NCBI RefSeq assembly: GCF_014138625.1
Contig: NZ_JACJHY010000004.1
Coordinates: forward strand, 1 to 64,000
Direction of reading: 5' to 3'
DNA from: Aminobacter ciceronei
GTDB taxonomy: Bacteria; Pseudomonadota; Alphaproteobacteria; Rhizobiales; Rhizobiaceae
Length of the DNA stretch: 64,000 bases
Every line of letters begins with the position of its first letter. Within the stretch, counting starts at the first letter, position 1. The position numbers and the translations under genes were made by a program. The notes under the pieces are model-generated. The model did not search any database. It was not told the DNA's origin and was given only the letters and a program-made list of their open reading frames with translations. Positions 1-64,000 of this stretch are shown one piece after another.

Positions 1-95
1 GAGAAATCGCGGGCCCCAAGCCAGGCATCGGCTTCTGAGCGGGCCTCGGGGGCTGGGGCATAATCCATGGCGTGGTATCGTTCGAGAATGTTCAT
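1..95 (-). CDS. Aldehyde dehydrogenase, N-terminal 31 codons only
   Basis: Reading leftwards from an ATG at 95, the window holds MNILERYHAMDYAPAPEARS and about eleven more residues before the edge. This N-terminus resembles NAD-dependent aldehyde dehydrogenases that sit beside deoC in rhizobia, and a GGAG ribosome site lies just upstream. If the call is right, the enzyme could oxidise the acetaldehyde released by DeoC, which fits the same-strand neighbour. The identification rests on a short N-terminus plus context, so it is moderate. The rest of the gene is outside the window. Confidence 0.5.
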   Translation of the reverse strand, partial: MNILERYHAMDYAPAPEARSEADAWLGARDF

Positions 96-148
96 GAGAG
101 GCTCCGGACTTTGCGGCGCGAGGATCGGGCGGGGAGCGCTCTACGTTG

Positions 149-333
149 CCCCCCTCTGGCCTGCCGGCCATCTCCCCCACAAGGGGGGAGATCAGCTGTC
201 ATCGCGGCCTTCTCCAAGTTGACATGCAGTCGGTTCAAAGAAATCGAGGTCGGCATTGCCGAGTGGCCGCTAACTGACGAACTGCCGATCTCCCCCCTTG
301 TGGGGGGGAGATGGCCGGCAGGCCAGAGGGGGG
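149..333. repeat. Pair of inverted copies of a GC-rich intergenic repeat
   Basis: A unit of about 47 bp containing CTCTGGCCTGCCGGCCATCT followed by a C-run/G-run hairpin (CCCCC-ACAAGG-GGGG) lies at 149-196. It recurs in inverted orientation at 288-333. Each copy is itself a hairpin, and the two together can form a larger one. It fills the gap between the aldehyde dehydrogenase and deoC. The form is that of the small palindromic elements common between rhizobial genes. No coding potential is supported here. Confidence 0.7.
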
Positions 334-365
334 CGCGAAGGAACGCGGCATGGCCAGGTCGCCCC

Positions 366-1385
366 TCACGCCATGGCGTGGCGGTGGTTGGCCGAGTAGC
401 GGCCGCTGATGTGGTGTTCGAGCTGGCGCTCGATGTCGGTCAAAAGGCTCGACGCGCCGAAGCGGAACAGCTCCGGTTCGAGCCAGGGCCGGCCAAGCTC
501 TTCCTTCATCAGCACCAGCCAGTCGAGCGAGACCTTGGCCGTCGAGATGCCGCCGGCCGGCTTGAAGCCGATGAGGTAGCCGGTCTGCTCGTGATAGGCG
601 CTGATGGCCCTGACCATGGCGAGGCCGACGGGCAGCGTCGCATTGACGCTTTCCTTGCCGGTCGAGGTCTTGATGAAGTCGGCACCCGCCATCATCGCCA
701 CCATCGAGGCCAGCGTGACATTGCGCAAAGTCGCCAGATCGCCGGTGCCGAGGATGACCTTGAGATGGGCCTCGCCGCAGGCAGCACGCATCTGCCTGAT
801 CTCGTCGTAAAGCTCCCGCCACTTCGCACCGAATACCAGTCCGCGCGGGATGACGACGTCGATCTCGTCGGCGCCGTCCGATACCGACGCCTCGATCTCG
901 GCAAGGCGTGTCGACAGGGGGGCCAGGCCATGCGGAAAGGCCGTCGACACCGCAGCGACATGGATGCCCGAGCCCTTCACCACTTCCACGGCGGTGGCCA
1001 CGAACGGATGATAGACGCAGACCGCCGCCGGCCGGATCAGCACCTCACCCAGTCCCAGAGCCTCGGTCAGGTCGCGGCGCAGCGGGTTCAGCGCCTTGGC
1101 ACAGAGCCGGCGCACACGCTCGTCGGTGTCGTTGGAGTTGAGCGTCGTCAGATCCATCAGCGAGATCGACCTGAGCAGCCAGGCCGCCTGGTTGTCGGCC
1201 TTGATCGAGCGCCGTTTGATCAGCGTGCCGACCCTGCGCTCCAGCGCCGAGCGGTTGACGCTGCGCATCGATTCCAGAAAGCCCAGATCCAGCGCCATGC
1301 CGGGATTGCGCGGCAGGCCGACATCGGCATCTGACGCAGCACGCACCACGCGCATGACCGCGCCGCTGCCCTCATTCATTTCCAT
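366..1385 (-). CDS. deoC: Deoxyribose-phosphate aldolase
   Basis: Cleaves 2-deoxy-D-ribose 5-phosphate to glyceraldehyde 3-phosphate and acetaldehyde in the cytoplasm. The Schiff-base lysine motif FIKTSTGK lies near residue 239 and the second catalytic lysine is in GFKPAGGIS, about 35 residues later. At about 339 aa it is the longer DERA type (near the size of animal enzymes) rather than the 220-260 aa bacterial type. The start is uncertain: ATG at 1385 has a GGGA six bases upstream; ATG at 1409 and a TTG at 1427 are in frame but lack a good ribosome site. It diverges from the DeoR-family gene and precedes the partial aldehyde dehydrogenase on the same strand. Confidence 0.9.
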   Translation of the reverse strand: MEMNEGSGAVMRVVRAASDADVGLPRNPGMALDLGFLESMRSVNRSALERRVGTLIKRRSIKADNQAAWLLRSISLMDLTTLNSNDTDERVRRLCAKALNPLRRDLTEALGLGEVLIRPAAVCVYHPFVATAVEVVKGSGIHVAAVSTAFPHGLAPLSTRLAEIEASVSDGADEIDVVIPRGLVFGAKWRELYDEIRQMRAACGEAHLKVILGTGDLATLRNVTLASMVAMMAGADFIKTSTGKESVNATLPVGLAMVRAISAYHEQTGYLIGFKPAGGISTAKVSLDWLVLMKEELGRPWLEPELFRFGASSLLTDIERQLEHHISGRYSANHRHAMA

Positions 1386-1502
1386 TGCCAATCCCACGAC
1401 AAGATCCATCAAAGCGCTACCGGACAAGCGGCCACCACGATGTTTGTGCTTCGATCGAGAGCACGATCATGGAGCCGCCGCGACTGAAAAGGGCATCATA
1501 TC

Positions 1503-1540
1503 TGTGAGAATGTCAACATCATAATGTTATAATTCTCACA
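1503..1540. promoter_or_regulatory. Nested 38-bp palindrome, probable DeoR-family operator
   Basis: Outer arms TGTGAGAAT (1503-1511) and ATTCTCACA (1532-1540) are perfect 9-bp inverted repeats. Inner arms AACAT (1515-1519) and ATGTT (1524-1528) share exactly the same centre, 1521.5. The site lies between deoC and the regulator gene, in an AT-rich stretch. A shared dyad at two scales suggests binding by a multimeric repressor. Assignment to the adjacent DeoR-family protein is inference from position. Confidence 0.7.
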
Positions 1541-1620
1541 AAAGTTCGACGATATCCTGCAAACTTGTACTGCCTGGACCAACTTGTTACGTCTCTGACA
1601 TTCAACGATGGGAGTCTCCC

Positions 1621-2367
1621 GTGGCGAAAGCCGGCTCAGCAAAAGCGCAGCGTATGGAGCGCCTCCAGGCAGAGCTGGCACAAGGCCGGGCGCTGCACAT
1701 CAGCGCCGTCGCGAAACTCCTTGACGTCTCCGAAATGACAGTGCGTCGCGACATCCAGCAGAACCCGGACAAACTGGGCTATCTGGGCGGTTATGTCGTG
1801 CCGCGCGGCATGTTCGAACCGGAGAACTCCTACACTCTTGATATGGCTGCCGATCAGCAGCGCGACGCCAAACGACGCGCCTGTGAAGCCGCCCTGCGTT
1901 ACGTCAAGGCCGAAGAGACAATCTTCATCGACTGCGGCACGACGCTCATCGAATTGGTCGACCTCATCCCCAACGACATGCCGCTTACCGTTGTCTGTTA
2001 CGCGCTCAACGTTGCCGAGCGGCTGGCACACAAACCGAATGTGACGCTGGTGATGCTCGGCGGCGTCTATTATCCCGCTTCGGCCACCTTCTTCGGCCCA
2101 GAGGCGCTGGCCACCATCGCATCGCTGGGCATCAACGTGGCCTTGTTGTCGGCCGCCGGTTTCGACTGGGCGCGAGGCGCGACCTGCGCACATTTCCACG
2201 AGGCCGAGATAAAGCGAAAGGTCATGGCCACTGCCAGCCGCAATATCCTAGTCATCGACACAAGCAAGGTAGGCAGACTGCGCTCCGTCCTGTTCGCCGA
2301 AAGCAGCAGCTTCGACGCGGTTGTCACAGAACGCAGTGAGGATGAGACCTCGCAGCGCTCCACATGA
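1621..2367 (+). CDS. DeoR-family transcriptional regulator
   Basis: A 248-aa protein with an N-terminal helix-turn-helix (about residues 26-46, with HISAVAKLLDVSEMTVRRDI) typical of the DeoR family. Its C-terminal sugar-phosphate sensing domain includes the DCGTTLIEL stretch seen in DeoR-type effector domains. The start is GTG at 1621, with GGGAG at 1610-1614 as ribosome site; that GGGAG is part of an 11-bp dyad GGGAGTCTCCC running up to the start codon. It is divergent from deoC across the nested palindrome, so it likely represses deoC, itself, or both. The effector is probably a phosphosugar such as deoxyribose 5-phosphate (inference). Confidence 0.85.
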   Translation: MAKAGSAKAQRMERLQAELAQGRALHISAVAKLLDVSEMTVRRDIQQNPDKLGYLGGYVVPRGMFEPENSYTLDMAADQQRDAKRRACEAALRYVKAEETIFIDCGTTLIELVDLIPNDMPLTVVCYALNVAERLAHKPNVTLVMLGGVYYPASATFFGPEALATIASLGINVALLSAAGFDWARGATCAHFHEAEIKRKVMATASRNILVIDTSKVGRLRSVLFAESSSFDAVVTERSEDETSQRST

Positions 2368-2434
2368 GACAGCCGGGCTCGTGCCGGCGCCGGCCATTGC
2401 CCTGACACGGGGATTGCGCCGACCATCTGCACCG

Positions 2435-3409
2435 TCAGCCTCCAGAGCTGCCCAGGATCGTGCGGCGGAACAGCTGCGCAAGACGGGCGCCATCGACCGC
2501 CAGCGCGACATCGACAGGTTGCCCCAGGCTTGCGCCATTCAGCTCGGATTCGCCGCGATGGGAACGACGGTCGACGATCGTCTGGCCACGCGACCGCGAT
2601 CCATCCGTGCAGACGCTGACCGGAAACCTGTGCGTCGTCAGGCCGGCGGGGTCGACAACGGCGCAGACCGTGCCGGCATCGCCCAGGGCTGCGATGGTAC
2701 CGGCAGGGATGCGTTTCTGGTCGGAATCCTTGACCGCCATGTGCCGGAACAGCTTGGCGCACAACTGCGCCACCGGCCGGCTCGACCTTTCGAGTGCCGC
2801 GACATCATCCTCCGACACGGCCGCGCTGTAGAAGACGTCGAGCCCGTACATGACAGTCGGAATGCTGCTGTCGACGACGATCGCCACCGCTTCCGGGTCG
2901 GCCCAGCTGTTGAATTCGGCGACCGGCGTGGCGTTGCCGATGCTGGCGCTGCCGCCCATGAAGACGATCCGCTCGAGCCGAGCCGCCACCTCAGGATACA
3001 TGCGCAGCAGCAGCGCCACATTGGTCAGCGGCGCCAGCGCGATCAGCGTCGGCGATGTCGGGCTGGCCAGTATCTCCCGGCGCATGAGCTCGACCGCATG
3101 GATGTCGCTGCCGTCCGCTTCAGGAACGGCGAGCTCCAGCCCGGCAAGACCGTTATGGCCATGGACATGGGCGGCGTCGCGCGGGGCGGCAATCAACGGA
3201 CGCGAGGCGCCGCGGGCGACGGGAACATGTCCCGCGCCGGCAATGGAAAGGACGGCACGGGTGTTGCGGTAGACGTTGTCGAGCGAGGCGTTGCCGGCAA
3301 CGCAGGTCACCGCCCGCAGGTTGATATCAGGGTGCAGTGCCGCAAATGACAGCGCCAGCGCGTCATCGACACCGGTATCGACATCGATCAGAACTTCGAC
3401 GTGTGCCAT
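2435..3409 (-). CDS. Inosine-uridine-preferring nucleoside hydrolase family protein
   Basis: Hydrolyses the N-glycosidic bond of (ribo)nucleosides to base plus ribose. The calcium-binding signature appears at the N-terminus as LIDVDTGVDDALAL (aspartates 9, 11, 15 and 16), followed by the TLIALAPLTNVALLL and IVFMGGS blocks of this fold. Length 324 aa is normal for the family, and there is no signal peptide. The start ATG lies one base beyond the stop of the preceding sulfatase gene, so it is almost certainly cotranscribed with FGE1 and sulfatase 1. That partnership is unusual: it may place the enzyme on a sulfated or otherwise conjugated ribosyl substrate rather than in plain nucleoside salvage (inference). 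It is convergent with the DeoR gene. Confidence 0.85.
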   Translation of the reverse strand: MAHVEVLIDVDTGVDDALALSFAALHPDINLRAVTCVAGNASLDNVYRNTRAVLSIAGAGHVPVARGASRPLIAAPRDAAHVHGHNGLAGLELAVPEADGSDIHAVELMRREILASPTSPTLIALAPLTNVALLLRMYPEVAARLERIVFMGGSASIGNATPVAEFNSWADPEAVAIVVDSSIPTVMYGLDVFYSAAVSEDDVAALERSSRPVAQLCAKLFRHMAVKDSDQKRIPAGTIAALGDAGTVCAVVDPAGLTTHRFPVSVCTDGSRSRGQTIVDRRSHRGESELNGASLGQPVDVALAVDGARLAQLFRRTILGSSGG

Positions 3410-3410
3410 A

Positions 3411-5630
3411 TCACTCGGTGCTTTCCATTGCTTCTGCGACGTCCTCGATCAGCGGCTGGTCGAGGAAGTCTATGGTCAAGGTCTCGAACGACCGCTTTGG
3501 GTAAGCGAAGTCGGCGGGATAGGCGCTGGAGACCCTGTCCGCCGCATCCGTGCCGACATCGATGCCCCAGAACGACAGATGTGCGGCGGTCACCGGGATA
3601 CGTGCCGCCCCTACCCTCCGGCGGCCATGCAGCAAGACGATTTCGGCAGAATGGCCGTTTCGGTTATGGAGAGCAAATCCGGCCTCGCATGTTCCCGAGG
3701 GCAGGACGGCATCGGCGACGCAGACGACACGGTGGCCGAGTTGCACATGTTCGAAGCTCAGGCGCCCGTCCATGACATAGAGCACGTAGCCGCCTTGCGC
3801 GTCGCCACTCGATACCAGCACGCCATCTTCGCCGGCGGCGCGATCGCGAAACGATGCAGTGACGACCATGGATCGTTCCGAACCCGCGATCATGCTGCTG
3901 ATCGGCACATGGCTCTGGCCCGGGCGGAAGACCAACCTGTCGCGCGACATCAGCCCGATGGGCGGCCGAGCGCGCAGCAATTGCACCAGCGTCCGGTCGT
4001 CGAGCGGCAGCACGTTGTTGGCCTCGGCTTCCTGCCACCAGCGGCCGATCAATTCCTTGAGCAGGTCCGGCTCCTGTCCGGCGCAATCCTGCGATTCCGA
4101 AAAATCGCCCTCGGTGTCGTAGAGCCGCCAGTCGTCGTCTTCATAGGCGTCGCCCTGGCGATGCTCGGTGACCGCCCGCCAGCCTTCATGCCAGATCGCG
4201 CGATGACCGAGGTTCTCCCAATATTGCGTGGACCGCGGCGCCGGTGCATCGGCATCGGCAAAGGTCGATGCGAGGCTGCGGCCGTCACAAGGCAACGGAT
4301 GGTCGAGGCCGGCAAGCGACATGATTGTCGGAGCGAGGTCGATGACATGCGAGAACTGCGTCCTGACTTCGCCTGTCGCGGCGATGCCGCCGGGCCACGA
4401 CACCACCATCGGCGAGCGCACGCCGCCAAGATCGACATGCTGCTTGTAGCGGCGGAAGGGCGTGTTGCCCGCCATGGCCCAGCCTTGCGGATAGTGCGCG
4501 CCGCCGTGACGGGTGCCGATCTGGTCGAGGCGCTTGAGCTGTTCGTCGACACTCTGCGGCAGTCCGCTATAGGGTGCGTTGGTGTCGACGGCACCATCCT
4601 TGCCGCCTTCGCGGCTGGCGCCATTGTCGGAGAGCACGATGATCAGCGTGTTGTCGAGTTCACCCAATCTTGCGAGCTCATCTACAAGGCGGCCGAGATG
4701 CAGGTCGGTGTGCTCAAGGAAGCCGGCATAGGCCGCCTGAAGATGGGTGTAGAGCAGTTTCTGATCGTCGGAGAGCGTGTTCCAGGCCGAAACCTCCTCG
4801 TTGCGCGGCGCAAGTTCGGTCTCTTCAGGTGCGATGCCAAGCGCCTTCTGGCGCAGCAGCCGGTCCTGGCGCGTCGCGTCCCAGCCCTTGGCGAAGACGT
4901 CGACATAAGGTTCGATGAAGGACCGCGGCGCCTGGAACGGCGCGTGCGTGGCACCGAAGGCCAGTTGCAGGAAGAATGGTTCCTCGTCGCGGAACACGGT
5001 GTGGTCGCGGACGTAAGAAATCGCCCGGTCGACCAGGTCCTCGGTGAGGTGATAATTCTGGGGAAATTCGCGATCGACCTGGTGGTTGTCCTCGCACAGT
5101 TCGGGCGTCATCTGGTCGGTGCAGCCGGGAAGGAAGCCATAGAACCGGTCGAAGCCGCGGCCGAGCGGCCAGTTGTGATAGGGTCCGGCCGGCGAAATCT
5201 CATGCGACGGCGTCAGGTGCCACTTGCCGACGAGATAGCTGCCATACCCCTGTTCGCGCAGCATGGCCGGCAAAAGCGCCACGTCGCGGTCGATTGAGCC
5301 GCGCGAATTGGGGAAGCCGGTGTCGGTATCGGACAGAAAACGCATGCCGACGGCGTGATGGTTGCGTCCGGTGAGCAGGCAGGTGCGCGTCGGCGAGCAG
5401 AGCGGCGTGACGTGAAAATTGGTGTAGCGCAGCCCGCGCGCCGCCAGCCGGTCGATTGTCGGCGTGTTGATCTCCGAGCCGAAGCAGCCGAAATCGGCCC
5501 AGCCGGTGTCGTCAAGCACGACAACCACGATGTTGGGTTTCTGCTGCTTGTGGTTGCGGCTCGTCGGCCACCAGGGCGTCGACTCGGCGACGGTGCGGCC
5601 GACATGGCCCGGAAACTTGTCATGTTTCAT
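3411..5630 (-). CDS. Sulfatase 1 (type I, formylglycine-dependent, cytoplasmic)
   Basis: A 739-aa sulfatase. Metal-ligand aspartates are D40-D41 (LDDTGWADFG), and the active-site signature C78-S-P-T-R followed by TCLLTGRN marks Cys78 for conversion to formylglycine. A GKWH block and an SDNGAS block follow in family order. About 200 C-terminal residues form a beta-rich extension, as in the long AtsA-like arylsulfatases. There is no signal peptide, so hydrolysis is probably cytoplasmic. It follows the FGE1 gene by 15 bp and abuts the nucleoside hydrolase; the start ATG has a GAGGAA ribosome site. It is more divergent than sulfatases 2 and 3 are from each other. The substrate cannot be read from sequence. 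Confidence 0.9.
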   Translation of the reverse strand: MKHDKFPGHVGRTVAESTPWWPTSRNHKQQKPNIVVVVLDDTGWADFGCFGSEINTPTIDRLAARGLRYTNFHVTPLCSPTRTCLLTGRNHHAVGMRFLSDTDTGFPNSRGSIDRDVALLPAMLREQGYGSYLVGKWHLTPSHEISPAGPYHNWPLGRGFDRFYGFLPGCTDQMTPELCEDNHQVDREFPQNYHLTEDLVDRAISYVRDHTVFRDEEPFFLQLAFGATHAPFQAPRSFIEPYVDVFAKGWDATRQDRLLRQKALGIAPEETELAPRNEEVSAWNTLSDDQKLLYTHLQAAYAGFLEHTDLHLGRLVDELARLGELDNTLIIVLSDNGASREGGKDGAVDTNAPYSGLPQSVDEQLKRLDQIGTRHGGAHYPQGWAMAGNTPFRRYKQHVDLGGVRSPMVVSWPGGIAATGEVRTQFSHVIDLAPTIMSLAGLDHPLPCDGRSLASTFADADAPAPRSTQYWENLGHRAIWHEGWRAVTEHRQGDAYEDDDWRLYDTEGDFSESQDCAGQEPDLLKELIGRWWQEAEANNVLPLDDRTLVQLLRARPPIGLMSRDRLVFRPGQSHVPISSMIAGSERSMVVTASFRDRAAGEDGVLVSSGDAQGGYVLYVMDGRLSFEHVQLGHRVVCVADAVLPSGTCEAGFALHNRNGHSAEIVLLHGRRRVGAARIPVTAAHLSFWGIDVGTDAADRVSSAYPADFAYPKRSFETLTIDFLDQPLIEDVAEAMESTE

Positions 5631-5645
5631 TGCAGTTCCTCGAAA

Positions 5646-6569
5646 TCAGAAAGATCCGGCTGATGGCGCCGGCATGTCGGCCGAGCATCGAAAGCCAAGG
5701 TGGCTCGAGGCGGCATCGACGGCGTTGGAGGTGCGCGCCGAGACGCGATAACGATTGCAGTGGCTGCGGTGGCAGAGATAGGAGCCGCCGCGCATCGCTT
5801 TCAGCTGGGGCTGGCTTTGCGACCAGCTGTCCGACGTCCATTCCCAGACATTGCCGACCATGTTGAACAGGCCGTAGCCATTGGGCTCGAAGGCATCGGC
5901 AGGCGCGGTCGAGAGGAAGCCGTCCTCGGCCGTATTCTCCCGGGGGAAACGCCCCTGCCAGATGTTGCAGCGGTGCCTGCCCTGCTCCAGCAGATCGTTG
6001 CCCCAGGGATAGATCCTGTCTTCGAGCCCGCCCCTGGCTGCGATCTCCCATTCGCTCTCGCTCGGCAGCCGCTTGCCGCTCCAGAGCGCGTAGGCAACGG
6101 CGTCGTTCCAGGAAATATGCACGACCGGATGGTCGTCGCGGTCGCGCCAGTCGGTGCCGGCGCCGTCGGGCCTCGACCAGTTCGCGCCGCGCACCGGCAG
6201 CCACCATTCCGGCGATCCGGTCTCGAGATCAAGCACATCCTTTTCGGCGCTGGGATGAAGCTGGGCGTAGAAGACGAAGGACCAGCCGATCCGCTCCGCC
6301 TCGGTGACATAGTTGGTCGCAGCCACGAAACGGGCGAAGGCGCTGTTGGTCACTGCCGTCCTGTCGATCAGGAAGCCGGGGCTCGCGACCATCCGCCGGG
6401 GCCCCTCGCGATCCTCGGCATAGGCCTCGGGACCATCATGGCCGATGCGCCAGATGCCGGCGGGGACAGCCGACATGCCGGAGAGATCAGCCTTGCGAGC
6501 GGCTGGCCTGGCCTCGTGTGAAGGGGCCAGTTGCGGCTCGCTTACCCGGACGGGTGAACAACACGACAT
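5646..6569 (-). CDS. Formylglycine-generating enzyme 1 (sulfatase maturase)
   Basis: Oxidises the active-site cysteine of sulfatases to C-alpha-formylglycine. The copper-binding cysteine pair is in GGSYLCHRSHCNRYR (Cys266, Cys271), matching the FGE/SUMF1 consensus. Other FGE hallmarks are TAVTNSAFARFV, HISWNDAVAY, GKRLPSESEWE and NVWEWT. Length 307 aa with no signal peptide is typical of bacterial cytoplasmic FGE. It is the first gene of a three-gene unit with sulfatase 1 and the nucleoside hydrolase. The N-terminus reads MSCCSPVR, so residues 4-8 (CSPVR) match the CxPxR motif that FGE recognises in its clients. The leader at 6593-6619 holds an imperfect dyad with GGAGCT/AGCTCC arms. Confidence 0.93.
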   Translation of the reverse strand: MSCCSPVRVSEPQLAPSHEARPAARKADLSGMSAVPAGIWRIGHDGPEAYAEDREGPRRMVASPGFLIDRTAVTNSAFARFVAATNYVTEAERIGWSFVFYAQLHPSAEKDVLDLETGSPEWWLPVRGANWSRPDGAGTDWRDRDDHPVVHISWNDAVAYALWSGKRLPSESEWEIAARGGLEDRIYPWGNDLLEQGRHRCNIWQGRFPRENTAEDGFLSTAPADAFEPNGYGLFNMVGNVWEWTSDSWSQSQPQLKAMRGGSYLCHRSHCNRYRVSARTSNAVDAASSHLGFRCSADMPAPSAGSF

Positions 6570-6713
6570 CGCGGCGTTTCCTGGTGATAGCAGGAGCTTC
6601 AGCTGGTGACTTCAGCTCCGGGCGATAACAGGATTATTTGACAAAGCTCCATCAGGGGCCAATACATTTAGGCTTGAAGGTAATTCCAATAGGTTATGAG
6701 GCAGGCATCCGCC

Positions 6714-7658
6714 ATGTCGTTCGAAGTCCCCAATCTGACGCTGCTCAAGCACTTCGTCACCGTCGCCGAAGACAAGGGAATATCGAAGGCGGCCAAGCGC
6801 TTGCGCATCTCGCAGCCGGCGCTCTCCAAGAATGTCAAGCGGCTGGAGGAGATGCTCGGCACGCGCCTGTTCGAACGCCATTCCAGCGGCGCCGACCTGA
6901 CGCCGACCGGGCAGGCCTTCTTCAACAGGGCGCAGATCATCGGGCTCGAATACGAACATGCGGTGCAGGAGATCCGCAATCTCCTGTCCGAGCAGGACGC
7001 CACCATCAGGGTCGCGGCCGGCCCGGTCTGGTCGTCGACGATCCTGCCGCCGGCGGCGTCACGCTTTCACCGGCGTTTTCCCAGGCATCGGCTGTCGGTG
7101 CAGACCGGACCGGTCGACCAGCTGATCGAGGATTTGCGGCTTGGGCGGGTCGACATCTTTGCCGGTGCTGTCATTGCCAAGAGCCGGCTGCCCGGCTTCA
7201 CCTCGCGCCGGGTCGCCAAGGCACAGATCGGCATCATGTGCGCCGAACATCACCCGCTCGCCAAGGTGGAGGGCCCGGTCGACCCGATGGAGCTGGTCAA
7301 ATACCCGTTCGTCTCGTTCAACCTGAACCGGGACGTGCTGAAGATGCTGTCCGACTGGCTGAAGGAACGGGGAGCGCCCCCTGCCCGCTATTTGCTCGAG
7401 ACCAGCTCGCTCTTCACCTGCGCCGAGCTGGCGCGCTCTGGCGACTATCTGTTCTTCGAATCGACGATGGTGGCCGGCAGCCCAATCGGACAAGGCCTGA
7501 AGGTGCTCAAGACCGACAAGGAGATCTTCCAGTACGATCTGGGCTTCGTCTTCCGCCAGGGCATGGACCGGCTGCCCGCCCATAGCGGACTGATGAAGGC
7601 GATGGTCGAGGTGTTCGAAAACAAAGGCCTGCGCAGCCCGCAGAACGCCGCCGAATAG
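6714..7658 (+). CDS. LysR-family transcriptional regulator
   Basis: LysR-type regulator with an N-terminal winged helix (LLKHFVTVAEDKGISKAAKR, then RISQPALSKNVKRLEEMLG) and a C-terminal periplasmic-binding-like effector domain. I prefer the ATG at 6714, which has AGG eight bases upstream; the in-frame ATG at 6696 has its AGG only two bases away. It is divergent from the FGE1-sulfatase 1-nucleoside hydrolase unit across about 140 bp, so it is the most likely activator of that unit. The effector is unknown; a sulfate ester or a sulfur-status signal is plausible but not shown. Confidence 0.88.
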   Translation: MSFEVPNLTLLKHFVTVAEDKGISKAAKRLRISQPALSKNVKRLEEMLGTRLFERHSSGADLTPTGQAFFNRAQIIGLEYEHAVQEIRNLLSEQDATIRVAAGPVWSSTILPPAASRFHRRFPRHRLSVQTGPVDQLIEDLRLGRVDIFAGAVIAKSRLPGFTSRRVAKAQIGIMCAEHHPLAKVEGPVDPMELVKYPFVSFNLNRDVLKMLSDWLKERGAPPARYLLETSSLFTCAELARSGDYLFFESTMVAGSPIGQGLKVLKTDKEIFQYDLGFVFRQGMDRLPAHSGLMKAMVEVFENKGLRSPQNAAE

Positions 7659-7670
7659 GCGGCAGCATGG

Positions 7671-7713
7671 AGCAATTCCAGGAAAACCGTGCAGCGGTTT
7701 TCCCGGGAAATTG
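7671..7713. repeat. Palindromic rhizobial-type intergenic repeat
   Basis: The core GGAAAACCG (7681-7689) and CGGTTTTCC (7695-7703) form a 9-bp stem with a five-base loop. Flanking AGCAATTCC and GGGAAATTG extend it imperfectly. It sits between the convergent ends of the LysR gene and sulfatase 2. The architecture is that of the short dispersed palindromes of Rhizobiales. It may also end transcription, though no T-run follows. Confidence 0.6.
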
Positions 7714-7769
7714 TGCAAAAACAGGAAGATAGAGCGTTCAGCACCTAAGCCGAAACGCTCTGTCAGGCG

Positions 7770-10001
7770 TCAGTCGATCTCGCCGCTTGGCGGCACGACC
7801 TCGCGGTCATCGCCGAGTTCGATCACCAGCCGGTGCAATGTGCCGGTGAAGCGGAATTCGCCGTCGATGCCGTCGCAGACAGGCGGCAAGCCGCTGCGGC
7901 CGATGAACATCGGCGCCAGCGCAATGCGCAGCAGGGTCTGGTGCTCACGCTCGCCGGCTTGCCGCTCTCCGTTGACGAGAAGGGTACCGATGCCCTTGAG
8001 CAGACCTGTTTTGCGGTACTCGAAACCGAGGGAAATCGCGCCTGACGTGGTCAGCGGCACCGACACCAGGCGGGTGATCTCGCCAACATGGTTGTAGCTG
8101 TAGATCAGCCTGCCATCCTTGAGGTAGAGCACATAACCGCTGCCATTGTTGCCGTAGCTGACCAGCGTGCCTTCGGACTGCGGATCGATTGTCACTTCGG
8201 CGGTGATCCGGTGCGACGTGTCCTGGGTCAGGGGTGCTGCCGATGACGGGATCGATTCGAGCTGCGGATAAAAGACGTAGCGGCTGCGCGAACGGATGGA
8301 ATCAGGCTTCGCCTTGGCGCGGAAACGAACCTCGCGGTCGTCGAGCGGCATGACGTCGTAGCGGCCGGCTTCCGCCCACCAGCGTTCCGTCATTTCGCGG
8401 AGCTTGGCCGGGTTCTCGCTCGCCAGATCGCGGGTCTCGTTGAAATCCTCGTCGAGCTTGTAGAGCTCCCAGTCGTCGAGTTCGAAGTCGTCGCCGCGCC
8501 GGTGCTTGGTGACGGCCTTCCAGCCTTTGTGCCAGATGCCGCGGTGCCCGAACATCTCGAAATATTGCACGTCCTTGCGCGTCTCCGCGTCGGGCGCATC
8601 GAAGGTGTAGGCAAAGCTGGTGCCGTGCACCGGCATCTGGCCGACACCTCGGTAGATTTCGGGGGCCGCGACGCCGCAGACCTCGAGCACCGTCGGCGTG
8701 ATGTCGACGACGTGGTGGAACTGATGGCGGATGGCCCCCTTGTCGGCGATGCGCCGGGGCCATGACACGATCATCGGGTCACGCACGCCGCCGCCATGGG
8801 TGAAGGATTTGAACAGGCGCAGCGGCGTATTGCTGGCCTGGGCCCAGCCCCAGGGGTAGTTGCTGTTGCTCCTGGGGCCGCCAATCTCGTCGATCTCAGC
8901 CAAATTGCGTTCGAAGGATTCCGGGATCTGGTTGAACCGCCTGAGCACGTTGGTCGTGCCCTCCGGGCCGCAGTCGATGGACGCGCCATTGTCGGAGATG
9001 ACGACGATCAGCGTGTTATCAAGCTTGCCTGTCGTCTCGAGGAAATCGAGCAGCCGGCCCAGTTGCTCGTCGGTGTATTCGAGGAAGCCGGCATAGGCCT
9101 GCTGCAGCCTGACGGCGACGCGCTTCCGGTCGGCCGAAAGCAGGTCCCAGTTCTCGACGCCGGGGGCATCGGGCGGCAATTCGGTATTTTCAGGCACCAG
9201 GCCCATCGCCTTCTGCCGTTCGAGCCGCCTTTGCCTGACAACGTCCCAGCCGCAGTCCCAGACTCCGTCATAGCGGTCCATATAGGCCCTGGCGACCTGG
9301 TGGGGAAAATGCCCTGCCGAAAAGGCGAGGTTGAGGAAGAACGGCGTATCAGGGGCGAGCGAGACATGGGCACCGAGCATCGCCATCGCCTTGTCCACCA
9401 GATCGGCGGTGAGGTGGTAACCTTCCTCGGGCGATTTCGGCTGGGTAACAGGGTGATTGTCCTCGACCAGCTCGGGATAATACTGGTCGGTGCTGCCATT
9501 CATGAAACCGTAGAAACGATGAAAGCCGCGGCCGAGCGGCCATTGGTCGAACGGTCCGACGGCGGTGATTTCGTCGGTCTGCGCGACGTGCCACTTGCCG
9601 ACGGCAAAATTTGCGTAGCCGGCGCTTCCGAGCATTTCGGCGACCGTCGCTGCCCGATGCGAGATCGAGCCGCGGCCGTTGCGGTAGCCGAAATCGAAGT
9701 TGGCCAGGCAGCGCATGCCGACCGCATGATGGTTGCGCCCGGTCAGCAGGCTGGCCCGCGTCGGCGAGCACATTGTGGTGGTGTGGAAATTGCTGTAGCG
9801 CAGCCCCTGATGGGCAAGTCGGTCGAAATTGGGCGTGCGGATCTCCGAACCGAAGCAGCCCAAGTCGGCGAAACCGACATCGTCGAGAATGACATAGATG
9901 ACGTTGGGGCTGCCCGGCGCCGGCATGGGCCTGGCTTCAAACCAGTTGTCCGACTCGTGATAGGTGCGGCCGATACGGCCTGGATTGTGGTCGTTGGACA
10001 T
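7770..10001 (-). CDS. Sulfatase 2 (type I, formylglycine-dependent, cytoplasmic)
   Basis: A 743-aa sulfatase. Aspartates D40-D41 (LDDVGFADLG) and the signature C78-S-P-T-R-A-S-L-L-T-G-R are present, with the GKWHVA and SDNGAS blocks downstream. The N-terminal GRIGRTYHES element is shared with the other two sulfatases here. The C-terminal 190 or so residues (from about SYGNNGSGYVLYLKDGR) look like an all-beta, lectin-like accessory domain. There is no signal peptide. ATG 10001 has GAGG upstream; the in-frame extension to 10046 lacks support. It is the last gene of the minus-strand FGE2-ABC module, 122 bp after the permease. That gap contains a stem-loop with arms ACCCGGC (10073-10079) and GCCGGGT (10094-10100). 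Confidence 0.9.
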   Translation of the reverse strand: MSNDHNPGRIGRTYHESDNWFEARPMPAPGSPNVIYVILDDVGFADLGCFGSEIRTPNFDRLAHQGLRYSNFHTTTMCSPTRASLLTGRNHHAVGMRCLANFDFGYRNGRGSISHRAATVAEMLGSAGYANFAVGKWHVAQTDEITAVGPFDQWPLGRGFHRFYGFMNGSTDQYYPELVEDNHPVTQPKSPEEGYHLTADLVDKAMAMLGAHVSLAPDTPFFLNLAFSAGHFPHQVARAYMDRYDGVWDCGWDVVRQRRLERQKAMGLVPENTELPPDAPGVENWDLLSADRKRVAVRLQQAYAGFLEYTDEQLGRLLDFLETTGKLDNTLIVVISDNGASIDCGPEGTTNVLRRFNQIPESFERNLAEIDEIGGPRSNSNYPWGWAQASNTPLRLFKSFTHGGGVRDPMIVSWPRRIADKGAIRHQFHHVVDITPTVLEVCGVAAPEIYRGVGQMPVHGTSFAYTFDAPDAETRKDVQYFEMFGHRGIWHKGWKAVTKHRRGDDFELDDWELYKLDEDFNETRDLASENPAKLREMTERWWAEAGRYDVMPLDDREVRFRAKAKPDSIRSRSRYVFYPQLESIPSSAAPLTQDTSHRITAEVTIDPQSEGTLVSYGNNGSGYVLYLKDGRLIYSYNHVGEITRLVSVPLTTSGAISLGFEYRKTGLLKGIGTLLVNGERQAGEREHQTLLRIALAPMFIGRSGLPPVCDGIDGEFRFTGTLHRLVIELGDDREVVPPSGEID

Positions 10002-10123
10002 TGGGGCGCCTCGGAATTCGGACAAACCGGAGATGCCGCATCGCATTCATCGACCATGCCGCATCGATCGAAACCCGGCCGGCCCTGGGGCAAGCCGGGT
10101 CCATGGACTTTCTGCTGCAGCGA

Positions 10124-10948
10124 TTACATCGCCGCGCCGGGATCCCAGCGGATGACCCACTTCTCCAGCATCGAGACGATGGCAAAGCCGGTGATGGCGA
10201 TGACCGATGCCGTCAGGATCGTCGCAAACAGCCGCGGCGCGTTGAAGTCGAACATGCTCTGCAGCAGGAGATAACCGATGCCCTGGTTGGCGCCGATCCA
10301 CTCGCCGACGATCGCGCCGAGCACACACATCGTCACCGAAATCTTGAGCGCCGAGAAGATGTAGGGCAGCGCGCTGTAGATGCGGATCCTGAGGAACACT
10401 TCGGTCTTCGACGCCGACAGGACATGCATCAGTTCGAGCAACTGCGGATTGACGGCGCGGAAGCCGCGGACCGAATTGACCAGCGTCGGGAAGAAGCAGA
10501 TCAGTGCTGCGATCACGATCTTCGGCTCGATGCCGTTGCCGAGGATGATCTTGAGCACCGGCGCAATCGCGACGATCGGGATCGTCTTGACCAGGATCGC
10601 GACGGGATAGAACATCTCCTCGATGACCTTGTTGTAGACGAAAGACACCGCCACCAGCAGGGCAACGGTGTTGCCGAGGAGAAAGCCGAGAAAGGCTTCG
10701 GTGATTGTCGGAACGGCTGCTTCGACAAGCAGCGGCAGGTCACGCGACAGCGCGCCGGCGACGTCGGTCGGCGCGGGCACCAGATAGGACGGCACGCCGA
10801 ACAGCGTGACGACGAGCTGCCACAGGACCAGCGTCAGCGACAGCCCGAGCACTGCCATGCCGAGCGCACGCATCACTTCGGGGCCTGGGAGGATGCTCCA
10901 GATGCGAGGCAATGGGGCGGCGGTTTCGATGGAACGGTCAACGCTCAT
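10124..10948 (-). CDS. ABC transporter permease, NitT/TauT (SsuC/TauC) type
   Basis: Inner-membrane permease of 274 aa with about six hydrophobic segments. The EAA-like loop is near RAVNPQLLELMHVLSASKTE, as in BPD_transp_1 permeases of the nitrate/taurine/alkanesulfonate group. It starts three bases after the ATPase stop. With the Tat-exported SBP and ATPase it makes a complete importer. Since the operon ends in a sulfatase and begins with an FGE, the cargo is probably an intact organosulfate (inference). A sulfonate or other small organic anion is the alternative. Confidence 0.88.
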   Translation of the reverse strand: MSVDRSIETAAPLPRIWSILPGPEVMRALGMAVLGLSLTLVLWQLVVTLFGVPSYLVPAPTDVAGALSRDLPLLVEAAVPTITEAFLGFLLGNTVALLVAVSFVYNKVIEEMFYPVAILVKTIPIVAIAPVLKIILGNGIEPKIVIAALICFFPTLVNSVRGFRAVNPQLLELMHVLSASKTEVFLRIRIYSALPYIFSALKISVTMCVLGAIVGEWIGANQGIGYLLLQSMFDFNAPRLFATILTASVIAITGFAIVSMLEKWVIRWDPGAAM

Positions 10949-10951
10949 GGC

Positions 10952-11800
10952 TTATCCAGCTCCCAGCATGTCGCGCAGCCTGGCGACGTGGTGGCCCAGT
11001 TCAGGGGCGTCCTTCAGGGCAAGGTCGCGCTCTTCCGGCAGGTCGATTTCGAGAATTCCGCCGATCCGCGACGGACGTCGGCTCATCACCACGACACGCT
11101 GCGACAGGAAAACCGCCTCATGCAGCGAATGGGTGACGAAGACGATGGTCATCCCGCTCTGCTTCCAGATCCGCAGCAGCTCGACATTCAGCGTGTCGCG
11201 CACCAGCTCGTCGAGCGCGCCGAAAGGCTCGTCCATGAGCAGGACCTTCGGCCTTGTGACGAGCGCCCGCGCGATCGAGACGCGCTGGCGCATGCCGCCC
11301 GACAGTTCCGAAGGTAAAGCATCCTCGAAGCCTTCCAGCTCGACAAGCTTCAGCGCCTCGTGCGGGTCCATGAAGTTGCCGGCCTTCGGATTGGCCCCGC
11401 CGACCTCGAAAGGCAGGCGGACATTGTCGATCACCTTGGCCCAGGGCATCAGCACCGATTGCTGGAACACCATGGAAAATGTGCGCGAGGCGCGCGCCGC
11501 CGCCGGCGTTCCGCCGAAGATGGCAACCTTGCCTTCGGTCGGCGCGATGATGTCGGCGATGGTGCGCAGCAAGGTCGACTTGCCGCAGCCGGAATGCCCA
11601 ATCAGCGATACGAACTCGCCTTCGCGAACCGTCAGCGAGACATTGTCGATGGCCCGCACCGCCCGCGAGCTGCCGCCGAAGGTCACGGCGACATTGTCGA
11701 TCTCGATGGCGTTGCGTGCCTGAGAGAGACGGACGTCGCCAGAGTGGGCGTCGCCGGAACGGGTGGCCCCGGAAGCAGCGATTGTCGCCATCATGTTCAC
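10952..11800 (-). CDS. ABC transporter ATP-binding protein, NitT/TauT type
   Basis: A 282-aa ATPase with Walker A GHSGCGKST, signature LSGGMRQRVSIARAL, Walker B VLLMDEPFGALD and H-loop FVTHSLHEA, all intact. This is the SsuB/TauB-like class that energises uptake of nitrate, taurine and sulfonates. A short N-terminal extension of about 30 residues precedes the domain. The gene overlaps the SBP stop by four bases and is followed after three bases by the permease, so the three are translationally coupled. Confidence 0.92.
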   Translation of the reverse strand: MNMMATIAASGATRSGDAHSGDVRLSQARNAIEIDNVAVTFGGSSRAVRAIDNVSLTVREGEFVSLIGHSGCGKSTLLRTIADIIAPTEGKVAIFGGTPAAARASRTFSMVFQQSVLMPWAKVIDNVRLPFEVGGANPKAGNFMDPHEALKLVELEGFEDALPSELSGGMRQRVSIARALVTRPKVLLMDEPFGALDELVRDTLNVELLRIWKQSGMTIVFVTHSLHEAVFLSQRVVVMSRRPSRIGGILEIDLPEERDLALKDAPELGHHVARLRDMLGAG

Positions 11801-12801
11801 CGCTTCGTCCTCTGTGCTGCCGCAAGGATGCTGCCGTCGAAGACGTCGTCCGCCGTCAGTTCGGGCTTGATCTCGCCGATCTTGGCGTAGGTCTGCAGCG
11901 TCGCATTCCAGCGGTCCTTGCTGATGTTGGCAAAGCCGTGCTCGCGGGTTTCGTCGGTGTAGATGAAGTCCGACACGATGACCTTGAGCGAGGCGAGCTC
12001 CTTGTCTTTCTCGATCGCGCTCGACATCGAGGCAACCATGTCGATGGCCTCTTCGGGATGGTCGGCGGCATAGGCCCAGCCCTTGTCGCAGGCCTCGAGG
12101 AACTTCACCAGCATGTCGCTGTCGGAGCCGATCAGGTCGGTGCGGGCGATGTAGTAGTTGGACTGGAACTGCAGCCCGTTGTCCCAGATGCTCTGGGTGT
12201 TGTAGCCAGCCGGATTCTGTACGATCGGCACGTTCTGGGCAACGTTGGTCGGCCAGGAGGCGACGACGTCGACCTGCCCCTGGAGCAGGCCGGGGATCTG
12301 GGCCTGGATGAAGGTGATGTCGTCGAGCTTCATTCCGTTATGGTCGAGCACGACCTTGATCTGCGCGGTCGCGCCCTGGCTCGCGCCGATGCGCTTGCCC
12401 TTCCAGTCGGCCACCGACTTGATGTTGGATTCGCCGAGCGAATAGAAGGTCAGCGGCGCCTTCTGGAAGGCCGCGCCGAAGGTCTTGATCGGCAGCCCCT
12501 GGTTTGCGGCATACATGATCTCGGGCGCATAGGCGGTGGCGATCTGCGCCACTCCGGAGAGCGTCTCCTGCACCGTGTTGGAGTTCGGGCCACCGGGAAG
12601 GATCTCGACGTCGAGGCCCTTTTCAGCGAAGAACCCCTTCTTCAAGGCGACGATTTCGCCGGCGGCGGCTCCATTGAAGAGCCAAGCGAGTTGCAGTTTG
12701 ACCTGCTTCTGCTGGGCATAAGCGGGAGCCACGCCTGCAAGCCCCAGCGAGGCGAGCGAGATGATGCTGGCAGCTGCCAGAAGTGAACGTCGGCTGATCA
12801 T
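11797..12801 (-). CDS. ABC substrate-binding protein (NMT1/SsuA-like), Tat signal
   Basis: A 334-aa periplasmic binding protein of the NMT1/THI5-like class (LQLAWLFNGAAAGEIVALKKG at the mature N-terminus, KGKRIGASQG downstream). The first 30 residues, MISRRSLLAAASIISLASLG and on to APAYAQQ, carry a twin-arginine motif (SRRSLL), so export is probably by Tat. The paralogue at 14685 has a plain Sec signal. GGAGG lies upstream of the ATG. The 138-bp gap from FGE2 contains a tight stem-loop CCGCGTTTCGCGG (12853-12865) and longer arms CCATAAC (12873-12879) / GTTATGG (12906-12912). Confidence 0.88.
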   Translation of the reverse strand: MISRRSLLAAASIISLASLGLAGVAPAYAQQKQVKLQLAWLFNGAAAGEIVALKKGFFAEKGLDVEILPGGPNSNTVQETLSGVAQIATAYAPEIMYAANQGLPIKTFGAAFQKAPLTFYSLGESNIKSVADWKGKRIGASQGATAQIKVVLDHNGMKLDDITFIQAQIPGLLQGQVDVVASWPTNVAQNVPIVQNPAGYNTQSIWDNGLQFQSNYYIARTDLIGSDSDMLVKFLEACDKGWAYAADHPEEAIDMVASMSSAIEKDKELASLKVIVSDFIYTDETREHGFANISKDRWNATLQTYAKIGEIKPELTADDVFDGSILAAAQRTKR

Positions 12802-12939
12802 CTATATCCTCCAATCAGACAAACCCAACGACCTAGTTTCTGCGAGGATAGACCGCGTTTCGCGGCTCCACACCATAACATGCGTCGGCGAACTCATTCC
12901 ATGTGGTTATGGACTTCCATTCGGATCAGGCATGGTCGA

Positions 12940-13845
12940 TCACTGCCCGGCAAGGTCGCCGGCGCAGCGAAAACCGAGATGGCTCGAGGTCGCGCCGTGG
13001 TGGTTGCCGGTCCGGGCCGCAACGCGGTATCGGTTGCAATAGCTGGCGTGGCACAGATAGGAGCCGCCGCGCATCGCCATCAATCCGGTCGGCTCGCCCG
13101 ACCAGGGCGATGCGGTCCATTCCCAGACATTGCCGAGCATGTTGTGGAGGCCGAAGCCATTGGGCGGAAAGCTGCGCGCCGGCGCTGTCGCGAGGTACCC
13201 GTCTTCGGCGCTGTTGCTGAGCGGAAAGCGCCCTTGCCAGATGTTGCACATGTGGCGGCCGCCGGGATTGAGCTCGTCGCCCCAGGCATAGATCGCCCGC
13301 TCAAGCCCACCACGCGCCGCGGCTTCCCATTCGACTTCCGTCGGCAATCGCTTGCCGGCGTAGTTCGCGAAGGCAACGGCGTCGTTCCATGAGACATGGA
13401 CGACCGGATGGTCGCGCCGGTCACGCCAGCTGGAGCCTGTGCCATCGGGCTTGCGCCAGCAGGCGCCGCGAACCGGCGCCCACCAGTCCGGCGCGCTGGC
13501 GTCGGCGTCCGTTGCGATCACCGCGTCAGGATGGATCTGGGCCATGAAGACGAAAGACCAGCCCAGGCGTTCGGCCTCCGTCACGTAGCCGGTGGCACCG
13601 ACAAATGACGCGAAGGCCTGATTGGTCACTGCGGTCTTGTCGAGCAGGAACGCCGGAAGGTCGACTGCTAGCACCGGACCTTCGCCGTCGTCAGGATTGG
13701 CGATCGAGCGATCCTCCCCCAGAAGCCAGCGCCCAGCCGGTATCAACGCCATGTCAGGCCGGCTGCTGGCATCGAGCGGCGCAGGCGCTGCAGCTGGCTC
13801 GGCAACATGATCGCCTAGGGATCGGCCCGGAGAACAACACGACAT
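12940..13845 (-). CDS. Formylglycine-generating enzyme 2 (sulfatase maturase)
   Basis: A 301-aa FGE with copper-binding cysteines in GGSYLCHASYCNRYR (Cys265, Cys270) and all family blocks (TAVTNQAFASFV, HVSWNDAVAFA, GKRLPTEVEWE, NVWEWT). Like FGE1 it begins MSCCSPGR, containing a CxPxR sulfatase-type motif. The reading frame stays open upstream to 14643, but that stretch is antisense to the GntR gene. ATG 13845 also matches the FGE1 start exactly. It is the first gene of the minus-strand module and is divergent from GntR across the 18-bp palindrome. Having a second maturase beside three sulfatases suggests each module brings its own activator. Confidence 0.93.
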   Translation of the reverse strand: MSCCSPGRSLGDHVAEPAAAPAPLDASSRPDMALIPAGRWLLGEDRSIANPDDGEGPVLAVDLPAFLLDKTAVTNQAFASFVGATGYVTEAERLGWSFVFMAQIHPDAVIATDADASAPDWWAPVRGACWRKPDGTGSSWRDRRDHPVVHVSWNDAVAFANYAGKRLPTEVEWEAAARGGLERAIYAWGDELNPGGRHMCNIWQGRFPLSNSAEDGYLATAPARSFPPNGFGLHNMLGNVWEWTASPWSGEPTGLMAMRGGSYLCHASYCNRYRVAARTGNHHGATSSHLGFRCAGDLAGQ

Positions 13846-13879
13846 GGCGCCTTCCTGTCGAAAAATGGATCGGCGGAGT

Positions 13880-13908
13880 TTGACTCTTTCATGATCCTGC
13901 GTAAAGGT
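13880..13908 (+). promoter_or_regulatory. Possible sigma70-like promoter of the GntR operon
   Basis: A TTGACT hexamer at 13880-13885 is followed after 16-17 bases by a weak TAAAGG/AAAGGT hexamer (13902-13908). The proposed -10 overlaps the 18-bp palindrome, which is where a repressor would block initiation. Only the -35 is convincing. Confidence 0.35.
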
Positions 13909-13922
13909 AGGACGTCCTACCT
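13905..13922. promoter_or_regulatory. 18-bp perfect palindrome, probable GntR operator
   Basis: AGGTAGGACGTCCTACCT is a perfect palindrome centred at 13913.5, between the divergent FGE2 and GntR genes. It lies 17 bp upstream of the GntR start. GntR-family dimers bind short palindromes of this size. It is the only such site I could see in the island, so one operator may control both divergent modules. That role is inference from position and symmetry. Confidence 0.65.
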
Positions 13923-13938
13923 CTTGGAGGAGAGAGCG

Positions 13939-14688
13939 ATGTCGGGAACTGCCACCGAACGTGTCCTGCAGTATATTCGCCAGCAAAAGCTGGTTGCCGG
14001 CGACCGCTTGCCGGCGGAAATCGACATTTCCCGGATACTCGGCCTCAGCCGCAATTCGCTGCGCGAAGCCTATGCCGACCTGATGGCCAAGGGCCTGCTC
14101 AAGAACAAGCACGGCGTCGGCACCTTCATCGCCAACCCGCCGATCCTCAACGCCTTGACCGGCTCCGCCGGCTTCTGGAACCTGATCGAAAATGCCGGAA
14201 TGAAGGCATCTTTCCGCGAGATCCAGCGCGACCAGGTCATCGCGCCGAAGGAGATATCCGTCATCCTGGGCCTGACGTCCGAGAAGCCAGTCCATCGTTT
14301 GCGCTGGCTGTTTCTCGCCAACGGTCAGCCCTGCATTCTCGTCGACCATTTTCTCGCGCGCAGCGTGCCACCAGGCGCCTTCAACGAGAGCACGGAACAC
14401 GACGCGCTCGCCGCCATCGCTCCGTTCACCGTCATCGATGGAGCATCGCTGTCGACCCGCACCTCGGCGATCAACGCCACCGCCGACGTCGCCGAATTGC
14501 TCGAAGTCAGCGAAGGCGACGCGCTTTTGTGGAGCACGGCGCTCGTGCATTCGGGCAATGGCAGCGTGCCGTTGGCCTCGCGCTCCTGGATGGTGCCGCA
14601 GCTTCTCGCCAGCCATCAGATGATGGCGCTCGCACCCGTTCATTTTCAGGGCAGTTCAGCCCTTTCGCCGGAGGACGAACCGAAATGA
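13939..14688 (+). CDS. GntR-family regulator, HutC/UTRA subfamily
   Basis: A 249-aa regulator. The winged helix is at about residues 5-66 (ERVLQYIRQQKLVAGDRLPA, ending KHGVGTFIA), and a UTRA-type effector domain follows (PVHRLRWLFLANGQPCILVD). ATG 13939 is preceded by GGAGGAG; the open frame to 13891 would run through the operator and is not needed. The gene overlaps the next one (ATGA), so regulator, importer and sulfatase 3 are one transcript. Autoregulation through the adjacent palindrome is likely. The ligand is probably the transported sulfate ester or its alcohol product (inference). Confidence 0.88.
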   Translation: MSGTATERVLQYIRQQKLVAGDRLPAEIDISRILGLSRNSLREAYADLMAKGLLKNKHGVGTFIANPPILNALTGSAGFWNLIENAGMKASFREIQRDQVIAPKEISVILGLTSEKPVHRLRWLFLANGQPCILVDHFLARSVPPGAFNESTEHDALAAIAPFTVIDGASLSTRTSAINATADVAELLEVSEGDALLWSTALVHSGNGSVPLASRSWMVPQLLASHQMMALAPVHFQGSSALSPEDEPK

Positions 14689-15656
14689 CCCGCTTCACCA
14701 AAATTGTCCTGAGTCTCGCATCGAGCCTCATGCTCTTCTCGGCCGGGATGGCCGGGGCGCAGACCCTGGAGCCTGTGCGCTTCGGTGTCGACGCCTACAC
14801 CACCGGCTCGCAGATCTGGGTCGCCAAGGAAAAAGGCTTCTTCGAAAAGGAAGGCATCGACGCTCAGATCACCACCTTCGCCACCGGCGTCGAGGCGATC
14901 GATGCGCTGCTGATCGGCCGCGCCGATATGGCTGTCGGGCTCGATTTCCCGATCGTCTCGCGCATCCAGGGCGGCAAGCTGACCGTCCTTGCCGGCATCT
15001 TCCATTCCAAGCCCGGCTTCCACAAGCTGGTGGTCAGCAACGACATCAAGGACGCCAAGGATCTAGTCGGCAAGAAAATCGGCATCGCCACCGGCACCGC
15101 CCAGCACCTGATCACCATGAAGTATCTCGAGGAAAACGGCATAGCCGAGGACAAGGTCGAGATCGTCGGTTTCACCAGCCTGCTCGAGATCGTCGCATCG
15201 CTCCGCTCCGGCCGCATCGATGCCGCTTTCACCTGGGCCGACGGCACCGAGAAATCGACCGACGGCGGCGACCACTATGTGCTGACCGACGATGCGGCCG
15301 CCAAGCGCAACAGCAGCGCCTACATCGCCGCCCAGACCGAATTCACCGAAAAGCACCCGGAGCTGACGGTTGCGACGCTGCGCGCGCTCAATGCGGCAAG
15401 CCAGTTCATCGCAACCAACAAGGACGAGGCGGCAGCCCTCATCGCCAAGAACACGCGTGCCCCGCGCGACACGGTGCGCGACCTGCTCAACTACAATGAA
15501 TTCGCCCTGGCGCTGACTGACTATGAGCGCGCCGGCTTCAAGGAAGTCGCTGATTTCCTGGCCAAGACGAAAGCACAGCCGGTCAGCTTCGAAACGGGCG
15601 TCAATCCGAAATTCCTTGAGCAAGCTGCCCCCGACCTGGTCAAGCTGGGCAACTGA
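14685..15656 (+). CDS. ABC substrate-binding protein (NMT1/SsuA-like), Sec signal
   Basis: A 323-aa periplasmic binding protein with a Sec-type signal peptide (MTRFTKIVLSLASSLMLFSA, then GMAGAQ). The mature part starts EPVRFGVDAYTTGSQIWVAK, typical of NMT1-like sulfonate/nitrate-type binding proteins. It also has KKIGIATGTAQH and FTSLLEIVASLRSGRIDAAF blocks. The start codon overlaps the GntR stop as ATGA. It differs clearly from the minus-strand SBP, so the two importers probably have different ligand ranges. Confidence 0.88.
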   Translation: MTRFTKIVLSLASSLMLFSAGMAGAQTLEPVRFGVDAYTTGSQIWVAKEKGFFEKEGIDAQITTFATGVEAIDALLIGRADMAVGLDFPIVSRIQGGKLTVLAGIFHSKPGFHKLVVSNDIKDAKDLVGKKIGIATGTAQHLITMKYLEENGIAEDKVEIVGFTSLLEIVASLRSGRIDAAFTWADGTEKSTDGGDHYVLTDDAAAKRNSSAYIAAQTEFTEKHPELTVATLRALNAASQFIATNKDEAAALIAKNTRAPRDTVRDLLNYNEFALALTDYERAGFKEVADFLAKTKAQPVSFETGVNPKFLEQAAPDLVKLGN

Positions 15657-15667
15657 GCGGACCGGCG

Positions 15668-16492
15668 ATGACAAACAATCAAACAAGCGCGGCCACGCCC
15701 GGAGCTGCCATGCCTGCGGTCGTCTTCGACAAGGTCGGCATGGCCTATCCCGGCCAGAAGGCAGGCAGCGAGCTGATCCTGGCCGACCTCTCCGTCGCGG
15801 TCGCGCAAGGCGAATTCTTCGTGCTCGTCGGCCCCAGCGGCTCGGGCAAGTCGACCTTGCTCAAGATCGTTGCCGGGACCGAAAAGCAGACCGAAGGCCG
15901 CGTGCTCGCCAATGGCGAGACGATCGCCGGCCCCGACCGGCGGCGCGGCATGGTGTTCCAGTCGATCGAGGAGCCGCTGTTCCAGTGGCTGACGGTCGCC
16001 GAAAACATCGGCTTCGGCCCCAGCGTCGCGGGCAAGCCGCGCGCCGAATGCCTTGAAATGGCGCAGCGCTACGTCGACCTCGTCGGCCTGCGCGGCCACG
16101 AGCAGAAATTTCCGCATGAGCTGTCCGGCGGCATGAAGCAGCGCGTGCAGATCGCCCGCACGCTGGCCGCCCAACCTGAGCTGATCCTGTTCGACGAACC
16201 GTTTGCAGCACTCGACGCGCTGACACGCCGCGTGCTGCAGAAGGAGCTGACGCGGATCTGGCGCGAGACCGGCTGCACCATGGTCTATGTCACGCACGAC
16301 ATTCGCGAGGCGGTGCTGCTTGGCCAGCGTGTCGCCGTGATGAGCCGAGGCCCGCGTGCCAACATCACCCGCATCTACGACATCGACCTGCCCTATCCGC
16401 GCGACGACCTCGACAGCCGTTTCGCCGATGCGGTCAAGGCGATCGAGGGCGACATCGAAAGGGAGGCGGCTTCGCAATGGGAGCAAAACTGA
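15668..16492 (+). CDS. ABC transporter ATP-binding protein, NitT/TauT type
   Basis: A 274-aa ATPase with Walker A GPSGSGKST, signature LSGGMKQRVQIARTL, Walker B LILFDEPFAALD and H-loop YVTHDIREA, all canonical. It belongs to the SsuB/TauB-like group. It sits 11 bp after the SBP and overlaps or abuts the permease start. It is a functional counterpart, not a close copy, of the ATPase at 10952. Confidence 0.92.
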   Translation: MTNNQTSAATPGAAMPAVVFDKVGMAYPGQKAGSELILADLSVAVAQGEFFVLVGPSGSGKSTLLKIVAGTEKQTEGRVLANGETIAGPDRRRGMVFQSIEEPLFQWLTVAENIGFGPSVAGKPRAECLEMAQRYVDLVGLRGHEQKFPHELSGGMKQRVQIARTLAAQPELILFDEPFAALDALTRRVLQKELTRIWRETGCTMVYVTHDIREAVLLGQRVAVMSRGPRANITRIYDIDLPYPRDDLDSRFADAVKAIEGDIEREAASQWEQN

Positions 16493-17250
16493 TGCCATCC
16501 TACGCGTGGTCGGCGCTCAGCGTCGCTGTCGTCGTGATCTTCTGGCAGATGGCCTCGACCTGGCTGGTCGACCCGATGTTCCTGCCTGCACCGCTCGCCG
16601 TCCTCAACGGCGCCGGACAGATGCTGGCCGAGGGCACCCTCACCCAGTCCATCCTGGTGTCGATGATGCGCATTCTCTCGGGCTGGTTTCTCGGCAGCGC
16701 CATTGCCATTCCGATCGGGCTCGCCGTCGGCGTCTCGCCGGTGGCGCGTCACCTGGTCGACCCGTTCATCCACTTCTTCCGCTTCGTTCCGGCCATTGCG
16801 CTGGTGACCTTGTTCATCATCTGGTTCGGCGTCGGCGAGATGTCGAAGATCATCCTGATCGCTTATGCGACGGCCTTCATCGTCATGGTCAACACGGCCA
16901 GCGGCGTGTCCTCGATCTCGCAGGACAAGCTGAACGCCGCCCGCTGCCTCGGCGCCAATGAGCGGCAGGTGTTCTTCAAGGTGATGATCCCGGCCTCCCT
17001 GCCCTCGATCTATGTCGGCATGCGGCTGGCGCTCGCCTCGTCCTTCCTGGTCATCGCGGCCGCCGAAATGCTCGCCGCCGATGCCGGGCTCGGCTACATC
17101 ATCTGGACCTCGCGCCTCTACTTCCAGGTCGACTGGATGTTCGCGGCCATCATCGCGCTCGGCCTTCTCGGCTTTGCCACCGACCGGCTGTGGCGGCTGC
17201 TCGGGCGGACGCTGCTCAAGCGTTATCTGCGCGGCGTCACCGGCTATTGA
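16477..17250 (+). CDS. ABC transporter permease, NitT/TauT type
   Basis: A 257-aa inner-membrane permease with about six hydrophobic segments and the conserved loop DKLNAARCLGANERQVFFKV typical of this class. Two starts are possible. ATG 16477 (GGGAGG ten bases upstream) overlaps the ATPase by 16 bases. ATG 16492 (GGGAG upstream) forms a TGATG junction with the ATPase stop. Either way, translation is coupled. It completes the plus-strand importer that precedes sulfatase 3. Confidence 0.88.
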   Translation: MGAKLMPSYAWSALSVAVVVIFWQMASTWLVDPMFLPAPLAVLNGAGQMLAEGTLTQSILVSMMRILSGWFLGSAIAIPIGLAVGVSPVARHLVDPFIHFFRFVPAIALVTLFIIWFGVGEMSKIILIAYATAFIVMVNTASGVSSISQDKLNAARCLGANERQVFFKVMIPASLPSIYVGMRLALASSFLVIAAAEMLAADAGLGYIIWTSRLYFQVDWMFAAIIALGLLGFATDRLWRLLGRTLLKRYLRGVTGY

Positions 17251-17314
17251 TCCAATCGGCCGGGCCGCCCTCCTGTTGCGGCCCGGCGACCATCTCACAA
17301 GATCGGGACAGAGC

Positions 17315-19549
17315 ATGACTTCCGAATTTCGCGGCCATATCGGCCGCACGCACCACGAATCCGAGCGCGACTATGCCGACATCCCCAGCGGCCCTGCCGG
17401 CAAGCCGAACGTCATCTATGTCGTTCTCGACGACGTCGGCTACTCCGACCTCGGCTGTTTCGGCTCGTCGATCGACACGCCGAACTTCGATTCCCTCGCC
17501 GACACCGGCCTGCGCTACAGCAATTTCCACACCACCACCTTGTGTTCCCCGACACGCGCCTGCCTGCTGACCGGGCGTAACCACCACTCGGTCGGCATGC
17601 GCTATCTGGCCAATGCCGACATGGGCTGGCCCTCCGGCCGCGGCGCGATCAGCCATCGCGCCGGCACGCTCGCCGAAATGCTCAAGCTCAATGGTTATGC
17701 GACCTATGCGGTCGGCAAATGGCACCTTGCACCGACAGAAAACGCCAATGCCGCCGGCCCCTTCGACCAGTGGCCGCTCGGCCGCGGCTTCGAACGCTTC
17801 TACGGCTTCATGAATGGCAGCACCGACCAGTTCCACCCGGAACTCTGCCAGGACAACCAGCAGATTCCGCCGCCAGCGACGCCTGAACAGGGCTACCATC
17901 TGTCCGACGACCTGTCGGACCGCGCCGTGCGCTACATCGCCGACAAGATGGCGATCTGGCCCGACAAGCCGTTCTTCCTCTATCTCTGCTACGGTGCCGG
18001 ACATTTCCCGCACCAGGCGCCCGCATCGACGCTGGCCAAATATCGCGGCCGCTTCGGCCATGGCTGGGACGAAGAACGCGTACAGAGGCTGGCCAGGCAG
18101 AAGGCGATGGGCCTCGTGCCGGAAAGCACCGAACTGCCGCCGCCAAATCCCGGCGTGCGCGCCTGGGCCGAGCTTTCTCCCGAAGAGCGCGAGGTCTCGG
18201 AGCATATGCAGGAGGCTTATGCCGCGCTTCTGGGCCACACCGACGCCGCCTTCGGCAGGCTGCTCGACTTCCTCGACCGCACCGGCATCCGCGACAACAC
18301 CATCATCGTGCTGATTTCGGACAATGGCGCCTCCACCGACTGCGATCCGGACGGTACGACAAACGTGCTGCGCTGGTTCAACCGCCTGCCTGAGGACTAT
18401 GCCGTGTCGCGCGATCGCCTGGCCGAGATCGGCACGGCGCGCAGCTCGGGCAACTATCCCTGGGGCTGGGCGCAGGCGTCCAACACGCCACTCAAGCTCT
18501 ACAAGAGCTTCACCCATGGCGGCGGCGTGCGCGACCCGATGATCTTCTCCTGGCCTTCTGGCATAGCCGACAAGGGCGAGGTGCGCAGCCAGTTCACCCA
18601 TGTCACCGACATCACGCCGACAATCATGCAGCTTTGCGGCGTCACCGCGCCCGAAAGCATCAACGGCGTGGCGCAGATGCCGATCCATGGCGAGAGCTTT
18701 GCCTATTCCTTCGACGCGCCCGATGCGGCGACCGCCAAGCAGTCGCAATATTTCGAGATGTACGGCCATCGCAGCATCTGGCATCGCGGCTGGAAAGCGG
18801 TGACGCAGCACAAAGCCGGCGACGATTTCGACAGCGAACGCTGGGAGCTCTACCATCTCGACGAGGATTTTTCCGAGCTGCGCGACCTCTCCGGGGAAAA
18901 GCCGGAAAAGCTCGCCGAGATGAAGGAACGCTGGTGGGCGGAAGCCGGCCGCTACGGCGTCATGCCGCTCGACGACAGCGACGTGCTGTTCAAGCCGCCC
19001 TACCGGCCCGGCGCACCACGCTGGCGCAACGAATGCAGCTTTTTCCCGCCGATCTCGTCTATCCCCGCGGAAGCGGCGCCGATGACGCAGGACGTCTCGC
19101 ACCGCATATCGATCGAGATCGAGCGCACGGACAAAAACCAGGGCGGCGCGCTTGTCTGCTTCGGCAGCTGCCATGGCGGCTACGCGCTCGACATCGTCGC
19201 GAACCGGCTGGTCTACACCTACAACTATGCCGGCTTCGAGGTCACCCGCCTCGTCTCCGACCGGGAGATCCCGCTCGGCAAGACGACCGTCGTGTTCGAC
19301 TTCGAAAAGTCCGGCACGCTGAAGGGACGCGGCCGCCTGACGGTCGACGGCGAGCCGGCCGGCGAACATGTGTTCGAACGCACCCTGCTCAGGTTGTCGC
19401 TGTCGCCGCTTACCTTTGGACGCAGCAACGCCGAACCGGTCGATCCGGACAGGCAGACGAACCCGGATTTTTCGGGCCGTATCCTGCGCATCGACTACGC
19501 CATCGCAGATGATCGCGAGGTCGGCCCGGTCAACCTCGACGTGGACTGA
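17315..19549 (+). CDS. Sulfatase 3 (type I, formylglycine-dependent, cytoplasmic)
   Basis: A 744-aa sulfatase beginning MTSEFRGHIGRTHHESERDY. Aspartates D39-D40 (LDDVGYSDLG) and the signature C77-S-P-T-R-A-C-L-L-T-G-R are followed by GKWHLA and SDNGAS blocks. The C-terminal beta-rich domain includes GGALVCFGSCHGGYALDIVA. Of the two other sulfatases it is clearly closer to sulfatase 2 (shared YGFMNGSTDQ and SFTHGGGVRDPMI stretches). There is no signal peptide. It closes the GntR-ABC module, 64 bp after the permease. An in-frame extension upstream overlaps the permease and is rejected. This module lacks its own FGE and must borrow one from FGE1 or FGE2. Confidence 0.91.
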   Translation: MTSEFRGHIGRTHHESERDYADIPSGPAGKPNVIYVVLDDVGYSDLGCFGSSIDTPNFDSLADTGLRYSNFHTTTLCSPTRACLLTGRNHHSVGMRYLANADMGWPSGRGAISHRAGTLAEMLKLNGYATYAVGKWHLAPTENANAAGPFDQWPLGRGFERFYGFMNGSTDQFHPELCQDNQQIPPPATPEQGYHLSDDLSDRAVRYIADKMAIWPDKPFFLYLCYGAGHFPHQAPASTLAKYRGRFGHGWDEERVQRLARQKAMGLVPESTELPPPNPGVRAWAELSPEEREVSEHMQEAYAALLGHTDAAFGRLLDFLDRTGIRDNTIIVLISDNGASTDCDPDGTTNVLRWFNRLPEDYAVSRDRLAEIGTARSSGNYPWGWAQASNTPLKLYKSFTHGGGVRDPMIFSWPSGIADKGEVRSQFTHVTDITPTIMQLCGVTAPESINGVAQMPIHGESFAYSFDAPDAATAKQSQYFEMYGHRSIWHRGWKAVTQHKAGDDFDSERWELYHLDEDFSELRDLSGEKPEKLAEMKERWWAEAGRYGVMPLDDSDVLFKPPYRPGAPRWRNECSFFPPISSIPAEAAPMTQDVSHRISIEIERTDKNQGGALVCFGSCHGGYALDIVANRLVYTYNYAGFEVTRLVSDREIPLGKTTVVFDFEKSGTLKGRGRLTVDGEPAGEHVFERTLLRLSLSPLTFGRSNAEPVDPDRQTNPDFSGRILRIDYAIADDREVGPVNLDVD

Positions 19550-19627
19550 CCAGCATGTCGCGCAGACCGGTCGAAGGACTGTCGCTCCGTTGACCAGCGA
19601 CATCCGTTTCGACTGTCGCCGCTCGTT

Positions 19628-19649
19628 CCGGCGCTTGATCAAACGCCGG
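19628..19649. terminator. Stem-loop between convergent sulfatase 3 and LysR genes
   Basis: CCGGCG (19628-19633) and CGCCGG (19644-19649) flank a ten-base loop in the 185-bp gap between two converging genes. No T-run follows on either strand, so this is a hairpin with at best weak terminator function. Confidence 0.35.
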
Positions 19650-19734
19650 CTTCGATCAGATGTGTGCGCGCATCCTGAAAGCTCGGTAGCAGCGCGGCAT
19701 CACCGGGCTGCTGGTCCTTCTTTCGCGGTATGGT

Positions 19735-20667
19735 TCAAAGCGTCGGGCCGACAGCTCCAGTTGCTGCCGACCTATCGCTGGAAGACGCTGCGGCAGCCTC
19801 CGATCGCATCAGTTCGCCGGCCAGCCAGTCATGCAGCTTGCGGATCGCCCTGTCCTTGCGGCGGGCCGGTGCGGCGATGAAATAATAGGCGCCGAGCCGG
19901 ATGTCAGTGTCGAACAGCTCGACGAGGCGACCCCTGGCCATTTCGTCGCCTGTCGTCAGCCGTGTCGCCAGCGCGACACCCTGCCCGGCCAGAGCGGCTT
20001 CGAAGCCAAGGCTGGCATCCCAAAGGCGCGGACCCTGCAGCGCGTCATGCGCCACGCCGGCCTTGCGAAACCAGTCGGCCCATTGCTGGCGGTTTTCCTC
20101 GTGGATCAGCGGTGCCCGCACAAGTGCAGCAATGCTTTCCAGGGGACCTGCCGCATCCAGCCATTGCCGGCTGGCCACCGGAAACATCCTGGGATGAACG
20201 AGCAAGGTCGCTCCGACAGGAAGGTCGTCGGGGTCGCCGAAGCCGACCATCACATCGGCCTCGCCGACCGAGAAATCCGGCAGGCGGTCGATGGCGCGAA
20301 ACACCAGTTCCGTGTCGCCGAGCAGATGCTGCATCTCAGGCAGCCTCGGCCCCAGCCAGCGTGTCGCCAGGCCAGGCATGCACCAAAGCCTGAGCGTCCG
20401 CCGATGCGAGGGCGGACGAAGTTCGGCCGTCGTTGCAGCGATCAGCTCGAAGGCCGTCGAGATGGCGGCATGGAAAATCTCGCCTTCGCGGGTGAGCCTG
20501 AGGCCCCGGGGACTGGACACGACGAGTTTCACCGCCATCCAGAATTCGAGGTTCTTGACATGGCGGCTGACCACCGAGTGGCTGACGCCGAGATCGTCGG
20601 CCGCCTTGCGCATCGAGCCCATGCGCCCCGCCGCCTCGAAGGCGCGGATCATCTGCAGCGGCGGCAT
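19735..20667 (-). CDS. LysR-family regulator (GcvA-like), likely controls gabTD
   Basis: LysR regulator of about 310 aa. The N-terminal DNA-binding domain is LQMIRAFEAAGRMGSMRKAA, then DDLGVSHSVVSRHVKNLE. The effector domain has the GcvA-like RLWCMPGLATRWLGPRL opening. I place the start at ATG 20667, where the DNA-binding domain begins. The frame is open to 20766, but that extension would code through a strong dyad that looks like its own operator. It is divergent from gabT, so regulation of GABA catabolism is likely (inference). Confidence 0.85.
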   Translation of the reverse strand: MPPLQMIRAFEAAGRMGSMRKAADDLGVSHSVVSRHVKNLEFWMAVKLVVSSPRGLRLTREGEIFHAAISTAFELIAATTAELRPPSHRRTLRLWCMPGLATRWLGPRLPEMQHLLGDTELVFRAIDRLPDFSVGEADVMVGFGDPDDLPVGATLLVHPRMFPVASRQWLDAAGPLESIAALVRAPLIHEENRQQWADWFRKAGVAHDALQGPRLWDASLGFEAALAGQGVALATRLTTGDEMARGRLVELFDTDIRLGAYYFIAAPARRKDRAIRKLHDWLAGELMRSEAAAASSSDRSAATGAVGPTL

Positions 20668-20743
20668 GGCCTGATGCGGCTGGTCTTTCTCGACGGACCG
20701 GCGTCTTCGAATGTCGGTGTTCAAGCAGAGGCCCCTGGACAGT

Positions 20744-20768
20744 CTGTGGTGCACTGGAGGCACCACAG
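20744..20768. promoter_or_regulatory. LysR-type dyad (T-N11-A) upstream of gabT
   Basis: CTGTGGTGC (20744-20752) and GCACCACAG (20760-20768) are perfect 9-bp inverted arms with a seven-base spacer. Inside them T20750 and A20762 form the T-N11-A core of LysR boxes. The site is 76-100 bp upstream of gabT and 77-101 bp from the preferred LysR start, as expected for a shared divergent control region. Confidence 0.65.
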
Positions 20769-20843
20769 CATCTAAATCAATCGCGCACTGCTTGCCAAGG
20801 AATGCCGCTAGGTTGCCGCCAGAATCTTACGGAGCACCTCCCC

Positions 20844-22130
20844 ATGACCACCAACACCACCTTGCTGGCCCGCCGGTCGGCGGCAGTCGCTCGCGGCGTC
20901 GCAACGGCCTTCCCCGTCTTTGCCGGCAAGGCGGAAGGCGCCGAGATCTGGGACGTCGAGGGGCGCCGCTACATCGATTTCGCCGCCGGCATCGCGGTGC
21001 TCAATACCGGCCACCGTCACCCCAAGGTGATCGCCGCCGCGAAGCAGCAGCTCGACGCCTACACCCATACCGCCTTCCAGGTGCTGCCCTACGAACCCTA
21101 TGTCGCGCTGTGCGAGCGCCTGAACGCGCTGGCGCCCTTCTCCGGCGAGGCAAAGTCGCTCCTGTTTTCGACCGGCGCAGAAGCTGTCGAGAACGCCATC
21201 AAGATCGCCAAGGCAGCGACCGGCCGGCCCGGCATAATCGCCTTTGCCGGCGGTTTCCACGGCCGCACGGCGATGACCATGGCGCTGACCGGCAAGGTTG
21301 CACCCTATAAGCACAAATTCGGCCTGTCGCCCGCCGGCGTCTTTCACGTGCCGTTCCCGGCGACGCCGCTGGATGTCGACGTCTCGGATGCGCTGCGCGC
21401 GCTGCAGCTTCTGTTCCGCGCCGACATCGCGCCGTCTGATGTCGCTGCGATCATCATCGAGCCGGTCCAGGGCGAAGGCGGCTTCTGGCCCGCCCCCACC
21501 GAGCTTCTGGCGGAACTCCGCAAGATTTGCGACACGCACGGCATCGTGCTGATCGCCGACGAGGTGCAGACGGGATTTGCGCGCACCGGAAAGATGTTCG
21601 GCATCGAACATTCCGGCATCGAACCCGACATCATCACCGTCGCCAAGGCGCTCGGCGGCGGCTTCCCGCTGGCCGGCGTCATCGGGCGTGCAGCGCTCAT
21701 GGACGCTGCCGAACCGGGCGGGCTGGGCGGCACCTATGCCGGCAGCCCGATCGCCTGCGCCGCCGCACTTGCGGTTCTCGACGTCATCAAGGACGAAGGC
21801 CTTGTCGCCCGTGCCAATGAGATCGGCGCGACGATGCACGCTGCACTGGAGCGGATGTCGCAGCGCAACGACGCCGTGCCGATGGCGTCGATCCGCGGCC
21901 CCGGCGCGATGGTCGCCTTCGACATCGTGACACAGCGCGGCACCAATACGCCGGATGCCGAGACGACGAAGAAGGTCGTGCAGGCAGCGCTCGGCCACGG
22001 GCTGGTGCTGCTGTCATGCGGCGTCTTCGGCAACACCATCCGCCTGCTCTGCCCGCTGACCATTTCCGATGCGCAGCTCAAGGAGGGGCTGGACCTCCTC
22101 GAACGCGCCCTCGTCTCCGCCAACGCCTAG
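20844..22130 (+). CDS. gabT: 4-aminobutyrate aminotransferase
   Basis: A 428-aa class III aminotransferase that moves the amino group of GABA to 2-oxoglutarate, giving succinate semialdehyde. PLP lysine K268 lies in ITVAKALGGGFPLAGV. The cofactor-site blocks FSTGAEAVENAIKIA, FHGRTAMTMALTGK and IADEVQTGFARTG are intact. ATG 20844 has GGAG at 20831-20834. It is followed after eight bases by gabD. The likely regulator is the divergent LysR protein through the dyad at 20744. Confidence 0.93.
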   Translation: MTTNTTLLARRSAAVARGVATAFPVFAGKAEGAEIWDVEGRRYIDFAAGIAVLNTGHRHPKVIAAAKQQLDAYTHTAFQVLPYEPYVALCERLNALAPFSGEAKSLLFSTGAEAVENAIKIAKAATGRPGIIAFAGGFHGRTAMTMALTGKVAPYKHKFGLSPAGVFHVPFPATPLDVDVSDALRALQLLFRADIAPSDVAAIIIEPVQGEGGFWPAPTELLAELRKICDTHGIVLIADEVQTGFARTGKMFGIEHSGIEPDIITVAKALGGGFPLAGVIGRAALMDAAEPGGLGGTYAGSPIACAAALAVLDVIKDEGLVARANEIGATMHAALERMSQRNDAVPMASIRGPGAMVAFDIVTQRGTNTPDAETTKKVVQAALGHGLVLLSCGVFGNTIRLLCPLTISDAQLKEGLDLLERALVSANA

Positions 22131-22138
22131 GAGCCGTC

Positions 22139-23596
22139 ATGCGCACGCTCGAAGACAATGGCCTCATGAAGACGCAGGCCTTCATAGACGGCTGCTTTGT
22201 CGGGTCTGCCGACACACCTGTCACCGATCCGGCCTCTGGCGCCGTCATCGCCCATGTCCCCAACCTTGGCGCCGACGCGGCCACCCAAGCCGTCGAGGCG
22301 GCTTCCAGGGCGTTCCGGCCCTGGGCGGCGAAGACGGCGAAGGAGCGCTCGGCAACGCTGCGGCGCTGGTTCGAGCTGATCGTTGCGGCACGCAGCGACC
22401 TTGCCACCATCCTGACCAGCGAACAGGGCAAGCCCTTCGCCGAGGCACTCGGCGAGATCGACTATGCCGCCTCCTATGTCGAGTTCTATGCCGAGGAGGC
22501 CAAGCGTATTGCCGGCGAGATCCTGCCGTCACACCGCCCCGACGCCCGTATCCTGGTGCAGCGGCAGCCGCTCGGCGTGGTCGCGGCGATCACGCCATGG
22601 AACTTCCCGGCGGCGATGATCACCCGCAAGGTCGCCCCGGCGCTTGCCGCAGGCTGCACCGTCGTCGTCAAGCCGGCGCCCGAAACGCCGCTGACCGCTC
22701 TCGTCCTGGCCGAACTGGCGCGCCGCGCCGACTTTCCCGCCGGCAGCTTCAATGTCGTCACCGGCGATGCCATAGCCATAGGCGGCGTGCTGACCTCGCA
22801 TCCCGCCGTCCGGCTCGTCGGCTTCACCGGCTCGACGCCGACAGGCAAGCTGTTGATGCGGCAGGCGGCAAGCACGGTCAAACGTGTCGCGCTGGAGCTT
22901 GGCGGCAATGCCCCTTTCATCGTCTTCGACGACGCCGACATCGACACCGCGGTCGAAGGCGCGATGGCGTCGAAATTCAGGAACTCCGGCCAGACCTGTG
23001 TCTGCACCAACCGCATCTATGTTCAGTCGGCCGTCCATGACGTCTTCGTCGCCAGGCTGACGGAGCGGGTGAAGCAGTTGCGGGTCGGCTGCGGCTTCGA
23101 CGACGGCGTCGTCCAGGGGCCGCTGATCTCGGAACGCGCCGTCGCCAAGGTCGAAGCGCATATCGCGGACGCGCTCGGCAAGGGCGCCGAGATTGCCGCC
23201 GGCGGGAAGCGCCACGCGCTTGGCGGCACCTTCTTCGAACCGACAGTCATCACCGGCGCTGCCGCCGACATGCTGCTGGCGCAGGACGAAACCTTTGGGC
23301 CGCTGGCACCCGTATTCCGCTTCGAGACAGAGGCCGAGGTGCTGCAGGCGGCGAATGCCACCGAGACCGGGCTCGCCGCTTATTTCTTCACGCGCGATTC
23401 GGCGCGGGTGTTCCGCATGATGGAGCGGCTCGAATTCGGCATGGTCGGCGTCAACACCGGGCTGATCTCGACCGAACTGGCGCCCTTCGGCGGCGTCAAG
23501 GAAAGCGGCAATTCGCGCGAGGGCTCCCATCACGGCATCCTCGAATTCACCGAGCTCAAATATGCCTGCATCGGCGGCATCGATGCGGCGGGCTGA
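22139..23596 (+). CDS. gabD: Succinate-semialdehyde dehydrogenase, NAD(P)+
   Basis: A 485-aa aldehyde dehydrogenase oxidising succinate semialdehyde to succinate, completing GABA entry into the TCA cycle. Catalytic E253 (LELGGNAPF) and C287 (GQTCVCTN) are present, as are the TPWNFPAAM and GFTGSTPTGK cofactor-binding blocks. ATG 22139 is preceded by AGGAG at 22129-22133, overlapping the gabT stop region; an internal ATG at 22166 is a less likely alternative. It is coupled to gabT. Confidence 0.93.
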   Translation: MRTLEDNGLMKTQAFIDGCFVGSADTPVTDPASGAVIAHVPNLGADAATQAVEAASRAFRPWAAKTAKERSATLRRWFELIVAARSDLATILTSEQGKPFAEALGEIDYAASYVEFYAEEAKRIAGEILPSHRPDARILVQRQPLGVVAAITPWNFPAAMITRKVAPALAAGCTVVVKPAPETPLTALVLAELARRADFPAGSFNVVTGDAIAIGGVLTSHPAVRLVGFTGSTPTGKLLMRQAASTVKRVALELGGNAPFIVFDDADIDTAVEGAMASKFRNSGQTCVCTNRIYVQSAVHDVFVARLTERVKQLRVGCGFDDGVVQGPLISERAVAKVEAHIADALGKGAEIAAGGKRHALGGTFFEPTVITGAAADMLLAQDETFGPLAPVFRFETEAEVLQAANATETGLAAYFFTRDSARVFRMMERLEFGMVGVNTGLISTELAPFGGVKESGNSREGSHHGILEFTELKYACIGGIDAAG

Positions 23597-23887
23597 GATG
23601 GATAGCGCCGCGACCATGCCCAACCTGATGGCGACGGCGACCACCGCGGCCGTCGCCGATGAGACGGCTCAGATCGGCGGCACCCACCCGCTGATGCTGG
23701 TCAAGCGGATCCATGAGCAAGGCGCGCGCTTCAGCCCGGCAATGCTCGGCTGACACTCCGAACGCGTCCTTGGGGGCGCCGAAAGGCGTGGGTCGATCGC
23801 GCTCGGCGTCAGCGCCGAGCGCGAGTCCATCGCCGCGTCCATGTCCCAGCCGATCGACGCCGGATCCTCGGCCCGGCTGCTCCTGTT
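23597..23887. other. Gap between convergent gabD and permease genes, with strong hairpin
   Basis: These 291 bp hold no gene I can support; a short plus-strand frame (about 23599-23753, ending RFSPAMLG) has no recognisable family and may be chance. The clear structure is a stem with 12-bp arms at 23797-23808 and 23813-23824 (GCGCTCGGCG / CGCCGAGCGC core) and a four-base loop. No T-run follows. It sits where a bidirectional terminator would be expected. Confidence 0.45.
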
Positions 23888-25222
23888 TCAGCGCGAGCGC
23901 AGGAACTCGGGAAGACGAACCAGGACGATCTCGGCGACCATGACGGTCACCGCGCCGACCACGATGGAATGCGCGAGCATCTCGCCAAGGATCTGCGGCA
24001 GCCCGCCCGACAGGGCCCCGGCCAGCGCAGGAATGCTCAGCCCGGCCATCAGGCCGAGCGGGGCCACCATGTTCTTGACAGGTGAACCCCGGTCCTGGCT
24101 CGCCATCTGGATGCCGGTCATGACCACGGTTGCCGCCGCCGGCAGGAACAGCCCGCCGACAACCGCCGCCGGTGTCGCCACCAGCACCGCTGCGACCTTG
24201 GGCAGGAATGCCAGGGCGATGAAGATGAAGCCGGCGACGCGGACGACATGCCGGCTGGCGACGCCGGTCAGCCTGATGACGCCGAGATTCTGCGCGTATG
24301 CGGTGGTGCCGAAACCGCCGATCAGCGCTGCCAGCATCGAACCACCGGCTTCACCGGCAATGCCGGCGTTGACGCGGCGGTCGTCGAGTTCGACGCCTGT
24401 GAGCCGCGCCGTCGCCTCATACATGCCCATGGCCTCGACGACGGCAACGACGAAGACGATGCACATGGTTATGGTGATCGCCGGGTCGAAGGTCAGCGCG
24501 CCATAGGGCAGCAGTTTCGGGAAAGCCAGCCAGGGCGCCTGGCCGACGCTGGAGAAGTCGAGCAGTCCAAGGCCCAGGGCCAGCACATCGCCGACGATGA
24601 GCGCGGTCAGGAAGCCGAACATGCGCAAGGTACCGCCGAAGGCGGCGCTGAGCAGCACCACCGCCGTCGTCACACAGGCCAGGAACAGGCTCGATCCCGT
24701 GGCAAAGCTTGGCGAGCCGATGCCGCCGAAGAACTCCATGAAGGTGAACCCGGCCAGTGCGACCCCCACAAGGGTGATGATCGTTCCGGAGACGGCCGGC
24801 GACAGCAGCCGCCGGAGCTTGGCGAACTGGCCGCATACGGAGGCAAGGAAGACGAGTGCCGCGCCGATGATCAGGCCGAGGCTTGCCGCGGAAATCGTCC
24901 CGGCCTTGTAATAGCCGATGGCCAATGGCGAAAAGGCCGAGGACGGCCCCTGCACCACCGGCAGGCGGACCAGCCTGGTGCTCTGTATGACGGTGACCAC
25001 GCCTGCGGCAAGAAAGGTGGCGGTCACCAGATTTGTCGCCAGGGTGGCGGAGAACCCCGCCACCGAAGCGATGAAGATGGGATCGAGCCAAGCGTTCGAC
25101 ACGAGCGCCTGCTGCAGTCCCAATGCGAAGCGACGCCTGGCGGGGATGACCTCCTCGACATCCCCGACCACGCCGTCGACCGCTTCAAGCTCGCCCATAT
25201 GAGCATGAACATGATCAGTCAT
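23888..25222 (-). CDS. NCS2-family nucleobase (uracil/xanthine-type) permease
   Basis: A 444-aa polytopic membrane protein with about 12-14 hydrophobic segments. The conserved NCS2 segment appears as GGFGTTAYAQNLGVIRLTGV, and QGPSSAFSPLAIG lies in the substrate-site region. It probably imports a purine or pyrimidine base by cation symport. ATG 25222 is preceded by GGAGGAGG; the frame upstream to 25303 is not needed. It follows the amidohydrolase by 65 bp on the same strand, which favours a purine-like substrate such as guanine, 8-oxoguanine or xanthine (inference). Confidence 0.88.
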   Translation of the reverse strand: MTDHVHAHMGELEAVDGVVGDVEEVIPARRRFALGLQQALVSNAWLDPIFIASVAGFSATLATNLVTATFLAAGVVTVIQSTRLVRLPVVQGPSSAFSPLAIGYYKAGTISAASLGLIIGAALVFLASVCGQFAKLRRLLSPAVSGTIITLVGVALAGFTFMEFFGGIGSPSFATGSSLFLACVTTAVVLLSAAFGGTLRMFGFLTALIVGDVLALGLGLLDFSSVGQAPWLAFPKLLPYGALTFDPAITITMCIVFVVAVVEAMGMYEATARLTGVELDDRRVNAGIAGEAGGSMLAALIGGFGTTAYAQNLGVIRLTGVASRHVVRVAGFIFIALAFLPKVAAVLVATPAAVVGGLFLPAAATVVMTGIQMASQDRGSPVKNMVAPLGLMAGLSIPALAGALSGGLPQILGEMLAHSIVVGAVTVMVAEIVLVRLPEFLRSR

Positions 25223-25287
25223 TGATATACCTCCTCCCAGAAGTATGAGCCGCCTCGGCGGCATCAGGTGAAATGAGCTGGTGACGG

Positions 25288-26640
25288 TCAGGCCTCGAGG
25301 CACTGCATGCGGCGCGAATGGCGGGCATGCTCCCGCAGCACGTCGCCGAGTTCGGCCATGACCGGACGGCAGTCCTCGACAAGCACCTTGCCTGCGACGA
25401 CGGTGGTGCCGGCAACGGCAGGGCCGCAGCGCAGCCAGGCCTCGACCGGATCGCTATGGGCGCCGGCAAGCGCCACGTCCGACATGCTCCAGACGACAAG
25501 GTCGGCACAGGCGCCCGGCCTGAGATGGCCGATCTCATCCTCCCAGCCGAGACAGGCAGCACCGCCGCGCGTCGCGATGTCGAGTGCATCGCGCGCCGAC
25601 ATCGAATGCGGGCCGTTGCGATAGCGTCCGAGCAACAGCGCCGTGCGCGCCTCCAGCCACATCGACGCATGGTCGGTCGAAGCCGAGCCATCGCAGCCAA
25701 GGCCGACGCGCATGCCGCGGGCGCGCAGCCCCATGGCGTCGGCCGAGCCGCCGCCGATCAGCATGTTCGAACAGGGGCACTGGGTGGCGCAGACGCCGGC
25801 ATGTGCGAGGCGTCCGATCTCGGCATCAGTCGGATAGATGAAATGCGCGACCCAGGAGCGCTTGCTGGCCCAGCCGACACGCTCGAAATATTCGGTCGGC
25901 GTACAGCCATAGACCTCGGCGCAATATCTGTCCTCCTCGGGGTCCTCGGCGAGGTGGGTGTGCAGCCTGAGATCATATTTGTCGGCCAGCCGCGCCGATT
26001 CCGACATGATCCGCTCGGTCACGGAGAACAACGAGCACGGCGCGAGCGCCACGCGCGTCATCGCGCCCGGCCCGGCATCGTGGTAGCTCTCCACCAGCCG
26101 GATGCTGTCTTCGAGGATGTCGTCCTCGCGCTGCACCACCGAGGCAGGCGGCAGGCCGCCATCCTCGACCGAGCGCGTCATCGACCCGCGTGTCGCATAG
26201 AAACGGAAGCCGATGTCGGTGCTGGCGCGGATCTGGGCATCGATCAGCCTGGGCCTGGGATGGACATACATGTGGTCCATCGAGGTGGTGCAGCCGCCCA
26301 TCAAAAGCTCGGTCATCGCGACATAGGTGGAGGCATAGACCGATTCCTCGGTCAGCCCGGCCCACATCGGGTAGAGCCCGGTCAGCCACTCGAACAGCGA
26401 ACCGTTGGTCACCGGCGCGTAGGACCGCGTCAGGTTCTGGTACATGTGGTGGTGGGCGTTTATCAGGCCCGGCGTGACCAGCCGGCCACGCGCCGAGATG
26501 GTCTTTGCGGCGACCGGCTCGTCGCCGGCCTTGCCCACGGAATGGACTCTCTTGTCTTTGACGGCGATCCAGCCGTCGGCGATTTCCCAGCCGCGATCGA
26601 CATACACATATGCGTCACGCACGAGCAGGTCTACGGACAT
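25288..26640 (-). CDS. Amidohydrolase, 8-oxoguanine deaminase / hydroxytriazine hydrolase type
   Basis: A 450-aa metal-dependent amidohydrolase of the TrzA/AtzB/8-oxoguanine deaminase group. Metal ligands are visible: H63 and H65 in PGLINAHHHMYQNL, the HTHLAED histidine, and the aspartate in GCDGSASTDHAS. A substrate-loop stretch NLTRSYAPVTNGSLFEWL follows the first metal site. The probable reaction is hydrolytic deamination of a purine (8-oxoguanine to urate is known in this family) or a triazine. Pairing with an NCS2 permease supports purine salvage. It has an unusually long upstream region. Confidence 0.85.
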   Translation of the reverse strand: MSVDLLVRDAYVYVDRGWEIADGWIAVKDKRVHSVGKAGDEPVAAKTISARGRLVTPGLINAHHHMYQNLTRSYAPVTNGSLFEWLTGLYPMWAGLTEESVYASTYVAMTELLMGGCTTSMDHMYVHPRPRLIDAQIRASTDIGFRFYATRGSMTRSVEDGGLPPASVVQREDDILEDSIRLVESYHDAGPGAMTRVALAPCSLFSVTERIMSESARLADKYDLRLHTHLAEDPEEDRYCAEVYGCTPTEYFERVGWASKRSWVAHFIYPTDAEIGRLAHAGVCATQCPCSNMLIGGGSADAMGLRARGMRVGLGCDGSASTDHASMWLEARTALLLGRYRNGPHSMSARDALDIATRGGAACLGWEDEIGHLRPGACADLVVWSMSDVALAGAHSDPVEAWLRCGPAVAGTTVVAGKVLVEDCRPVMAELGDVLREHARHSRRMQCLEA

Positions 26641-26919
26641 GCAGCTTCTCCAGGTCGGTTCTCATTCACTCCGACGCAGCTGGTTGTCAGCTTCGTCGCG
26701 CTATGAGCCCTGTCCCTGGAATTGCGAGTTCCGGATCGTCATCGACTGGTAGGTTGAGCGGGCTGCTCTGATCATGCTGTGCGGGAGATTGCCTTGTCGC
26801 GGCATCTCTCCCCGCCTGAGCGAAAGCTCGCGCGCTCGCATCATCAGGCAGGCCGATGCAAACGCAGATTTGCCTTCCTGTCAAATTATTTTCACATCAG
26901 GAACCGACGCGCAAAATCC
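26641..26919 (-). promoter_or_regulatory. Long structured leader and promoter of the amidohydrolase-permease operon
   Basis: On the minus strand a perfect -35 TTGACA (26879-26884) is followed after 17 bases by TTGCAT (26856-26861), a weak -10. Transcription from here would leave a leader of about 210 nt. The leader contains a stem GCGGGAGA (26781-26788) / TCTCCCCGC (26807-26815) with an inner GCC/GGC helix. A leader of this length before purine genes invites a riboswitch search, but I cannot match it to a named class. No protein-coding gene is supported here. Confidence 0.4.
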
Positions 26920-28134
26920 CTAGCCGCCCGAACGGGTCTTGAGGATCGCCGAATAGCGTGGGTCGAAGGCGCGGCCGATCGGCTCGGCGGCGGCGCCAAG
27001 AGCGATCGACCAGGGGTCGGTGATGCCGAGCTGCAGGCGCGGCAAGGTCCGCCCTGGGCGATTGGCGATCGACAGCGGCAGCGGCAGCATCGCCTCGACG
27101 ATCAGACGGGCCAGGGCCTCGGGCGCGCCACTGGTCAGGATCACCGTCTCCGGGTCGAAAAGCGTTTCGATGAGCTGGACACTCCAGCGCAGATCCATGG
27201 CCGCGTCCCTGACCCAGGCGACCAGCGCCGGGTCTTCGGCCAGGGCCAGCGCCGCGACATGGTCGTAGAGGCCGGTTTCGGACGGGTCGAGCTCCAGCTG
27301 CTGGTAGAGCGAGGCCAGCGAGGCCCGATGCTCGAGCACCGCACCGTCGCTGCCGCGCGGCGACAGCAGCGCCATGCCGATTTCGCCGGCATTGCCGCTG
27401 CCGCCCCGGTAGAGCTCGCCATTGAGGATCAGGCCGGCGCCGATGCCGTAGCCGACATAGAGGCAGACGGCGTGATCGAGCCCATGCGCGGCGCCCACCA
27501 TGCGCTCGGCGATGGCGCAGGCGGCGGAGTCGTTCTGCAGGCTGATGTCGAGGCCGGTGCCGGCGGCTAGCGTCTCCAGCAGCGGATATTTCTGCCAGGC
27601 CGGCATCATCCACTTGTTGTCGCCGAACTCCTCCAGCCCGAACGGACCGGGCATGGCGACACCCAGGCCGACGATGCGCTTTTCGGATAGCGCCGAGATC
27701 GCGGCGAGGTCGCGCCTGATGCTCTCGACCACGCCGAGAATGATTTTGACGCCGCCATGCGGATCGTCGGGCGGCAGCTTGGCCTCGGCGCGCACCAGAA
27801 CCGTGCCGACAAGGTCGACGGCGACGGCGCGGGTCAGGTGGCGGTCGATCTGCAGGCCGATGGCAAAGGCGCCTTCGGGCACCAGACGGTAAGGCGTCGA
27901 GGGCTGGCCCCTGCCCTTTCTCACCGCGTCGAGCGAGACGACGAAACCGTCGCGTTCCAGCTCCTCGATGATGTTGGACACGGCCTGCTTGGTCAGCTGC
28001 GTCGCCCGCGCCAGGTCGGCCCGCGACAGCGCTCCGTTGAGCCGCAACGCGTCCATCATGACACGGCGATTGTGGGCGCTGGTGCCCTCCTGGTTGGTGC
28101 CGCTGGTGGCGCGGATCGGGCTGATGTCGCTCAA
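26920..28134 (-). CDS. ROK-family transcriptional repressor
   Basis: A 404-aa NagC/XylR-type protein. The N-terminal helix-turn-helix is preceded by the usual GTSAHNRR box and includes LSRADLARATQLTKQAVSNI. A ROK sugar-binding/kinase-like domain follows (GIGAGLILNGELYRGGSGNA). The start is probably TTG 28134, supported by AGAGGGG seven bases upstream; the next ATG would delete part of the conserved N-terminus. It is divergent from the sugar ABC operon with a palindromic operator between, so it very likely represses that operon and responds to the imported sugar or its phosphate. Confidence 0.9.
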   Translation of the reverse strand: MSDISPIRATSGTNQEGTSAHNRRVMMDALRLNGALSRADLARATQLTKQAVSNIIEELERDGFVVSLDAVRKGRGQPSTPYRLVPEGAFAIGLQIDRHLTRAVAVDLVGTVLVRAEAKLPPDDPHGGVKIILGVVESIRRDLAAISALSEKRIVGLGVAMPGPFGLEEFGDNKWMMPAWQKYPLLETLAAGTGLDISLQNDSAACAIAERMVGAAHGLDHAVCLYVGYGIGAGLILNGELYRGGSGNAGEIGMALLSPRGSDGAVLEHRASLASLYQQLELDPSETGLYDHVAALALAEDPALVAWVRDAAMDLRWSVQLIETLFDPETVILTSGAPEALARLIVEAMLPLPLSIANRPGRTLPRLQLGITDPWSIALGAAAEPIGRAFDPRYSAILKTRSGG

Positions 28135-28175
28135 CTGTTTTCCCCTCTTGACTCCAATGATAATTGCAGAAGTAA

Positions 28176-28196
28176 TAAGTCAAGTCAGTTGACTTA
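28176..28196. promoter_or_regulatory. Palindromic operator of the ROK regulator
   Basis: TAAGTCAA (28176-28183) and TTGACTTA (28189-28196) are perfect 8-bp inverted arms with a five-base spacer GTCAG, 42 bp from the ROK start. The right arm contains TTGACT, a possible -35 of the sugar operon, so bound repressor would cover it. Role inferred from position and symmetry. Confidence 0.65.
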
Positions 28197-28200
28197 ATAA

Positions 28201-28249
28201 GGAACCGCGAGAGTTCCAGGGAACCAAAGGCGGCTGGAGCCGCCGCATT
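28201..28249 (+). terminator. Leader hairpins with terminator-like T-run, possible attenuator
   Basis: Just downstream of the ROK operator lie GGAAC-N7-GTTCC (28201-28217) and GGCGGCT-GG-AGCCGCC (28229-28244). The second is followed by GCATTTTT. It is oriented as a plus-strand intrinsic terminator 120 bp before the SBP gene, with no gene before it to terminate. Attenuation of the sugar operon, or the end of a short leader RNA, is plausible. Confidence 0.5.
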
Positions 28250-28371
28250 TTTCGACCAGGACAGCCGCTTGCGACAGATCGCGAGGCCAAGGCCCCGTGC
28301 TTTCCCAGGCGAGACGGCAGCGTGACGCGCGCCGCCGGACGGATTTGCATAAGTCAAAAATGGAGGATCAA

Positions 28372-29607
28372 ATGTTGAAATCGATTAGCAGGACATTGCT
28401 CGGCGCGGCTTTCGTCGGCGGCGCCTTCATGCCTCATGCCTTTGCCGAAACCTCGATCAACGCGCTGTTCATGGCCCAGGCGGCCTATAGCGAGGCCGAC
28501 GTGCGGGCGATGACTGAAGCCTTCAGCAAGGCCAATCCCGACATCAAGGTCAATCTCGAATTCGTGCCTTACGAAGGCCTGCACGACAAGACAGTGCTGG
28601 CCCAGGGGTCGGGCGGCTACGACGTGGTGCTGTTCGACGTCATCTGGCCGGCCGAATATGCCTCCAACAATGTGCTCGTCGACGTCTCCGCGCGCATCAC
28701 CGAGGAGATGAAGAAGGGTGTGCTTCCAGGCGCCTGGACCACCGTCACCTATGACGGCAAGTCTTACGGCATGCCGTGGATTCTCGACACCAAGTACCTG
28801 TTCTACAACAAGGAAATCCTTGAAAAGGCCGGCATCAAGAGCCCGCCCAAGACCTGGGACGAACTGGCCGAGCAGGCCAAGATCATCAAGGACAAGGGCC
28901 TGCTGGCAACGCCGATCTCGTGGAGCTGGTCGCAGGCGGAAGCGGCGATCTGCGACTACACCACTTTGGTCAGCGCCTATGGCGGCGACTTCATCAAGGA
29001 CGGCAAGCCGGCCTTCCAGAGCGGCGGCGGGCTCGATGCGCTGAACTACATGGTGACGAGCTACAGCTCGGGCCTGACCAACCCGAACTCCAAGGAGTTC
29101 CTCGAAGAGGACGTGCGCAAGGTGTTCCAGAACGGCGAAGCCGCCTTCGCGCTCAACTGGACCTACATGTACAACATGGCCAACGACCCCAAGGACAGCA
29201 AGGTCGCGGGCAAGGTCGGCGTCGTGCCGGCGCCGGGCGTTGCGGGCAAAAGCGAGGTCTCGGCGGTCAACGGCTCGATGGGCCTCGGCATCACCACAGC
29301 CAGCAAGCATCCCGAGGAAGCCTGGAAGTTCATCACCTTCATGACCTCGCAGCAAACCCAGAACCAGTATGCAAAGCTCTCTCTGCCGATCTGGGCCTCG
29401 TCCTATGACGATCCTGAAGTGACCAAGGGCCAGGAAGAGCTGATCGCCGCTGCCAAGCTCGGCCTTGCGGCGATGTATCCGCGCCCGACGACGCCGAAAT
29501 ACCAGGAGCTGTCGACGGCGCTGCAGCAGGCGATCCAGGAATCGCTGCTCGGCCAGGCAAAGCCCGAAGACGCGCTCAAGAGCGCTGCCGAAAACAGCGG
29601 TCTCTAA
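28372..29607 (+). CDS. Sugar ABC substrate-binding protein (family 1, CUT1 type)
   Basis: A 411-aa periplasmic binding protein with a Sec signal peptide (MLKSISRTLLGAAFVGGAFM, cleavage probably after HAFA). Typical family-1 elements are FSKANPDIKVNLEFVPYEGL, YGMPWILDTKYLFYNKEIL and an alpha/beta lobe ending in AWKFITFMTS. GGAGGA lies four bases before the ATG. It is the first gene of a six-gene operon. The carbohydrate is not identifiable by sequence; the SIS and PfkB partners point to an amino-sugar or glycated compound. Confidence 0.9.
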   Translation: MLKSISRTLLGAAFVGGAFMPHAFAETSINALFMAQAAYSEADVRAMTEAFSKANPDIKVNLEFVPYEGLHDKTVLAQGSGGYDVVLFDVIWPAEYASNNVLVDVSARITEEMKKGVLPGAWTTVTYDGKSYGMPWILDTKYLFYNKEILEKAGIKSPPKTWDELAEQAKIIKDKGLLATPISWSWSQAEAAICDYTTLVSAYGGDFIKDGKPAFQSGGGLDALNYMVTSYSSGLTNPNSKEFLEEDVRKVFQNGEAAFALNWTYMYNMANDPKDSKVAGKVGVVPAPGVAGKSEVSAVNGSMGLGITTASKHPEEAWKFITFMTSQQTQNQYAKLSLPIWASSYDDPEVTKGQEELIAAAKLGLAAMYPRPTTPKYQELSTALQQAIQESLLGQAKPEDALKSAAENSGL

Positions 29608-29625
29608 GCTTTACTGCCCCAAACT

Positions 29626-29776
29626 CCGGGCCGCTCCGGCGGCCCGGCCCTTTCGTTTTCTGGGCGGGTCCGACCGCCCCGCCCTTTCGGTTCAAGTCAC
29701 TTCTGGGCCGCTCCGGCGGCCCGGTCCTTTGGTTTCAAATGATTTCCGGACGGCGCCGGTCGCCCGGCCCTTTCGT
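29626..29776. repeat. Four tandem GC-rich hairpin units between SBP and permease genes
   Basis: Four units of about 40 bp, each a GC-rich stem followed by a short pyrimidine tail close to CCCTTTCGTT. Stems are at 29626-29647 (CCGGGCCG/CGGCCCGG), 29662-29679 (GGGCGG/CCGCCC), 29705-29722 (GGGCCG/CGGCCC) and 29746-29767 (imperfect). Such structures after a binding-protein gene commonly block 3' decay and partly terminate, giving more SBP than permease. Four diverged copies in a row is unusual. Confidence 0.7.
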
Positions 29777-29798
29777 TCCAACTGAAAAGAGTCGCCTC

Positions 29799-30683
29799 AT
29801 GTCGGGCTCATGGATGACGACCCGGGCATGGCTGCTGATGCTGCCGCTGCTCGCGGTCATGATATCAGTCATCGGCTGGCCCCTCGTCGACACGGTTCGC
29901 CTGTCCTTCACCGACGCCAGGCTCGTCGGCACCGAGGGCAGCTTCGTCGGCCTCGACAACTACGCCAGGATGCTGTCCGGCGCGAACTTCCAGCGCACGC
30001 TTGTGACCACGACATGGTTCGCGGTCATCTCGGTGGCGGCGGAGATGGTGCTCGGCGTGCTCGCCGCCCTGCTCTTGAACCAGCAGTTTTACGGCCGCAC
30101 CGTGCTGCGTGCGCTGATGATCCTGCCCTGGGCGCTGCCGACAGTGGTCAACGCCACGCTGTGGCGGCTGATCTACAATCCCGAATATGGCGCATTGAAC
30201 GCGGCACTGACCCAAGCAGGCCTGCTCGACGCCTACCGCTCCTGGCTCGGCGAGCCCAACACCGCGCTGGCAGCGCTGATCGTCGCCGACTGCTGGAAGA
30301 ACTTTCCGCTCGTCGCCCTCATTGCCCTTGCAGCCTTGCAGGCTGTGCCGCGCGACATCACCGCGGCATCGATGGTCGACGGCGCCGGGCCGATCGCGCG
30401 CTTCCGTTTCGTCATCCTGCCCTATCTCGTCGGCCCGCTTCTGGTGGCACTGGTGCTGCGCACCATCGAGGCCTTCAAGGTGTTCGACATCATCTGGGTG
30501 ATGACGCGCGGCGGGCCGGCCAATTCGACGCGCACGCTGTCGATCCTGGTCTATCAGGAGGCGTTTTCGTTCCAGCGCGCCGGCTCGGGCGCGTCGCTGG
30601 CGCTGATCGTCACCTTGCTGGTCACCGTGCTGGCCGTCGCCTATGCGGCCCTTGTCAGGAAAGCTGCGGGGAGTGCGAGCTGA
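29799..30683 (+). CDS. Sugar ABC transporter permease 1 (UgpA/MalF-like)
   Basis: A 294-aa inner-membrane permease with about six hydrophobic segments. The EAA motif is near ITAASMVDGAGPIARFRFVI (A-S-x-x-D-G-A-G). The extended segment after the first helix (FTDARLVGTEGSFVGLDNYA) is usual for CUT1 permeases. ATG 29799 follows the last hairpin unit. The stop overlaps the start of permease 2 by one base (TGATG). Confidence 0.9.
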   Translation: MSGSWMTTRAWLLMLPLLAVMISVIGWPLVDTVRLSFTDARLVGTEGSFVGLDNYARMLSGANFQRTLVTTTWFAVISVAAEMVLGVLAALLLNQQFYGRTVLRALMILPWALPTVVNATLWRLIYNPEYGALNAALTQAGLLDAYRSWLGEPNTALAALIVADCWKNFPLVALIALAALQAVPRDITAASMVDGAGPIARFRFVILPYLVGPLLVALVLRTIEAFKVFDIIWVMTRGGPANSTRTLSILVYQEAFSFQRAGSGASLALIVTLLVTVLAVAYAALVRKAAGSAS

Positions 30684-31528
30684 TGGAACGCAGGAGCCTG
30701 GCTTTCACCATCTTCATCCATGCCGCAGCGCTGCTTCTGGCGGTCGTCATCCTGGCGCCGGTGCTGTGGCTGTTCGTCATGAGCATCTCGCCGACGGCCG
30801 ACCTGTCGGCCAAGCCGTTGCGCTGGTGGCCCGCGGAGGTCGACTTTTCCCGTTACGCCTTGCTGCTTTCATCAGTCGAAAACAGCGCCGGCGCCGCCTT
30901 CACGGCCTCCCTCTGGAATAGCCTTAAGATCGCCGGCATGGCGACGATTGCAGCGATTGCGCTTGCCATCCCGGCCGGCTGGGCGGTGTCGCGCACGCCT
31001 CAGGTCGGCTGGTCGCTGTCGATGGTGATCGCCACCTACATGTTGCCGCCGGTGGCGCTCGCCGTGCCGCTCTATATGGGCCTGGCCTATTTCGGCATGC
31101 TCAACAACATTTTCGGCCTGGCGCTGGTCTATCTCACCATCCTCGCCCCCTTCACCACCTGGCTGATGAAATCGGGCTTCGATGCCATCCCGCGCGAGAT
31201 CGAAGCATCCGCGATGATCGACGGCGCCAGCCTGTTCCAGACGCTGCGCATCATCACCTTGCCGCTGGCAGCACCCGTTGTCGCGACGTCGGCACTGTTT
31301 GCGCTGCTCCTGGCCTGGGACGAGTTCTTCTATGCGCTGCTGTTTACCTCCGACCTGCGCGCCAAGACGCTGACGGTCGCCATCGCCGACCTCGCCGGAG
31401 GCCGCGTCTCGGATTACGGTCTGATTGCCACCGCAGGCGTGCTGGCTGCCCTGCCGCCGGTGCTGATCGGGCTCGTCATGCAGCGTGCCCTGATTTCGGG
31501 CCTGACCAGCGGCGGCGTGAAAGGATGA
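30683..31528 (+). CDS. Sugar ABC transporter permease 2 (UgpE/MalG-like)
   Basis: A 281-aa inner-membrane permease, about six hydrophobic segments, with the EAA loop at EIEASAMIDGASLFQTLRII. It starts within the stop codon of permease 1 and ends overlapping the start of the SIS gene (ATGA), so the whole operon is tightly coupled. The upstream frame remains open but overlaps permease 1 and is not real. Confidence 0.9.
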   Translation: MERRSLAFTIFIHAAALLLAVVILAPVLWLFVMSISPTADLSAKPLRWWPAEVDFSRYALLLSSVENSAGAAFTASLWNSLKIAGMATIAAIALAIPAGWAVSRTPQVGWSLSMVIATYMLPPVALAVPLYMGLAYFGMLNNIFGLALVYLTILAPFTTWLMKSGFDAIPREIEASAMIDGASLFQTLRIITLPLAAPVVATSALFALLLAWDEFFYALLFTSDLRAKTLTVAIADLAGGRVSDYGLIATAGVLAALPPVLIGLVMQRALISGLTSGGVKG

Positions 31529-32550
31529 TGACCATGACCTCACCGAAGCCCAGACCTGCCGGCCTCTTGGCCATCGACCGCGAAATGGCGCGGCAGAATG
31601 GCGACGCCCTGGCGTCCTTCGCCGAAAACGCCGGAATGGCGGCCCGGGTCGCCGCCTCGCTCGAAAGGACCGGCAGGCTGCTGCTGCTCGGCATGGGCGG
31701 CTCGCATGCCGTCGGCCGGGCGGTCGAGCCGCTCTATCGCGCGCTCGGCATCGACGCCATTGCCCTGCCGCTGTCGGAGCAACTCGGCCAGGGGCTCTCG
31801 CTCGATGGCCGCACGGTGATCATGACGTCGCAGTCGGGCGAAAGTGCCGAGGTGCTGCGCTGGTTCACCGAGACGGGCGGCAACAGCGAGACTTTCGGGC
31901 TGACGCTGGAGGCCGGCTCGTTCCTGGCCCGGAAAGCACCTTCGCTGGTCGGCGTCGGCGGCACCGAGCTCGCCTTTGCCGCGACCCGCAGCCTGACGGT
32001 GACGCTTTCGCTTCACCTCGCCATTCTCGCCGCGCTTGGCGAACATCCGGGCGGGGCGCTTGTCGCCCTGCAACTGCCCGAGGTCGTCGATGTTGGTCCC
32101 GCGCTCAAGGCTTTGGCCGATGTCGACACCGTCGTCACCTCGGGCCGGCGCCTGCAGGGCGTTGCCGAGGCGCTGGCGCTTGGCCTGACCGAACTGTCGC
32201 GGCGGCCGTGCTTTTCGCTCGAGGGCGGACAGCTGCGGCACGGGCCGATGGAGATGCTTGGGCCCAACATCGGGGTCGTGCTGTTCCGGGGCAAGGACCC
32301 GACGGCACCGCTTGTCACCGCCATGGCCGTGTCGGCTGTCGAGACCGGTGCTGCCGTCGTCATCTTCGATTCCTCTGATGAGGCGCCGGTGGCGGGCGCG
32401 ACGACCCTTGCCTTCAAGCCGGCAACCGGCATGGACGCCATTTTTGCCATGCTGCCGACAGCCCAGCGGCTGATGATCGCCTTTGCCGATGCCCGTGTCG
32501 ACGACGCCGGCACGCCGGTGCGTTCGACCAAGATCACGCGGAGCGAATGA
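31525..32550 (+). CDS. SIS-domain sugar isomerase / deglycase (FrlB/AgaS/GlmS-like)
   Basis: A 341-aa cytoplasmic protein with two sugar-isomerase domains. The first has LLLLGMGGSHAVGRAVEPLY and VIMTSQSGESAEVLRWF (S-x-S-G-E phosphosugar loop). The second contains ALGLTELSRRPCFSLEGGQL followed by RHGPMEM, the catalytic histidine region of GlmS/AgaS/FrlB relatives. It probably acts on a phosphorylated amino-sugar or fructosamine made by the adjacent PfkB kinase, releasing amine or isomerising the sugar (inference). Confidence 0.85.
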   Translation: MMTMTSPKPRPAGLLAIDREMARQNGDALASFAENAGMAARVAASLERTGRLLLLGMGGSHAVGRAVEPLYRALGIDAIALPLSEQLGQGLSLDGRTVIMTSQSGESAEVLRWFTETGGNSETFGLTLEAGSFLARKAPSLVGVGGTELAFAATRSLTVTLSLHLAILAALGEHPGGALVALQLPEVVDVGPALKALADVDTVVTSGRRLQGVAEALALGLTELSRRPCFSLEGGQLRHGPMEMLGPNIGVVLFRGKDPTAPLVTAMAVSAVETGAAVVIFDSSDEAPVAGATTLAFKPATGMDAIFAMLPTAQRLMIAFADARVDDAGTPVRSTKITRSE

Positions 32551-33480
32551 ATGCGTCCGCTTGCTGTCATCGGCAACGTCAATGTCGACCTCATCCTGGG
32601 GCCGACAGCACCCTGGCCGAGGGCAGGAACGGAGATCATCGTCGACCATGACGAGTTGCGGGTCGGCGGCCAGGCGGGCAACAGCGCGCTTGCCTGGGAT
32701 GCGCTCGGCGTCGACTTCGAGATATCAGCCAATGTCGGCAACGACCAGTTCGGCCTGTGGCTGCGCGACGCCTTCGGCGATCGGGCCGCCAGATGGCCTG
32801 TTACTGCCGAGCGCACGACGCTTTCGGTCGGCATCACCCATCCCGACGGCGAACGCACCTTCTTCACCACCCATGGCCACCTGCCCCGCTTTAGCCTGGC
32901 CGATGTGTTGTCGGTGCTCGACGGCGCGCAGCTTTCCGGCGGCTACGCCTTGCTCTGTGGTGCGTTCCTGACCACCGAGCTTACGCGCGACTACGACGCC
33001 TTCTTCGACTGGGCGCATGGCCATGGCATCTCGGTCGTGCTCGACACCGGCTGGCCACCCGACGGCTGGACCGAGCACAACTGCGCCTTGACGCGGACAT
33101 GGCTTGCGCATTGCGACTGTGCGTTGCTGAACGAAGTCGAGGCAACGACCCTTGCAGGCCTCGACAGTCCGGCCGAAGCCGCAGTCGCCTTGTGGCGCAG
33201 CATGCCCGAAGGCGCGATCCTGGTCGTCAAATGCGGTCCGGACGGCGCCGTCGCCATCGGTCCCGGCGGCGAACTGGTGTCGGTGAAAGCACCCGTCGTC
33301 ACGGTCATCGACACGATCGGCGCCGGCGACGTCTTCAATGCTGCCTTCCTGGCAGCGCTTGCCGGCGACCGGCCGCTGGCTGCCTGCCTCACCGCGGGCG
33401 TGCAGGTCGCCTCGCGTGCCATTTCCACCTTGCCCCGCCTCTATGGCGGGTTGCCCGAGATCAGGGACGAATTTGCATGA
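32551..33480 (+). CDS. PfkB-family carbohydrate kinase
   Basis: A 309-aa ribokinase-fold kinase. The N-terminal sugar-site segment has GGQAGNSALAWDALG, and the C-terminal ATP/anion-hole signature is DTIGAGDVFNAAFLAAL with the catalytic aspartate in GAGD near residue 256. It starts immediately after the SIS stop and overlaps the next gene (ATGA). It likely phosphorylates the imported sugar derivative before the SIS enzyme acts, as FrlD does with FrlB. The exact substrate is unknown. Confidence 0.88.
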   Translation: MRPLAVIGNVNVDLILGPTAPWPRAGTEIIVDHDELRVGGQAGNSALAWDALGVDFEISANVGNDQFGLWLRDAFGDRAARWPVTAERTTLSVGITHPDGERTFFTTHGHLPRFSLADVLSVLDGAQLSGGYALLCGAFLTTELTRDYDAFFDWAHGHGISVVLDTGWPPDGWTEHNCALTRTWLAHCDCALLNEVEATTLAGLDSPAEAAVALWRSMPEGAILVVKCGPDGAVAIGPGGELVSVKAPVVTVIDTIGAGDVFNAAFLAALAGDRPLAACLTAGVQVASRAISTLPRLYGGLPEIRDEFA

Positions 33481-34589
33481 GTGCGCTCGACATCCAGAAC
33501 ATCCGCAAGAGCTACGGCGCGGTCGAGACGCTGAAAGGCATCGACATCGCGCTGCAGAGCGGCGAGTTCCTCGTCCTGCTCGGCTCGTCGGGTTGCGGGA
33601 AATCGACGCTGCTCAACATCATAGCCGGGCTTGCCGAAGCCACCAGCGGCGACATCCGCATCGCCGGCAGGTCCATCCTCGGCGTTCATCCCAAGGACCG
33701 CGACATCGCCATGGTGTTCCAGTCCTATGCGCTCTACCCCAATCTCAGCGTGCGCCGGAACATCGGCTTCGGCCTGGAGATGCGCAAGGTGCCGCTTGCC
33801 GAACGTGAGAAGGCCGTCGCGGAGGCGTCGCGCCTGCTGCAGATCGAGCCCTTGCTCGACCGCAAGCCGAGCCAGCTCTCCGGCGGCCAGCGCCAGCGCG
33901 TCGCTATCGGCCGGGCATTGGTGCGCAAGCCCCAGGTGTTCCTGTTCGACGAGCCTCTGTCCAATCTCGATGCCAAGCTCAGGCTCGAAATGCGCACCGA
34001 ACTCAAGCGTCTGCACCAGATTCTGAAGACGACCGTCGTCTACGTCACCCACGATCAGATCGAGGCGATGACGCTGGCGACACGCATCGCGGTGATGAAG
34101 GATGGGCGCATCGAACAGCTCGGCACGCCGGAAGAGATCTACAACCAGCCCGCCACGCTTTATGTCGCCGGCTTCGTCGGCGCCCCGCCGATGAACATGA
34201 TCGACGTCGAGGTCGACAATGGCGCGTTACGAATCGTCGGATCCGAGGTTCGCTTGCGTTTGCCCGACCGTTTCAGGCCACTCCTCCAGGCCCCAGTTGT
34301 CCAGGACAAGACGCGGCTTGCGCTCGGCATCAGGCCGGAGGCACTGCGGCTGGCGTCACTTGACCAGGCAGGCGACCAGGCCGGCGGCCATGTGCTGCCG
34401 GTGCGGATCGAAGTGGTCGAACTGACCGGACCCGAACTTGTCGCCACCGCGCGCATCGGCCCGCAAAAGCTCACCGCATGTCTTGCGCCAAGAGCCAGGG
34501 TCGGCCAGGGTGACGTGGCGGCATTTGCCGTCGACGACGACGCGCTGCACCTGTTCGACCCGGCAACCGGCCAGGCGCTGCTCGCCTGA
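33477..34589 (+). CDS. Sugar ABC transporter ATP-binding protein (UgpC/MalK-like)
   Basis: A 370-aa ATPase with Walker A GSSGCGKST, signature LSGGQRQRVAIGRAL, Walker B VFLFDEPLSNLD and H-loop YVTHDQIEA, plus the C-terminal TOBE/regulatory domain of CUT1 ATPases (ALGIRPEALRL). ATG 33477 overlaps the kinase stop. It is the last gene of the operon and completes the importer with the SBP and two permeases. Confidence 0.93.
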   Translation: MSALDIQNIRKSYGAVETLKGIDIALQSGEFLVLLGSSGCGKSTLLNIIAGLAEATSGDIRIAGRSILGVHPKDRDIAMVFQSYALYPNLSVRRNIGFGLEMRKVPLAEREKAVAEASRLLQIEPLLDRKPSQLSGGQRQRVAIGRALVRKPQVFLFDEPLSNLDAKLRLEMRTELKRLHQILKTTVVYVTHDQIEAMTLATRIAVMKDGRIEQLGTPEEIYNQPATLYVAGFVGAPPMNMIDVEVDNGALRIVGSEVRLRLPDRFRPLLQAPVVQDKTRLALGIRPEALRLASLDQAGDQAGGHVLPVRIEVVELTGPELVATARIGPQKLTACLAPRARVGQGDVAAFAVDDDALHLFDPATGQALLA

Positions 34590-34892
34590 GGCATCGTCCG
34601 AACGGGCGCAATCCATCAACAAAAACGCGAAACTGCTTAAAGCAACCGCCACTTGTGCGATGGCTGCATCAGGCAGAATTTAGGCCACGTTTGCGCAGGC
34701 AATCATGCCTTGCGCCATTTGTTGGCGGAAGCCGGTCCGGGGTGGAGACGCAAGACGCGTCCTGGGTCGGCACGAGAGGGCAGCAGGAGTTCGGCAGGAA
34801 AACGCCGGCGGCCATGCGGGGAAAGCATGGGTGCGTCGGCAAGCCTGCGCCAGGACCAGGCTGCCCCCTAACCGTCTGGGAGGAAGCAAAGA
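34590..34892 (+). other. Structured 303-bp leader of the AzgA-type permease, riboswitch candidate
   Basis: There is no gene here. Hairpins include GCGCAGGC (34693-34700) / GCCTTGCGC (34707-34715). A two-tier stem pairs GCCG (34804-34807) with CGGC (34837-34840), enclosing CCATGC (34812-34817) / GCATGG (34825-34830) around loop GGGGAAA. Further pairing (AGCCT/AGGCT) leads to the ribosome site GGGAGGAAG (34878-34886). The structured half directly precedes a purine permease gene. I cannot assign it to a known class. Confidence 0.4.
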
Positions 34893-36185
34893 GTGCTTGA
34901 GAAGTATTTCAACCTGAAGGAACAAGGGACATCGGTCCGGACCGAAGTGATCGCCGGTGTCACGACCTTCCTGACCATGGCCTACATCATCTTCGTCAAC
35001 CCGGAGATCCTGTCGTCGACGGGCATGGACCGCAACGCCGTGTTCGTTGCCACCTGCCTTGCCGCAGCGATCGGCTCGCTGGTCATGGGCCTGGTGGCGA
35101 AATGGCCGATCGGCATGGCGCCGGGCATGGGCCTGAACGCCTTCTTCGCCTTTACCGTCGTCGGCGCCATGGGCTTTTCCTGGCAGCAGGCGCTGGGCGC
35201 GGTGTTCATTTCAGGCGTGATCTTCCTGATCCTGACCGTCAGCGGCGTGCGCAGCTGGCTGATCGCCGGCATCCCGCACTCGATGCGCAGCGCCATTGCC
35301 GCCGGTATCGGCCTGTTCCTCGGCATCATCGCGCTGAAAAGCTCCGGTATCGTCGTGGCCAGCCCGGCAACGCTGGTGACGCTGGGCGACGTCAGCCAGA
35401 CCGGGACGCTGCTTGCCATCGCCGGCTTCTTCATCATCGCGGCCCTTGACGCGCTCAAGGTGCGCGGCGCGATCCTGATCGGCATTCTGGTGATCACCAT
35501 CGCCTCGATGGCGCTCGGCGTCAGCCAGTTCAACGGCATCGTCTCGATGCCGCCGTCGATCCTGCCGACCTTCCTGCAGCTCGACGTCTTCGGCGCCCTG
35601 CATGCCGGCCTGGTCCATGTCATCCTGGTGTTCGTGCTGGTCGAGGTCTTCGACGCCACCGGCACGCTGATCGGCGTCGCCAAGCGCGCCGGGCTGATCG
35701 AGCCGGGCAAGCCCAACCGCCTCGGCCGCGCCCTTCTGGCCGACAGCACGGCCATCGTCGCGGGCTCCCTGCTCGGCACCTCGAGCACGACGGCCTATGT
35801 CGAAAGCGCCTCGGGCGTGCAGGCAGGCGGCCGCACCGGCCTGACCGCTTTGGTCATCGGCGTGCTCTTCCTCGCCGCGCTGTTCTTCTCGCCGCTGGCC
35901 GGCTCGGTGCCTGCCTATGCGACGGCGCCTGCCCTGCTCTATGTCGCCGGCCTGATGATGCGCGAGCTGGTCGAGGTCGAATGGGCCGATATCACCGAGG
36001 CAGCACCGGCGGCGCTGACCGCGCTGATGATGCCCTTCACCTACTCGATCGCCAACGGCCTTGCCTTCGGCTTCATCAGCTATGCCGCGCTCAAGCTGCT
36101 CACCGGCCGTCCCGGTGAAGTCCATGCCGCGACCTGGCTGGTGGCGATCCTGTTCGTCATTCGCTTCGCCTTCTTCCCCCACTGA
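34893..36185 (+). CDS. AzgA-type adenine/guanine/hypoxanthine permease
   Basis: A 430-aa membrane protein with about 12-13 hydrophobic segments, of the AzgA/PbuG family of purine:proton symporters. Recognisable elements are the N-terminal VRTEVIAGVTTFLTMAYIIF, NPEILSSTGMD, GMAPGMGLNAFFAF and the late SSTTAYVESASGVQAGGRTG. The start is GTG 34893 with a strong GGGAGGAAG site. It stands alone, with a long structured leader before it and an intrinsic terminator after it. It belongs to a different family from the NCS2 permease at 23888, so the window encodes two independent nucleobase importers. Confidence 0.93.
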   Translation: MLEKYFNLKEQGTSVRTEVIAGVTTFLTMAYIIFVNPEILSSTGMDRNAVFVATCLAAAIGSLVMGLVAKWPIGMAPGMGLNAFFAFTVVGAMGFSWQQALGAVFISGVIFLILTVSGVRSWLIAGIPHSMRSAIAAGIGLFLGIIALKSSGIVVASPATLVTLGDVSQTGTLLAIAGFFIIAALDALKVRGAILIGILVITIASMALGVSQFNGIVSMPPSILPTFLQLDVFGALHAGLVHVILVFVLVEVFDATGTLIGVAKRAGLIEPGKPNRLGRALLADSTAIVAGSLLGTSSTTAYVESASGVQAGGRTGLTALVIGVLFLAALFFSPLAGSVPAYATAPALLYVAGLMMRELVEVEWADITEAAPAALTALMMPFTYSIANGLAFGFISYAALKLLTGRPGEVHAATWLVAILFVIRFAFFPH

Positions 36186-36206
36186 CTTTCCCGAACCCCA
36201 TCTGCA

Positions 36207-36238
36207 GCCGGGGCCGCCGACGCGGCCCCGGCTTTTTT
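36207..36238 (+). terminator. Intrinsic terminator of the purine permease gene
   Basis: A perfect 11-bp stem GCCGGGGCCGC (36207-36217) / GCGGCCCCGGC (36222-36232) with loop CGAC, followed by six T (36233-36238), 22 bp after the stop codon. A textbook rho-independent terminator. Confidence 0.93.
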
Positions 36239-36300
36239 GTTGTCCACAGCCGGCCGCACAGACGCCGCCTGCCGCCGCGACATGCACCGGAAATTCCGCC

Positions 36301-36331
36301 TTCGTTTTGGTCAATGAAGGCTGAAAACGAA
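36301..36331. promoter_or_regulatory. Inverted repeat TTCGTTTT-N15-AAAACGAA upstream of glpD
   Basis: Perfect 8-bp arms at 36301-36308 and 36324-36331, centred about 190 bp upstream of the glpD promoter. TTTCGTTT-like half-sites recur at 36501, and glycerol operons are often controlled by the DeoR-family GlpR. This may be a distal operator. No glpR gene lies in the window next to glpD. Confidence 0.45.
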
Positions 36332-36500
36332 GATCACAACCGGGAATTGTCCTGTATTGCCCGAGGCAACAGTGTTTCGCCTGGCAAAAAACAGAAGATT
36401 CCGCCCATTTGTAGGCTTTTAGCCGTCTAAACTGACGGATACACGCCAAGCCCCTGCCCCTGACACAACGTCAGCACGTCAGCCTGCGATCAGCGATATA

Positions 36501-36551
36501 TTTCGTTTGACATTCACTTTCAGTTCGAAATAATCCAAATCGAGCTTCGAA
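36501..36551 (+). promoter_or_regulatory. glpD promoter with overlapping operator-like repeats
   Basis: A perfect -35 TTGACA (36507-36512) and -10 AATAAT (36529-36534) with a 16-bp spacer. TTTCG (36501-36505) and CGAAA (36526-36530) form an inverted pair spanning the promoter. TTCGAA occurs at 36524-36529 and again at 36546-36551 near the expected start of transcription. The layout suits repression by a GlpR-type protein. Confidence 0.6.
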
Positions 36552-36591
36552 TGGTGCTTAAATTGCTGCAGTGCGAAAAGGCGGCGAAGGC

Positions 36592-38121
36592 GTGAGCAGA
36601 CCAGAAATCCACGACATCTTCGTTATCGGCGGCGGCATCAATGGCTGCGGAATCGCCCGCGACGCGGTCGGCCGCGGCTACTCCGTCTACCTTGCCGAAA
36701 TGAACGATCTCGCCTCCGGCACCTCGTCCTATTCGACCAAGCTGATCCATGGCGGGCTGCGCTATCTCGAGCATTACGAATTCCGCCTGGTGCGCGAAGC
36801 GCTGATGGAACGCGAGGTGCTGTGGAAGAACGCGCCTCACATCATCTGGCCGATGCGCTTCGTGTTGCCCTATGCCAAGGGCCTGCGCCCGGCATGGCTG
36901 ATCCGGCTCGGCCTGTTCCTCTACGACCATATTGGCGGCCGCAAGCTGTTGCCGCCGACACGCACGCTCGACATGCACAGCGACGTCGCCGGCAAGCCGC
37001 TGAAGCCGATGTTTGCGCGCGCCTTCGAATATTCCGACGGCTGGGTCAACGATGCACGGCTGGTCGTGCTCAATGCCCGCGACGCCGCCGACAGGGGTGC
37101 CGTCATCCGCACCCGGGCCAAGGTGACGAGCGCGCGCCGCGACAACGGCCATTGGAACATCCGCGTCGAGGACCTGCGCAGCGGCCAGGTCGAAGAGGTC
37201 AAGGCGCGGCTCATCGTCAATGCCGCCGGACCCTGGATCGACCATGTGCTGACCGAAACCGTCGGCCAGAACAACGTCCACAATGTCCGCCTCGTCCAGG
37301 GCAGCCACATCGTGGTGGCGAAGAAGTTCGACGATCCGCGCGCCTATTTCTTCCAGAACAAGGACGGGCGCATCATCTTCGCCATTCCTTACGAGGAAGA
37401 CTTCACCCTGATCGGCACCACCGACCAGGATTATCAAGGCGACCCCCACACCGCCAGGATCAGCCAGGCCGAGATCACCTATCTCTGCGAGGCGGCAAGC
37501 GAATATTTCGCCGAGCCGGTGAAACCCGAACACATCGTCTGGACCTATTCCGGCGTCCGCCCGCTTTATGACGACGGCGCCAGCAAGGCCCAGGAAGCGA
37601 CACGCGACTATGTGCTGAAATCAGATGGCGGCGAAGGCCGCGCGCCGATCGTCAATATCTTCGGCGGAAAGATCACCACCTATCGCCGCCTTGCCGAATC
37701 CATGCTCGAGATCATCGAGAAGCAGCTGGGCAAGAGGGGCAAGGCCTGGACGGCAACCGCCGCCCTGCCGGGCGGCGAGTTCGAGGCGACCGGCTTCGAC
37801 GCCGAAGTGGTCAAGCTCAAGGCTGCCTACCCCTTCCTCGATATGCGCCTCGCCCGCCGCCTGACCAGGCTCTACGGCACACGCGCCAGGACGCTGCTCG
37901 GCCTGGCGAAGTCGGAAGCCGATCTCGGGCGCAATTTCGGCGCCGATCTCTACGAGGCCGAGGTCCGCTATCTCGTCGCCCATGAATGGGCGGTGAGCGG
38001 CGAGGACGTGTTGTGGCGGCGCACCAAGCGGGGGCTGAAGCTCAGCAAAGAGCAGGCCGCGGCACTCGACGAATTTCTGCATGGAATGAGCCCAGGCGTG
38101 CACAACGCCGCGGCAGAATAG
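36592..38121 (+). CDS. glpD: Glycerol-3-phosphate dehydrogenase, FAD-dependent
   Basis: A membrane-associated enzyme of about 509 aa oxidising sn-glycerol 3-phosphate to dihydroxyacetone phosphate and passing electrons to quinone. The FAD-binding fold opens with DIFVIGGGINGCGIARDAVG. The substrate-domain blocks STKLIHGGLRYLE, LIVNAAGPW and IVNIFGGKITTYRRLAE are intact. I favour GTG 36592, which has AAAAGG nine bases upstream; GTG 36571 is in frame but has no ribosome site. It heads the glpDSTPQUVK locus, with the promoter about 40 bp before the proposed start of the message. Confidence 0.95.
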   Translation: MSRPEIHDIFVIGGGINGCGIARDAVGRGYSVYLAEMNDLASGTSSYSTKLIHGGLRYLEHYEFRLVREALMEREVLWKNAPHIIWPMRFVLPYAKGLRPAWLIRLGLFLYDHIGGRKLLPPTRTLDMHSDVAGKPLKPMFARAFEYSDGWVNDARLVVLNARDAADRGAVIRTRAKVTSARRDNGHWNIRVEDLRSGQVEEVKARLIVNAAGPWIDHVLTETVGQNNVHNVRLVQGSHIVVAKKFDDPRAYFFQNKDGRIIFAIPYEEDFTLIGTTDQDYQGDPHTARISQAEITYLCEAASEYFAEPVKPEHIVWTYSGVRPLYDDGASKAQEATRDYVLKSDGGEGRAPIVNIFGGKITTYRRLAESMLEIIEKQLGKRGKAWTATAALPGGEFEATGFDAEVVKLKAAYPFLDMRLARRLTRLYGTRARTLLGLAKSEADLGRNFGADLYEAEVRYLVAHEWAVSGEDVLWRRTKRGLKLSKEQAAALDEFLHGMSPGVHNAAAE

Positions 38122-38158
38122 GCCTGCCCGCCTGCATCTGCCTCTGGGAGGAGGATTT

Positions 38159-39241
38159 ATGCTCGAACTGCGCAACGTAACCAAGACGGTGGCCGGCACG
38201 GATCATATCCGCGACGTCTCGCTGGCGCTTCAGCACGGCAGCCTCAATGTCCTTCTGGGACCGACGCTGTCGGGCAAGACCAGCCTGATGCGGCTGATGG
38301 CCGGGCTCGACAAGCCAACCGCGGGCTCGGTCTGGTTCGACGGTGTCGACGTCACCGGCGTGCCGGTGCAGAAGCGCAACATCGCCATGGTCTACCAGCA
38401 GTTCATCAACTACCCGGCGATGACGGTCTATGAGAACATCGCATCGCCGCTGCGTGTCGCCGGCGCCGACAAGGCCAGGATCGAACAGGAGGTCAAGCGC
38501 GCCGCCGACCTGCTCAAGCTGACACCCTATCTCGACCGCACCCCGCTCAACCTGTCGGGCGGCCAGCAGCAGCGCACAGCGCTCGCCCGTGCCATCGTCA
38601 AGAATGCCCGGCTCGTGCTGCTCGACGAGCCGCTCGCCAATCTCGATTACAAATTGCGCGAGGAACTGCGCGCCGAACTGCCGAGGATCTTCGCCGAAAC
38701 CGGCGCGATCTTCGTCTATGCCACGACCGAGCCGCATGAAGCGCTTCTGCTTGGCGGCAATGTCGCCACGCTGTCGGAAGGCCGCATCACCCAGTTCGGC
38801 CCGACGATCGAGGTGTTCCGCAAGCCGGACGACCTGATCACGGCGCGGACCTTCGCCGACCCGCCGCTCAACACCATCGTGTTGAAGAAGAGCGGCCGCA
38901 ATTTCCAGCTTGATGGTGGGGTGGACCTCCCGGTGCCGGCGGACCTCGCCGGCATTGCCGACGCCAGCTATACGATCGGCTTCCAGCCCCACCATCTTTC
39001 TTTTGAGAAGCGCACGACCGACGCCGTCGGCGTCAAGGCCAAGGTGTCGGTCACCGAGATCACCGGCTCGGAGAGCTTTGTCCACCTCAACTACGCCGAC
39101 GCGCGCTGGGTGATGCTGACCCATGGCATCCGGCAGTTCGAGCCGGACGAGACCATCGAGGTGTTCATCGATCCGCGCCACGTCATGGTCTTCGATGCCA
39201 CCGGTCGCGCCGCTGGCGCACCCTCGTCACGCGCCGCATAG
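38159..39241 (+). CDS. glpS: Glycerol ABC transporter ATPase GlpS
   Basis: A 360-aa ATPase of the glycerol importer. Walker A is GPTLSGKT (K40), signature LSGGQQQR (132-139, canonical) and Walker B LVLLDEPLANLD (D156, E157). The switch-histidine position reads YATTEPHEA instead of YVTHDQxEA, so the H-loop histidine is replaced by Thr190. A C-terminal TOBE-like domain follows. GGAGGAGG lies before the ATG. It pairs with GlpT, which has the complementary defect; together they would form one canonical and one degenerate ATP site. Confidence 0.92.
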   Translation: MLELRNVTKTVAGTDHIRDVSLALQHGSLNVLLGPTLSGKTSLMRLMAGLDKPTAGSVWFDGVDVTGVPVQKRNIAMVYQQFINYPAMTVYENIASPLRVAGADKARIEQEVKRAADLLKLTPYLDRTPLNLSGGQQQRTALARAIVKNARLVLLDEPLANLDYKLREELRAELPRIFAETGAIFVYATTEPHEALLLGGNVATLSEGRITQFGPTIEVFRKPDDLITARTFADPPLNTIVLKKSGRNFQLDGGVDLPVPADLAGIADASYTIGFQPHHLSFEKRTTDAVGVKAKVSVTEITGSESFVHLNYADARWVMLTHGIRQFEPDETIEVFIDPRHVMVFDATGRAAGAPSSRAA

Positions 39242-39250
39242 GAGGGGAAG

Positions 39251-40318
<1,068 letters not shown>

Positions 40319-40321
40319 CCC

Positions 40322-41188
<867 letters not shown>

Positions 41189-41189
41189 G

Positions 41190-42125
41190 ATGGCGGGGAC
41201 AAGGCAAGCAGTCGCGGACGCCGACAAGGACAAGATGATGCGTGATGCCGTGACCTCGACGGGCGTTGTCCATAGCGGCGCTCCAGACGAGGCGCTGGCG
41301 CGCAGGATGCGGCGGCGCGGCGAGGAATCGCGCTTCTGGTGGGTGGTGCCGACGCTCTACATCATCTTCCTGATGCTGCCGATCTACTGGCTCATCAATA
41401 TGAGCTTCAAGTCGAACCAGGAAATCCTGGGCACATTTTCGCTCTGGCCGCAGAACCCCACTCTGCGCAACTACGGCGTGATCTTCACGGATCCGTCCTG
41501 GTACAAGGGCTACATCAACTCGATCATCTATGTGGTGATGAACACGGTGATCTCGATCGCCGTCGCCCTGCCTGCGGCTTACGCCTTCTCGCGCTACCGC
41601 TTCCTCGGCGACAAGCACCTGTTCTTCTGGCTTCTGACCAACCGCATGGCGCCGCCGGCGGTGTTCGCCCTGCCCTTCTTCCAGCTCTATTCGGCCTTCG
41701 GCCTGATCGACACGCATATCGCGGTTGCGCTGGCGCACTGCCTGTTCAACGTGCCGCTGGCAGTCTGGATCCTCGAAGGCTTCATGTCGGGCGTGCCGAA
41801 GGAGATCGACGAGACCGCCTATATCGACGGCTACTCGTTCCCACGCTTTTTCGTGAAGATCTTCGTTCCGCTGATCGCCAGCGGCATCGGGGTCGCGGCC
41901 TTCTTCTGCTTCATGTTCTCGTGGGTCGAACTCTTGATCGCCCGCACGCTGACCACCACCGACGCCAAGCCGATCGCCGCGATCATGACACGCACCGTCT
42001 CGGCCTCGGGCATGGACTGGGGCGTGCTCGCCGCGGCCGGCGTCCTGACCATCATTCCGGGCGCGCTCGTCATCTGGTTCGTCCGCAACTACATCGCCAA
42101 GGGCTTTGCCCTGGGCCGCGTCTGA
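41190..42125 (+). CDS. glpQ: Glycerol ABC transporter permease GlpQ
   Basis: A 311-aa inner-membrane permease (rhizobial glpQ, not the phosphodiesterase of the same name). After a hydrophilic N-terminus of about 50 residues come six hydrophobic segments. The EAA loop is GVPKEIDETAYIDGYSFPRF. ATG 41190 begins one base after the glpP stop; a later ATG (MMRDAVTS) is an alternative start. Confidence 0.92.
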   Translation: MAGTRQAVADADKDKMMRDAVTSTGVVHSGAPDEALARRMRRRGEESRFWWVVPTLYIIFLMLPIYWLINMSFKSNQEILGTFSLWPQNPTLRNYGVIFTDPSWYKGYINSIIYVVMNTVISIAVALPAAYAFSRYRFLGDKHLFFWLLTNRMAPPAVFALPFFQLYSAFGLIDTHIAVALAHCLFNVPLAVWILEGFMSGVPKEIDETAYIDGYSFPRFFVKIFVPLIASGIGVAAFFCFMFSWVELLIARTLTTTDAKPIAAIMTRTVSASGMDWGVLAAAGVLTIIPGALVIWFVRNYIAKGFALGRV

Positions 42126-42138
42126 GGGAGCGTTTGCG

Positions 42139-42420
42139 ATGGACCTTTCATGGATGGCCTGGACGCTGCCGACAGCGGCGTTCTTCATCACCATCTTCCT
42201 GATGCTCGTGGGCATGGGCGTGTGGGAATACTTCTCGCCCGGCGGCAATCCGCGCGTCGGCATCCTCCGCTTCGAAACGACCCGGGGCGACAGGCTTTTC
42301 GTTTCGCTGCTCGGCAGCGCCTTCATTCATCTCGCATGGCTGGGCCTGATCGGGCCCAACCTGTGGTGGGCTCTCGCTCTCGCAGTGGTCTACGCGATCG
42401 GCGTATTCCGCTTCGTCTAG
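42139..42420 (+). CDS. glpU: Small membrane protein GlpU (DUF2160)
   Basis: A 93-aa protein with three hydrophobic segments (about residues 8-30, 52-70 and 74-90) and a polar loop with GNPRVGILRFETTRGDRLF. It matches the DUF2160 protein that lies between glpQ and glpV in rhizobial glycerol operons. Its precise role in uptake is not established. ATG 42139 has GAGGGAG about ten bases upstream. The upstream open frame overlaps glpQ and is not used. Confidence 0.85.
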   Translation: MDLSWMAWTLPTAAFFITIFLMLVGMGVWEYFSPGGNPRVGILRFETTRGDRLFVSLLGSAFIHLAWLGLIGPNLWWALALAVVYAIGVFRFV

Positions 42421-42494
42421 AGGGGGAAATGTTGGGCCGCCGCAAGCCCGCGGCGGCGCCAAATGGCAATGCAACCTTGTTTGGGAGGAAATTA

Positions 42495-44219
42495 ATGCGA
42501 CGCCATATTCTAGCATCAACAAGCGTGATCGCCCTGCTTTTGGGATCAAGCAATGCCTTTGCCGGCATGGACGAGGCAAAAGCCTTCCTCGATACCGAGA
42601 TCAAGGATCAATCGGCGCTCGACCGCGCCGGCCAGGAAGCCGAAATGCAATGGTTCGTCGATGCGGCGAAGCCTTTCGCCGGCATGGAGATCAAGGTCGT
42701 CTCGGAAACCATCACCACGCACGAATATGAATCGAAGACGCTCGCCAAGGCGTTCAGCGACATCACCGGCATCAAGATCACACATGACCTGATCGGTGAA
42801 GGCGACGTCATCGAAAAGCTGCAGACGCAGATGCAGTCGGGCGAAAACATCTATGACGCCTATGTCAACGATTCCGACCTGATCGGCACCCACTGGCGCT
42901 ATCTGCAGGCCCGCAGCCTGACCGACTGGATGGCCAATGAGGGCAAGGACGTCACCAACCCCAACCTCGACATCGCCGACTTCATCGGCACGAAGTTCAC
43001 GACAGCACCCGACGGCAAGCTCTACCAGCTTCCCGACCAGCAGTTCGCCAACCTCTACTGGTTCCGCTACGACTGGTTCAACGACGAGAAGAACAAGGCC
43101 GACTTCAAGGCGAAATACGGCTACGACCTCGGCGTTCCGGTCAACTGGTCGGCCTATGAGGACATTGCCGAGTTCTTCACCGGCCGCGACGTCAACGGCC
43201 AGAAGGTCTATGGCCACATGGATTATGGCAAGAAGGACCCCTCGCTCGGCTGGCGCTTCACCGACGCCTGGCTGTCGATGGCCGGCAACGGCGACAAGGG
43301 CCTGCCGAACGGCCTGCCGGTCGATGAATGGGGCATCAAGGTCAATGAAAAGTCGCAGCCCGTCGGCTCCTGCGTCGCGCGCGGCGGCGACACCAACGGA
43401 CCGGCCTCGGTCTATTCGATCGTCAAGTATCTCGACTGGCTGAAGGCTTACGCGCCGCCGGAAGCCCAGGGCATGACCTTCTCCGAATCCGGCCCGGTGC
43501 CGGCCCAGGGCGCGATTGCCCAGCAGATCTTCTGGTACACCGCCTTCACCGCCGACATGGTCAAGCCCGGCCTGCCAGTGATGAACGAGGACGGCACGCC
43601 GAAGTGGCGCATGGCGCCTTCGCCGCACGGCGTCTACTGGAAGGACGGCATGAAGCTCGGCTACCAGGACGTCGGTTCGTGGACGATCCTGAAGTCGACG
43701 CCTGACGACCGCGCCAAGGCCGCATGGCTTTATGCGCAGTTCGTGACCTCGAAGACTGTCGACGTGAAGAAGAGCCATGTCGGCCTGACCTTCATCCGCC
43801 AGTCGACACTCGACCACAAGAGCTTCACCGACCGTGCCCCACAGCTCGGTGGCCTGATCGAGTTCTACCGTTCGCCGGCCCGCGTTCAGTGGTCGCCGAC
43901 GGGCACCAACGTGCCTGACTATCCGAAGCTGGCTCAGCTGTGGTGGCAGGCGATCGGTGACGCGTCTTCGGGCGCCAAGACGGCCCAGGAAGCCATGGAC
44001 TCGCTGTGCGCCGAGCAGGAAAAGGTGCTTGAGCGCCTCGAGCGCGCCGGCATCCAGGGCGATATCGGCCCGAAGATGGCGGAAGAGCACGATCTCGCCT
44101 ACTGGAATGCCGAAGCGGTCAAGGCCGGCAATCTCGCGCCGCAGCTGAAGATCGAAAACGAGAAGGAAAAGCCTGTCACCATCAACTACGATGAGCTGGT
44201 GAAGAGCTGGAACAAGTAA
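42495..44219 (+). CDS. glpV: Glycerol ABC substrate-binding protein GlpV
   Basis: A 574-aa periplasmic binding protein, larger than most CUT1 binding proteins (400-450 aa). The signal peptide is MRRHILASTSVIALLLGSSN, with cleavage probably near NAFAG. The mature protein has EKLQTQMQSGENIYDAYVND and a long C-terminal part ending INYDELVKSWNK. GGGAGGAA lies before ATG 42495. The large size and position between glpU and glpK match rhizobial GlpV. Confidence 0.92.
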   Translation: MRRHILASTSVIALLLGSSNAFAGMDEAKAFLDTEIKDQSALDRAGQEAEMQWFVDAAKPFAGMEIKVVSETITTHEYESKTLAKAFSDITGIKITHDLIGEGDVIEKLQTQMQSGENIYDAYVNDSDLIGTHWRYLQARSLTDWMANEGKDVTNPNLDIADFIGTKFTTAPDGKLYQLPDQQFANLYWFRYDWFNDEKNKADFKAKYGYDLGVPVNWSAYEDIAEFFTGRDVNGQKVYGHMDYGKKDPSLGWRFTDAWLSMAGNGDKGLPNGLPVDEWGIKVNEKSQPVGSCVARGGDTNGPASVYSIVKYLDWLKAYAPPEAQGMTFSESGPVPAQGAIAQQIFWYTAFTADMVKPGLPVMNEDGTPKWRMAPSPHGVYWKDGMKLGYQDVGSWTILKSTPDDRAKAAWLYAQFVTSKTVDVKKSHVGLTFIRQSTLDHKSFTDRAPQLGGLIEFYRSPARVQWSPTGTNVPDYPKLAQLWWQAIGDASSGAKTAQEAMDSLCAEQEKVLERLERAGIQGDIGPKMAEEHDLAYWNAEAVKAGNLAPQLKIENEKEKPVTINYDELVKSWNK

Positions 44220-44224
44220 GCGTT

Positions 44225-44281
44225 CGGGCGGATCATCCGCCCGGCCAACTATCCGGGGAGACGGCGCAGCGCCGTCTCCCC
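44225..44281. terminator. Two stem-loops between glpV and glpK
   Basis: CGGGCGGAT (44225-44233) / ATCCGCCCG (44235-44243), then GGGGAGACGGCGC (44255-44267) / GCGCCGTCTCCCC (44269-44281), both near-perfect. No T-run follows (CTATTCATG), so they more likely stabilise the upstream binding-protein message or partly terminate than stop transcription before glpK. Confidence 0.6.
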
Positions 44282-44311
44282 TATTCATGCAAGTGACTGC
44301 GGAGGGGGAAG

Positions 44312-45805
44312 ATGAGCGGCTTCATTCTGGCAATCGACCAAGGCACCACGTCGAGCCGGGCCATCGTGTTCGACCAAACGATGAAACCTGTCGGTGTCGG
44401 CCAGAAGGAATTCACCCAGCATTTCCCTGCTTCCGGCTGGGTCGAGCATGACCCCGAGGAAATCTGGGACAGCGTCGTCACAACCTGCAGGGCGGCGCTG
44501 AAGAAGGCCGGCACGACCGCCGCCGACATTGCGGCCATCGGCATCACCAACCAGCGCGAAACCGTCGTCATCTGGGACCGAACGACGGGCAAGCCGATCC
44601 ACAACGCCATCGTCTGGCAGGATCGGCGCACTGCCCCTCTCTGCGCCAGGCTGAAGAAGCAGGGGCTGGAGCCGAAATTCACTGGAAAGACCGGGCTTCT
44701 GCTCGATCCCTATTTCTCCGGCACCAAGATCGCCTGGCTGCTCGACAAGGTGAAGGGCGCGCGCAAGCGGGCCGAACGCGGCGAGCTGCTTGCCGGCACC
44801 ATCGACAGCTTCCTGATCTGGCGCCTGACCGGCGGCAAGCTGCATGCGACCGACGCCACCAACGCCTCGCGCACGCTGGTCTACAACATCGCGAAGAACG
44901 ACTGGGACGCCGAGCTGCTCGACATACTGAAGATCCCCGCCGTCATGCTGCCCGAGGTCAAGGATTGCGCCGCCGATTTCGGCGTGACCGAGAAGGCGCT
45001 GTTCGGCGCCGAAATCCCGATCCTCGGCGTTGCCGGCGACCAGCAGGCGGCGACCATCGGCCAGGCCTGCTTCGAGCCCGGCATGATGAAATCGACCTAT
45101 GGCACCGGCTGCTTTGCCATCCTCAACACCGGCAGCGACATTGTGCGCTCGAAGAACCGGCTATTGACGACGATCGCCTATCGCCTCGAGGGCAAGACGA
45201 CCTATGCGCTGGAAGGCTCGATCTTCGTCGCCGGTGCCGCCGTGCAGTGGCTGCGCGACGGCATCAAGGTGATCGGCAAGGCCGAGCAAAGCGGCAAGCT
45301 GGCGGCCGACGCCGACGACAGCCAGGACGTCTATCTCGTGCCGGCCTTTGTCGGACTCGGCGCGCCGCATTGGGATGCCGAGGCGCGCGGCGCGATCTTT
45401 GGCCTGACCCGCAACACCGGGCCGGCGGAATTTGCCCGCGCAGCGCTGGAATCCGTCGCCTATCAGACCCGCGACCTGCTCGACGCGATGAAGAAGGACT
45501 GGAAGGGCGGCAACGGCAAGACCGTGCTGCGCGTCGACGGCGGCATGGTCGCCTCCGACTGGACGATGCAGCGCCTGGCCGACATCCTGGACGCGCCGGT
45601 CGACCGGCCGACGGTGCTCGAGACCACGGCACTCGGTGCTGCCTGGCTCGCCGGCTCGCGCGCCGGCGTCTGGCCGAAGGCCAAACAGTTTTCCAAGGCC
45701 TGGGCGCTTGACCGGCAGTTCAAGCCGGTCATGGAGCCTTCGCTGCGCAAGGCCAAGCTGAAAGGCTGGCACGACGCCGTGCGGCGGACGCTGACGCCGA
45801 AATAG
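44312..45805 (+). CDS. glpK: Glycerol kinase
   Basis: A 497-aa FGGY kinase that phosphorylates glycerol with ATP, trapping it as glycerol 3-phosphate for GlpD. The N-terminal phosphate loop is [17 protein letters not shown]. The glycerol-site block [17 protein letters not shown] and the FGGY signature region with [18 protein letters not shown] are present. GGAGGGGG lies before the ATG. It closes the glycerol locus; the message may be attenuated by the two hairpins just upstream. Confidence 0.95.
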
Positions 45806-45819
45806 GCGGCTTATCGACC

Positions 45820-45916
45820 AGAGCCCATTCTCATCAGATGATTCGGAATGGGGCTCTATCTTCTTGTTCTCGCATGATCTTTTGCGAAAATCAGTGGCCG
45901 TTTTTCGGAATCATGC
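45820..45916. repeat. Composite palindromic rhizobial repeat between glpK and nitronate monooxygenase
   Basis: The first hairpin has arms AGAGCCCATTC (45820-45830) and GAATGGGGCTCT (45846-45857). The second has GCATGAT (45872-45878) and ATCATGC (45910-45916) with inner CGAAAA / TTTTTCG pairing. The second half has the form of the dispersed GCATGAT...ATCATGC palindromes of Rhizobiales. It overlaps the last codon and stop of the convergent monooxygenase gene. Confidence 0.65.
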
Positions 45917-46999
45917 CGTAGCCTGACGGCCGAAGCGCGACAGCAGGGCCTGTGTTTCCGCGGCAAGGGCGCGCGTCAGGTCCGCCGCCGGCATGTCGCG
46001 GCCAAGCCGCGCCGCCTGCCCCGACCACAAGGACATGAAATCGCCCGAGCCCTTGGGTTCCGACGCCGCTCGCAGCGGTGCCAGTGCCCCGCCTGCCAGC
46101 GGGAATGCCGGCGCGTCTTCAGACAGTGGACCGACCTCGCGCATGATCCGGTTGACGATGCCGCGCGCCGGCCGGCCGGTGAACAGATTGGTCAGCGCGG
46201 TATGGTCGTCCTTGGCCGCTTTGAGTGCGGCCTTGTGCGGTGCTGCCACCTTGGCCTCGGGGCAGAACAGATAGGCGGTGCCGACCTGCACCGCCGACGC
46301 GCCAAGGGCAAAGGCGGCAACGATGCCGCGTGCGTCTGATATGCCGCCGGTGGCGATGACGGGCAGCTTGACCGCATCGACCACCTGCGGCACCAGAGCG
46401 AAGGTGCCGGGCTGGTTGGCGACGTCGTCGGTCAGGAAGATGCCGCGATGACCGCCGGCCTCGGCACCTTGCGCAATGATCGCATCGCAGCCCCTCGCCT
46501 CGAGCCACACCGCCTCGTCGGCCGTCGTCGCCGACGAAAGCACCTTGGCGCCCGTCGCCTTGACGCGATCGAGCAAGGCGGCATCAGGCAGGCCGAAATG
46601 GAAACTCGCCACCTCCGGCCGGAACTCTTCGACGATGTCGCAGAAGGTCTCGTCGAAAGGCGCACGCGCCGAACGCGGCGCAGGCGCCGTGGGGTCGAGG
46701 CCGAGTTCGAGATAATAGGGCGCGAGCCGCTGTTTCCACGCCGCCTCGCGGGCAAGATCGTCTTCGGGCTGCTTGTGGCAGAAGAAATTGACGTTGATCG
46801 GCTTCGAGGTGCGCTGCCGGATGATGCCGAGTTCGGTCCGCGCCTTTTCGGGCGTCATCAGCGCGCAAGGCAGCCCGCCGAGGCCGCCGGCCTCCGAGAC
46901 CGCGATCACCATTTCGGAATCGACGGGCCCGGCCATCGGCGCCTGGAAGATCGGAAGCTCGAGGCCCAGGAGATCAAGAATTCGACGATCGGGCCACAT
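45911..46999 (-). CDS. Nitronate monooxygenase (2-nitropropane dioxygenase family)
   Basis: A 362-aa FMN-dependent TIM-barrel enzyme that oxidises alkyl nitronates to carbonyl compounds and nitrite. Visible family elements are the N-terminal ELPIFQAPMAG, GCDAIIAQGAEAGGHRG, LPVIATGGISDARGIVAAFA and GASAVQVGTAYLFC. The stop codon is provided by the end of an intergenic repeat. It ends a long minus-strand run. The 24-bp gap from ccmC suggests cotranscription, though no functional link is obvious. The family also includes enoyl-ACP reductase-like members, so the exact reaction is not certain. Confidence 0.85.
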   Translation of the reverse strand: MWPDRRILDLLGLELPIFQAPMAGPVDSEMVIAVSEAGGLGGLPCALMTPEKARTELGIIRQRTSKPINVNFFCHKQPEDDLAREAAWKQRLAPYYLELGLDPTAPAPRSARAPFDETFCDIVEEFRPEVASFHFGLPDAALLDRVKATGAKVLSSATTADEAVWLEARGCDAIIAQGAEAGGHRGIFLTDDVANQPGTFALVPQVVDAVKLPVIATGGISDARGIVAAFALGASAVQVGTAYLFCPEAKVAAPHKAALKAAKDDHTALTNLFTGRPARGIVNRIMREVGPLSEDAPAFPLAGGALAPLRAASEPKGSGDFMSLWSGQAARLGRDMPAADLTRALAAETQALLSRFGRQATA

Positions 47000-47023
47000 G
47001 ATGTCTTCCTCGTGTTCGGGCCG

Positions 47024-47788
47024 TCAGGCCTGCTGGCGCTCGGCCCTCCGAGCGGCAATCTGGCGCATGGCTGTGACACGACGGCGCCAGATCTCGGTGC
47101 GCATCGCCATTAGATGCAGAGTGAAGAACAGAAGGGTAAAGCCAAGCGCCATGGTCATGAGGGGCCAGAGCATGCTCGGATCGATGGTCGGGCCGTCCAT
47201 GCGGAACACCGAGGCCGGCTGGTGCAACGTGTTCCACCATTCGACCGAAAACTTGATGATCGGAATGTTGATGAAGCCGACAAGCGTGATGACGGCGGCA
47301 GCACGCGCCGAACGCGCGGGGTCGTCGAGCGCGCGGGTCAGCGCGATGATGCCGAGATACATCAAAAACAGCACGAAGACCGAGGTCAGCCGGGCGTCCC
47401 ACACCCACCAGGTGCCCCACATCGGCTTGCCCCAGATCGAGCCGGTGAGCAATGCGAGCGCGGTGAACACGGCGCCGACCGGTGCGGCCGACTTGAGCGC
47501 GACATCGGCGAGCGGATGACGCCAGACCAGCGTGCCGAGCGCCGCGATGGCCATGACCGAATAACACATCATGGCGAGCCAGGCGAAAGGCACGTGGATA
47601 TACATGATGCGAACGGTGATGCCCTGCTGGAAATCGGCCGGCGCGGCAAAGCCGAGATAAAGCCCGGTCGCCAGCACCAATACTGAGGCGCCGCCGAGCC
47701 AGGGCACGATCTTGTCGACCAGCGAGATGAAGCGGGTCGGATTGGCGAGGTCGCTGAAACGCCAGGCCTGCGAGGTCGTCTGTGTCAT
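47024..47788 (-). CDS. ccmC: Cytochrome c biogenesis heme-handling membrane protein CcmC
   Basis: A 254-aa inner-membrane protein with six hydrophobic segments and the tryptophan-rich heme-binding WWD motif (WGTWWVWDARLTS). CcmC presents heme to CcmE during system I cytochrome c maturation. ATG 47788 is the only methionine start near the conserved N-terminus; the open frame beyond it is antisense-like and runs into ndvA. No strong ribosome site is visible. Neither ccmA, ccmB, ccmD nor ccmG lies beside it, although these usually cluster with it, so this copy is detached. Confidence 0.92.
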   Translation of the reverse strand: MTQTTSQAWRFSDLANPTRFISLVDKIVPWLGGASVLVLATGLYLGFAAPADFQQGITVRIMYIHVPFAWLAMMCYSVMAIAALGTLVWRHPLADVALKSAAPVGAVFTALALLTGSIWGKPMWGTWWVWDARLTSVFVLFLMYLGIIALTRALDDPARSARAAAVITLVGFINIPIIKFSVEWWNTLHQPASVFRMDGPTIDPSMLWPLMTMALGFTLLFFTLHLMAMRTEIWRRRVTAMRQIAARRAERQQA

Positions 47789-47852
47789 GGACGCTAAATA
47801 GCCTTGGGCGTGCGTCTTCGCAATCTGTTCCGGCGTCGCGGGCAAACGCAAA

Positions 47853-47872
47853 CGGGGCGCCAAGGCGCCCCG
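47853..47872 (-). terminator. Intrinsic-like terminator after ndvA
   Basis: On the minus strand CGGGGCGCC-TT-GGCGCCCCG forms a 9-bp perfect stem (47853-47861 with 47864-47872), followed by TTTGCGTTTGC. It begins 25 bp after the ndvA stop. The T-tract is interrupted, so termination may be partial. Confidence 0.65.
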
Positions 47873-47897
47873 TCCGGATCCGTATGACGATGATGGA

Positions 47898-49664
47898 CTA
47901 GGCCGCGGCCTCGACATGGGTGACGCGGCGGACTTCCTCATCATTGAGCAGGCCGCCGGCGCGCAGCAGGGCGGCGAAGCGGCCATTGCGGGTCGACAGC
48001 TCGTTGAAGCCGCCCATCTCGACGACATGGCCGCGATCCATGAACACCACAAGGTCGGCGTCGCGGACAGTGCTGAGGCGATGCGCGATGATGAAGGTGG
48101 TGCGGCCGTCGCGCAGCATGTCGATGGCGTCCTTGACCCGGTTCTCGGTCTCGACGTCGAGGGCGCTCGTCGCCTCGTCGAGCACCAGGATCGGCGCGCT
48201 TTTGAGGATGGCGCGGGCAATTGCGATGCGCTGGCGCTCGCCGCCGGACAGCTGGCCGCCACGCTCGCCGACATTGGTGTCGTAGCCTTCGCTCTTGGAC
48301 AGGATGAAGTCCTGCGCCGCAGCCGCGGTCGCTGCAGCATGCACTTCCTCGTAGCTCGCACCAGCGCGGCCGACGCGGATGTTGTCCTCGATCGAGCGGT
48401 TTAGCAGGCCGGCGTCCTGGAAGACGGTGGCGATCGAGTGGCGCAGCGACTTCTTGGTCACGGTGCGGGTGTCGATGCCGTCGATCAGGATGCGGCCATG
48501 CTGGGGCGTGTGCACGCGCTGCAGCAGGTTGATCAGCGTCGTCTTGCCGGCACCGGTCGGGCCGACGATGGCGATGGTCTGGCCGGCGCGCACTTCGAAG
48601 GAGACGTCGGTGACGCCCTGCCCCGAATTGGGGAACTCGAAGCTGACGTTTTCGAAACGGACGTGGCCGGTGACGTTGTCGAGCTCACGCAGGCCTTCCG
48701 GCTCGCGGTTCTCGCCGGCGGCGTCCTCGAGGCGATAGAACTCCTCCAGCTTCGAACGGGCGTCGAAGATCTGGTTGGCGAAGTTCGAAACCTGGTCGAG
48801 GCGGCTGATCAGCAGGGCGGCGAAGCCGGTGAAGGCAACGATGTCGCCGATGCGCAGCTGGCCCTTGCTGACCAGATAGGCGCCGATCAGAAGCACCACC
48901 ATCATCGAGATCGTCGAGGCCAGGCGGTGCATGGCGGATGCCAGCGCCCACCAGTCGAGCACCGGGTTCTGCGTGGTGATCAATGCCTTCACATAGGCAC
49001 GCAGCGATTCCGTTTCCTGGCCGACGCGGTTGTAGCTCTGCAGCACGGCGACGTTGCTGACCGAGTCCGAGACGTGGGAGAAAACCTTGTGATAGTGGCG
49101 CTCGACGGAGGCCTGGCCCTCCTTGGTCTTGCGCATGACGAGCCGGCCGATGGCGAGATACAGCGCGCCAAGCACGATCAGCACCAGCGACATGCGGACG
49201 TCGAGCGAAAAGGCAGTCGGGATCAGCAGCGCCAGCGCCACCGCCGTCGACAGATGGGTGCGCATGAATTCGAGCCACAGGCTGAACAGCGCTTCGACCG
49301 CGCGCAGCAAGGTGTGCAGCGAATGCGACGTGCCGCGCTGCTGGTGCCAGGCCAGTGGCATGGTGATGACGCGTTCGAACGACTGGCACAGCACCTCGCC
49401 GCGGCGCGCATGCGCCAGGCGGTCGGCGCCGCGTGCGACCAGAACGAAGGCGACGATGTTGAACGCGCCGAAGCTCGCCCACAGCGCCATTGTCGGAACG
49501 ACTTCCGTCTTTCCAGCGATGGCATCGATGATACGCCCGAACAGGATCGGTTCAGCAATGGTCACGATTGCCAACACGACGTTGGCTGCGCAAATCAGCC
49601 CGACCTTCTTGCCGTCGGCGGCAAGATAGCGGAGGGCTCTCCAATAAACTTCAAGCAACGACAC
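47898..49664 (-). CDS. ndvA: Cyclic beta-1,2-glucan exporter, ABC transporter NdvA
   Basis: A 588-aa half-transporter with an N-terminal six-helix membrane domain and a C-terminal ATPase: Walker A GPTGAGKTT (near residue 368), signature LSGGERQRIAIARAI, Walker B ILVLDEATSALD, H-loop IIAHRLSTV. Works as a homodimer to move cyclic beta-1,2-glucan from cytoplasm to periplasm. The whole length matches NdvA/ChvA, and ndvB lies immediately upstream on the same strand. Its 243-bp upstream gap contains GTGCACTGCAC near the start and allows a promoter of its own. Confidence 0.95.
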   Translation of the reverse strand: MSLLEVYWRALRYLAADGKKVGLICAANVVLAIVTIAEPILFGRIIDAIAGKTEVVPTMALWASFGAFNIVAFVLVARGADRLAHARRGEVLCQSFERVITMPLAWHQQRGTSHSLHTLLRAVEALFSLWLEFMRTHLSTAVALALLIPTAFSLDVRMSLVLIVLGALYLAIGRLVMRKTKEGQASVERHYHKVFSHVSDSVSNVAVLQSYNRVGQETESLRAYVKALITTQNPVLDWWALASAMHRLASTISMMVVLLIGAYLVSKGQLRIGDIVAFTGFAALLISRLDQVSNFANQIFDARSKLEEFYRLEDAAGENREPEGLRELDNVTGHVRFENVSFEFPNSGQGVTDVSFEVRAGQTIAIVGPTGAGKTTLINLLQRVHTPQHGRILIDGIDTRTVTKKSLRHSIATVFQDAGLLNRSIEDNIRVGRAGASYEEVHAAATAAAAQDFILSKSEGYDTNVGERGGQLSGGERQRIAIARAILKSAPILVLDEATSALDVETENRVKDAIDMLRDGRTTFIIAHRLSTVRDADLVVFMDRGHVVEMGGFNELSTRNGRFAALLRAGGLLNDEEVRRVTHVEAAA

Positions 49665-49898
49665 TTTGGTACCCCTTGAGTCCCGTTCGTCCCTTTATTG
49701 TGCACTGCACCATAGCCGACAAATAGCGGTCATGGGTCCGCAAGACAATGCGCAGATAGCCGCTCCGTTCAAAAAAATCGAACAACACATGGCTACGGCC
49801 GGTAATCTGCTGTGATCCGATAAGGAATTGAGATTTAACGAAAAAAGGCATCGTTGCGGCAAAATGATGACAAAGCCGGCAACCAAGTTGACGCAGGG

Positions 49899-49921
49899 GC
49901 ATCCCGGCTAGGCCGGGATGC
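49899..49921. other. Stem-loop spanning the ndvB stop codon
   Basis: GCATCCCGG (49899-49907) and CCGGGATGC (49913-49921) flank a short loop that contains the ndvB stop codon and adjoining bases. There is no T-run. It is well placed to protect the 3' end of a very long message or to influence release at the stop. Confidence 0.5.
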
Positions 49922-52900
49922 GGATCACAACGTCGACTTCGCCGCTGTCGCGCATGGCAAAGGACGCGTCCTTGCCCTTCACGCCATCGACTTCTGCTTT
50001 CGCAGCTTTAGCGGCTTTGTCCCTCACCACACGCAACCTGTAGACGGCACCACCCAAACGGAGCGTCGCCGAATAACCTTCCCAATGCCTGGGAATGGCT
50101 GGTGCCACGACGAGCCTGTTGCCACGCTGGCTGATGCCGAGGATGCTTTCGACCGCCGCGCGATAGAGCCAGCCTGCCGAACCTGTGTACCAGGTCCAGC
50201 CGCCGCGGCCCGCCTTGGAGGCGTCGGCATAGACGTCGGCTGCCACCACATAGGGTTCGACCCTGTAGGTCTCGGCCGCCGCCTCGTCGAGCGCATGGTT
50301 GACCGGGTTGAGCATCGAGAAGCAGCGATAGGCCTCGTCGACCTGCCCCATTTCCGCCAAGGCAATGACAAACCAGGTCGCGGCATGGGTGTACTGACCG
50401 CCATTTTCCCGCACGCCAGGCGGATAGGACTTGATGTAGCCCGGCTCCTTGTCGGTTTCGGAAAATGGCGGGGTGAACAGCTTGATCAGCTTCAGCTCGT
50501 CATCGACCAGCATTTTGGTCGCCTGTGCCATCGCCGTGCGCGAACGTGCCGGATCGCCCTCGCCCGAAATGACGCTCCACGACTGTGCGATCGAGTCGAT
50601 CTTGCATTCATCGGAGTTGCGCGAGCCGAGCGGCGTGCCGTCGTCGAAGCTGCCGCGGCGATACCACTCACCATCCCAGGCCGCATTCTCCAGCGCGCGC
50701 TTCAATGCCGTGGCATGCTTGTCCCAGGCGTTGGCGCGTTTTGAATCGCCCTCGGCCTTGGCCAGCGGGGCGAACTCTCCCAGCGTCCGCAGCAGGAACC
50801 AGCCGAGCCAGACGCTGTCGCCCTTGCCCTCCTCGCCGACGCGGTTCATGCCGTCGTTCCAGTCGCCGCCGAGGATCAGCGGCAGGCCGTTCTTGGCCGT
50901 CCGCTTGATGGCGAGGTCGAGCGCGCGGGCACAGTGCTCGTAGAGCGAGGCCTTCTTCTTGGACTGCTCCGGCGTGAAGAACGCATCGTGCTCGCCCGGG
51001 TTGAGCTGCTGACCTTCGATGAAGGGCAGTTGCTCGTTGAGGATCGCCGCATCGCCGGTCACCGTGACATAGCGCGCGGTGGCACTCGCCAGCCAGACGA
51101 CGTCGTCGGAGATCATGGTGCGCACGCCGGCGCCGGTGCGCGGCAGCCACCAATGCTGCACGTCGCCTTCGGCAAACTGCCGGCCGGCGGCGTTCAGGAT
51201 CTGCGCACGGGCAAGGCTTGCGTCGTGCATCAGGAGCGCCAGCGTGTCCTGCAGCTGGTCGCGGAAGCCGAAGGCGCCGCTGGCCTGGTAGAAGGCCGAG
51301 CGTGCACGGATGCGGCAGGCCAGGCTCTGGTAAGGCAGCCAGTTGTTGACCATGGCGTCGAGCGCCTTGTCGGGCGTCTCGACCTCGATGGTGCCGAGGA
51401 ACGAACGCCAGTTGCGCTCGTTGTCGGCCAGCCTCTGTTCGAAATCGACCTTGAGATGGCGGGCGACCAGCGCGCTCGCCTCCTCGTCCGAACCGGCATC
51501 GCCGAGCAGCCAGAGCAGGGAGATCGAGCCACCGGCAGGCACCTCGACATCCCTCGAGATCGCAGCACAGGGATCGACACCCGCCTCGACGCGTCCGGTC
51601 AGATCGGCGCCGAGGGTCACGGCGCGCGGCGCCTCGACGGTGCCGCCCAAGCCGATGAACTCGTGGCGATCCGAGGTGACCGAGTTGGTCTTGCCGTCCA
51701 TCGCCATGAAGGCGACACGCTCGCCGAAATCGAGGCCGTAGCTGTTGCGGGCGAACAGCGCGCCCGTCGCCTCGTCGAGCGACGGCACGATGTTGGGCGC
51801 AGTCCTGGCCCGACTGTTGCCCAGCACCCACTCGGCGTAGGCGTAGACCTTGAGCTTGGCCGGCACCGCGCCGGAGTTCTCGATCTTCAGCCTGGAAATG
51901 CGCACCGGATCGTTCGGATCGACGAGATGCGTCAGTTCGGTGGCCAAAGTGCCGCGCTTGGAGCGGAAGGTCGAGAAGCCCTGGCCGTGACGGGCTTCGT
52001 AGCTTGCGCCCGCGTCACGCGCCACCGCTGCAATCGGCGAACAGGTCCTGCCGCTGGCGCGATCGAAGACATAGATCGCCTCGCCCGGCCGGTTGGTGAC
52101 CGGATCGTTCGACCATGGCGTCAGCTGGTAGTCGCGGCTGTTGCGGCTCCAGGTGAAGGCAGCGCCTTCCGCCGAAGCGTGGAAGCCGAAACCGCCATTG
52201 GCGATGACGTTGATCCAGGGCTGCGGCGTCGACCGGGCGCCATTGAGGCGCACGACATAGTCCCGGCCATTGGCGTCGAAGCCGCCGAAACCGTTCCAGT
52301 AGGACAGGCCGTCGCCGCCGCTCTTGCGGGCGCTGCGCGACGGCGAGGTCTGCAGTGCCGAGGTTTCCGGCCGGTCGGTCGCCTGGGCGGCGGTCAATGC
52401 GTCGCGGGCGGCAAGCGCTGCCGCCTCGGCGCGCTCGATCTGGTCAAAGATCGTGCCGTTGCGGGTGTGCAGGCAGACACGCGCGACGGCCAGCAGCGTG
52501 CGGTAGGATGCCTCGTCCATCAGGTCGCGGCGAACCGCGAAGATATGCTGGCGTGGTCCGAGTTCCTTGCCGCGCAGGCGGCTGTTCTCGCACAGATGCT
52601 CGATCGCCTGCTGCAGGTCCTGGACATAGGACGAGGCCTGCTCGTTGACGATGACGAGATCGGCGACGAGGCCGCGGGCGCGCATATATTCCTGGAAGCG
52701 CAGCGCCTGGGCGACGATCTCGATATCGGCGACGTCGCCGATCCGGATCGCCAGGATCGGGAAGTCGCCCGAGATCGCCATCGGCCACAGCGCCGACTGT
52801 CGGCCGAGGCCGGAGGCGATGGCATCCGCCGACAGGCGCAGGAACGGATCGGGATAGATCAGGAAGCGGGCCAGCTTCTGGACGTTTGCGGCGTCAGCCA

Positions 52901-55900
52901 GGTTGAGGCCGAGATGGCGCGTCTGCACCTGCGAGCGGGTCCAGGACAGCATGGCCTGGCGCTGGAAGCCTTCGGGGTGGTCGAGCTTGGCGACAGTCTC
53001 TTCGACCTCTTCGCGGGTCGAGCCGACGATGGTCCAATAGGTCAGCGTCACCTTCTTGTTGGCCGGCACGCGGACGCGGCGGCGCAGGGCCGCCACCGGA
53101 TCGAGCGTGAAGCCGGCGCTGCCCGAAAGCTTGGCGCCCGGATCGAACGCCGCCGGATCTGATATGGTGCGGCCACGGCCGATGAAGGCGCGGCGGTCGG
53201 TCTCGGCCTCGGTGTCGCGCACGAAGCCCGACTGGTCGGTGACGAAATGCGCCGCGACGACCGAAGGCTCGTTGGCGGCGCGGGTGCGCCGCGTCGCCAG
53301 GATGGCGCTGCCATTGTGGGTGATCTCGGTCTCGACGAACATCTTGGAGAACGCCGGATGGGCGTTGTCATTGGCCTCGGGCGCCAGCACCAGCTCGGCA
53401 AACGACGTCACCTCGATGTGGCGGTCGACGGCAGCGTCGTTCCAGATGGTGACCTTGCGGGCCTCGCCATTGCCTTCGGAGACGACGATGCATTCGACCT
53501 CGCTGCGCAGCGTGCCGACCGTCTTGATGAAGCTCGCCTTGTCGTCGCAGAACAGGGTCTGGGTCTGCTCACCGGTGGCGCGCTTCGGCTCCGATGTCGC
53601 CGACCACCAGTCGCCGGTTTCGGTGTCGCGCAGGAACAGATAGGTGCCAAGCCGATCCTCGGTCGGATCCGGCTGCCAGCGCGTGATCGCCATGTCGTTC
53701 CAGCGGCTGTAGCCCGAGCCTGTCGCCGTGACCATGACCGAGTAGCGGCCATTTGACATCAGGTTAGTCGACCGCAGGGCGCGCATCGGATTGAGCACCA
53801 GGCGCGTATCGGCGCTGTGATCGGCGGTCTCGTCCTTGGTGTGTTCGGCCACCTCGGTGCGGACGGTGGCGACGGGAATGTCGCGCGGCGCCTTTTCCTG
53901 CAGCAGCAGTTCGGCCGCCTCGATCACCGGATCGCTGTGGAAGCGGTCGCGCATGCGGCCTTCGAAAATCGCATTGGCAATCGCCACGATCGACATGCCC
54001 TGGTGATGGGCCATGTAGTTGTAGACGACGGCGTGGTCGGTGCCTTCGGGCACACGCTGCGGCGTGTAGTCGACGGCGTCGTAATAGCCGTAGCGGCCAA
54101 GCGCGCCGAGCTTGCGCAGGCGCCTGAGATTGGCCGTCGCCTCGCTTGGCAGAAACTGTGCCGCCAGCACGGTCGCATAAGGCGCGATGACGGTGTTCTG
54201 GCCAAGGCCGCGCTTGAGGCCAAGCCCCGGCACGCCGAAATTGGTGTACTGGTAGGTCAGTTCGCGGTCGCGGCCGTTATAGGCAGCCTCCGAGATGCCC
54301 CACGGAATGCCTTTCGAGCGGCCATACTGGATCTGCCGGTGGACGATCAGCTTGTTGGTCTGGTTGAGGATGCCGCCCTGCGGCTCCTTCATCACCAGCG
54401 GCGGCATCAGATACTCGAACATCGAGCCCGACCACGACATCAGCGCGCCCTGGAAGCCGATCTCGACGATCGGACGGCCGAGGCGGAACCAATGCTCGGT
54501 CGAGATGTCGCCCTTGGCGATGCCGAACAGGCTGGTCAGCCGTGCTTCGGAGGCAAGCAGGTCGTAGCAGCTTTCGTCGAGCTGGTGCTCCTCGACGCGG
54601 TAGCCGATGGACAGAAGCTTGCGCTCGTTGCGCATCAGGAACGAGAAATTCATCTCGAAGGCGAATTTGCGGGTGCGTTCGCGCAGTTCCATCAGCTTGC
54701 TGCGCAGGGCCGCGACCGCCTGGTCATCGCTGTGCGCGTCATGCACATGCGCCTCGCAGGTGACTTCCAGCGTCCTCGCCCAGTCGGCAAGCACTTCGCT
54801 CTTGGTCGAGGCCGCTTCGGTGTGGATCGCGCCCGCCAGCTTGCGGATTTCGCCTGACAAGACGGCCAGGTTGATGGTGCGGATCGAGGCCATTTCCGGC
54901 TGCGACTTGATGGTTTCCACGGCCCGGCGCATGCCGTCGATGCGGTCGATCAGGCGCTGGCGCAGCGGCCTCAGCTGGCGGCGGTCGTCAGGCAGGTCGG
55001 CGACGCTCTCCTCGATGATCGAAACGATGTCGAGAATGCCCTCGAAATCGCCCTGGAGATGGACCGAGGGCGCCTCCGCCCATTCCGAACAGGCGGCGGC
55101 AACCGCCACGAGATGGCCGGCGAGATTGCCGCTGTCGACACTCGAGACATAGAGCGGATAGAGCGGCCTGAGGTTTGTCGTGTCGTACCAGTTGTAGAGA
55201 TGGCCCCGGTAGCGCTCCATCTTTTCGATGGTCGAGACGGTGGCGTCGATGCGCGACACCGCGTCCGCCAGGCTGATCCAGCCGAAGTCGCGGGCCGAGA
55301 CGACCGACAGCAAATACACGCCGATATTGGTCGGCGAGGTGCGCGTGGCAATCACGCCGGTCGGGTTTTCCTGGAAATTGTCAGGCGGCAGGAAGTTCTG
55401 CTCCGCCGTGACGAAGGTCTCGAAATAGTGCCAGGTGCGGCGTGCCACGGTGCGCAGGGTGTGGACGTCCCAGGGCGCGACATGCAGCCGGTCTTCGGTT
55501 TCGGCCGAGCGGCTGATCAGCCAGGCAAAAGCCGGCGAACCGGCCCAGAAGATGGCGAAGGCGAAGGCAACGAAGGCGCCGGTCGAATCCGTCATCACAG
55601 GCAGGACCAGGCCGACGGCGGCGATGATCACCGCGCCATACATCATGCGGTAATAGGCAGCGAGGTCGTTGCCGCCCGACTTGTGCGCCTGCGAGGCGGT
55701 GCGCCATTCCAGAAGGTTCTCGCGGCTGACGAACAGGCGATAGAGCGTGCGGATGATCGCATCGCCCATCATCCAGGCCAGATGCGCCATCAACACGACC
55801 TTGAGCGCCACCATCGCGGTGCCGAAGGCAAGGTCGCGGCCGAGCGCGCTGAAATGGCCGCGCGGGGTCGCTTCGCGGTTCTTGGGCAGGATTGCGTCGA

Positions 55901-58499
55901 TGATGTCGAAGGTCGGCGCCATGAACAGGCTGAGGATCAGCAGCGCCTGCCATTGCGCGGCCTGGGTGAAGGGCAGCAGCGTCCAGCCGGCAATCGCCGC
56001 CATAACCCAGAAGATCGGCGTCAGCGAGCGCCTGAGATTGTCGACCATCTTCCAGCGCGACAGCGCCGGCACGCCCGACTTCGGGTCGAAGATGTAGCCG
56101 AGCAGCTGCCAGTCGCCACGCGCCCAGCGATGCTGGCGCGAAGCGTCGACCGAGTAGCGGGTCGGATAGTCCTCGACCACCTCGACGTCGGTGACCAGTG
56201 CCGAGCGGGCGAGCGCGCCTTCGAGCAAATCGTGGGACAGGATGGTGTTTTCGGCGATGCGCCCCTTGAGCGCGGCTTCCATCGCGTCGACATGGTAGAG
56301 GCCCTTGCCGGTGAAGGTGCCTTCGCCGAAGACGTCCTGGTAGAGATCGGACACGGCAAAGACGTAAGGGTCGAGGCCGCGATGGGCTGAAAACACGCGC
56401 TGGAAGAACGAGGCTTCGTCGCCCGTCGTCAGCGACGGCGTCACGCGCGGCTGCAGGATGGCGTAGCCTGAGGTCACCAGGCGCTTCTCTGCGTCGAACT
56501 CCGGCCGGTTGAGCGGGTGGCACATCTTGCCGACCAGCTTGGTAACGACGCCGCGCGTCATGCGCGTGTCGGCGTCGAGGGTGACGACGTGAACGACATT
56601 GTCAGGCAGCGGCGTATCGGTCGGCAGGAAGGTGGTGTCGGCGTCGCCGCGCAGCAAAAGGTTCAGCTCGTGCAGCTTGCCACGCTTGCGCTCCCAGCCC
56701 ATCCAGCAGCCCTGCGACGGGTTGAACAGCCGGCGGCGGTGCAGCAGGTAGAAACGCGCAGCACCCTCGCTGGGATAACGCTGGTTGAGCCTGGCGATCT
56801 CGCGACGGGCATAGTCATAGATCTCGCGGTCGCCGACGGAGATTTCGGCCTGGCTGTCGGGCCAATCGGAGAGCACGGCGAAATGGATCTCGCCCGTCAT
56901 GTTGGCGAGGTGATGGATCTCTATGTTGCGGATGTTCTCCTCGACATCGTCGCGCGAGCCGATCAGCGACGGCACCACCACCAATGTCCGGGCTTCCGCC
57001 GGCACCCCGTCCTTGAACTCGTAGCCGATCAGGCGGGTCGGCTCGAGAAACTTCAGCACGATGGTGTTGAAGAAGGCGAGCGCACCCTCGCTGGCCGGAA
57101 CCGAAAACAGCACCAGCATCACCACCACCGCCGCCGTCGGCAGGCCCAGCGCAGCCAGCGCGTTACCAGCCAGCAGAAGCAGTAGAACGGTCAGGGCAAA
57201 GACCGGGAGGGCAATGCCGAGCCAGTTGGTCTTGCGGAAGGCGCGGTTGACGATGCGTCCGATGGTCGGGCGGTAACCGATCGACTGTTCCAGCTCCTGC
57301 CGGCGCGGACCGACGAGGAAGAAACCGACGTCGGAGCGTTCCTTCTGCAGACCCGAAGGATCCTCTGATGAAGCAGGCGCTTCCTTGAGCGCAAAATCGG
57401 TCGCCTGTTCGGCGACTTCCTTGCTTGCAAAGGCGGTCGCCTGTTCGGCGACCTGGAATTCCGACAGCTTGGAGTGACGCGCCAGTTCCTCGATCGCGGT
57501 GCGATACTGGTCGCGCGAGGCGAAGTCGAGTTCGGCAAAATTGGTGCGCTCGCGCAGCAGCGTGTCGACGCGGCTGACATCCTCGAACCAGACCGTCCAG
57601 TCCTGGTCATTGATCAGGCGCAGGCCACGAATGATGTTGCCGGTCGTGACGTTGCCGGAAGACAACGTGTGGTGCTCGCCGATGATGATCTCTTCGGCGT
57701 CGCTGCCCGACTTCTCGAGCTCGTTCTCAAGCCAGATCAACGCCTTGCCGGCGTTCTGCGAACCGTCGCGCAAGCGATAGAGCAGCTGCGTTGCAAAGGT
57801 CGTGTCGCGGGCGTGGGCAGCATAGGCCCTGAGCAGGGCCAGGCCGTCGTCCTGCTCCTGCACGCTCTGCAGGCGGTCGGCGACGTCGTTGGCGATTGCG
57901 CGCATTTCGCGGGCGCGGTTCACGCGGACGGCGATGCGGCGCAGGTTCTCGACCAGAACGAAACGCAGCAGCGACGGCAGCGCCCACAACTCGCCGATAT
58001 GCAGCGGCTCGACGGCCTGGTAGCCCTCGACGATCGCCTTGAACATATGCGCCGAAACGGTGCTGTCGGAATGGGCGACATAGACCCAGGCGATGGCCAG
58101 CGCGCGCGGCACCGACTGGCCGTTGCCGAGATCGATCGTCGGCAATTCGCGGTAGAAGCGCTTGGGCAGGTCGCGCTTGACCTGGTAGATGGTCTCTTCG
58201 ACCAGATAGTTGTTGTCGAGCAGCCATTGCGCCGCCGGCGTGATCGGCTCGCCCCTGCCCTGCGCGGCATTGGTGTCGCGATAGACCTGGAGGATCTTCT
58301 TGGCGCTCTCGCGGATGCGGGCGTGGAAGTCGAAGGCTTCGAGACCGAAATAGGAGCGCAGCTCCTTGCGAGCCATGCTCTCGCCCGTCGCGCGCAGCCG
58401 GTCCTCATGCAGCACCGTCGCCCTGATCGGCTGTTCGGCCACGGCCGGAAAACTCGGCACTACGTCTTTGATCCGGCGCGGGTCGGTCTGAATATTCAT
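49908..58499 (-). CDS. ndvB: Cyclic beta-1,2-glucan synthase NdvB
   Basis: A 2863-aa inner-membrane enzyme that starts, elongates, length-controls and cyclises beta-1,2-glucans from UDP-glucose. The membrane helices lie near residues 420-480 and 830-1010. The GT84 transferase has the DxD motif VHVVTLDADTRM at about 641 and QHRWARGDW at about 790. The C-terminal GH94 phosphorylase-like part has GGDWNDGMNR at about 2546 and GGQYTHAATWF at about 2703. Length matches the family (about 2830-2870). A 12-residue unit (VAEQATxFAxKE) is duplicated in tandem at about 349-372. GGAAA precedes the start. The glucan supports osmotic adaptation and plant or host interaction. Confidence 0.96.
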   Translation of the reverse strand: MNIQTDPRRIKDVVPSFPAVAEQPIRATVLHEDRLRATGESMARKELRSYFGLEAFDFHARIRESAKKILQVYRDTNAAQGRGEPITPAAQWLLDNNYLVEETIYQVKRDLPKRFYRELPTIDLGNGQSVPRALAIAWVYVAHSDSTVSAHMFKAIVEGYQAVEPLHIGELWALPSLLRFVLVENLRRIAVRVNRAREMRAIANDVADRLQSVQEQDDGLALLRAYAAHARDTTFATQLLYRLRDGSQNAGKALIWLENELEKSGSDAEEIIIGEHHTLSSGNVTTGNIIRGLRLINDQDWTVWFEDVSRVDTLLRERTNFAELDFASRDQYRTAIEELARHSKLSEFQVAEQATAFASKEVAEQATDFALKEAPASSEDPSGLQKERSDVGFFLVGPRRQELEQSIGYRPTIGRIVNRAFRKTNWLGIALPVFALTVLLLLLAGNALAALGLPTAAVVVMLVLFSVPASEGALAFFNTIVLKFLEPTRLIGYEFKDGVPAEARTLVVVPSLIGSRDDVEENIRNIEIHHLANMTGEIHFAVLSDWPDSQAEISVGDREIYDYARREIARLNQRYPSEGAARFYLLHRRRLFNPSQGCWMGWERKRGKLHELNLLLRGDADTTFLPTDTPLPDNVVHVVTLDADTRMTRGVVTKLVGKMCHPLNRPEFDAEKRLVTSGYAILQPRVTPSLTTGDEASFFQRVFSAHRGLDPYVFAVSDLYQDVFGEGTFTGKGLYHVDAMEAALKGRIAENTILSHDLLEGALARSALVTDVEVVEDYPTRYSVDASRQHRWARGDWQLLGYIFDPKSGVPALSRWKMVDNLRRSLTPIFWVMAAIAGWTLLPFTQAAQWQALLILSLFMAPTFDIIDAILPKNREATPRGHFSALGRDLAFGTAMVALKVVLMAHLAWMMGDAIIRTLYRLFVSRENLLEWRTASQAHKSGGNDLAAYYRMMYGAVIIAAVGLVLPVMTDSTGAFVAFAFAIFWAGSPAFAWLISRSAETEDRLHVAPWDVHTLRTVARRTWHYFETFVTAEQNFLPPDNFQENPTGVIATRTSPTNIGVYLLSVVSARDFGWISLADAVSRIDATVSTIEKMERYRGHLYNWYDTTNLRPLYPLYVSSVDSGNLAGHLVAVAAACSEWAEAPSVHLQGDFEGILDIVSIIEESVADLPDDRRQLRPLRQRLIDRIDGMRRAVETIKSQPEMASIRTINLAVLSGEIRKLAGAIHTEAASTKSEVLADWARTLEVTCEAHVHDAHSDDQAVAALRSKLMELRERTRKFAFEMNFSFLMRNERKLLSIGYRVEEHQLDESCYDLLASEARLTSLFGIAKGDISTEHWFRLGRPIVEIGFQGALMSWSGSMFEYLMPPLVMKEPQGGILNQTNKLIVHRQIQYGRSKGIPWGISEAAYNGRDRELTYQYTNFGVPGLGLKRGLGQNTVIAPYATVLAAQFLPSEATANLRRLRKLGALGRYGYYDAVDYTPQRVPEGTDHAVVYNYMAHHQGMSIVAIANAIFEGRMRDRFHSDPVIEAAELLLQEKAPRDIPVATVRTEVAEHTKDETADHSADTRLVLNPMRALRSTNLMSNGRYSVMVTATGSGYSRWNDMAITRWQPDPTEDRLGTYLFLRDTETGDWWSATSEPKRATGEQTQTLFCDDKASFIKTVGTLRSEVECIVVSEGNGEARKVTIWNDAAVDRHIEVTSFAELVLAPEANDNAHPAFSKMFVETEITHNGSAILATRRTRAANEPSVVAAHFVTDQSGFVRDTEAETDRRAFIGRGRTISDPAAFDPGAKLSGSAGFTLDPVAALRRRVRVPANKKVTLTYWTIVGSTREEVEETVAKLDHPEGFQRQAMLSWTRSQVQTRHLGLNLADAANVQKLARFLIYPDPFLRLSADAIASGLGRQSALWPMAISGDFPILAIRIGDVADIEIVAQALRFQEYMRARGLVADLVIVNEQASSYVQDLQQAIEHLCENSRLRGKELGPRQHIFAVRRDLMDEASYRTLLAVARVCLHTRNGTIFDQIERAEAAALAARDALTAAQATDRPETSALQTSPSRSARKSGGDGLSYWNGFGGFDANGRDYVVRLNGARSTPQPWINVIANGGFGFHASAEGAAFTWSRNSRDYQLTPWSNDPVTNRPGEAIYVFDRASGRTCSPIAAVARDAGASYEARHGQGFSTFRSKRGTLATELTHLVDPNDPVRISRLKIENSGAVPAKLKVYAYAEWVLGNSRARTAPNIVPSLDEATGALFARNSYGLDFGERVAFMAMDGKTNSVTSDRHEFIGLGGTVEAPRAVTLGADLTGRVEAGVDPCAAISRDVEVPAGGSISLLWLLGDAGSDEEASALVARHLKVDFEQRLADNERNWRSFLGTIEVETPDKALDAMVNNWLPYQSLACRIRARSAFYQASGAFGFRDQLQDTLALLMHDASLARAQILNAAGRQFAEGDVQHWWLPRTGAGVRTMISDDVVWLASATARYVTVTGDAAILNEQLPFIEGQQLNPGEHDAFFTPEQSKKKASLYEHCARALDLAIKRTAKNGLPLILGGDWNDGMNRVGEEGKGDSVWLGWFLLRTLGEFAPLAKAEGDSKRANAWDKHATALKRALENAAWDGEWYRRGSFDDGTPLGSRNSDECKIDSIAQSWSVISGEGDPARSRTAMAQATKMLVDDELKLIKLFTPPFSETDKEPGYIKSYPPGVRENGGQYTHAATWFVIALAEMGQVDEAYRCFSMLNPVNHALDEAAAETYRVEPYVVAADVYADASKAGRGGWTWYTGSAGWLYRAAVESILGISQRGNRLVVAPAIPRHWEGYSATLRLGGAVYRLRVVRDKAAKAAKAEVDGVKGKDASFAMRDSGEVDVVIRIPA

Positions 58500-58849
58500 C
58501 TACAGCATTTCCGTTTGACAGAAAGTCCGCAGCGCCTGCCGGCGTCGCGGACCTGCCACATAAACCGTTTCAAACAAGAATTGGTTGCATGCAACCAACA
58601 GGTCGATTGAGCGCTCTTGCACCTGGATGGAGTGAAAATATGGCGTCGGCGCCGCCAATCTCCCTCCGCGCCTCATAGCAGTGCAGGGCCGCGAGCGGAA
58701 CGCAAGGATTGGGGCTTTTTCGTGTTCGCATGATGAATCTTTGCCATATTTCAGGCGCTGCGCGTCAACCTTCGCAACACCGGCATTTCTTCAGCCGAAT
58801 TTCAGGCCACCACGGTGGCCAAACGGGCTTCGAGCCGCTCAGCCGCCAC
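58500..58849. other. 350-bp control region upstream of ndvB
   Basis: This gap between the FMN reductase stop and the ndvB start contains no gene I can support. Its clearest element is the 18-bp palindrome at 58581-58598. I found no convincing sigma70 promoter. It is long enough for osmotic control of ndvB, and relatively AT-rich patches lie around 58560-58600 and 58720-58760. Confidence 0.5.
58581..58598. promoter_or_regulatory. 18-bp perfect palindrome upstream of ndvB
   Basis: TTGGTTGCATGCAACCAA is perfectly symmetrical and lies 82 bp before the ndvB start codon. TTGCATGCAA cores are typical of MarR-like dimeric regulators, but no such gene is in the window, so the binder is unknown. Confidence 0.55.
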
Positions 58850-59422
58850 TCAGCCGCCGCGGGGCAACACGGTGTAGACCCTGACCACGAAGGCATGGAA
58901 TTCGGCCATGTAGTTCTTGAGGAATTCGGCGGTGCCTTCATTTGTCACCTCGCCCTCGTCGGTGATCAGTCCTGGCTTGAACTGGATGTAGGCTTCGGGC
59001 GCGTTCATCTGCGGCGAGTTGCAGAAACTCAGCACGCTGCGCAGGCTTTGCTGGGCGACAGCGGTGCCGATCGCGCCGGGCGAGGTGCCGATGACGGCAG
59101 ACGGTTTGCGGGTGAAGGAATTGGTGCCGTAAGGCCGGCTCGCCCAGTCGATGGCGTTCTTGAGGCCGCCGGGGATCGAGCGGTTGTATTCGGGCGTGAC
59201 AAACAGCACGGCATCGACGCCGGCCAGTGCCTTCTTGAAGGCGCGCGCCGGCGGCGGAAAGTCGGCGTCGTAGTCATAGCTGTAGAGCGGCAGGTCGCGA
59301 AACGGGATCTCTTCCATCTCGAGGTGCTTGGGCGCGAGCCGGACCAGCGCCTTGGCGAGCTTGCGGTTGATCGACGCTGTGGCAAGGCTGCCGACGAAAT
59401 AGCCGACCTTGTAGGTGTCCAT
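58850..59422 (-). CDS. NADPH-dependent FMN reductase family protein
   Basis: A 190-aa flavodoxin-fold protein of the chromate/FMN/azo reductase group. The phosphate-binding loop is VGSLATASINRKLAK, and the family block LFVTPEYNRSIPGGLKNAID lies near residues 73-92. GTSPGAIGTAVAQQSLR binds the flavin ring edge in relatives. It probably reduces FMN, quinones or oxyanions with NAD(P)H. It lies alone between the hut block and ndvB, with about 114 bp on its upstream side. Confidence 0.88.
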   Translation of the reverse strand: MDTYKVGYFVGSLATASINRKLAKALVRLAPKHLEMEEIPFRDLPLYSYDYDADFPPPARAFKKALAGVDAVLFVTPEYNRSIPGGLKNAIDWASRPYGTNSFTRKPSAVIGTSPGAIGTAVAQQSLRSVLSFCNSPQMNAPEAYIQFKPGLITDEGEVTNEGTAEFLKNYMAEFHAFVVRVYTVLPRGG

Positions 59423-59536
59423 GGCACATACTCCACTGCGCCGCGCGATCTGGATCGCCGGCCTGACCTACCCGTCCCCCAGGGGAGTGTTTGCCAGTTC
59501 CGCGCCGATGTCACGACGATTTTGGAGATTGCCCTG

Positions 59537-60106
59537 TTATATCAGGCGAATGGAGACCTTGAGAAGCGATACCGGCCCGTTCGGCGCGACCGTCAAGCTG
59601 GCCGGCCCGTCATCTGAATAGAGCGTATCGAAGGCCGCGACCGCTTCGCTGCCGATGCGCGTCGCACCTGATGCGACGAAGACCAGGCTGATGCCCTGCC
59701 CCAGGGCGATTTCGCCCGTGTCCGAAAATTCCAGCCGCTCGACAGCATGGCTGACACGGTCGCGCCGGGTCATGACATTGAAGTCGAGCACCGGCCCGTC
59801 GATGAGCACGGCCTCGGTGCCGACATCGCCTGGGAAAGCGTAAGGCTGCGACTGCGGAGACAACGCCACCGGTGCGGCATCGCCCGCGGCAAGCTGCATC
59901 GTGCCCGACAGAACGGTCAGCGTCCGGTCGATGCCGGCAAAGACCGAAAACGGCCCGCCGCCGGCGACCTGCGCCATGGAGATGCGCCAGTCGAAGGCGT
60001 CGAGCCCGGCCGCGGACGGCCAGGCCAGGATTTCGGTCGTCACGCCGCCGCCGTTCTTCCACGGCATGGGGCGGCAGTCGGCGTGACGGATGATGCGCGC
60101 TGCCAT
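59537..60106 (-). CDS. hutD: HutD-family protein
   Basis: A 189-aa cupin-like protein with the HutD opening CRPMPWKNGGGVTTEILAWP and the blocks FDWRISMAQVAGGGPFSVFAGIDRT and LDFNVMTRR. HutD proteins accompany histidine-utilisation operons and are thought to modulate them, though no enzymatic activity is established. ATG 60106 overlaps the stop of the YjiH-family gene by one base (TAATG), so the two are coupled and belong to the hut transcript. Confidence 0.88.
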   Translation of the reverse strand: MAARIIRHADCRPMPWKNGGGVTTEILAWPSAAGLDAFDWRISMAQVAGGGPFSVFAGIDRTLTVLSGTMQLAAGDAAPVALSPQSQPYAFPGDVGTEAVLIDGPVLDFNVMTRRDRVSHAVERLEFSDTGEIALGQGISLVFVASGATRIGSEAVAAFDTLYSDDGPASLTVAPNGPVSLLKVSIRLI

Positions 60107-61431
60107 TACGCCAGCCAGCCCATGCTGATCGCCAGCCAGGCGATCGGAGCGGTGACCAGAATGCTGAGAGCGGTGCGGATATACCAGATGATGATCAGGT
60201 CCCGGAAAGACAGAGGGATGGACGTCGCCAGCACGCACGGGATCGATGCCGACAAAAACAGCACCTGGCTGACCGACACGACCGCGGCAACGAACCTCAG
60301 CCCGAGATCGGCTTCTTTCAGCAGGATCGCCGGCAGGAACATTTCCGCCAGACCGGAAGCCAGCGACTTTGCGGCAAGCATCGGATCGTTAAACTGCGCC
60401 AGCCAGGTGAATGGATACAGCGCCAGACCCAGTATGTCGAAGATCGGCGTGTATTTGGCCGCCAACAGGCCGAGAAGCCCGACCGCCATGATGCTGGGAA
60501 GGATGATCGATGCCATGCGCAGGCCGTCGATGAAGGTGTCGCGCAGCAGCGCGTGCAGCGGCGGAGCCGCCTGGGCCTGGTCGAGGCCGACATCGATCGC
60601 CGTCTGGAGGCGGGACTTTCCGGCCGCAAGCGGCTGGTCGCGGTTGGCGGGATGATCCTTGCCGGAGATCGGCCAGATTCGGGCGGTGATTGCCGAAACG
60701 ACGAACGTCACGACGAAGGTGGTCCAGAAGTAGAGGTTCCAGTTGCCCATCAGGCCGAGGGTCTTGGCGACGATGATCATGAAGGTTGCCGAAACGGTCG
60801 AGAAGCCGGTGGCGATGATCACCGCCTCGCGGACGGTGTATTTGCCTTCCTTGAAGACCCGGTCGGTGATCAGCAGCGCCAGCGAATAGCTGCCGACAAA
60901 GGACGCAACCGCATCGATGGCCGACCAGCCCGGCGTCCGCCAGACCGGCCGCATGACCGGCTGCACAAGCACACCCGTGAACTCCAGCAGGCCGTAGCCG
61001 ACGAGGAAAGCGAGCGCCAAAGCGCCGATCGGCACGATCAACCCGACCGAGAGCACCAGCTTGTCGAACAGGAAGGGCAACATGTCGGGGGCAAAGAAAG
61101 TCTCCGGCCCGCCCCCCGTGAGATACATGACCGAGAGCCCGAGCCCGAGGACACGCAGGGCCGAAAAGATTGCTTCGGTGACGTTCCTGTTCCAGGAACC
61201 GCGAACGAACGGGCCGATGGCGCCATAGGCGATCAGCAGACAGACGAAGGCAACCGCCACGGGGCGCAATTGGACCGCCAGCGCGGTCGCGGCATGATCA
61301 AGGAGGATGGTGGATTTTGTGCCGATCGTGACCGGTACGAAAAAGAAGATTATGCCAATGAGGCTGAAAAGCACAAGTTTCAGGCCGGCGCCGGCCCGCG
61401 ATCCGCCTTCATGGCTGGTGATATCGGTCAT
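60106..61431 (-). CDS. YjiH-family membrane transporter, likely hut-linked
   Basis: A 441-aa membrane protein with about ten hydrophobic segments. It carries nucleoside-transporter/FeoB gate-type segments (GFSTVSATFMIIVAKTLGLM, LPAILLKEADLGLRFVAAVV) typical of YjiH proteins. GGAGGAGG precedes the ATG. Placed between hutU and hutD, it is a reasonable candidate for uptake of histidine, urocanate or a related compound. That is inferred from context; the family has no firmly known substrate. Confidence 0.82.
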   Translation of the reverse strand: MTDITSHEGGSRAGAGLKLVLFSLIGIIFFFVPVTIGTKSTILLDHAATALAVQLRPVAVAFVCLLIAYGAIGPFVRGSWNRNVTEAIFSALRVLGLGLSVMYLTGGGPETFFAPDMLPFLFDKLVLSVGLIVPIGALALAFLVGYGLLEFTGVLVQPVMRPVWRTPGWSAIDAVASFVGSYSLALLITDRVFKEGKYTVREAVIIATGFSTVSATFMIIVAKTLGLMGNWNLYFWTTFVVTFVVSAITARIWPISGKDHPANRDQPLAAGKSRLQTAIDVGLDQAQAAPPLHALLRDTFIDGLRMASIILPSIMAVGLLGLLAAKYTPIFDILGLALYPFTWLAQFNDPMLAAKSLASGLAEMFLPAILLKEADLGLRFVAAVVSVSQVLFLSASIPCVLATSIPLSFRDLIIIWYIRTALSILVTAPIAWLAISMGWLA

Positions 61432-61461
61432 GAGGGTCCTCCTCCCAGTAAGTCAACAAGA

Positions 61462-61490
61462 TGCGAGGCGGCACCGGGTGCCGCCTCGCA
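61462..61490. other. 14-bp perfect stem-loop between hutU and the YjiH gene
   Basis: TGCGAGGCGGCACC (61462-61475) pairs with GGTGCCGCCTCGCA (61477-61490) in the 72-bp gap. The minus-strand sequence after it, TCTTGTTGACTT, is only mildly T-rich. Likely an mRNA-stabilising or partly terminating hairpin that sets hutU above the transporter. Confidence 0.6.
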
Positions 61491-61503
61491 AGGTCGATCA
61501 GTT

Positions 61504-63177
61504 TCAAAGGATTCCGGGCAGGTTGAGGCCCTTGTCCCTGGCGCAGTCGAGCGCGATGTCGTAGCCGGCATCCGCATGGCGCATGACGCCGGTCGCCGGG
61601 TCGTTCCACAACACGCGCTCGAGACGGCGGGCGGCATCCTCGGTACCGTCGGCGCAGATGACCACGCCCGAATGCTGCGAGAAGCCCATGCCGACGCCGC
61701 CGCCATGGTGCAGCGACACCCAGGTGGCACCCGAGGCGGTGTTGAGCAGCGCGTTGAGCAGCGGCCAGTCGGAGACGGCGTCCGAGCCGTCCTTCATCGC
61801 CTCGGTCTCGCGGTTCGGCGAAGCGACCGAGCCGGAGTCGAGGTGATCGCGGCCGATGACGACAGGCGCCTTGAGCTCACCCTTGGCGACCATCTCGTTG
61901 AAGGCGAGGCCGAGGCGGTGGCGGTCGCCGAGGCCGACCCAGCAGATGCGCGCCGGCAGGCCCTGGAAATGGATGCGCTTGGCCGCCATGTCGAGCCAGT
62001 TGTGCAGGTGCTTGTTGTCGGGCAGCAGTTCTTTCACCTTGGCGTCGGTCTTGTAGATGTCCTCGGGATCGCCCGAAAGGGCTGCCCAGCGGAACGGTCC
62101 GATGCCGCGGCAGAACAGCGGCCTGATGTAGGCCGGCACGAAGCCCGGGAAGTCGAAGGCGTTCTCGACGCCCTCTTCCTTGGCGACCTGGCGGATGTTG
62201 TTGCCGTAGTCGACGGTCGGGATGCCCATCTTGTGGAAGTCGAGCATCGCCCTGACGTGCACTGCCATCGAGGCACGCGCCGCCTTTTCGACCGCCTTGG
62301 GGTCGCGCTCGCGCTTTTCTTCCCATTCGGCAACGGTCCAGCCAATCGGCAGGTAGCCGTTGACGGGGTCATGCGCCGAGGTCTGGTCGGTCACCGCATC
62401 CGGCTTGACGCCGCGCTTGACCAGTTCGGGCAGGATTTCGGCGGCATTGCCGAGAAGGGCGACCGAAATCGCCTTCTTGTCCTTGCAGGCCCTGTCGATG
62501 ATGGCGAGCGCATCGTCGAGATCCTTGGCCTGGACGTCGACATAACCGGTCTTGAGGCGCATCTCGATGCGGCTTGCCTGGCATTCGATGGCGAGGCAGG
62601 CGGCACCGGCCATGGTCGCGGCCAGCGGCTGGGCGCCGCCCATGCCGCCGAGGCCGGCGGTCAGGATCCAGCGGCCGGCGAGGTCGCCGCCGAAATGTTG
62701 GCGGCCCATCTCGACGAAGGTCTCGTAGGTGCCCTGAACGATGCCCTGGCTGCCGATATAGATCCACGATCCCGCGGTCATCTGGCCGTACATCATCAGG
62801 CCCTTCTTATCGAGGGCGTTGAAGTGGTCCCAGTTGGCCCAGTGCGGCACCAGGTTGGAGTTGGCGAGCAGCACGCGCGGCGCATCCTTGTGGGTGCGGA
62901 ACACGCCAACCGGCTTGCCCGACTGGATCAGCAGCGTCTCGTCGCCTTCGAGCTTGCGCAGGGCAGCGACGATGCGGTCGTAGCTGTCCCAGTCGCGGGC
63001 AGCACGGCCGATGCCGCCATAGACAACGAGCTCGCCCGGCTTTTCGGCGACGATCGGGTCGAGATTGTTCATCAGCATGCGCAGCGGCGCTTCGGTCAGC
63101 CAGCTCTTGGCGGTGAGCTCGGTGCCGGTGGCGGCGCGGATGACGCGGGCATTGTCGATGCGGGAATGTTGGGTCAT
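61504..63177 (-). CDS. hutU: Urocanate hydratase
   Basis: A 557-aa NAD+-dependent enzyme converting urocanate to 4-imidazolone-5-propanoate, the second step of histidine breakdown. The active-site cysteine lies in [10 protein letters not shown] (about residue 412). Cofactor-binding stretches [13 protein letters not shown] and [14 protein letters not shown] are intact. Its length equals that of the known enzymes. GGGAGG precedes ATG 63177. It follows hutG by 13 bp. Confidence 0.96.
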
Positions 63178-63190
63178 TACGAAAACCTCC

Positions 63191-64000
63191 CTAGGAGTGT
63201 CGGCTGCCCGCCCAGGCGAGCGCGGTTTCAAGGATCTTGGTGAGCGTCGCGCGCATCGGTGCGGCGAATTCGGGATCGTAGCGGCTCGGCCAGTTGGCCG
63301 GTTCGACCTTGCCTGTCGGCTCGAGCATGTAGCCGCGGCAGGACAGTTCCATCTGCAAGGCATGGACGCCCTGCTCCGGCTGGCCGTGCCGGCGGGTGAT
63401 CCAGCCGCCCTTGAAGCGGCCATTGACCACCCAGGGCCTGCCGCTGGCTGCCATCAGCGATGCGACCTGTTCCTGCAAGGCGGGATCGGCACTCTTGCCG
63501 GAATTGGTGCCGAGGTTGAACAGCGGCAGCTTGCCGTCGAACAGCCTGGGGATGACCGAGCGGATCGAATGGCAGTCATAGAGCACGATCTCGGGATGCA
63601 GTGCCCTGAGACGGACGATCTCGCCTTCGAGCGCTGCATGATAAGGATCGTAATAGGTCTGGCGACGCCTTGCGACTTCGGCCTCGTCGGGCTCCTGCCC
63701 TTCGTTGTAGAGGGCCTCGCCGTCGAAGGTCGTGGTCGGGCAGAGTTCGGTCGTCGCCTGGCCGGGATAGAGCGAGGCACCGGAGGGGTCGCGATTGACG
63801 TCGATGATCGAGCGCGACACCGTGGTGCGCACCACCGTTGCACCGAGGCCGGCGGCAAAATCATAAAGCTGCTCGATCCACCAGTCGGTGTCGCGCCGCG
63901 CCAGCCAGCGCGACACGAACAGATCGTCGAGCCCGGCAAGGTCTATGCCGGTGTGAGGGATGCTGACGAGCAGCGGGGCGTCGCCGCGCTGGACCGTCAA
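63191..64000 (-). CDS. hutG: N-formylglutamate amidohydrolase, 5' end outside window
   Basis: Hydrolyses N-formylglutamate to glutamate and formate, the last step of the five-step histidine pathway. Recognisable blocks are [46 protein letters not shown] and [16 protein letters not shown]. At least 269 residues are present, close to the full family length. The first in-window codon is TTG and the true start is probably a few codons upstream, beyond the edge. Stop codon 13 bp before hutU; same transcript as hutU, the YjiH gene and hutD. Confidence 0.93.

Follow-up and report, generated by a model that had tools for sequence, protein, structure and literature searches.

The Aminobacter genome carries an island in which two import-and-desulfate cassettes have probably been brought together. 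Each would have a regulator and a maturase of its own and work in the manner of the Pseudomonas ats/sft system. Within the window, the whole 64,000-nucleotide stretch of DNA analyzed, reading frames and families confirmed three sulfatases without export signals, two formylglycine-generating enzymes (FGEs), two NitT/TauT-type importers, a GntR-type regulator and a LysR-type regulator (Table 1). The inventory and coordinates given in an earlier note on this DNA hold.

Table 1. Features of the island and its edge. The PF00884 cut-off for the island sulfatases is 25 bits.
Feature	Coordinates	Strand	Evidence
deoC (deoxyribose-phosphate aldolase), island edge	366..1427	-	NCBIfam TIGR00126 139.4 bits vs cut-off 117.3; PF01791
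DeoR-type repressor	1621..2367	+	PF00455/PF08220; DeoR model 184.8 bits, below cut-off 244
NH, ribonucleoside-hydrolase-like	2435..3409	-	PF01156 272.6 bits; alignments
SULF1, FGly-type sulfatase, 739 aa	3411..5630	-	PF00884 220.9 bits; CSPTR
FGE1, formylglycine-generating enzyme	5646..6569	-	PF03781 243.2 bits; PDB 6s07 best
LysR-linked box, between FGE1 and LysR	6680..6696; TAACCTATTGGAAT on - strand at 6683-6696	-	footprinting
LysR-type regulator	6696..7658, start probably 6714	+	PF00126/PF03466
SULF2, FGly-type sulfatase, 743 aa	7770..10001	-	PF00884 206.9 bits
PERM2, importer 2 permease	10124..10948	-	PF00528 91.3 bits
ATP2, importer 2 ATPase	10952..11800	-	PF00005 116.1 bits
SBP2, NMT1/THI5-type, signal sequence	11797..12801	-	PF09084 159.8 bits; PDB 4nmy, 3ix1; hydropathy
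LysR-linked box upstream of SBP2	12894..12911; TAACCACATGGAAT on - strand at 12896-12909	-	footprinting
FGE2, formylglycine-generating enzyme	12940..13845	-	PF03781 250 bits
18-bp palindrome AGGTAGGACGTCCTACCT, putative GntR operator	13905..13922		perfect palindrome
GntR/UTRA regulator	13939..14688	+	PF00392/PF07702
SBP3, SsuA-like, signal sequence	14685..15656	+	PF09084 90 bits; TIGR01728 119.2, below cut-off 163.5; hydropathy
ATP3, importer 3 ATPase	15668..16492	+	PF00005 107.6 bits
PERM3, importer 3 permease	16477..17250	+	PF00528 100.7 bits
SULF3, FGly-type sulfatase, 744 aa	17315..19549	+	PF00884 212 bits; Laminin_G_3 21.4, below cut-off 27.6

Judged by alignment and position, SULF2 probably starts at 10001, SULF3 at 17315, and the LysR gene at 6714, and FGE2 is probably a 301-aa protein rather than the 567-aa frame, which overlaps GntR. 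NH abuts SULF1 and is part of the island's story. Integration linked to a tRNA was rejected: the tRNA-Ala called by ARAGORN at 19912-19999 sits within a LysR gene, and no Rfam family reached its gathering score anywhere in the window. Plasmids gave no match to SBP3 at E ≤ 1e-30 or to SBP2 at E ≤ 1e-60, with only 42-48-bp pieces in the nucleotide search, and the palindromic 18-mer was not found in viral contigs.

The sulfatases were compared with the Pseudomonas aeruginosa arylsulfatase AtsA/PAS. CSPTR and five other aligned active-site motifs are intact in SULF1, SULF2, and SULF3. In a simple hydropathy scan (not SignalP), no hydrophobic N-terminus was found on the sulfatases or on the FGEs, in line with the earlier note, which saw no export signals on either, and both SBPs have one. 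Such an N-terminus is also absent from 115 of the 118 measurable sulfatase rows (20 of 138 were not measurable), whether an importer is near or not, so its absence alone does not tie a sulfatase to an importer. By sequence, the best PDB match is PAS (1hdh), which has the same active-site motifs; the C-x-P-x-R nucleophile motif and the PAS active-site residues (Cys51, Arg55, Asp317, and Lys375; PMC5066984) are found in the island sulfatases, and the same source lists PAS as SulfAtlas S1_4. An AlphaFold2 model of SULF3 (mean pLDDT 90.1) adopts the PAS fold (TM 0.88 by target length). PAS entries fill the first four places among its fold matches, with 34% identity and TM scores of 0.87-0.88, again by target length. 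Unlike PAS, the island sulfatase has about 190-200 additional C-terminal residues, which form a beta-rich domain at about residues 570-730 of the SULF3 model.

As in aerobic FGEs, both maturases exceed the PF03781 gathering score and have a pair of cysteines, seen in FGE2 from its sequence and in FGE1 by alignment with its best PDB match (6s07, E 4.6e-100), where both C-terminal Cys aligned; we take this to be the active-site pair. FGE2 shares 67% identity with the FGE of Alloyangia, and FGE1 60%; no FGE was seen in the stretches compared of loci L012 and L127. What had been described as duplicated maturases are indeed two FGEs, better read as one FGE per cassette.

Linkage of importer and sulfatase, whose absence from related genomes the earlier note had named as refuting its reading, was found in other genomes. 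The order SBP-ATPase-permease-sulfatase recurs in Alloyangia (L013), a Hyphomicrobiales MAG (L012), two Acidimicrobiia MAGs (L023 and L027), and three Paenibacillaceae loci (L039, L053, and L075), three phyla overall. A luciferase-type monooxygenase gene adjoins the L027 locus. Judging from this gene order, the right half of the island (GntR-SBP3-ATP3-PERM3-SULF3, with FGE2 divergent) is an old, widespread operon. In a 138-row sulfatase tree, the clade of SULF2 and SULF3 (8 island rows, 2 of L012, plus L013, L023, and L027; FastTree local support 99) is importer-linked in 13 of 13 rows vs 11 of the 125 remaining rows, with island SULF1 scored as linked solely via importer 2, about 6 kb off. 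Outside island loci, 13 of 126 long sulfatases have a complete importer set within 7 kb on either strand, and such an importer accompanies 1 of 40 in an order-level sample. The ATP3, PERM3, and SBP3 trees each separate Paenibacillaceae from (L023, L027) and (L012, (L013, Aminobacter)), in agreement with the sulfatase tree within the SULF2/SULF3 clade. Paenibacillaceae importers belong to the importer-3 lineage and their sulfatases lie elsewhere in the sulfatase tree; importer and sulfatase thus did not always move together. SBP3-type proteins are rare, with one at E ≤ 1e-35 in 1 of 385 class genomes, the own (best ≤5 candidates per genome). That sulfate esters are imported whole and desulfated in the cytoplasm, as first proposed for this locus, fits the linkage in three phyla, the fully importer-linked clade, and the match of the trees; the earlier interpretation as a whole is partly supported.

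The 18-bp palindrome is perfect, as reported before, and very likely represents the operator of the island GntR. It is intact upstream of GntR in genomes G002, G006, and G009 and in Alloyangia, whose GntR is 48% identical to that of the island and where the rest of the spacer has diverged; L012 (GntR 40% identical) has it as two overlapping 2-mismatch copies. A perfect 18-bp palindrome would alone be a weak argument against chance, yet its retention beside a 48%-identical GntR in a diverged spacer makes chance unlikely. The site of a global regulator is ruled out, as the palindrome is the sole site at ≤2 mismatches in the genome's own 6.77-Mb assembly; the exact 18-mer occurs in 1 of 297 order genomes, the own. 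It was not found beside the Acidimicrobiia, Paenibacillaceae, or G028 loci (best 6-7 mismatches). The island GntR shares its domain make-up with PhnF/HutC-type GntR-UTRA repressors, and the PhnF model scores best, at 98.7 bits under a cut-off of 156.8.

The left half (SBP2-ATP2-PERM2-SULF2 and FGE1-SULF1-NH) has a TAACC-N4-GGAAT motif in common with LysR-linked homologues and is for that reason probably a LysR regulon. In L012 and L127, too, a LysR gene accompanies importer 2 and SULF1. The best 17-mer common to six intergenic regions has a summed distance of 15, vs 25-31 in 60 first-order Markov controls; in the window alone, the motif at ≤1 mismatch gives 3 matches vs 0.89 expected, and 5 of 100 shuffles reach 3. 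Two five-gene units had been thought to diverge from the palindrome. The left one is doubtful because FGE2 and SBP2 are 138 bp apart and this gap carries a different conserved motif. The idea that the palindrome controls both halves is not supported, since a LysR-linked motif of its own precedes the left importer. The two gene sets are apparently separately controlled, with GntR and LysR provisionally assigned to them by position and conservation.

The computation shows the families, the intact active-site motifs, the lack of hydrophobic N-termini, the conserved gene order and DNA motifs, and the agreement of the trees. What follows goes beyond these and infers the substrates and their transport, the formation of formylglycine, and how the regulators bind and are induced. 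In cassette A (GntR, SBP3, ATP3, PERM3, and SULF3, with the divergent FGE2), a small organic sulfate would be caught by SBP3 in the periplasm and then imported by PERM3/ATP3; in the cytosol, FGE2 would turn the sulfatase CSPTR cysteine into formylglycine, and SULF3 would free sulfate. GntR on the palindrome would hold off transcription to either side until substrate or product binds to its UTRA domain. Cassette B (LysR, FGE1, SULF1, and NH, with SBP2, ATP2, and PERM2) would do the same job for a different ligand, SULF2, the sister of SULF3, having been recruited to importer 2. The targets of LysR would be a pair of similar boxes, one in the gap that separates FGE1 from LysR and the other before SBP2. 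Cells might gain sulfur from the cassettes, or carbon, or the two together.

For the general idea, the literature offers a precedent in the Pseudomonas UW4 cluster atsACBR-sftR-atsK-sftP, whose proposed role is desulfurizing sulfate esters and in which an FGly arylsulfatase adjoins a sulfonate/sulfate-ester-type SBP, permease, and ATPase, as in the island, and a LysR (PMC3596284). The island likewise places FGly-type sulfatases without export signals next to NitT/TauT-class SBPs, permeases, and ATPases; a LysR with a conserved box is present at cassette B, and cassette A has a GntR in its place. Unlike ats/sft, the island has importers of two lineages, three sulfatases that are longer, a second FGE, NH, and a GntR whose site is conserved, and neither the AtsK dioxygenase nor the TonB receptor of ats/sft is among the Pfam-scanned ORFs of 366-29607. 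Pure sulfur scavenging, that is, broad-range import of aryl and alkyl sulfates in sulfate starvation exactly as in ats/sft and with substrate identity unimportant, is a serious possibility, though one we would endorse only tentatively. In both fold and sequence the best relative is the P. aeruginosa arylsulfatase, whose gene is up over 95-fold in sulfur starvation (PMC12581299); UW4 combines sulfatase, importer, and LysR; SBP3 is SsuA-like; and a monooxygenase gene stands beside L027. However, a GntR-UTRA regulator encoded within the locus, with just one site in the genome, looks more like a dedicated switch for a specific ligand than like part of a starvation regulon, and the presence of two distantly related importers next to sister sulfatases points to two ligands.

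It is unlikely, in our estimate, that the island is dedicated to scavenging sulfated nucleosides or similar N-ribosides (or related N-glycosides). A ThiY-like importer would then bring in a nucleoside sulfate, SULF1 would desulfate it, NH, as a specialized enzyme without the usual catalytic His, would split the glycosidic bond, and deoC, an aldehyde dehydrogenase (ALDH), and a PfkB kinase would handle the (deoxy)ribose. NH (77-100% identical) is present in 5 of 10 genus genomes, directly after SULF1 in all five (G007 has the SULF1 3' part only); of 397 order genomes one, the own, has it at E ≤ 1e-55 (best ≤5 candidates per genome). G009 has FGE1-SULF1-NH-deoC-ALDH-nucleoside deoxyribosyltransferase-PfkB all on the same strand, and in G002 as well deoC is followed by ALDH, deoxyribosyltransferase, and PfkB. 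Alloyangia has a gene of the NH family (32% identical) directly next to SULF3, and another lies beside importer and sulfatase in L153. The solved relatives of SBP2 include the pyrimidine-precursor binder 3ix1, and sulfated nucleosides exist as natural products, rare outside spiders (PMC6940665). Against this, an opposite-strand DeoR gene separates NH from deoC in the window, and the deoC-ALDH stretch is near-identical to another copy (99.8% over 3407 bp, G002), so its position may reflect recombination. In the own genome, the deoC of the window lies in a repeat at the contig edge, with a second deoC elsewhere (96% aa, 94.4% DNA over 1047 bp), and the assembly gives no deoxyribosyltransferase match. 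In G008 (81% complete), some 3 kb separate deoC from deoxyribosyltransferase, and NH has no close copy there. Genes of the NH family are frequent, each genus genome having 2-6 at E ≤ 1e-30, and they lie within 7 kb of 2 of 126 long sulfatases outside island loci, near the rough base rate; L012 and L127 have SULF1, with NH not seen in the stretches compared.

The alignments of NH itself also speak against that route. NH keeps DxDxGxDD, which we take to be the calcium motif, but the usual and presumably catalytic His of the C-terminal H-D position is replaced by Gly. All five Aminobacter NH read ALGDAG there, and the comparators covering the position have H-D (8 of 11) or D-D (the other 3). NH also falls below the NCBIfam RihA/B/C equivalog cut-offs (RihC 238 vs 382, RihA 225.9 vs 433). 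Sulfoglycolysis, considered for the DeoC and DeoR neighbors, was dropped because 366-1427 scores above the deoC cut-off. No report of a bacterial nucleoside-sulfate pathway or of the paired cassette layout was found in the open-licence papers searched; if NH does act in the same pathway, the substrate class would be one without a bacterial pathway in the literature searched.

Transport of unrelated nutrients (thiamine precursors, nitrate, or sulfonates), with the sulfatases as accidental neighbors, is very improbable. SBP2 resembles HMP/thiamine-precursor binders, SBP3 resembles SsuA/TauA, and SBP3 and PERM3 score on SsuABC/TauABC (alkanesulfonate/taurine importer) models, all below cut-offs. 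None of the six importer proteins, however, reaches the NCBIfam cut-off of a named family (SsuA/TauA/NtrCD/SaoA-type) among the matches listed (best 25 of 187-188 families per ATPase), and importer 3 branches like the sulfatases in two phyla. Hardly credible is the reading of the two halves as tandem copies, one inverted, of a single ancestor, the mirror-image modules first envisaged: gene order is alike and SULF2/SULF3 (58%) and FGE1/FGE2 (60%) are similar, but the importers (SBPs 26%, permeases 23%, and ATPases 44% identical) belong to different lineages that each group with importers of other genomes, and in the stretches compared Alloyangia has importer 3 without importer 2 and G028 the reverse, so that trees and low identities reject it for the importers. 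The sulfatases and FGEs of the two halves may be old duplicates.

For the favored reading of two assembled cassettes, the import-and-desulfate strategy is already known; what is new is that two cassettes are paired, that each appears to have a switch of its own, and that nucleoside breakdown may be involved. Few importers are known to have been matched to the sulfatases that they feed. Here, one importer lineage branches with one sulfatase clade in Pseudomonadota and Actinomycetota, and Bacillota show the same gene order, so the substrate can be sought by direct test with one SBP, one sulfatase, one regulator, and one operator. Soil sulfur is about 95% organic (PMC4267179). In the own genome, which has 8 PF00884 and 3 PF03781 matches, C-x-P-x-R is present in 4 of the 8 PF00884 proteins, the three island sulfatases and one other, so an island FGE may also serve that sulfatase.

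The 16-kb interval encodes, in order, SULF1 (-), FGE1 (-), LysR (+), SULF2 (-), PERM2, ATP2, SBP2 (-), FGE2 (-), GntR-UTRA (+), SBP3, ATP3, PERM3, and SULF3 (+), in which SULF denotes FGly-type sulfatases, FGE their formylglycine-generating maturases, and SBP, ATP, and PERM the substrate-binding proteins, ATPases, and permeases of importers 2 and 3. All score well over Pfam gathering scores, confirming the families named in an earlier note, and SULF1-3 all retain CSPTR together with the remaining active-site motifs of the alignment. Also in line with that note, a hydropathy scan showed no signal-like segment on any sulfatase or FGE, with such segments seen on SBP2 and SBP3. FGE acts on the cysteine ahead of sulfatase folding; with export signals on neither partner, maturation and catalysis would be cytosolic and the ester would have to enter the cell. 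A hydrophobic N-terminus was absent from 115 of 118 measurable sulfatase rows (20 of 138 were not measurable), including those with no importer nearby, so the predicted cytosolic location is a trait of the family. The SULF3 model (mean pLDDT 90.1, 28 sequences) matched the arylsulfatase of P. aeruginosa at 34% identity and a TM of 0.88 (by target length), and carries an additional beta-rich C-terminal domain. Beyond the ribonucleoside-hydrolase-like gene (NH) lie deoR and deoC.

Features of the window by position
Feature	Position	Strand	Remark
deoC-ALDH, first copy	1-1312		second copy on contig C30
NH, ribonucleoside-hydrolase-like	2435-3409	-	start one base past SULF1 stop codon
18-bp palindrome	13905-13922
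tRNA-Ala (ggc), ARAGORN call	19912-19999		inside LysR gene 19735-20766
Two xanthine/uracil-type permeases, amidohydrolase	23888-26640, 34893-36185		right of island
Two more ABC importer clusters	28297-45805
Open frame, 2863 aa	49908-58499	-

What the earlier note observed is confirmed and its interpretation is partly right; its picture of two mirror-image modules is not supported. Identity between the halves is 58% for SULF2/SULF3 and 60% for the FGEs, and falls to 44% for the ATPases, 26% for the SBPs, and 23% for the permeases. In ATPase, permease, and SBP trees (21, 26, and 14 rows, from quick searches and with some long branches flagged), importer 2 grouped with L012 (a Hyphomicrobiales MAG) and L127 (the G028 locus), with L153 as a distant member. 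Importer 3 shared its group with Alloyangia, L012, two Acidimicrobiia MAGs, and three Paenibacillaceae. The Alloyangia stretch carries the right cassette alone, as divergent FGE2 and GntR-SBP3-ATP3-PERM3-SULF3-NH, and the G028 stretch the left alone, as SBP2-ATP2-PERM2, LysR, and SULF1; L012 has both, rearranged. Importer identities of 23-44%, separate tree groupings, and the occurrence of each cassette alone rule out the halves as copies where the importers are concerned. Apart from the SULF2 branch, the clade that contains SULF2 is made up of sulfatases adjoining importer 3, so SULF2 probably changed importer.

We surveyed sulfatase-importer linkage across 141 long sulfatases, drawn from 79 named loci (from a collection scan, best 80 of at least 579 relatives), 40 order-wide loci, and genus and family loci. 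The order-wide sample covered 347 genomes, 65 with a match and at most three candidates scored per genome; the best 40 of 93 matches outside the own genome were fetched. Within 7 kb on either strand, the SBP/ATPase/permease set was complete for 27 of 141, partial for 5, and absent for 109, though loci were picked by similarity to window proteins and neighbors were sought with the window's own importers, a design that undercounts distant importers. Outside island loci, a complete set lay beside 13 of 126 long sulfatases (11 of 121 loci), and the 40 order-wide loci gave one complete (L153) and one partial (L136) set. Linkage held for 13/13 rows of the SULF2/SULF3 clade (FastTree local support 99; 8 are island rows, hence five lineages) versus 11/125 others, and the label needs at least seven changes over the sulfatase tree. 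Importer linkage thus clusters in this clade and is not a general feature. The linkage that the earlier note proposed to look for in other genomes recurs, with identical SBP-ATPase-permease-sulfatase order in seven loci (L013 of Alloyangia, L012, L023 and L027 of Acidimicrobiia, and L039, L053, and L075 of Paenibacillaceae), while most long sulfatases are unlinked. A GntR gene sits immediately upstream in L027 as well, and the Paenibacillaceae combine importers of the importer-3 lineage with sulfatases from a different part of the tree. Long sulfatases of the same family also form one branch in four Lokiarchaeota MAGs (L028, L030, L034, and L036), and one occurs in a possibly mislabelled MAG titled Klebsiella pneumoniae (L043).

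Sixteen bases separate the palindrome, AGGTAGGACGTCCTACCT, from the GntR start, and 59 bases separate it from that of FGE2. The other three island genomes carry it unaltered, and so does Alloyangia, whose GntR shares 48% identity and whose flanking spacer sequence has diverged; in L012 (GntR 40%) two copies overlap, each with two mismatches. It is the only site in the own assembly at up to two mismatches, the own genome is the only one of 297 order genomes with an exact copy, and searches of the Acidimicrobiia, Paenibacillaceae, and G028 loci did not find it. This strong phylogenetic footprinting marks it as a candidate dedicated GntR operator for GntR-SBP3-...-SULF3 and FGE2. It is not supported as the origin of both units, as the earlier note had it: the left importer has a conserved motif of its own and is probably under LysR, judging from the position and conservation of that motif. 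Six intergenic regions were compared (SBP2 upstream and LysR-side spacer, each in the window, L012, and L127), and their best common 17-mer had a summed distance of 15, versus 25 to 31 in 60 first-order Markov controls. Exact copies of its core, TAACC-N4-GGAAT, occur twice each in the window, L012, L123, and L125, and once each in L121, L122, and L127; L013 and L124, two stretches in which neither importer 2 nor LysR occurs, have none. At one mismatch the window alone gave 3 sites against 0.89 expected, which is only mildly rare, and the case for this putative site is one of position and conservation. Read-through from FGE2, on the same strand, is a possible route to transcription of the left importer.

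SBP2 is NMT1/THI5-like and SBP3 SsuA-like, and among the rows listed none of the six importer proteins reached a named-family cut-off. The best substrate clue is NH, whose SULF1-linked kind was found in 1 of 397 order genomes, the own, at E<=1e-55. A sulfated nucleoside processed by NH and deo genes in one pathway seems to us an unlikely substrate. In its favor, NH directly follows SULF1 in all five of the ten genus genomes that have it, an NH-family gene retaining the catalytic His abuts SULF3 in Alloyangia, and G009 carries FGE1-SULF1-NH-deoC-ALDH-deoxyribosyltransferase-PfkB all on one strand. However, deoC-ALDH exists in two nearly identical copies (99.8% over 3407 bp in G002), deoR breaks the NH-deoC run in the window, the deoxyribosyltransferase has no match in the own assembly, G008 has deoC and deoxyribosyltransferase without NH of this kind, and, away from island loci, an NH lies within 7 kb of just 2 of 126 long sulfatases. 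Sulfated nucleosides occur in nature, described in a passage of PMC6940665 as rare outside spiders. The catalytic His position is Gly in 5/5 Aminobacter NH, and His in 8 and Asp in 3 of the 11 comparators covering the site. In place of the usual H-D motif all five have ALGDAG, and they have HGHNG at a site at which the comparators differ. The first 95 bp of own contigs C4 and C30 are identical, which suggests that the assembly broke at the deoC-ALDH repeat. The permeases and amidohydrolase right of the island suggest a nucleobase-catabolism neighborhood.

The import-and-desulfate strategy itself is already known. As excerpted from PMC3596284, the Pseudomonas UW4 atsACBR-sftR-atsK-sftP cluster sets an arylsulfatase, a sulfonate-type importer, and a LysR side by side, and a passage of PMC12581299 gives over 95-fold induction of PAO1 atsA in sulfur starvation. 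As far as searches of an open-licence library show, the new elements are sister sulfatases that pair with two distantly related importers, a maturase and a regulator for each cassette, an operon spanning phyla, the footprinted candidate GntR operator, and the NH link.

All three sulfatases occur in the same order in four of ten genus genomes (own, G002, G006, and G009), and A. aganoensis NZ_JACHOU010000002.1 has the same island. G007 holds a remnant on contig C19 (7944-10106): SULF1 reduced to its final 312 residues (residue 428 onward, 80% identical), then NH and, at a contig end, the beginning of deoC. The remainder of the island is not on that contig. The other five genomes, one of them 81% complete (G008), gave no island match. 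Seven right-hand neighbors, R1-R7, are common to the window and G002 and were not found in stretches taken from G009 or G006, placing the island border probably just past SULF3. Farther right, the tRNA-Ala is probably a false call, as Rfam gave nothing at gathering score within the window, and the second of the two additional ABC importer clusters includes a glycerol-3-phosphate-oxidase-like DAO gene and an FGGY kinase.
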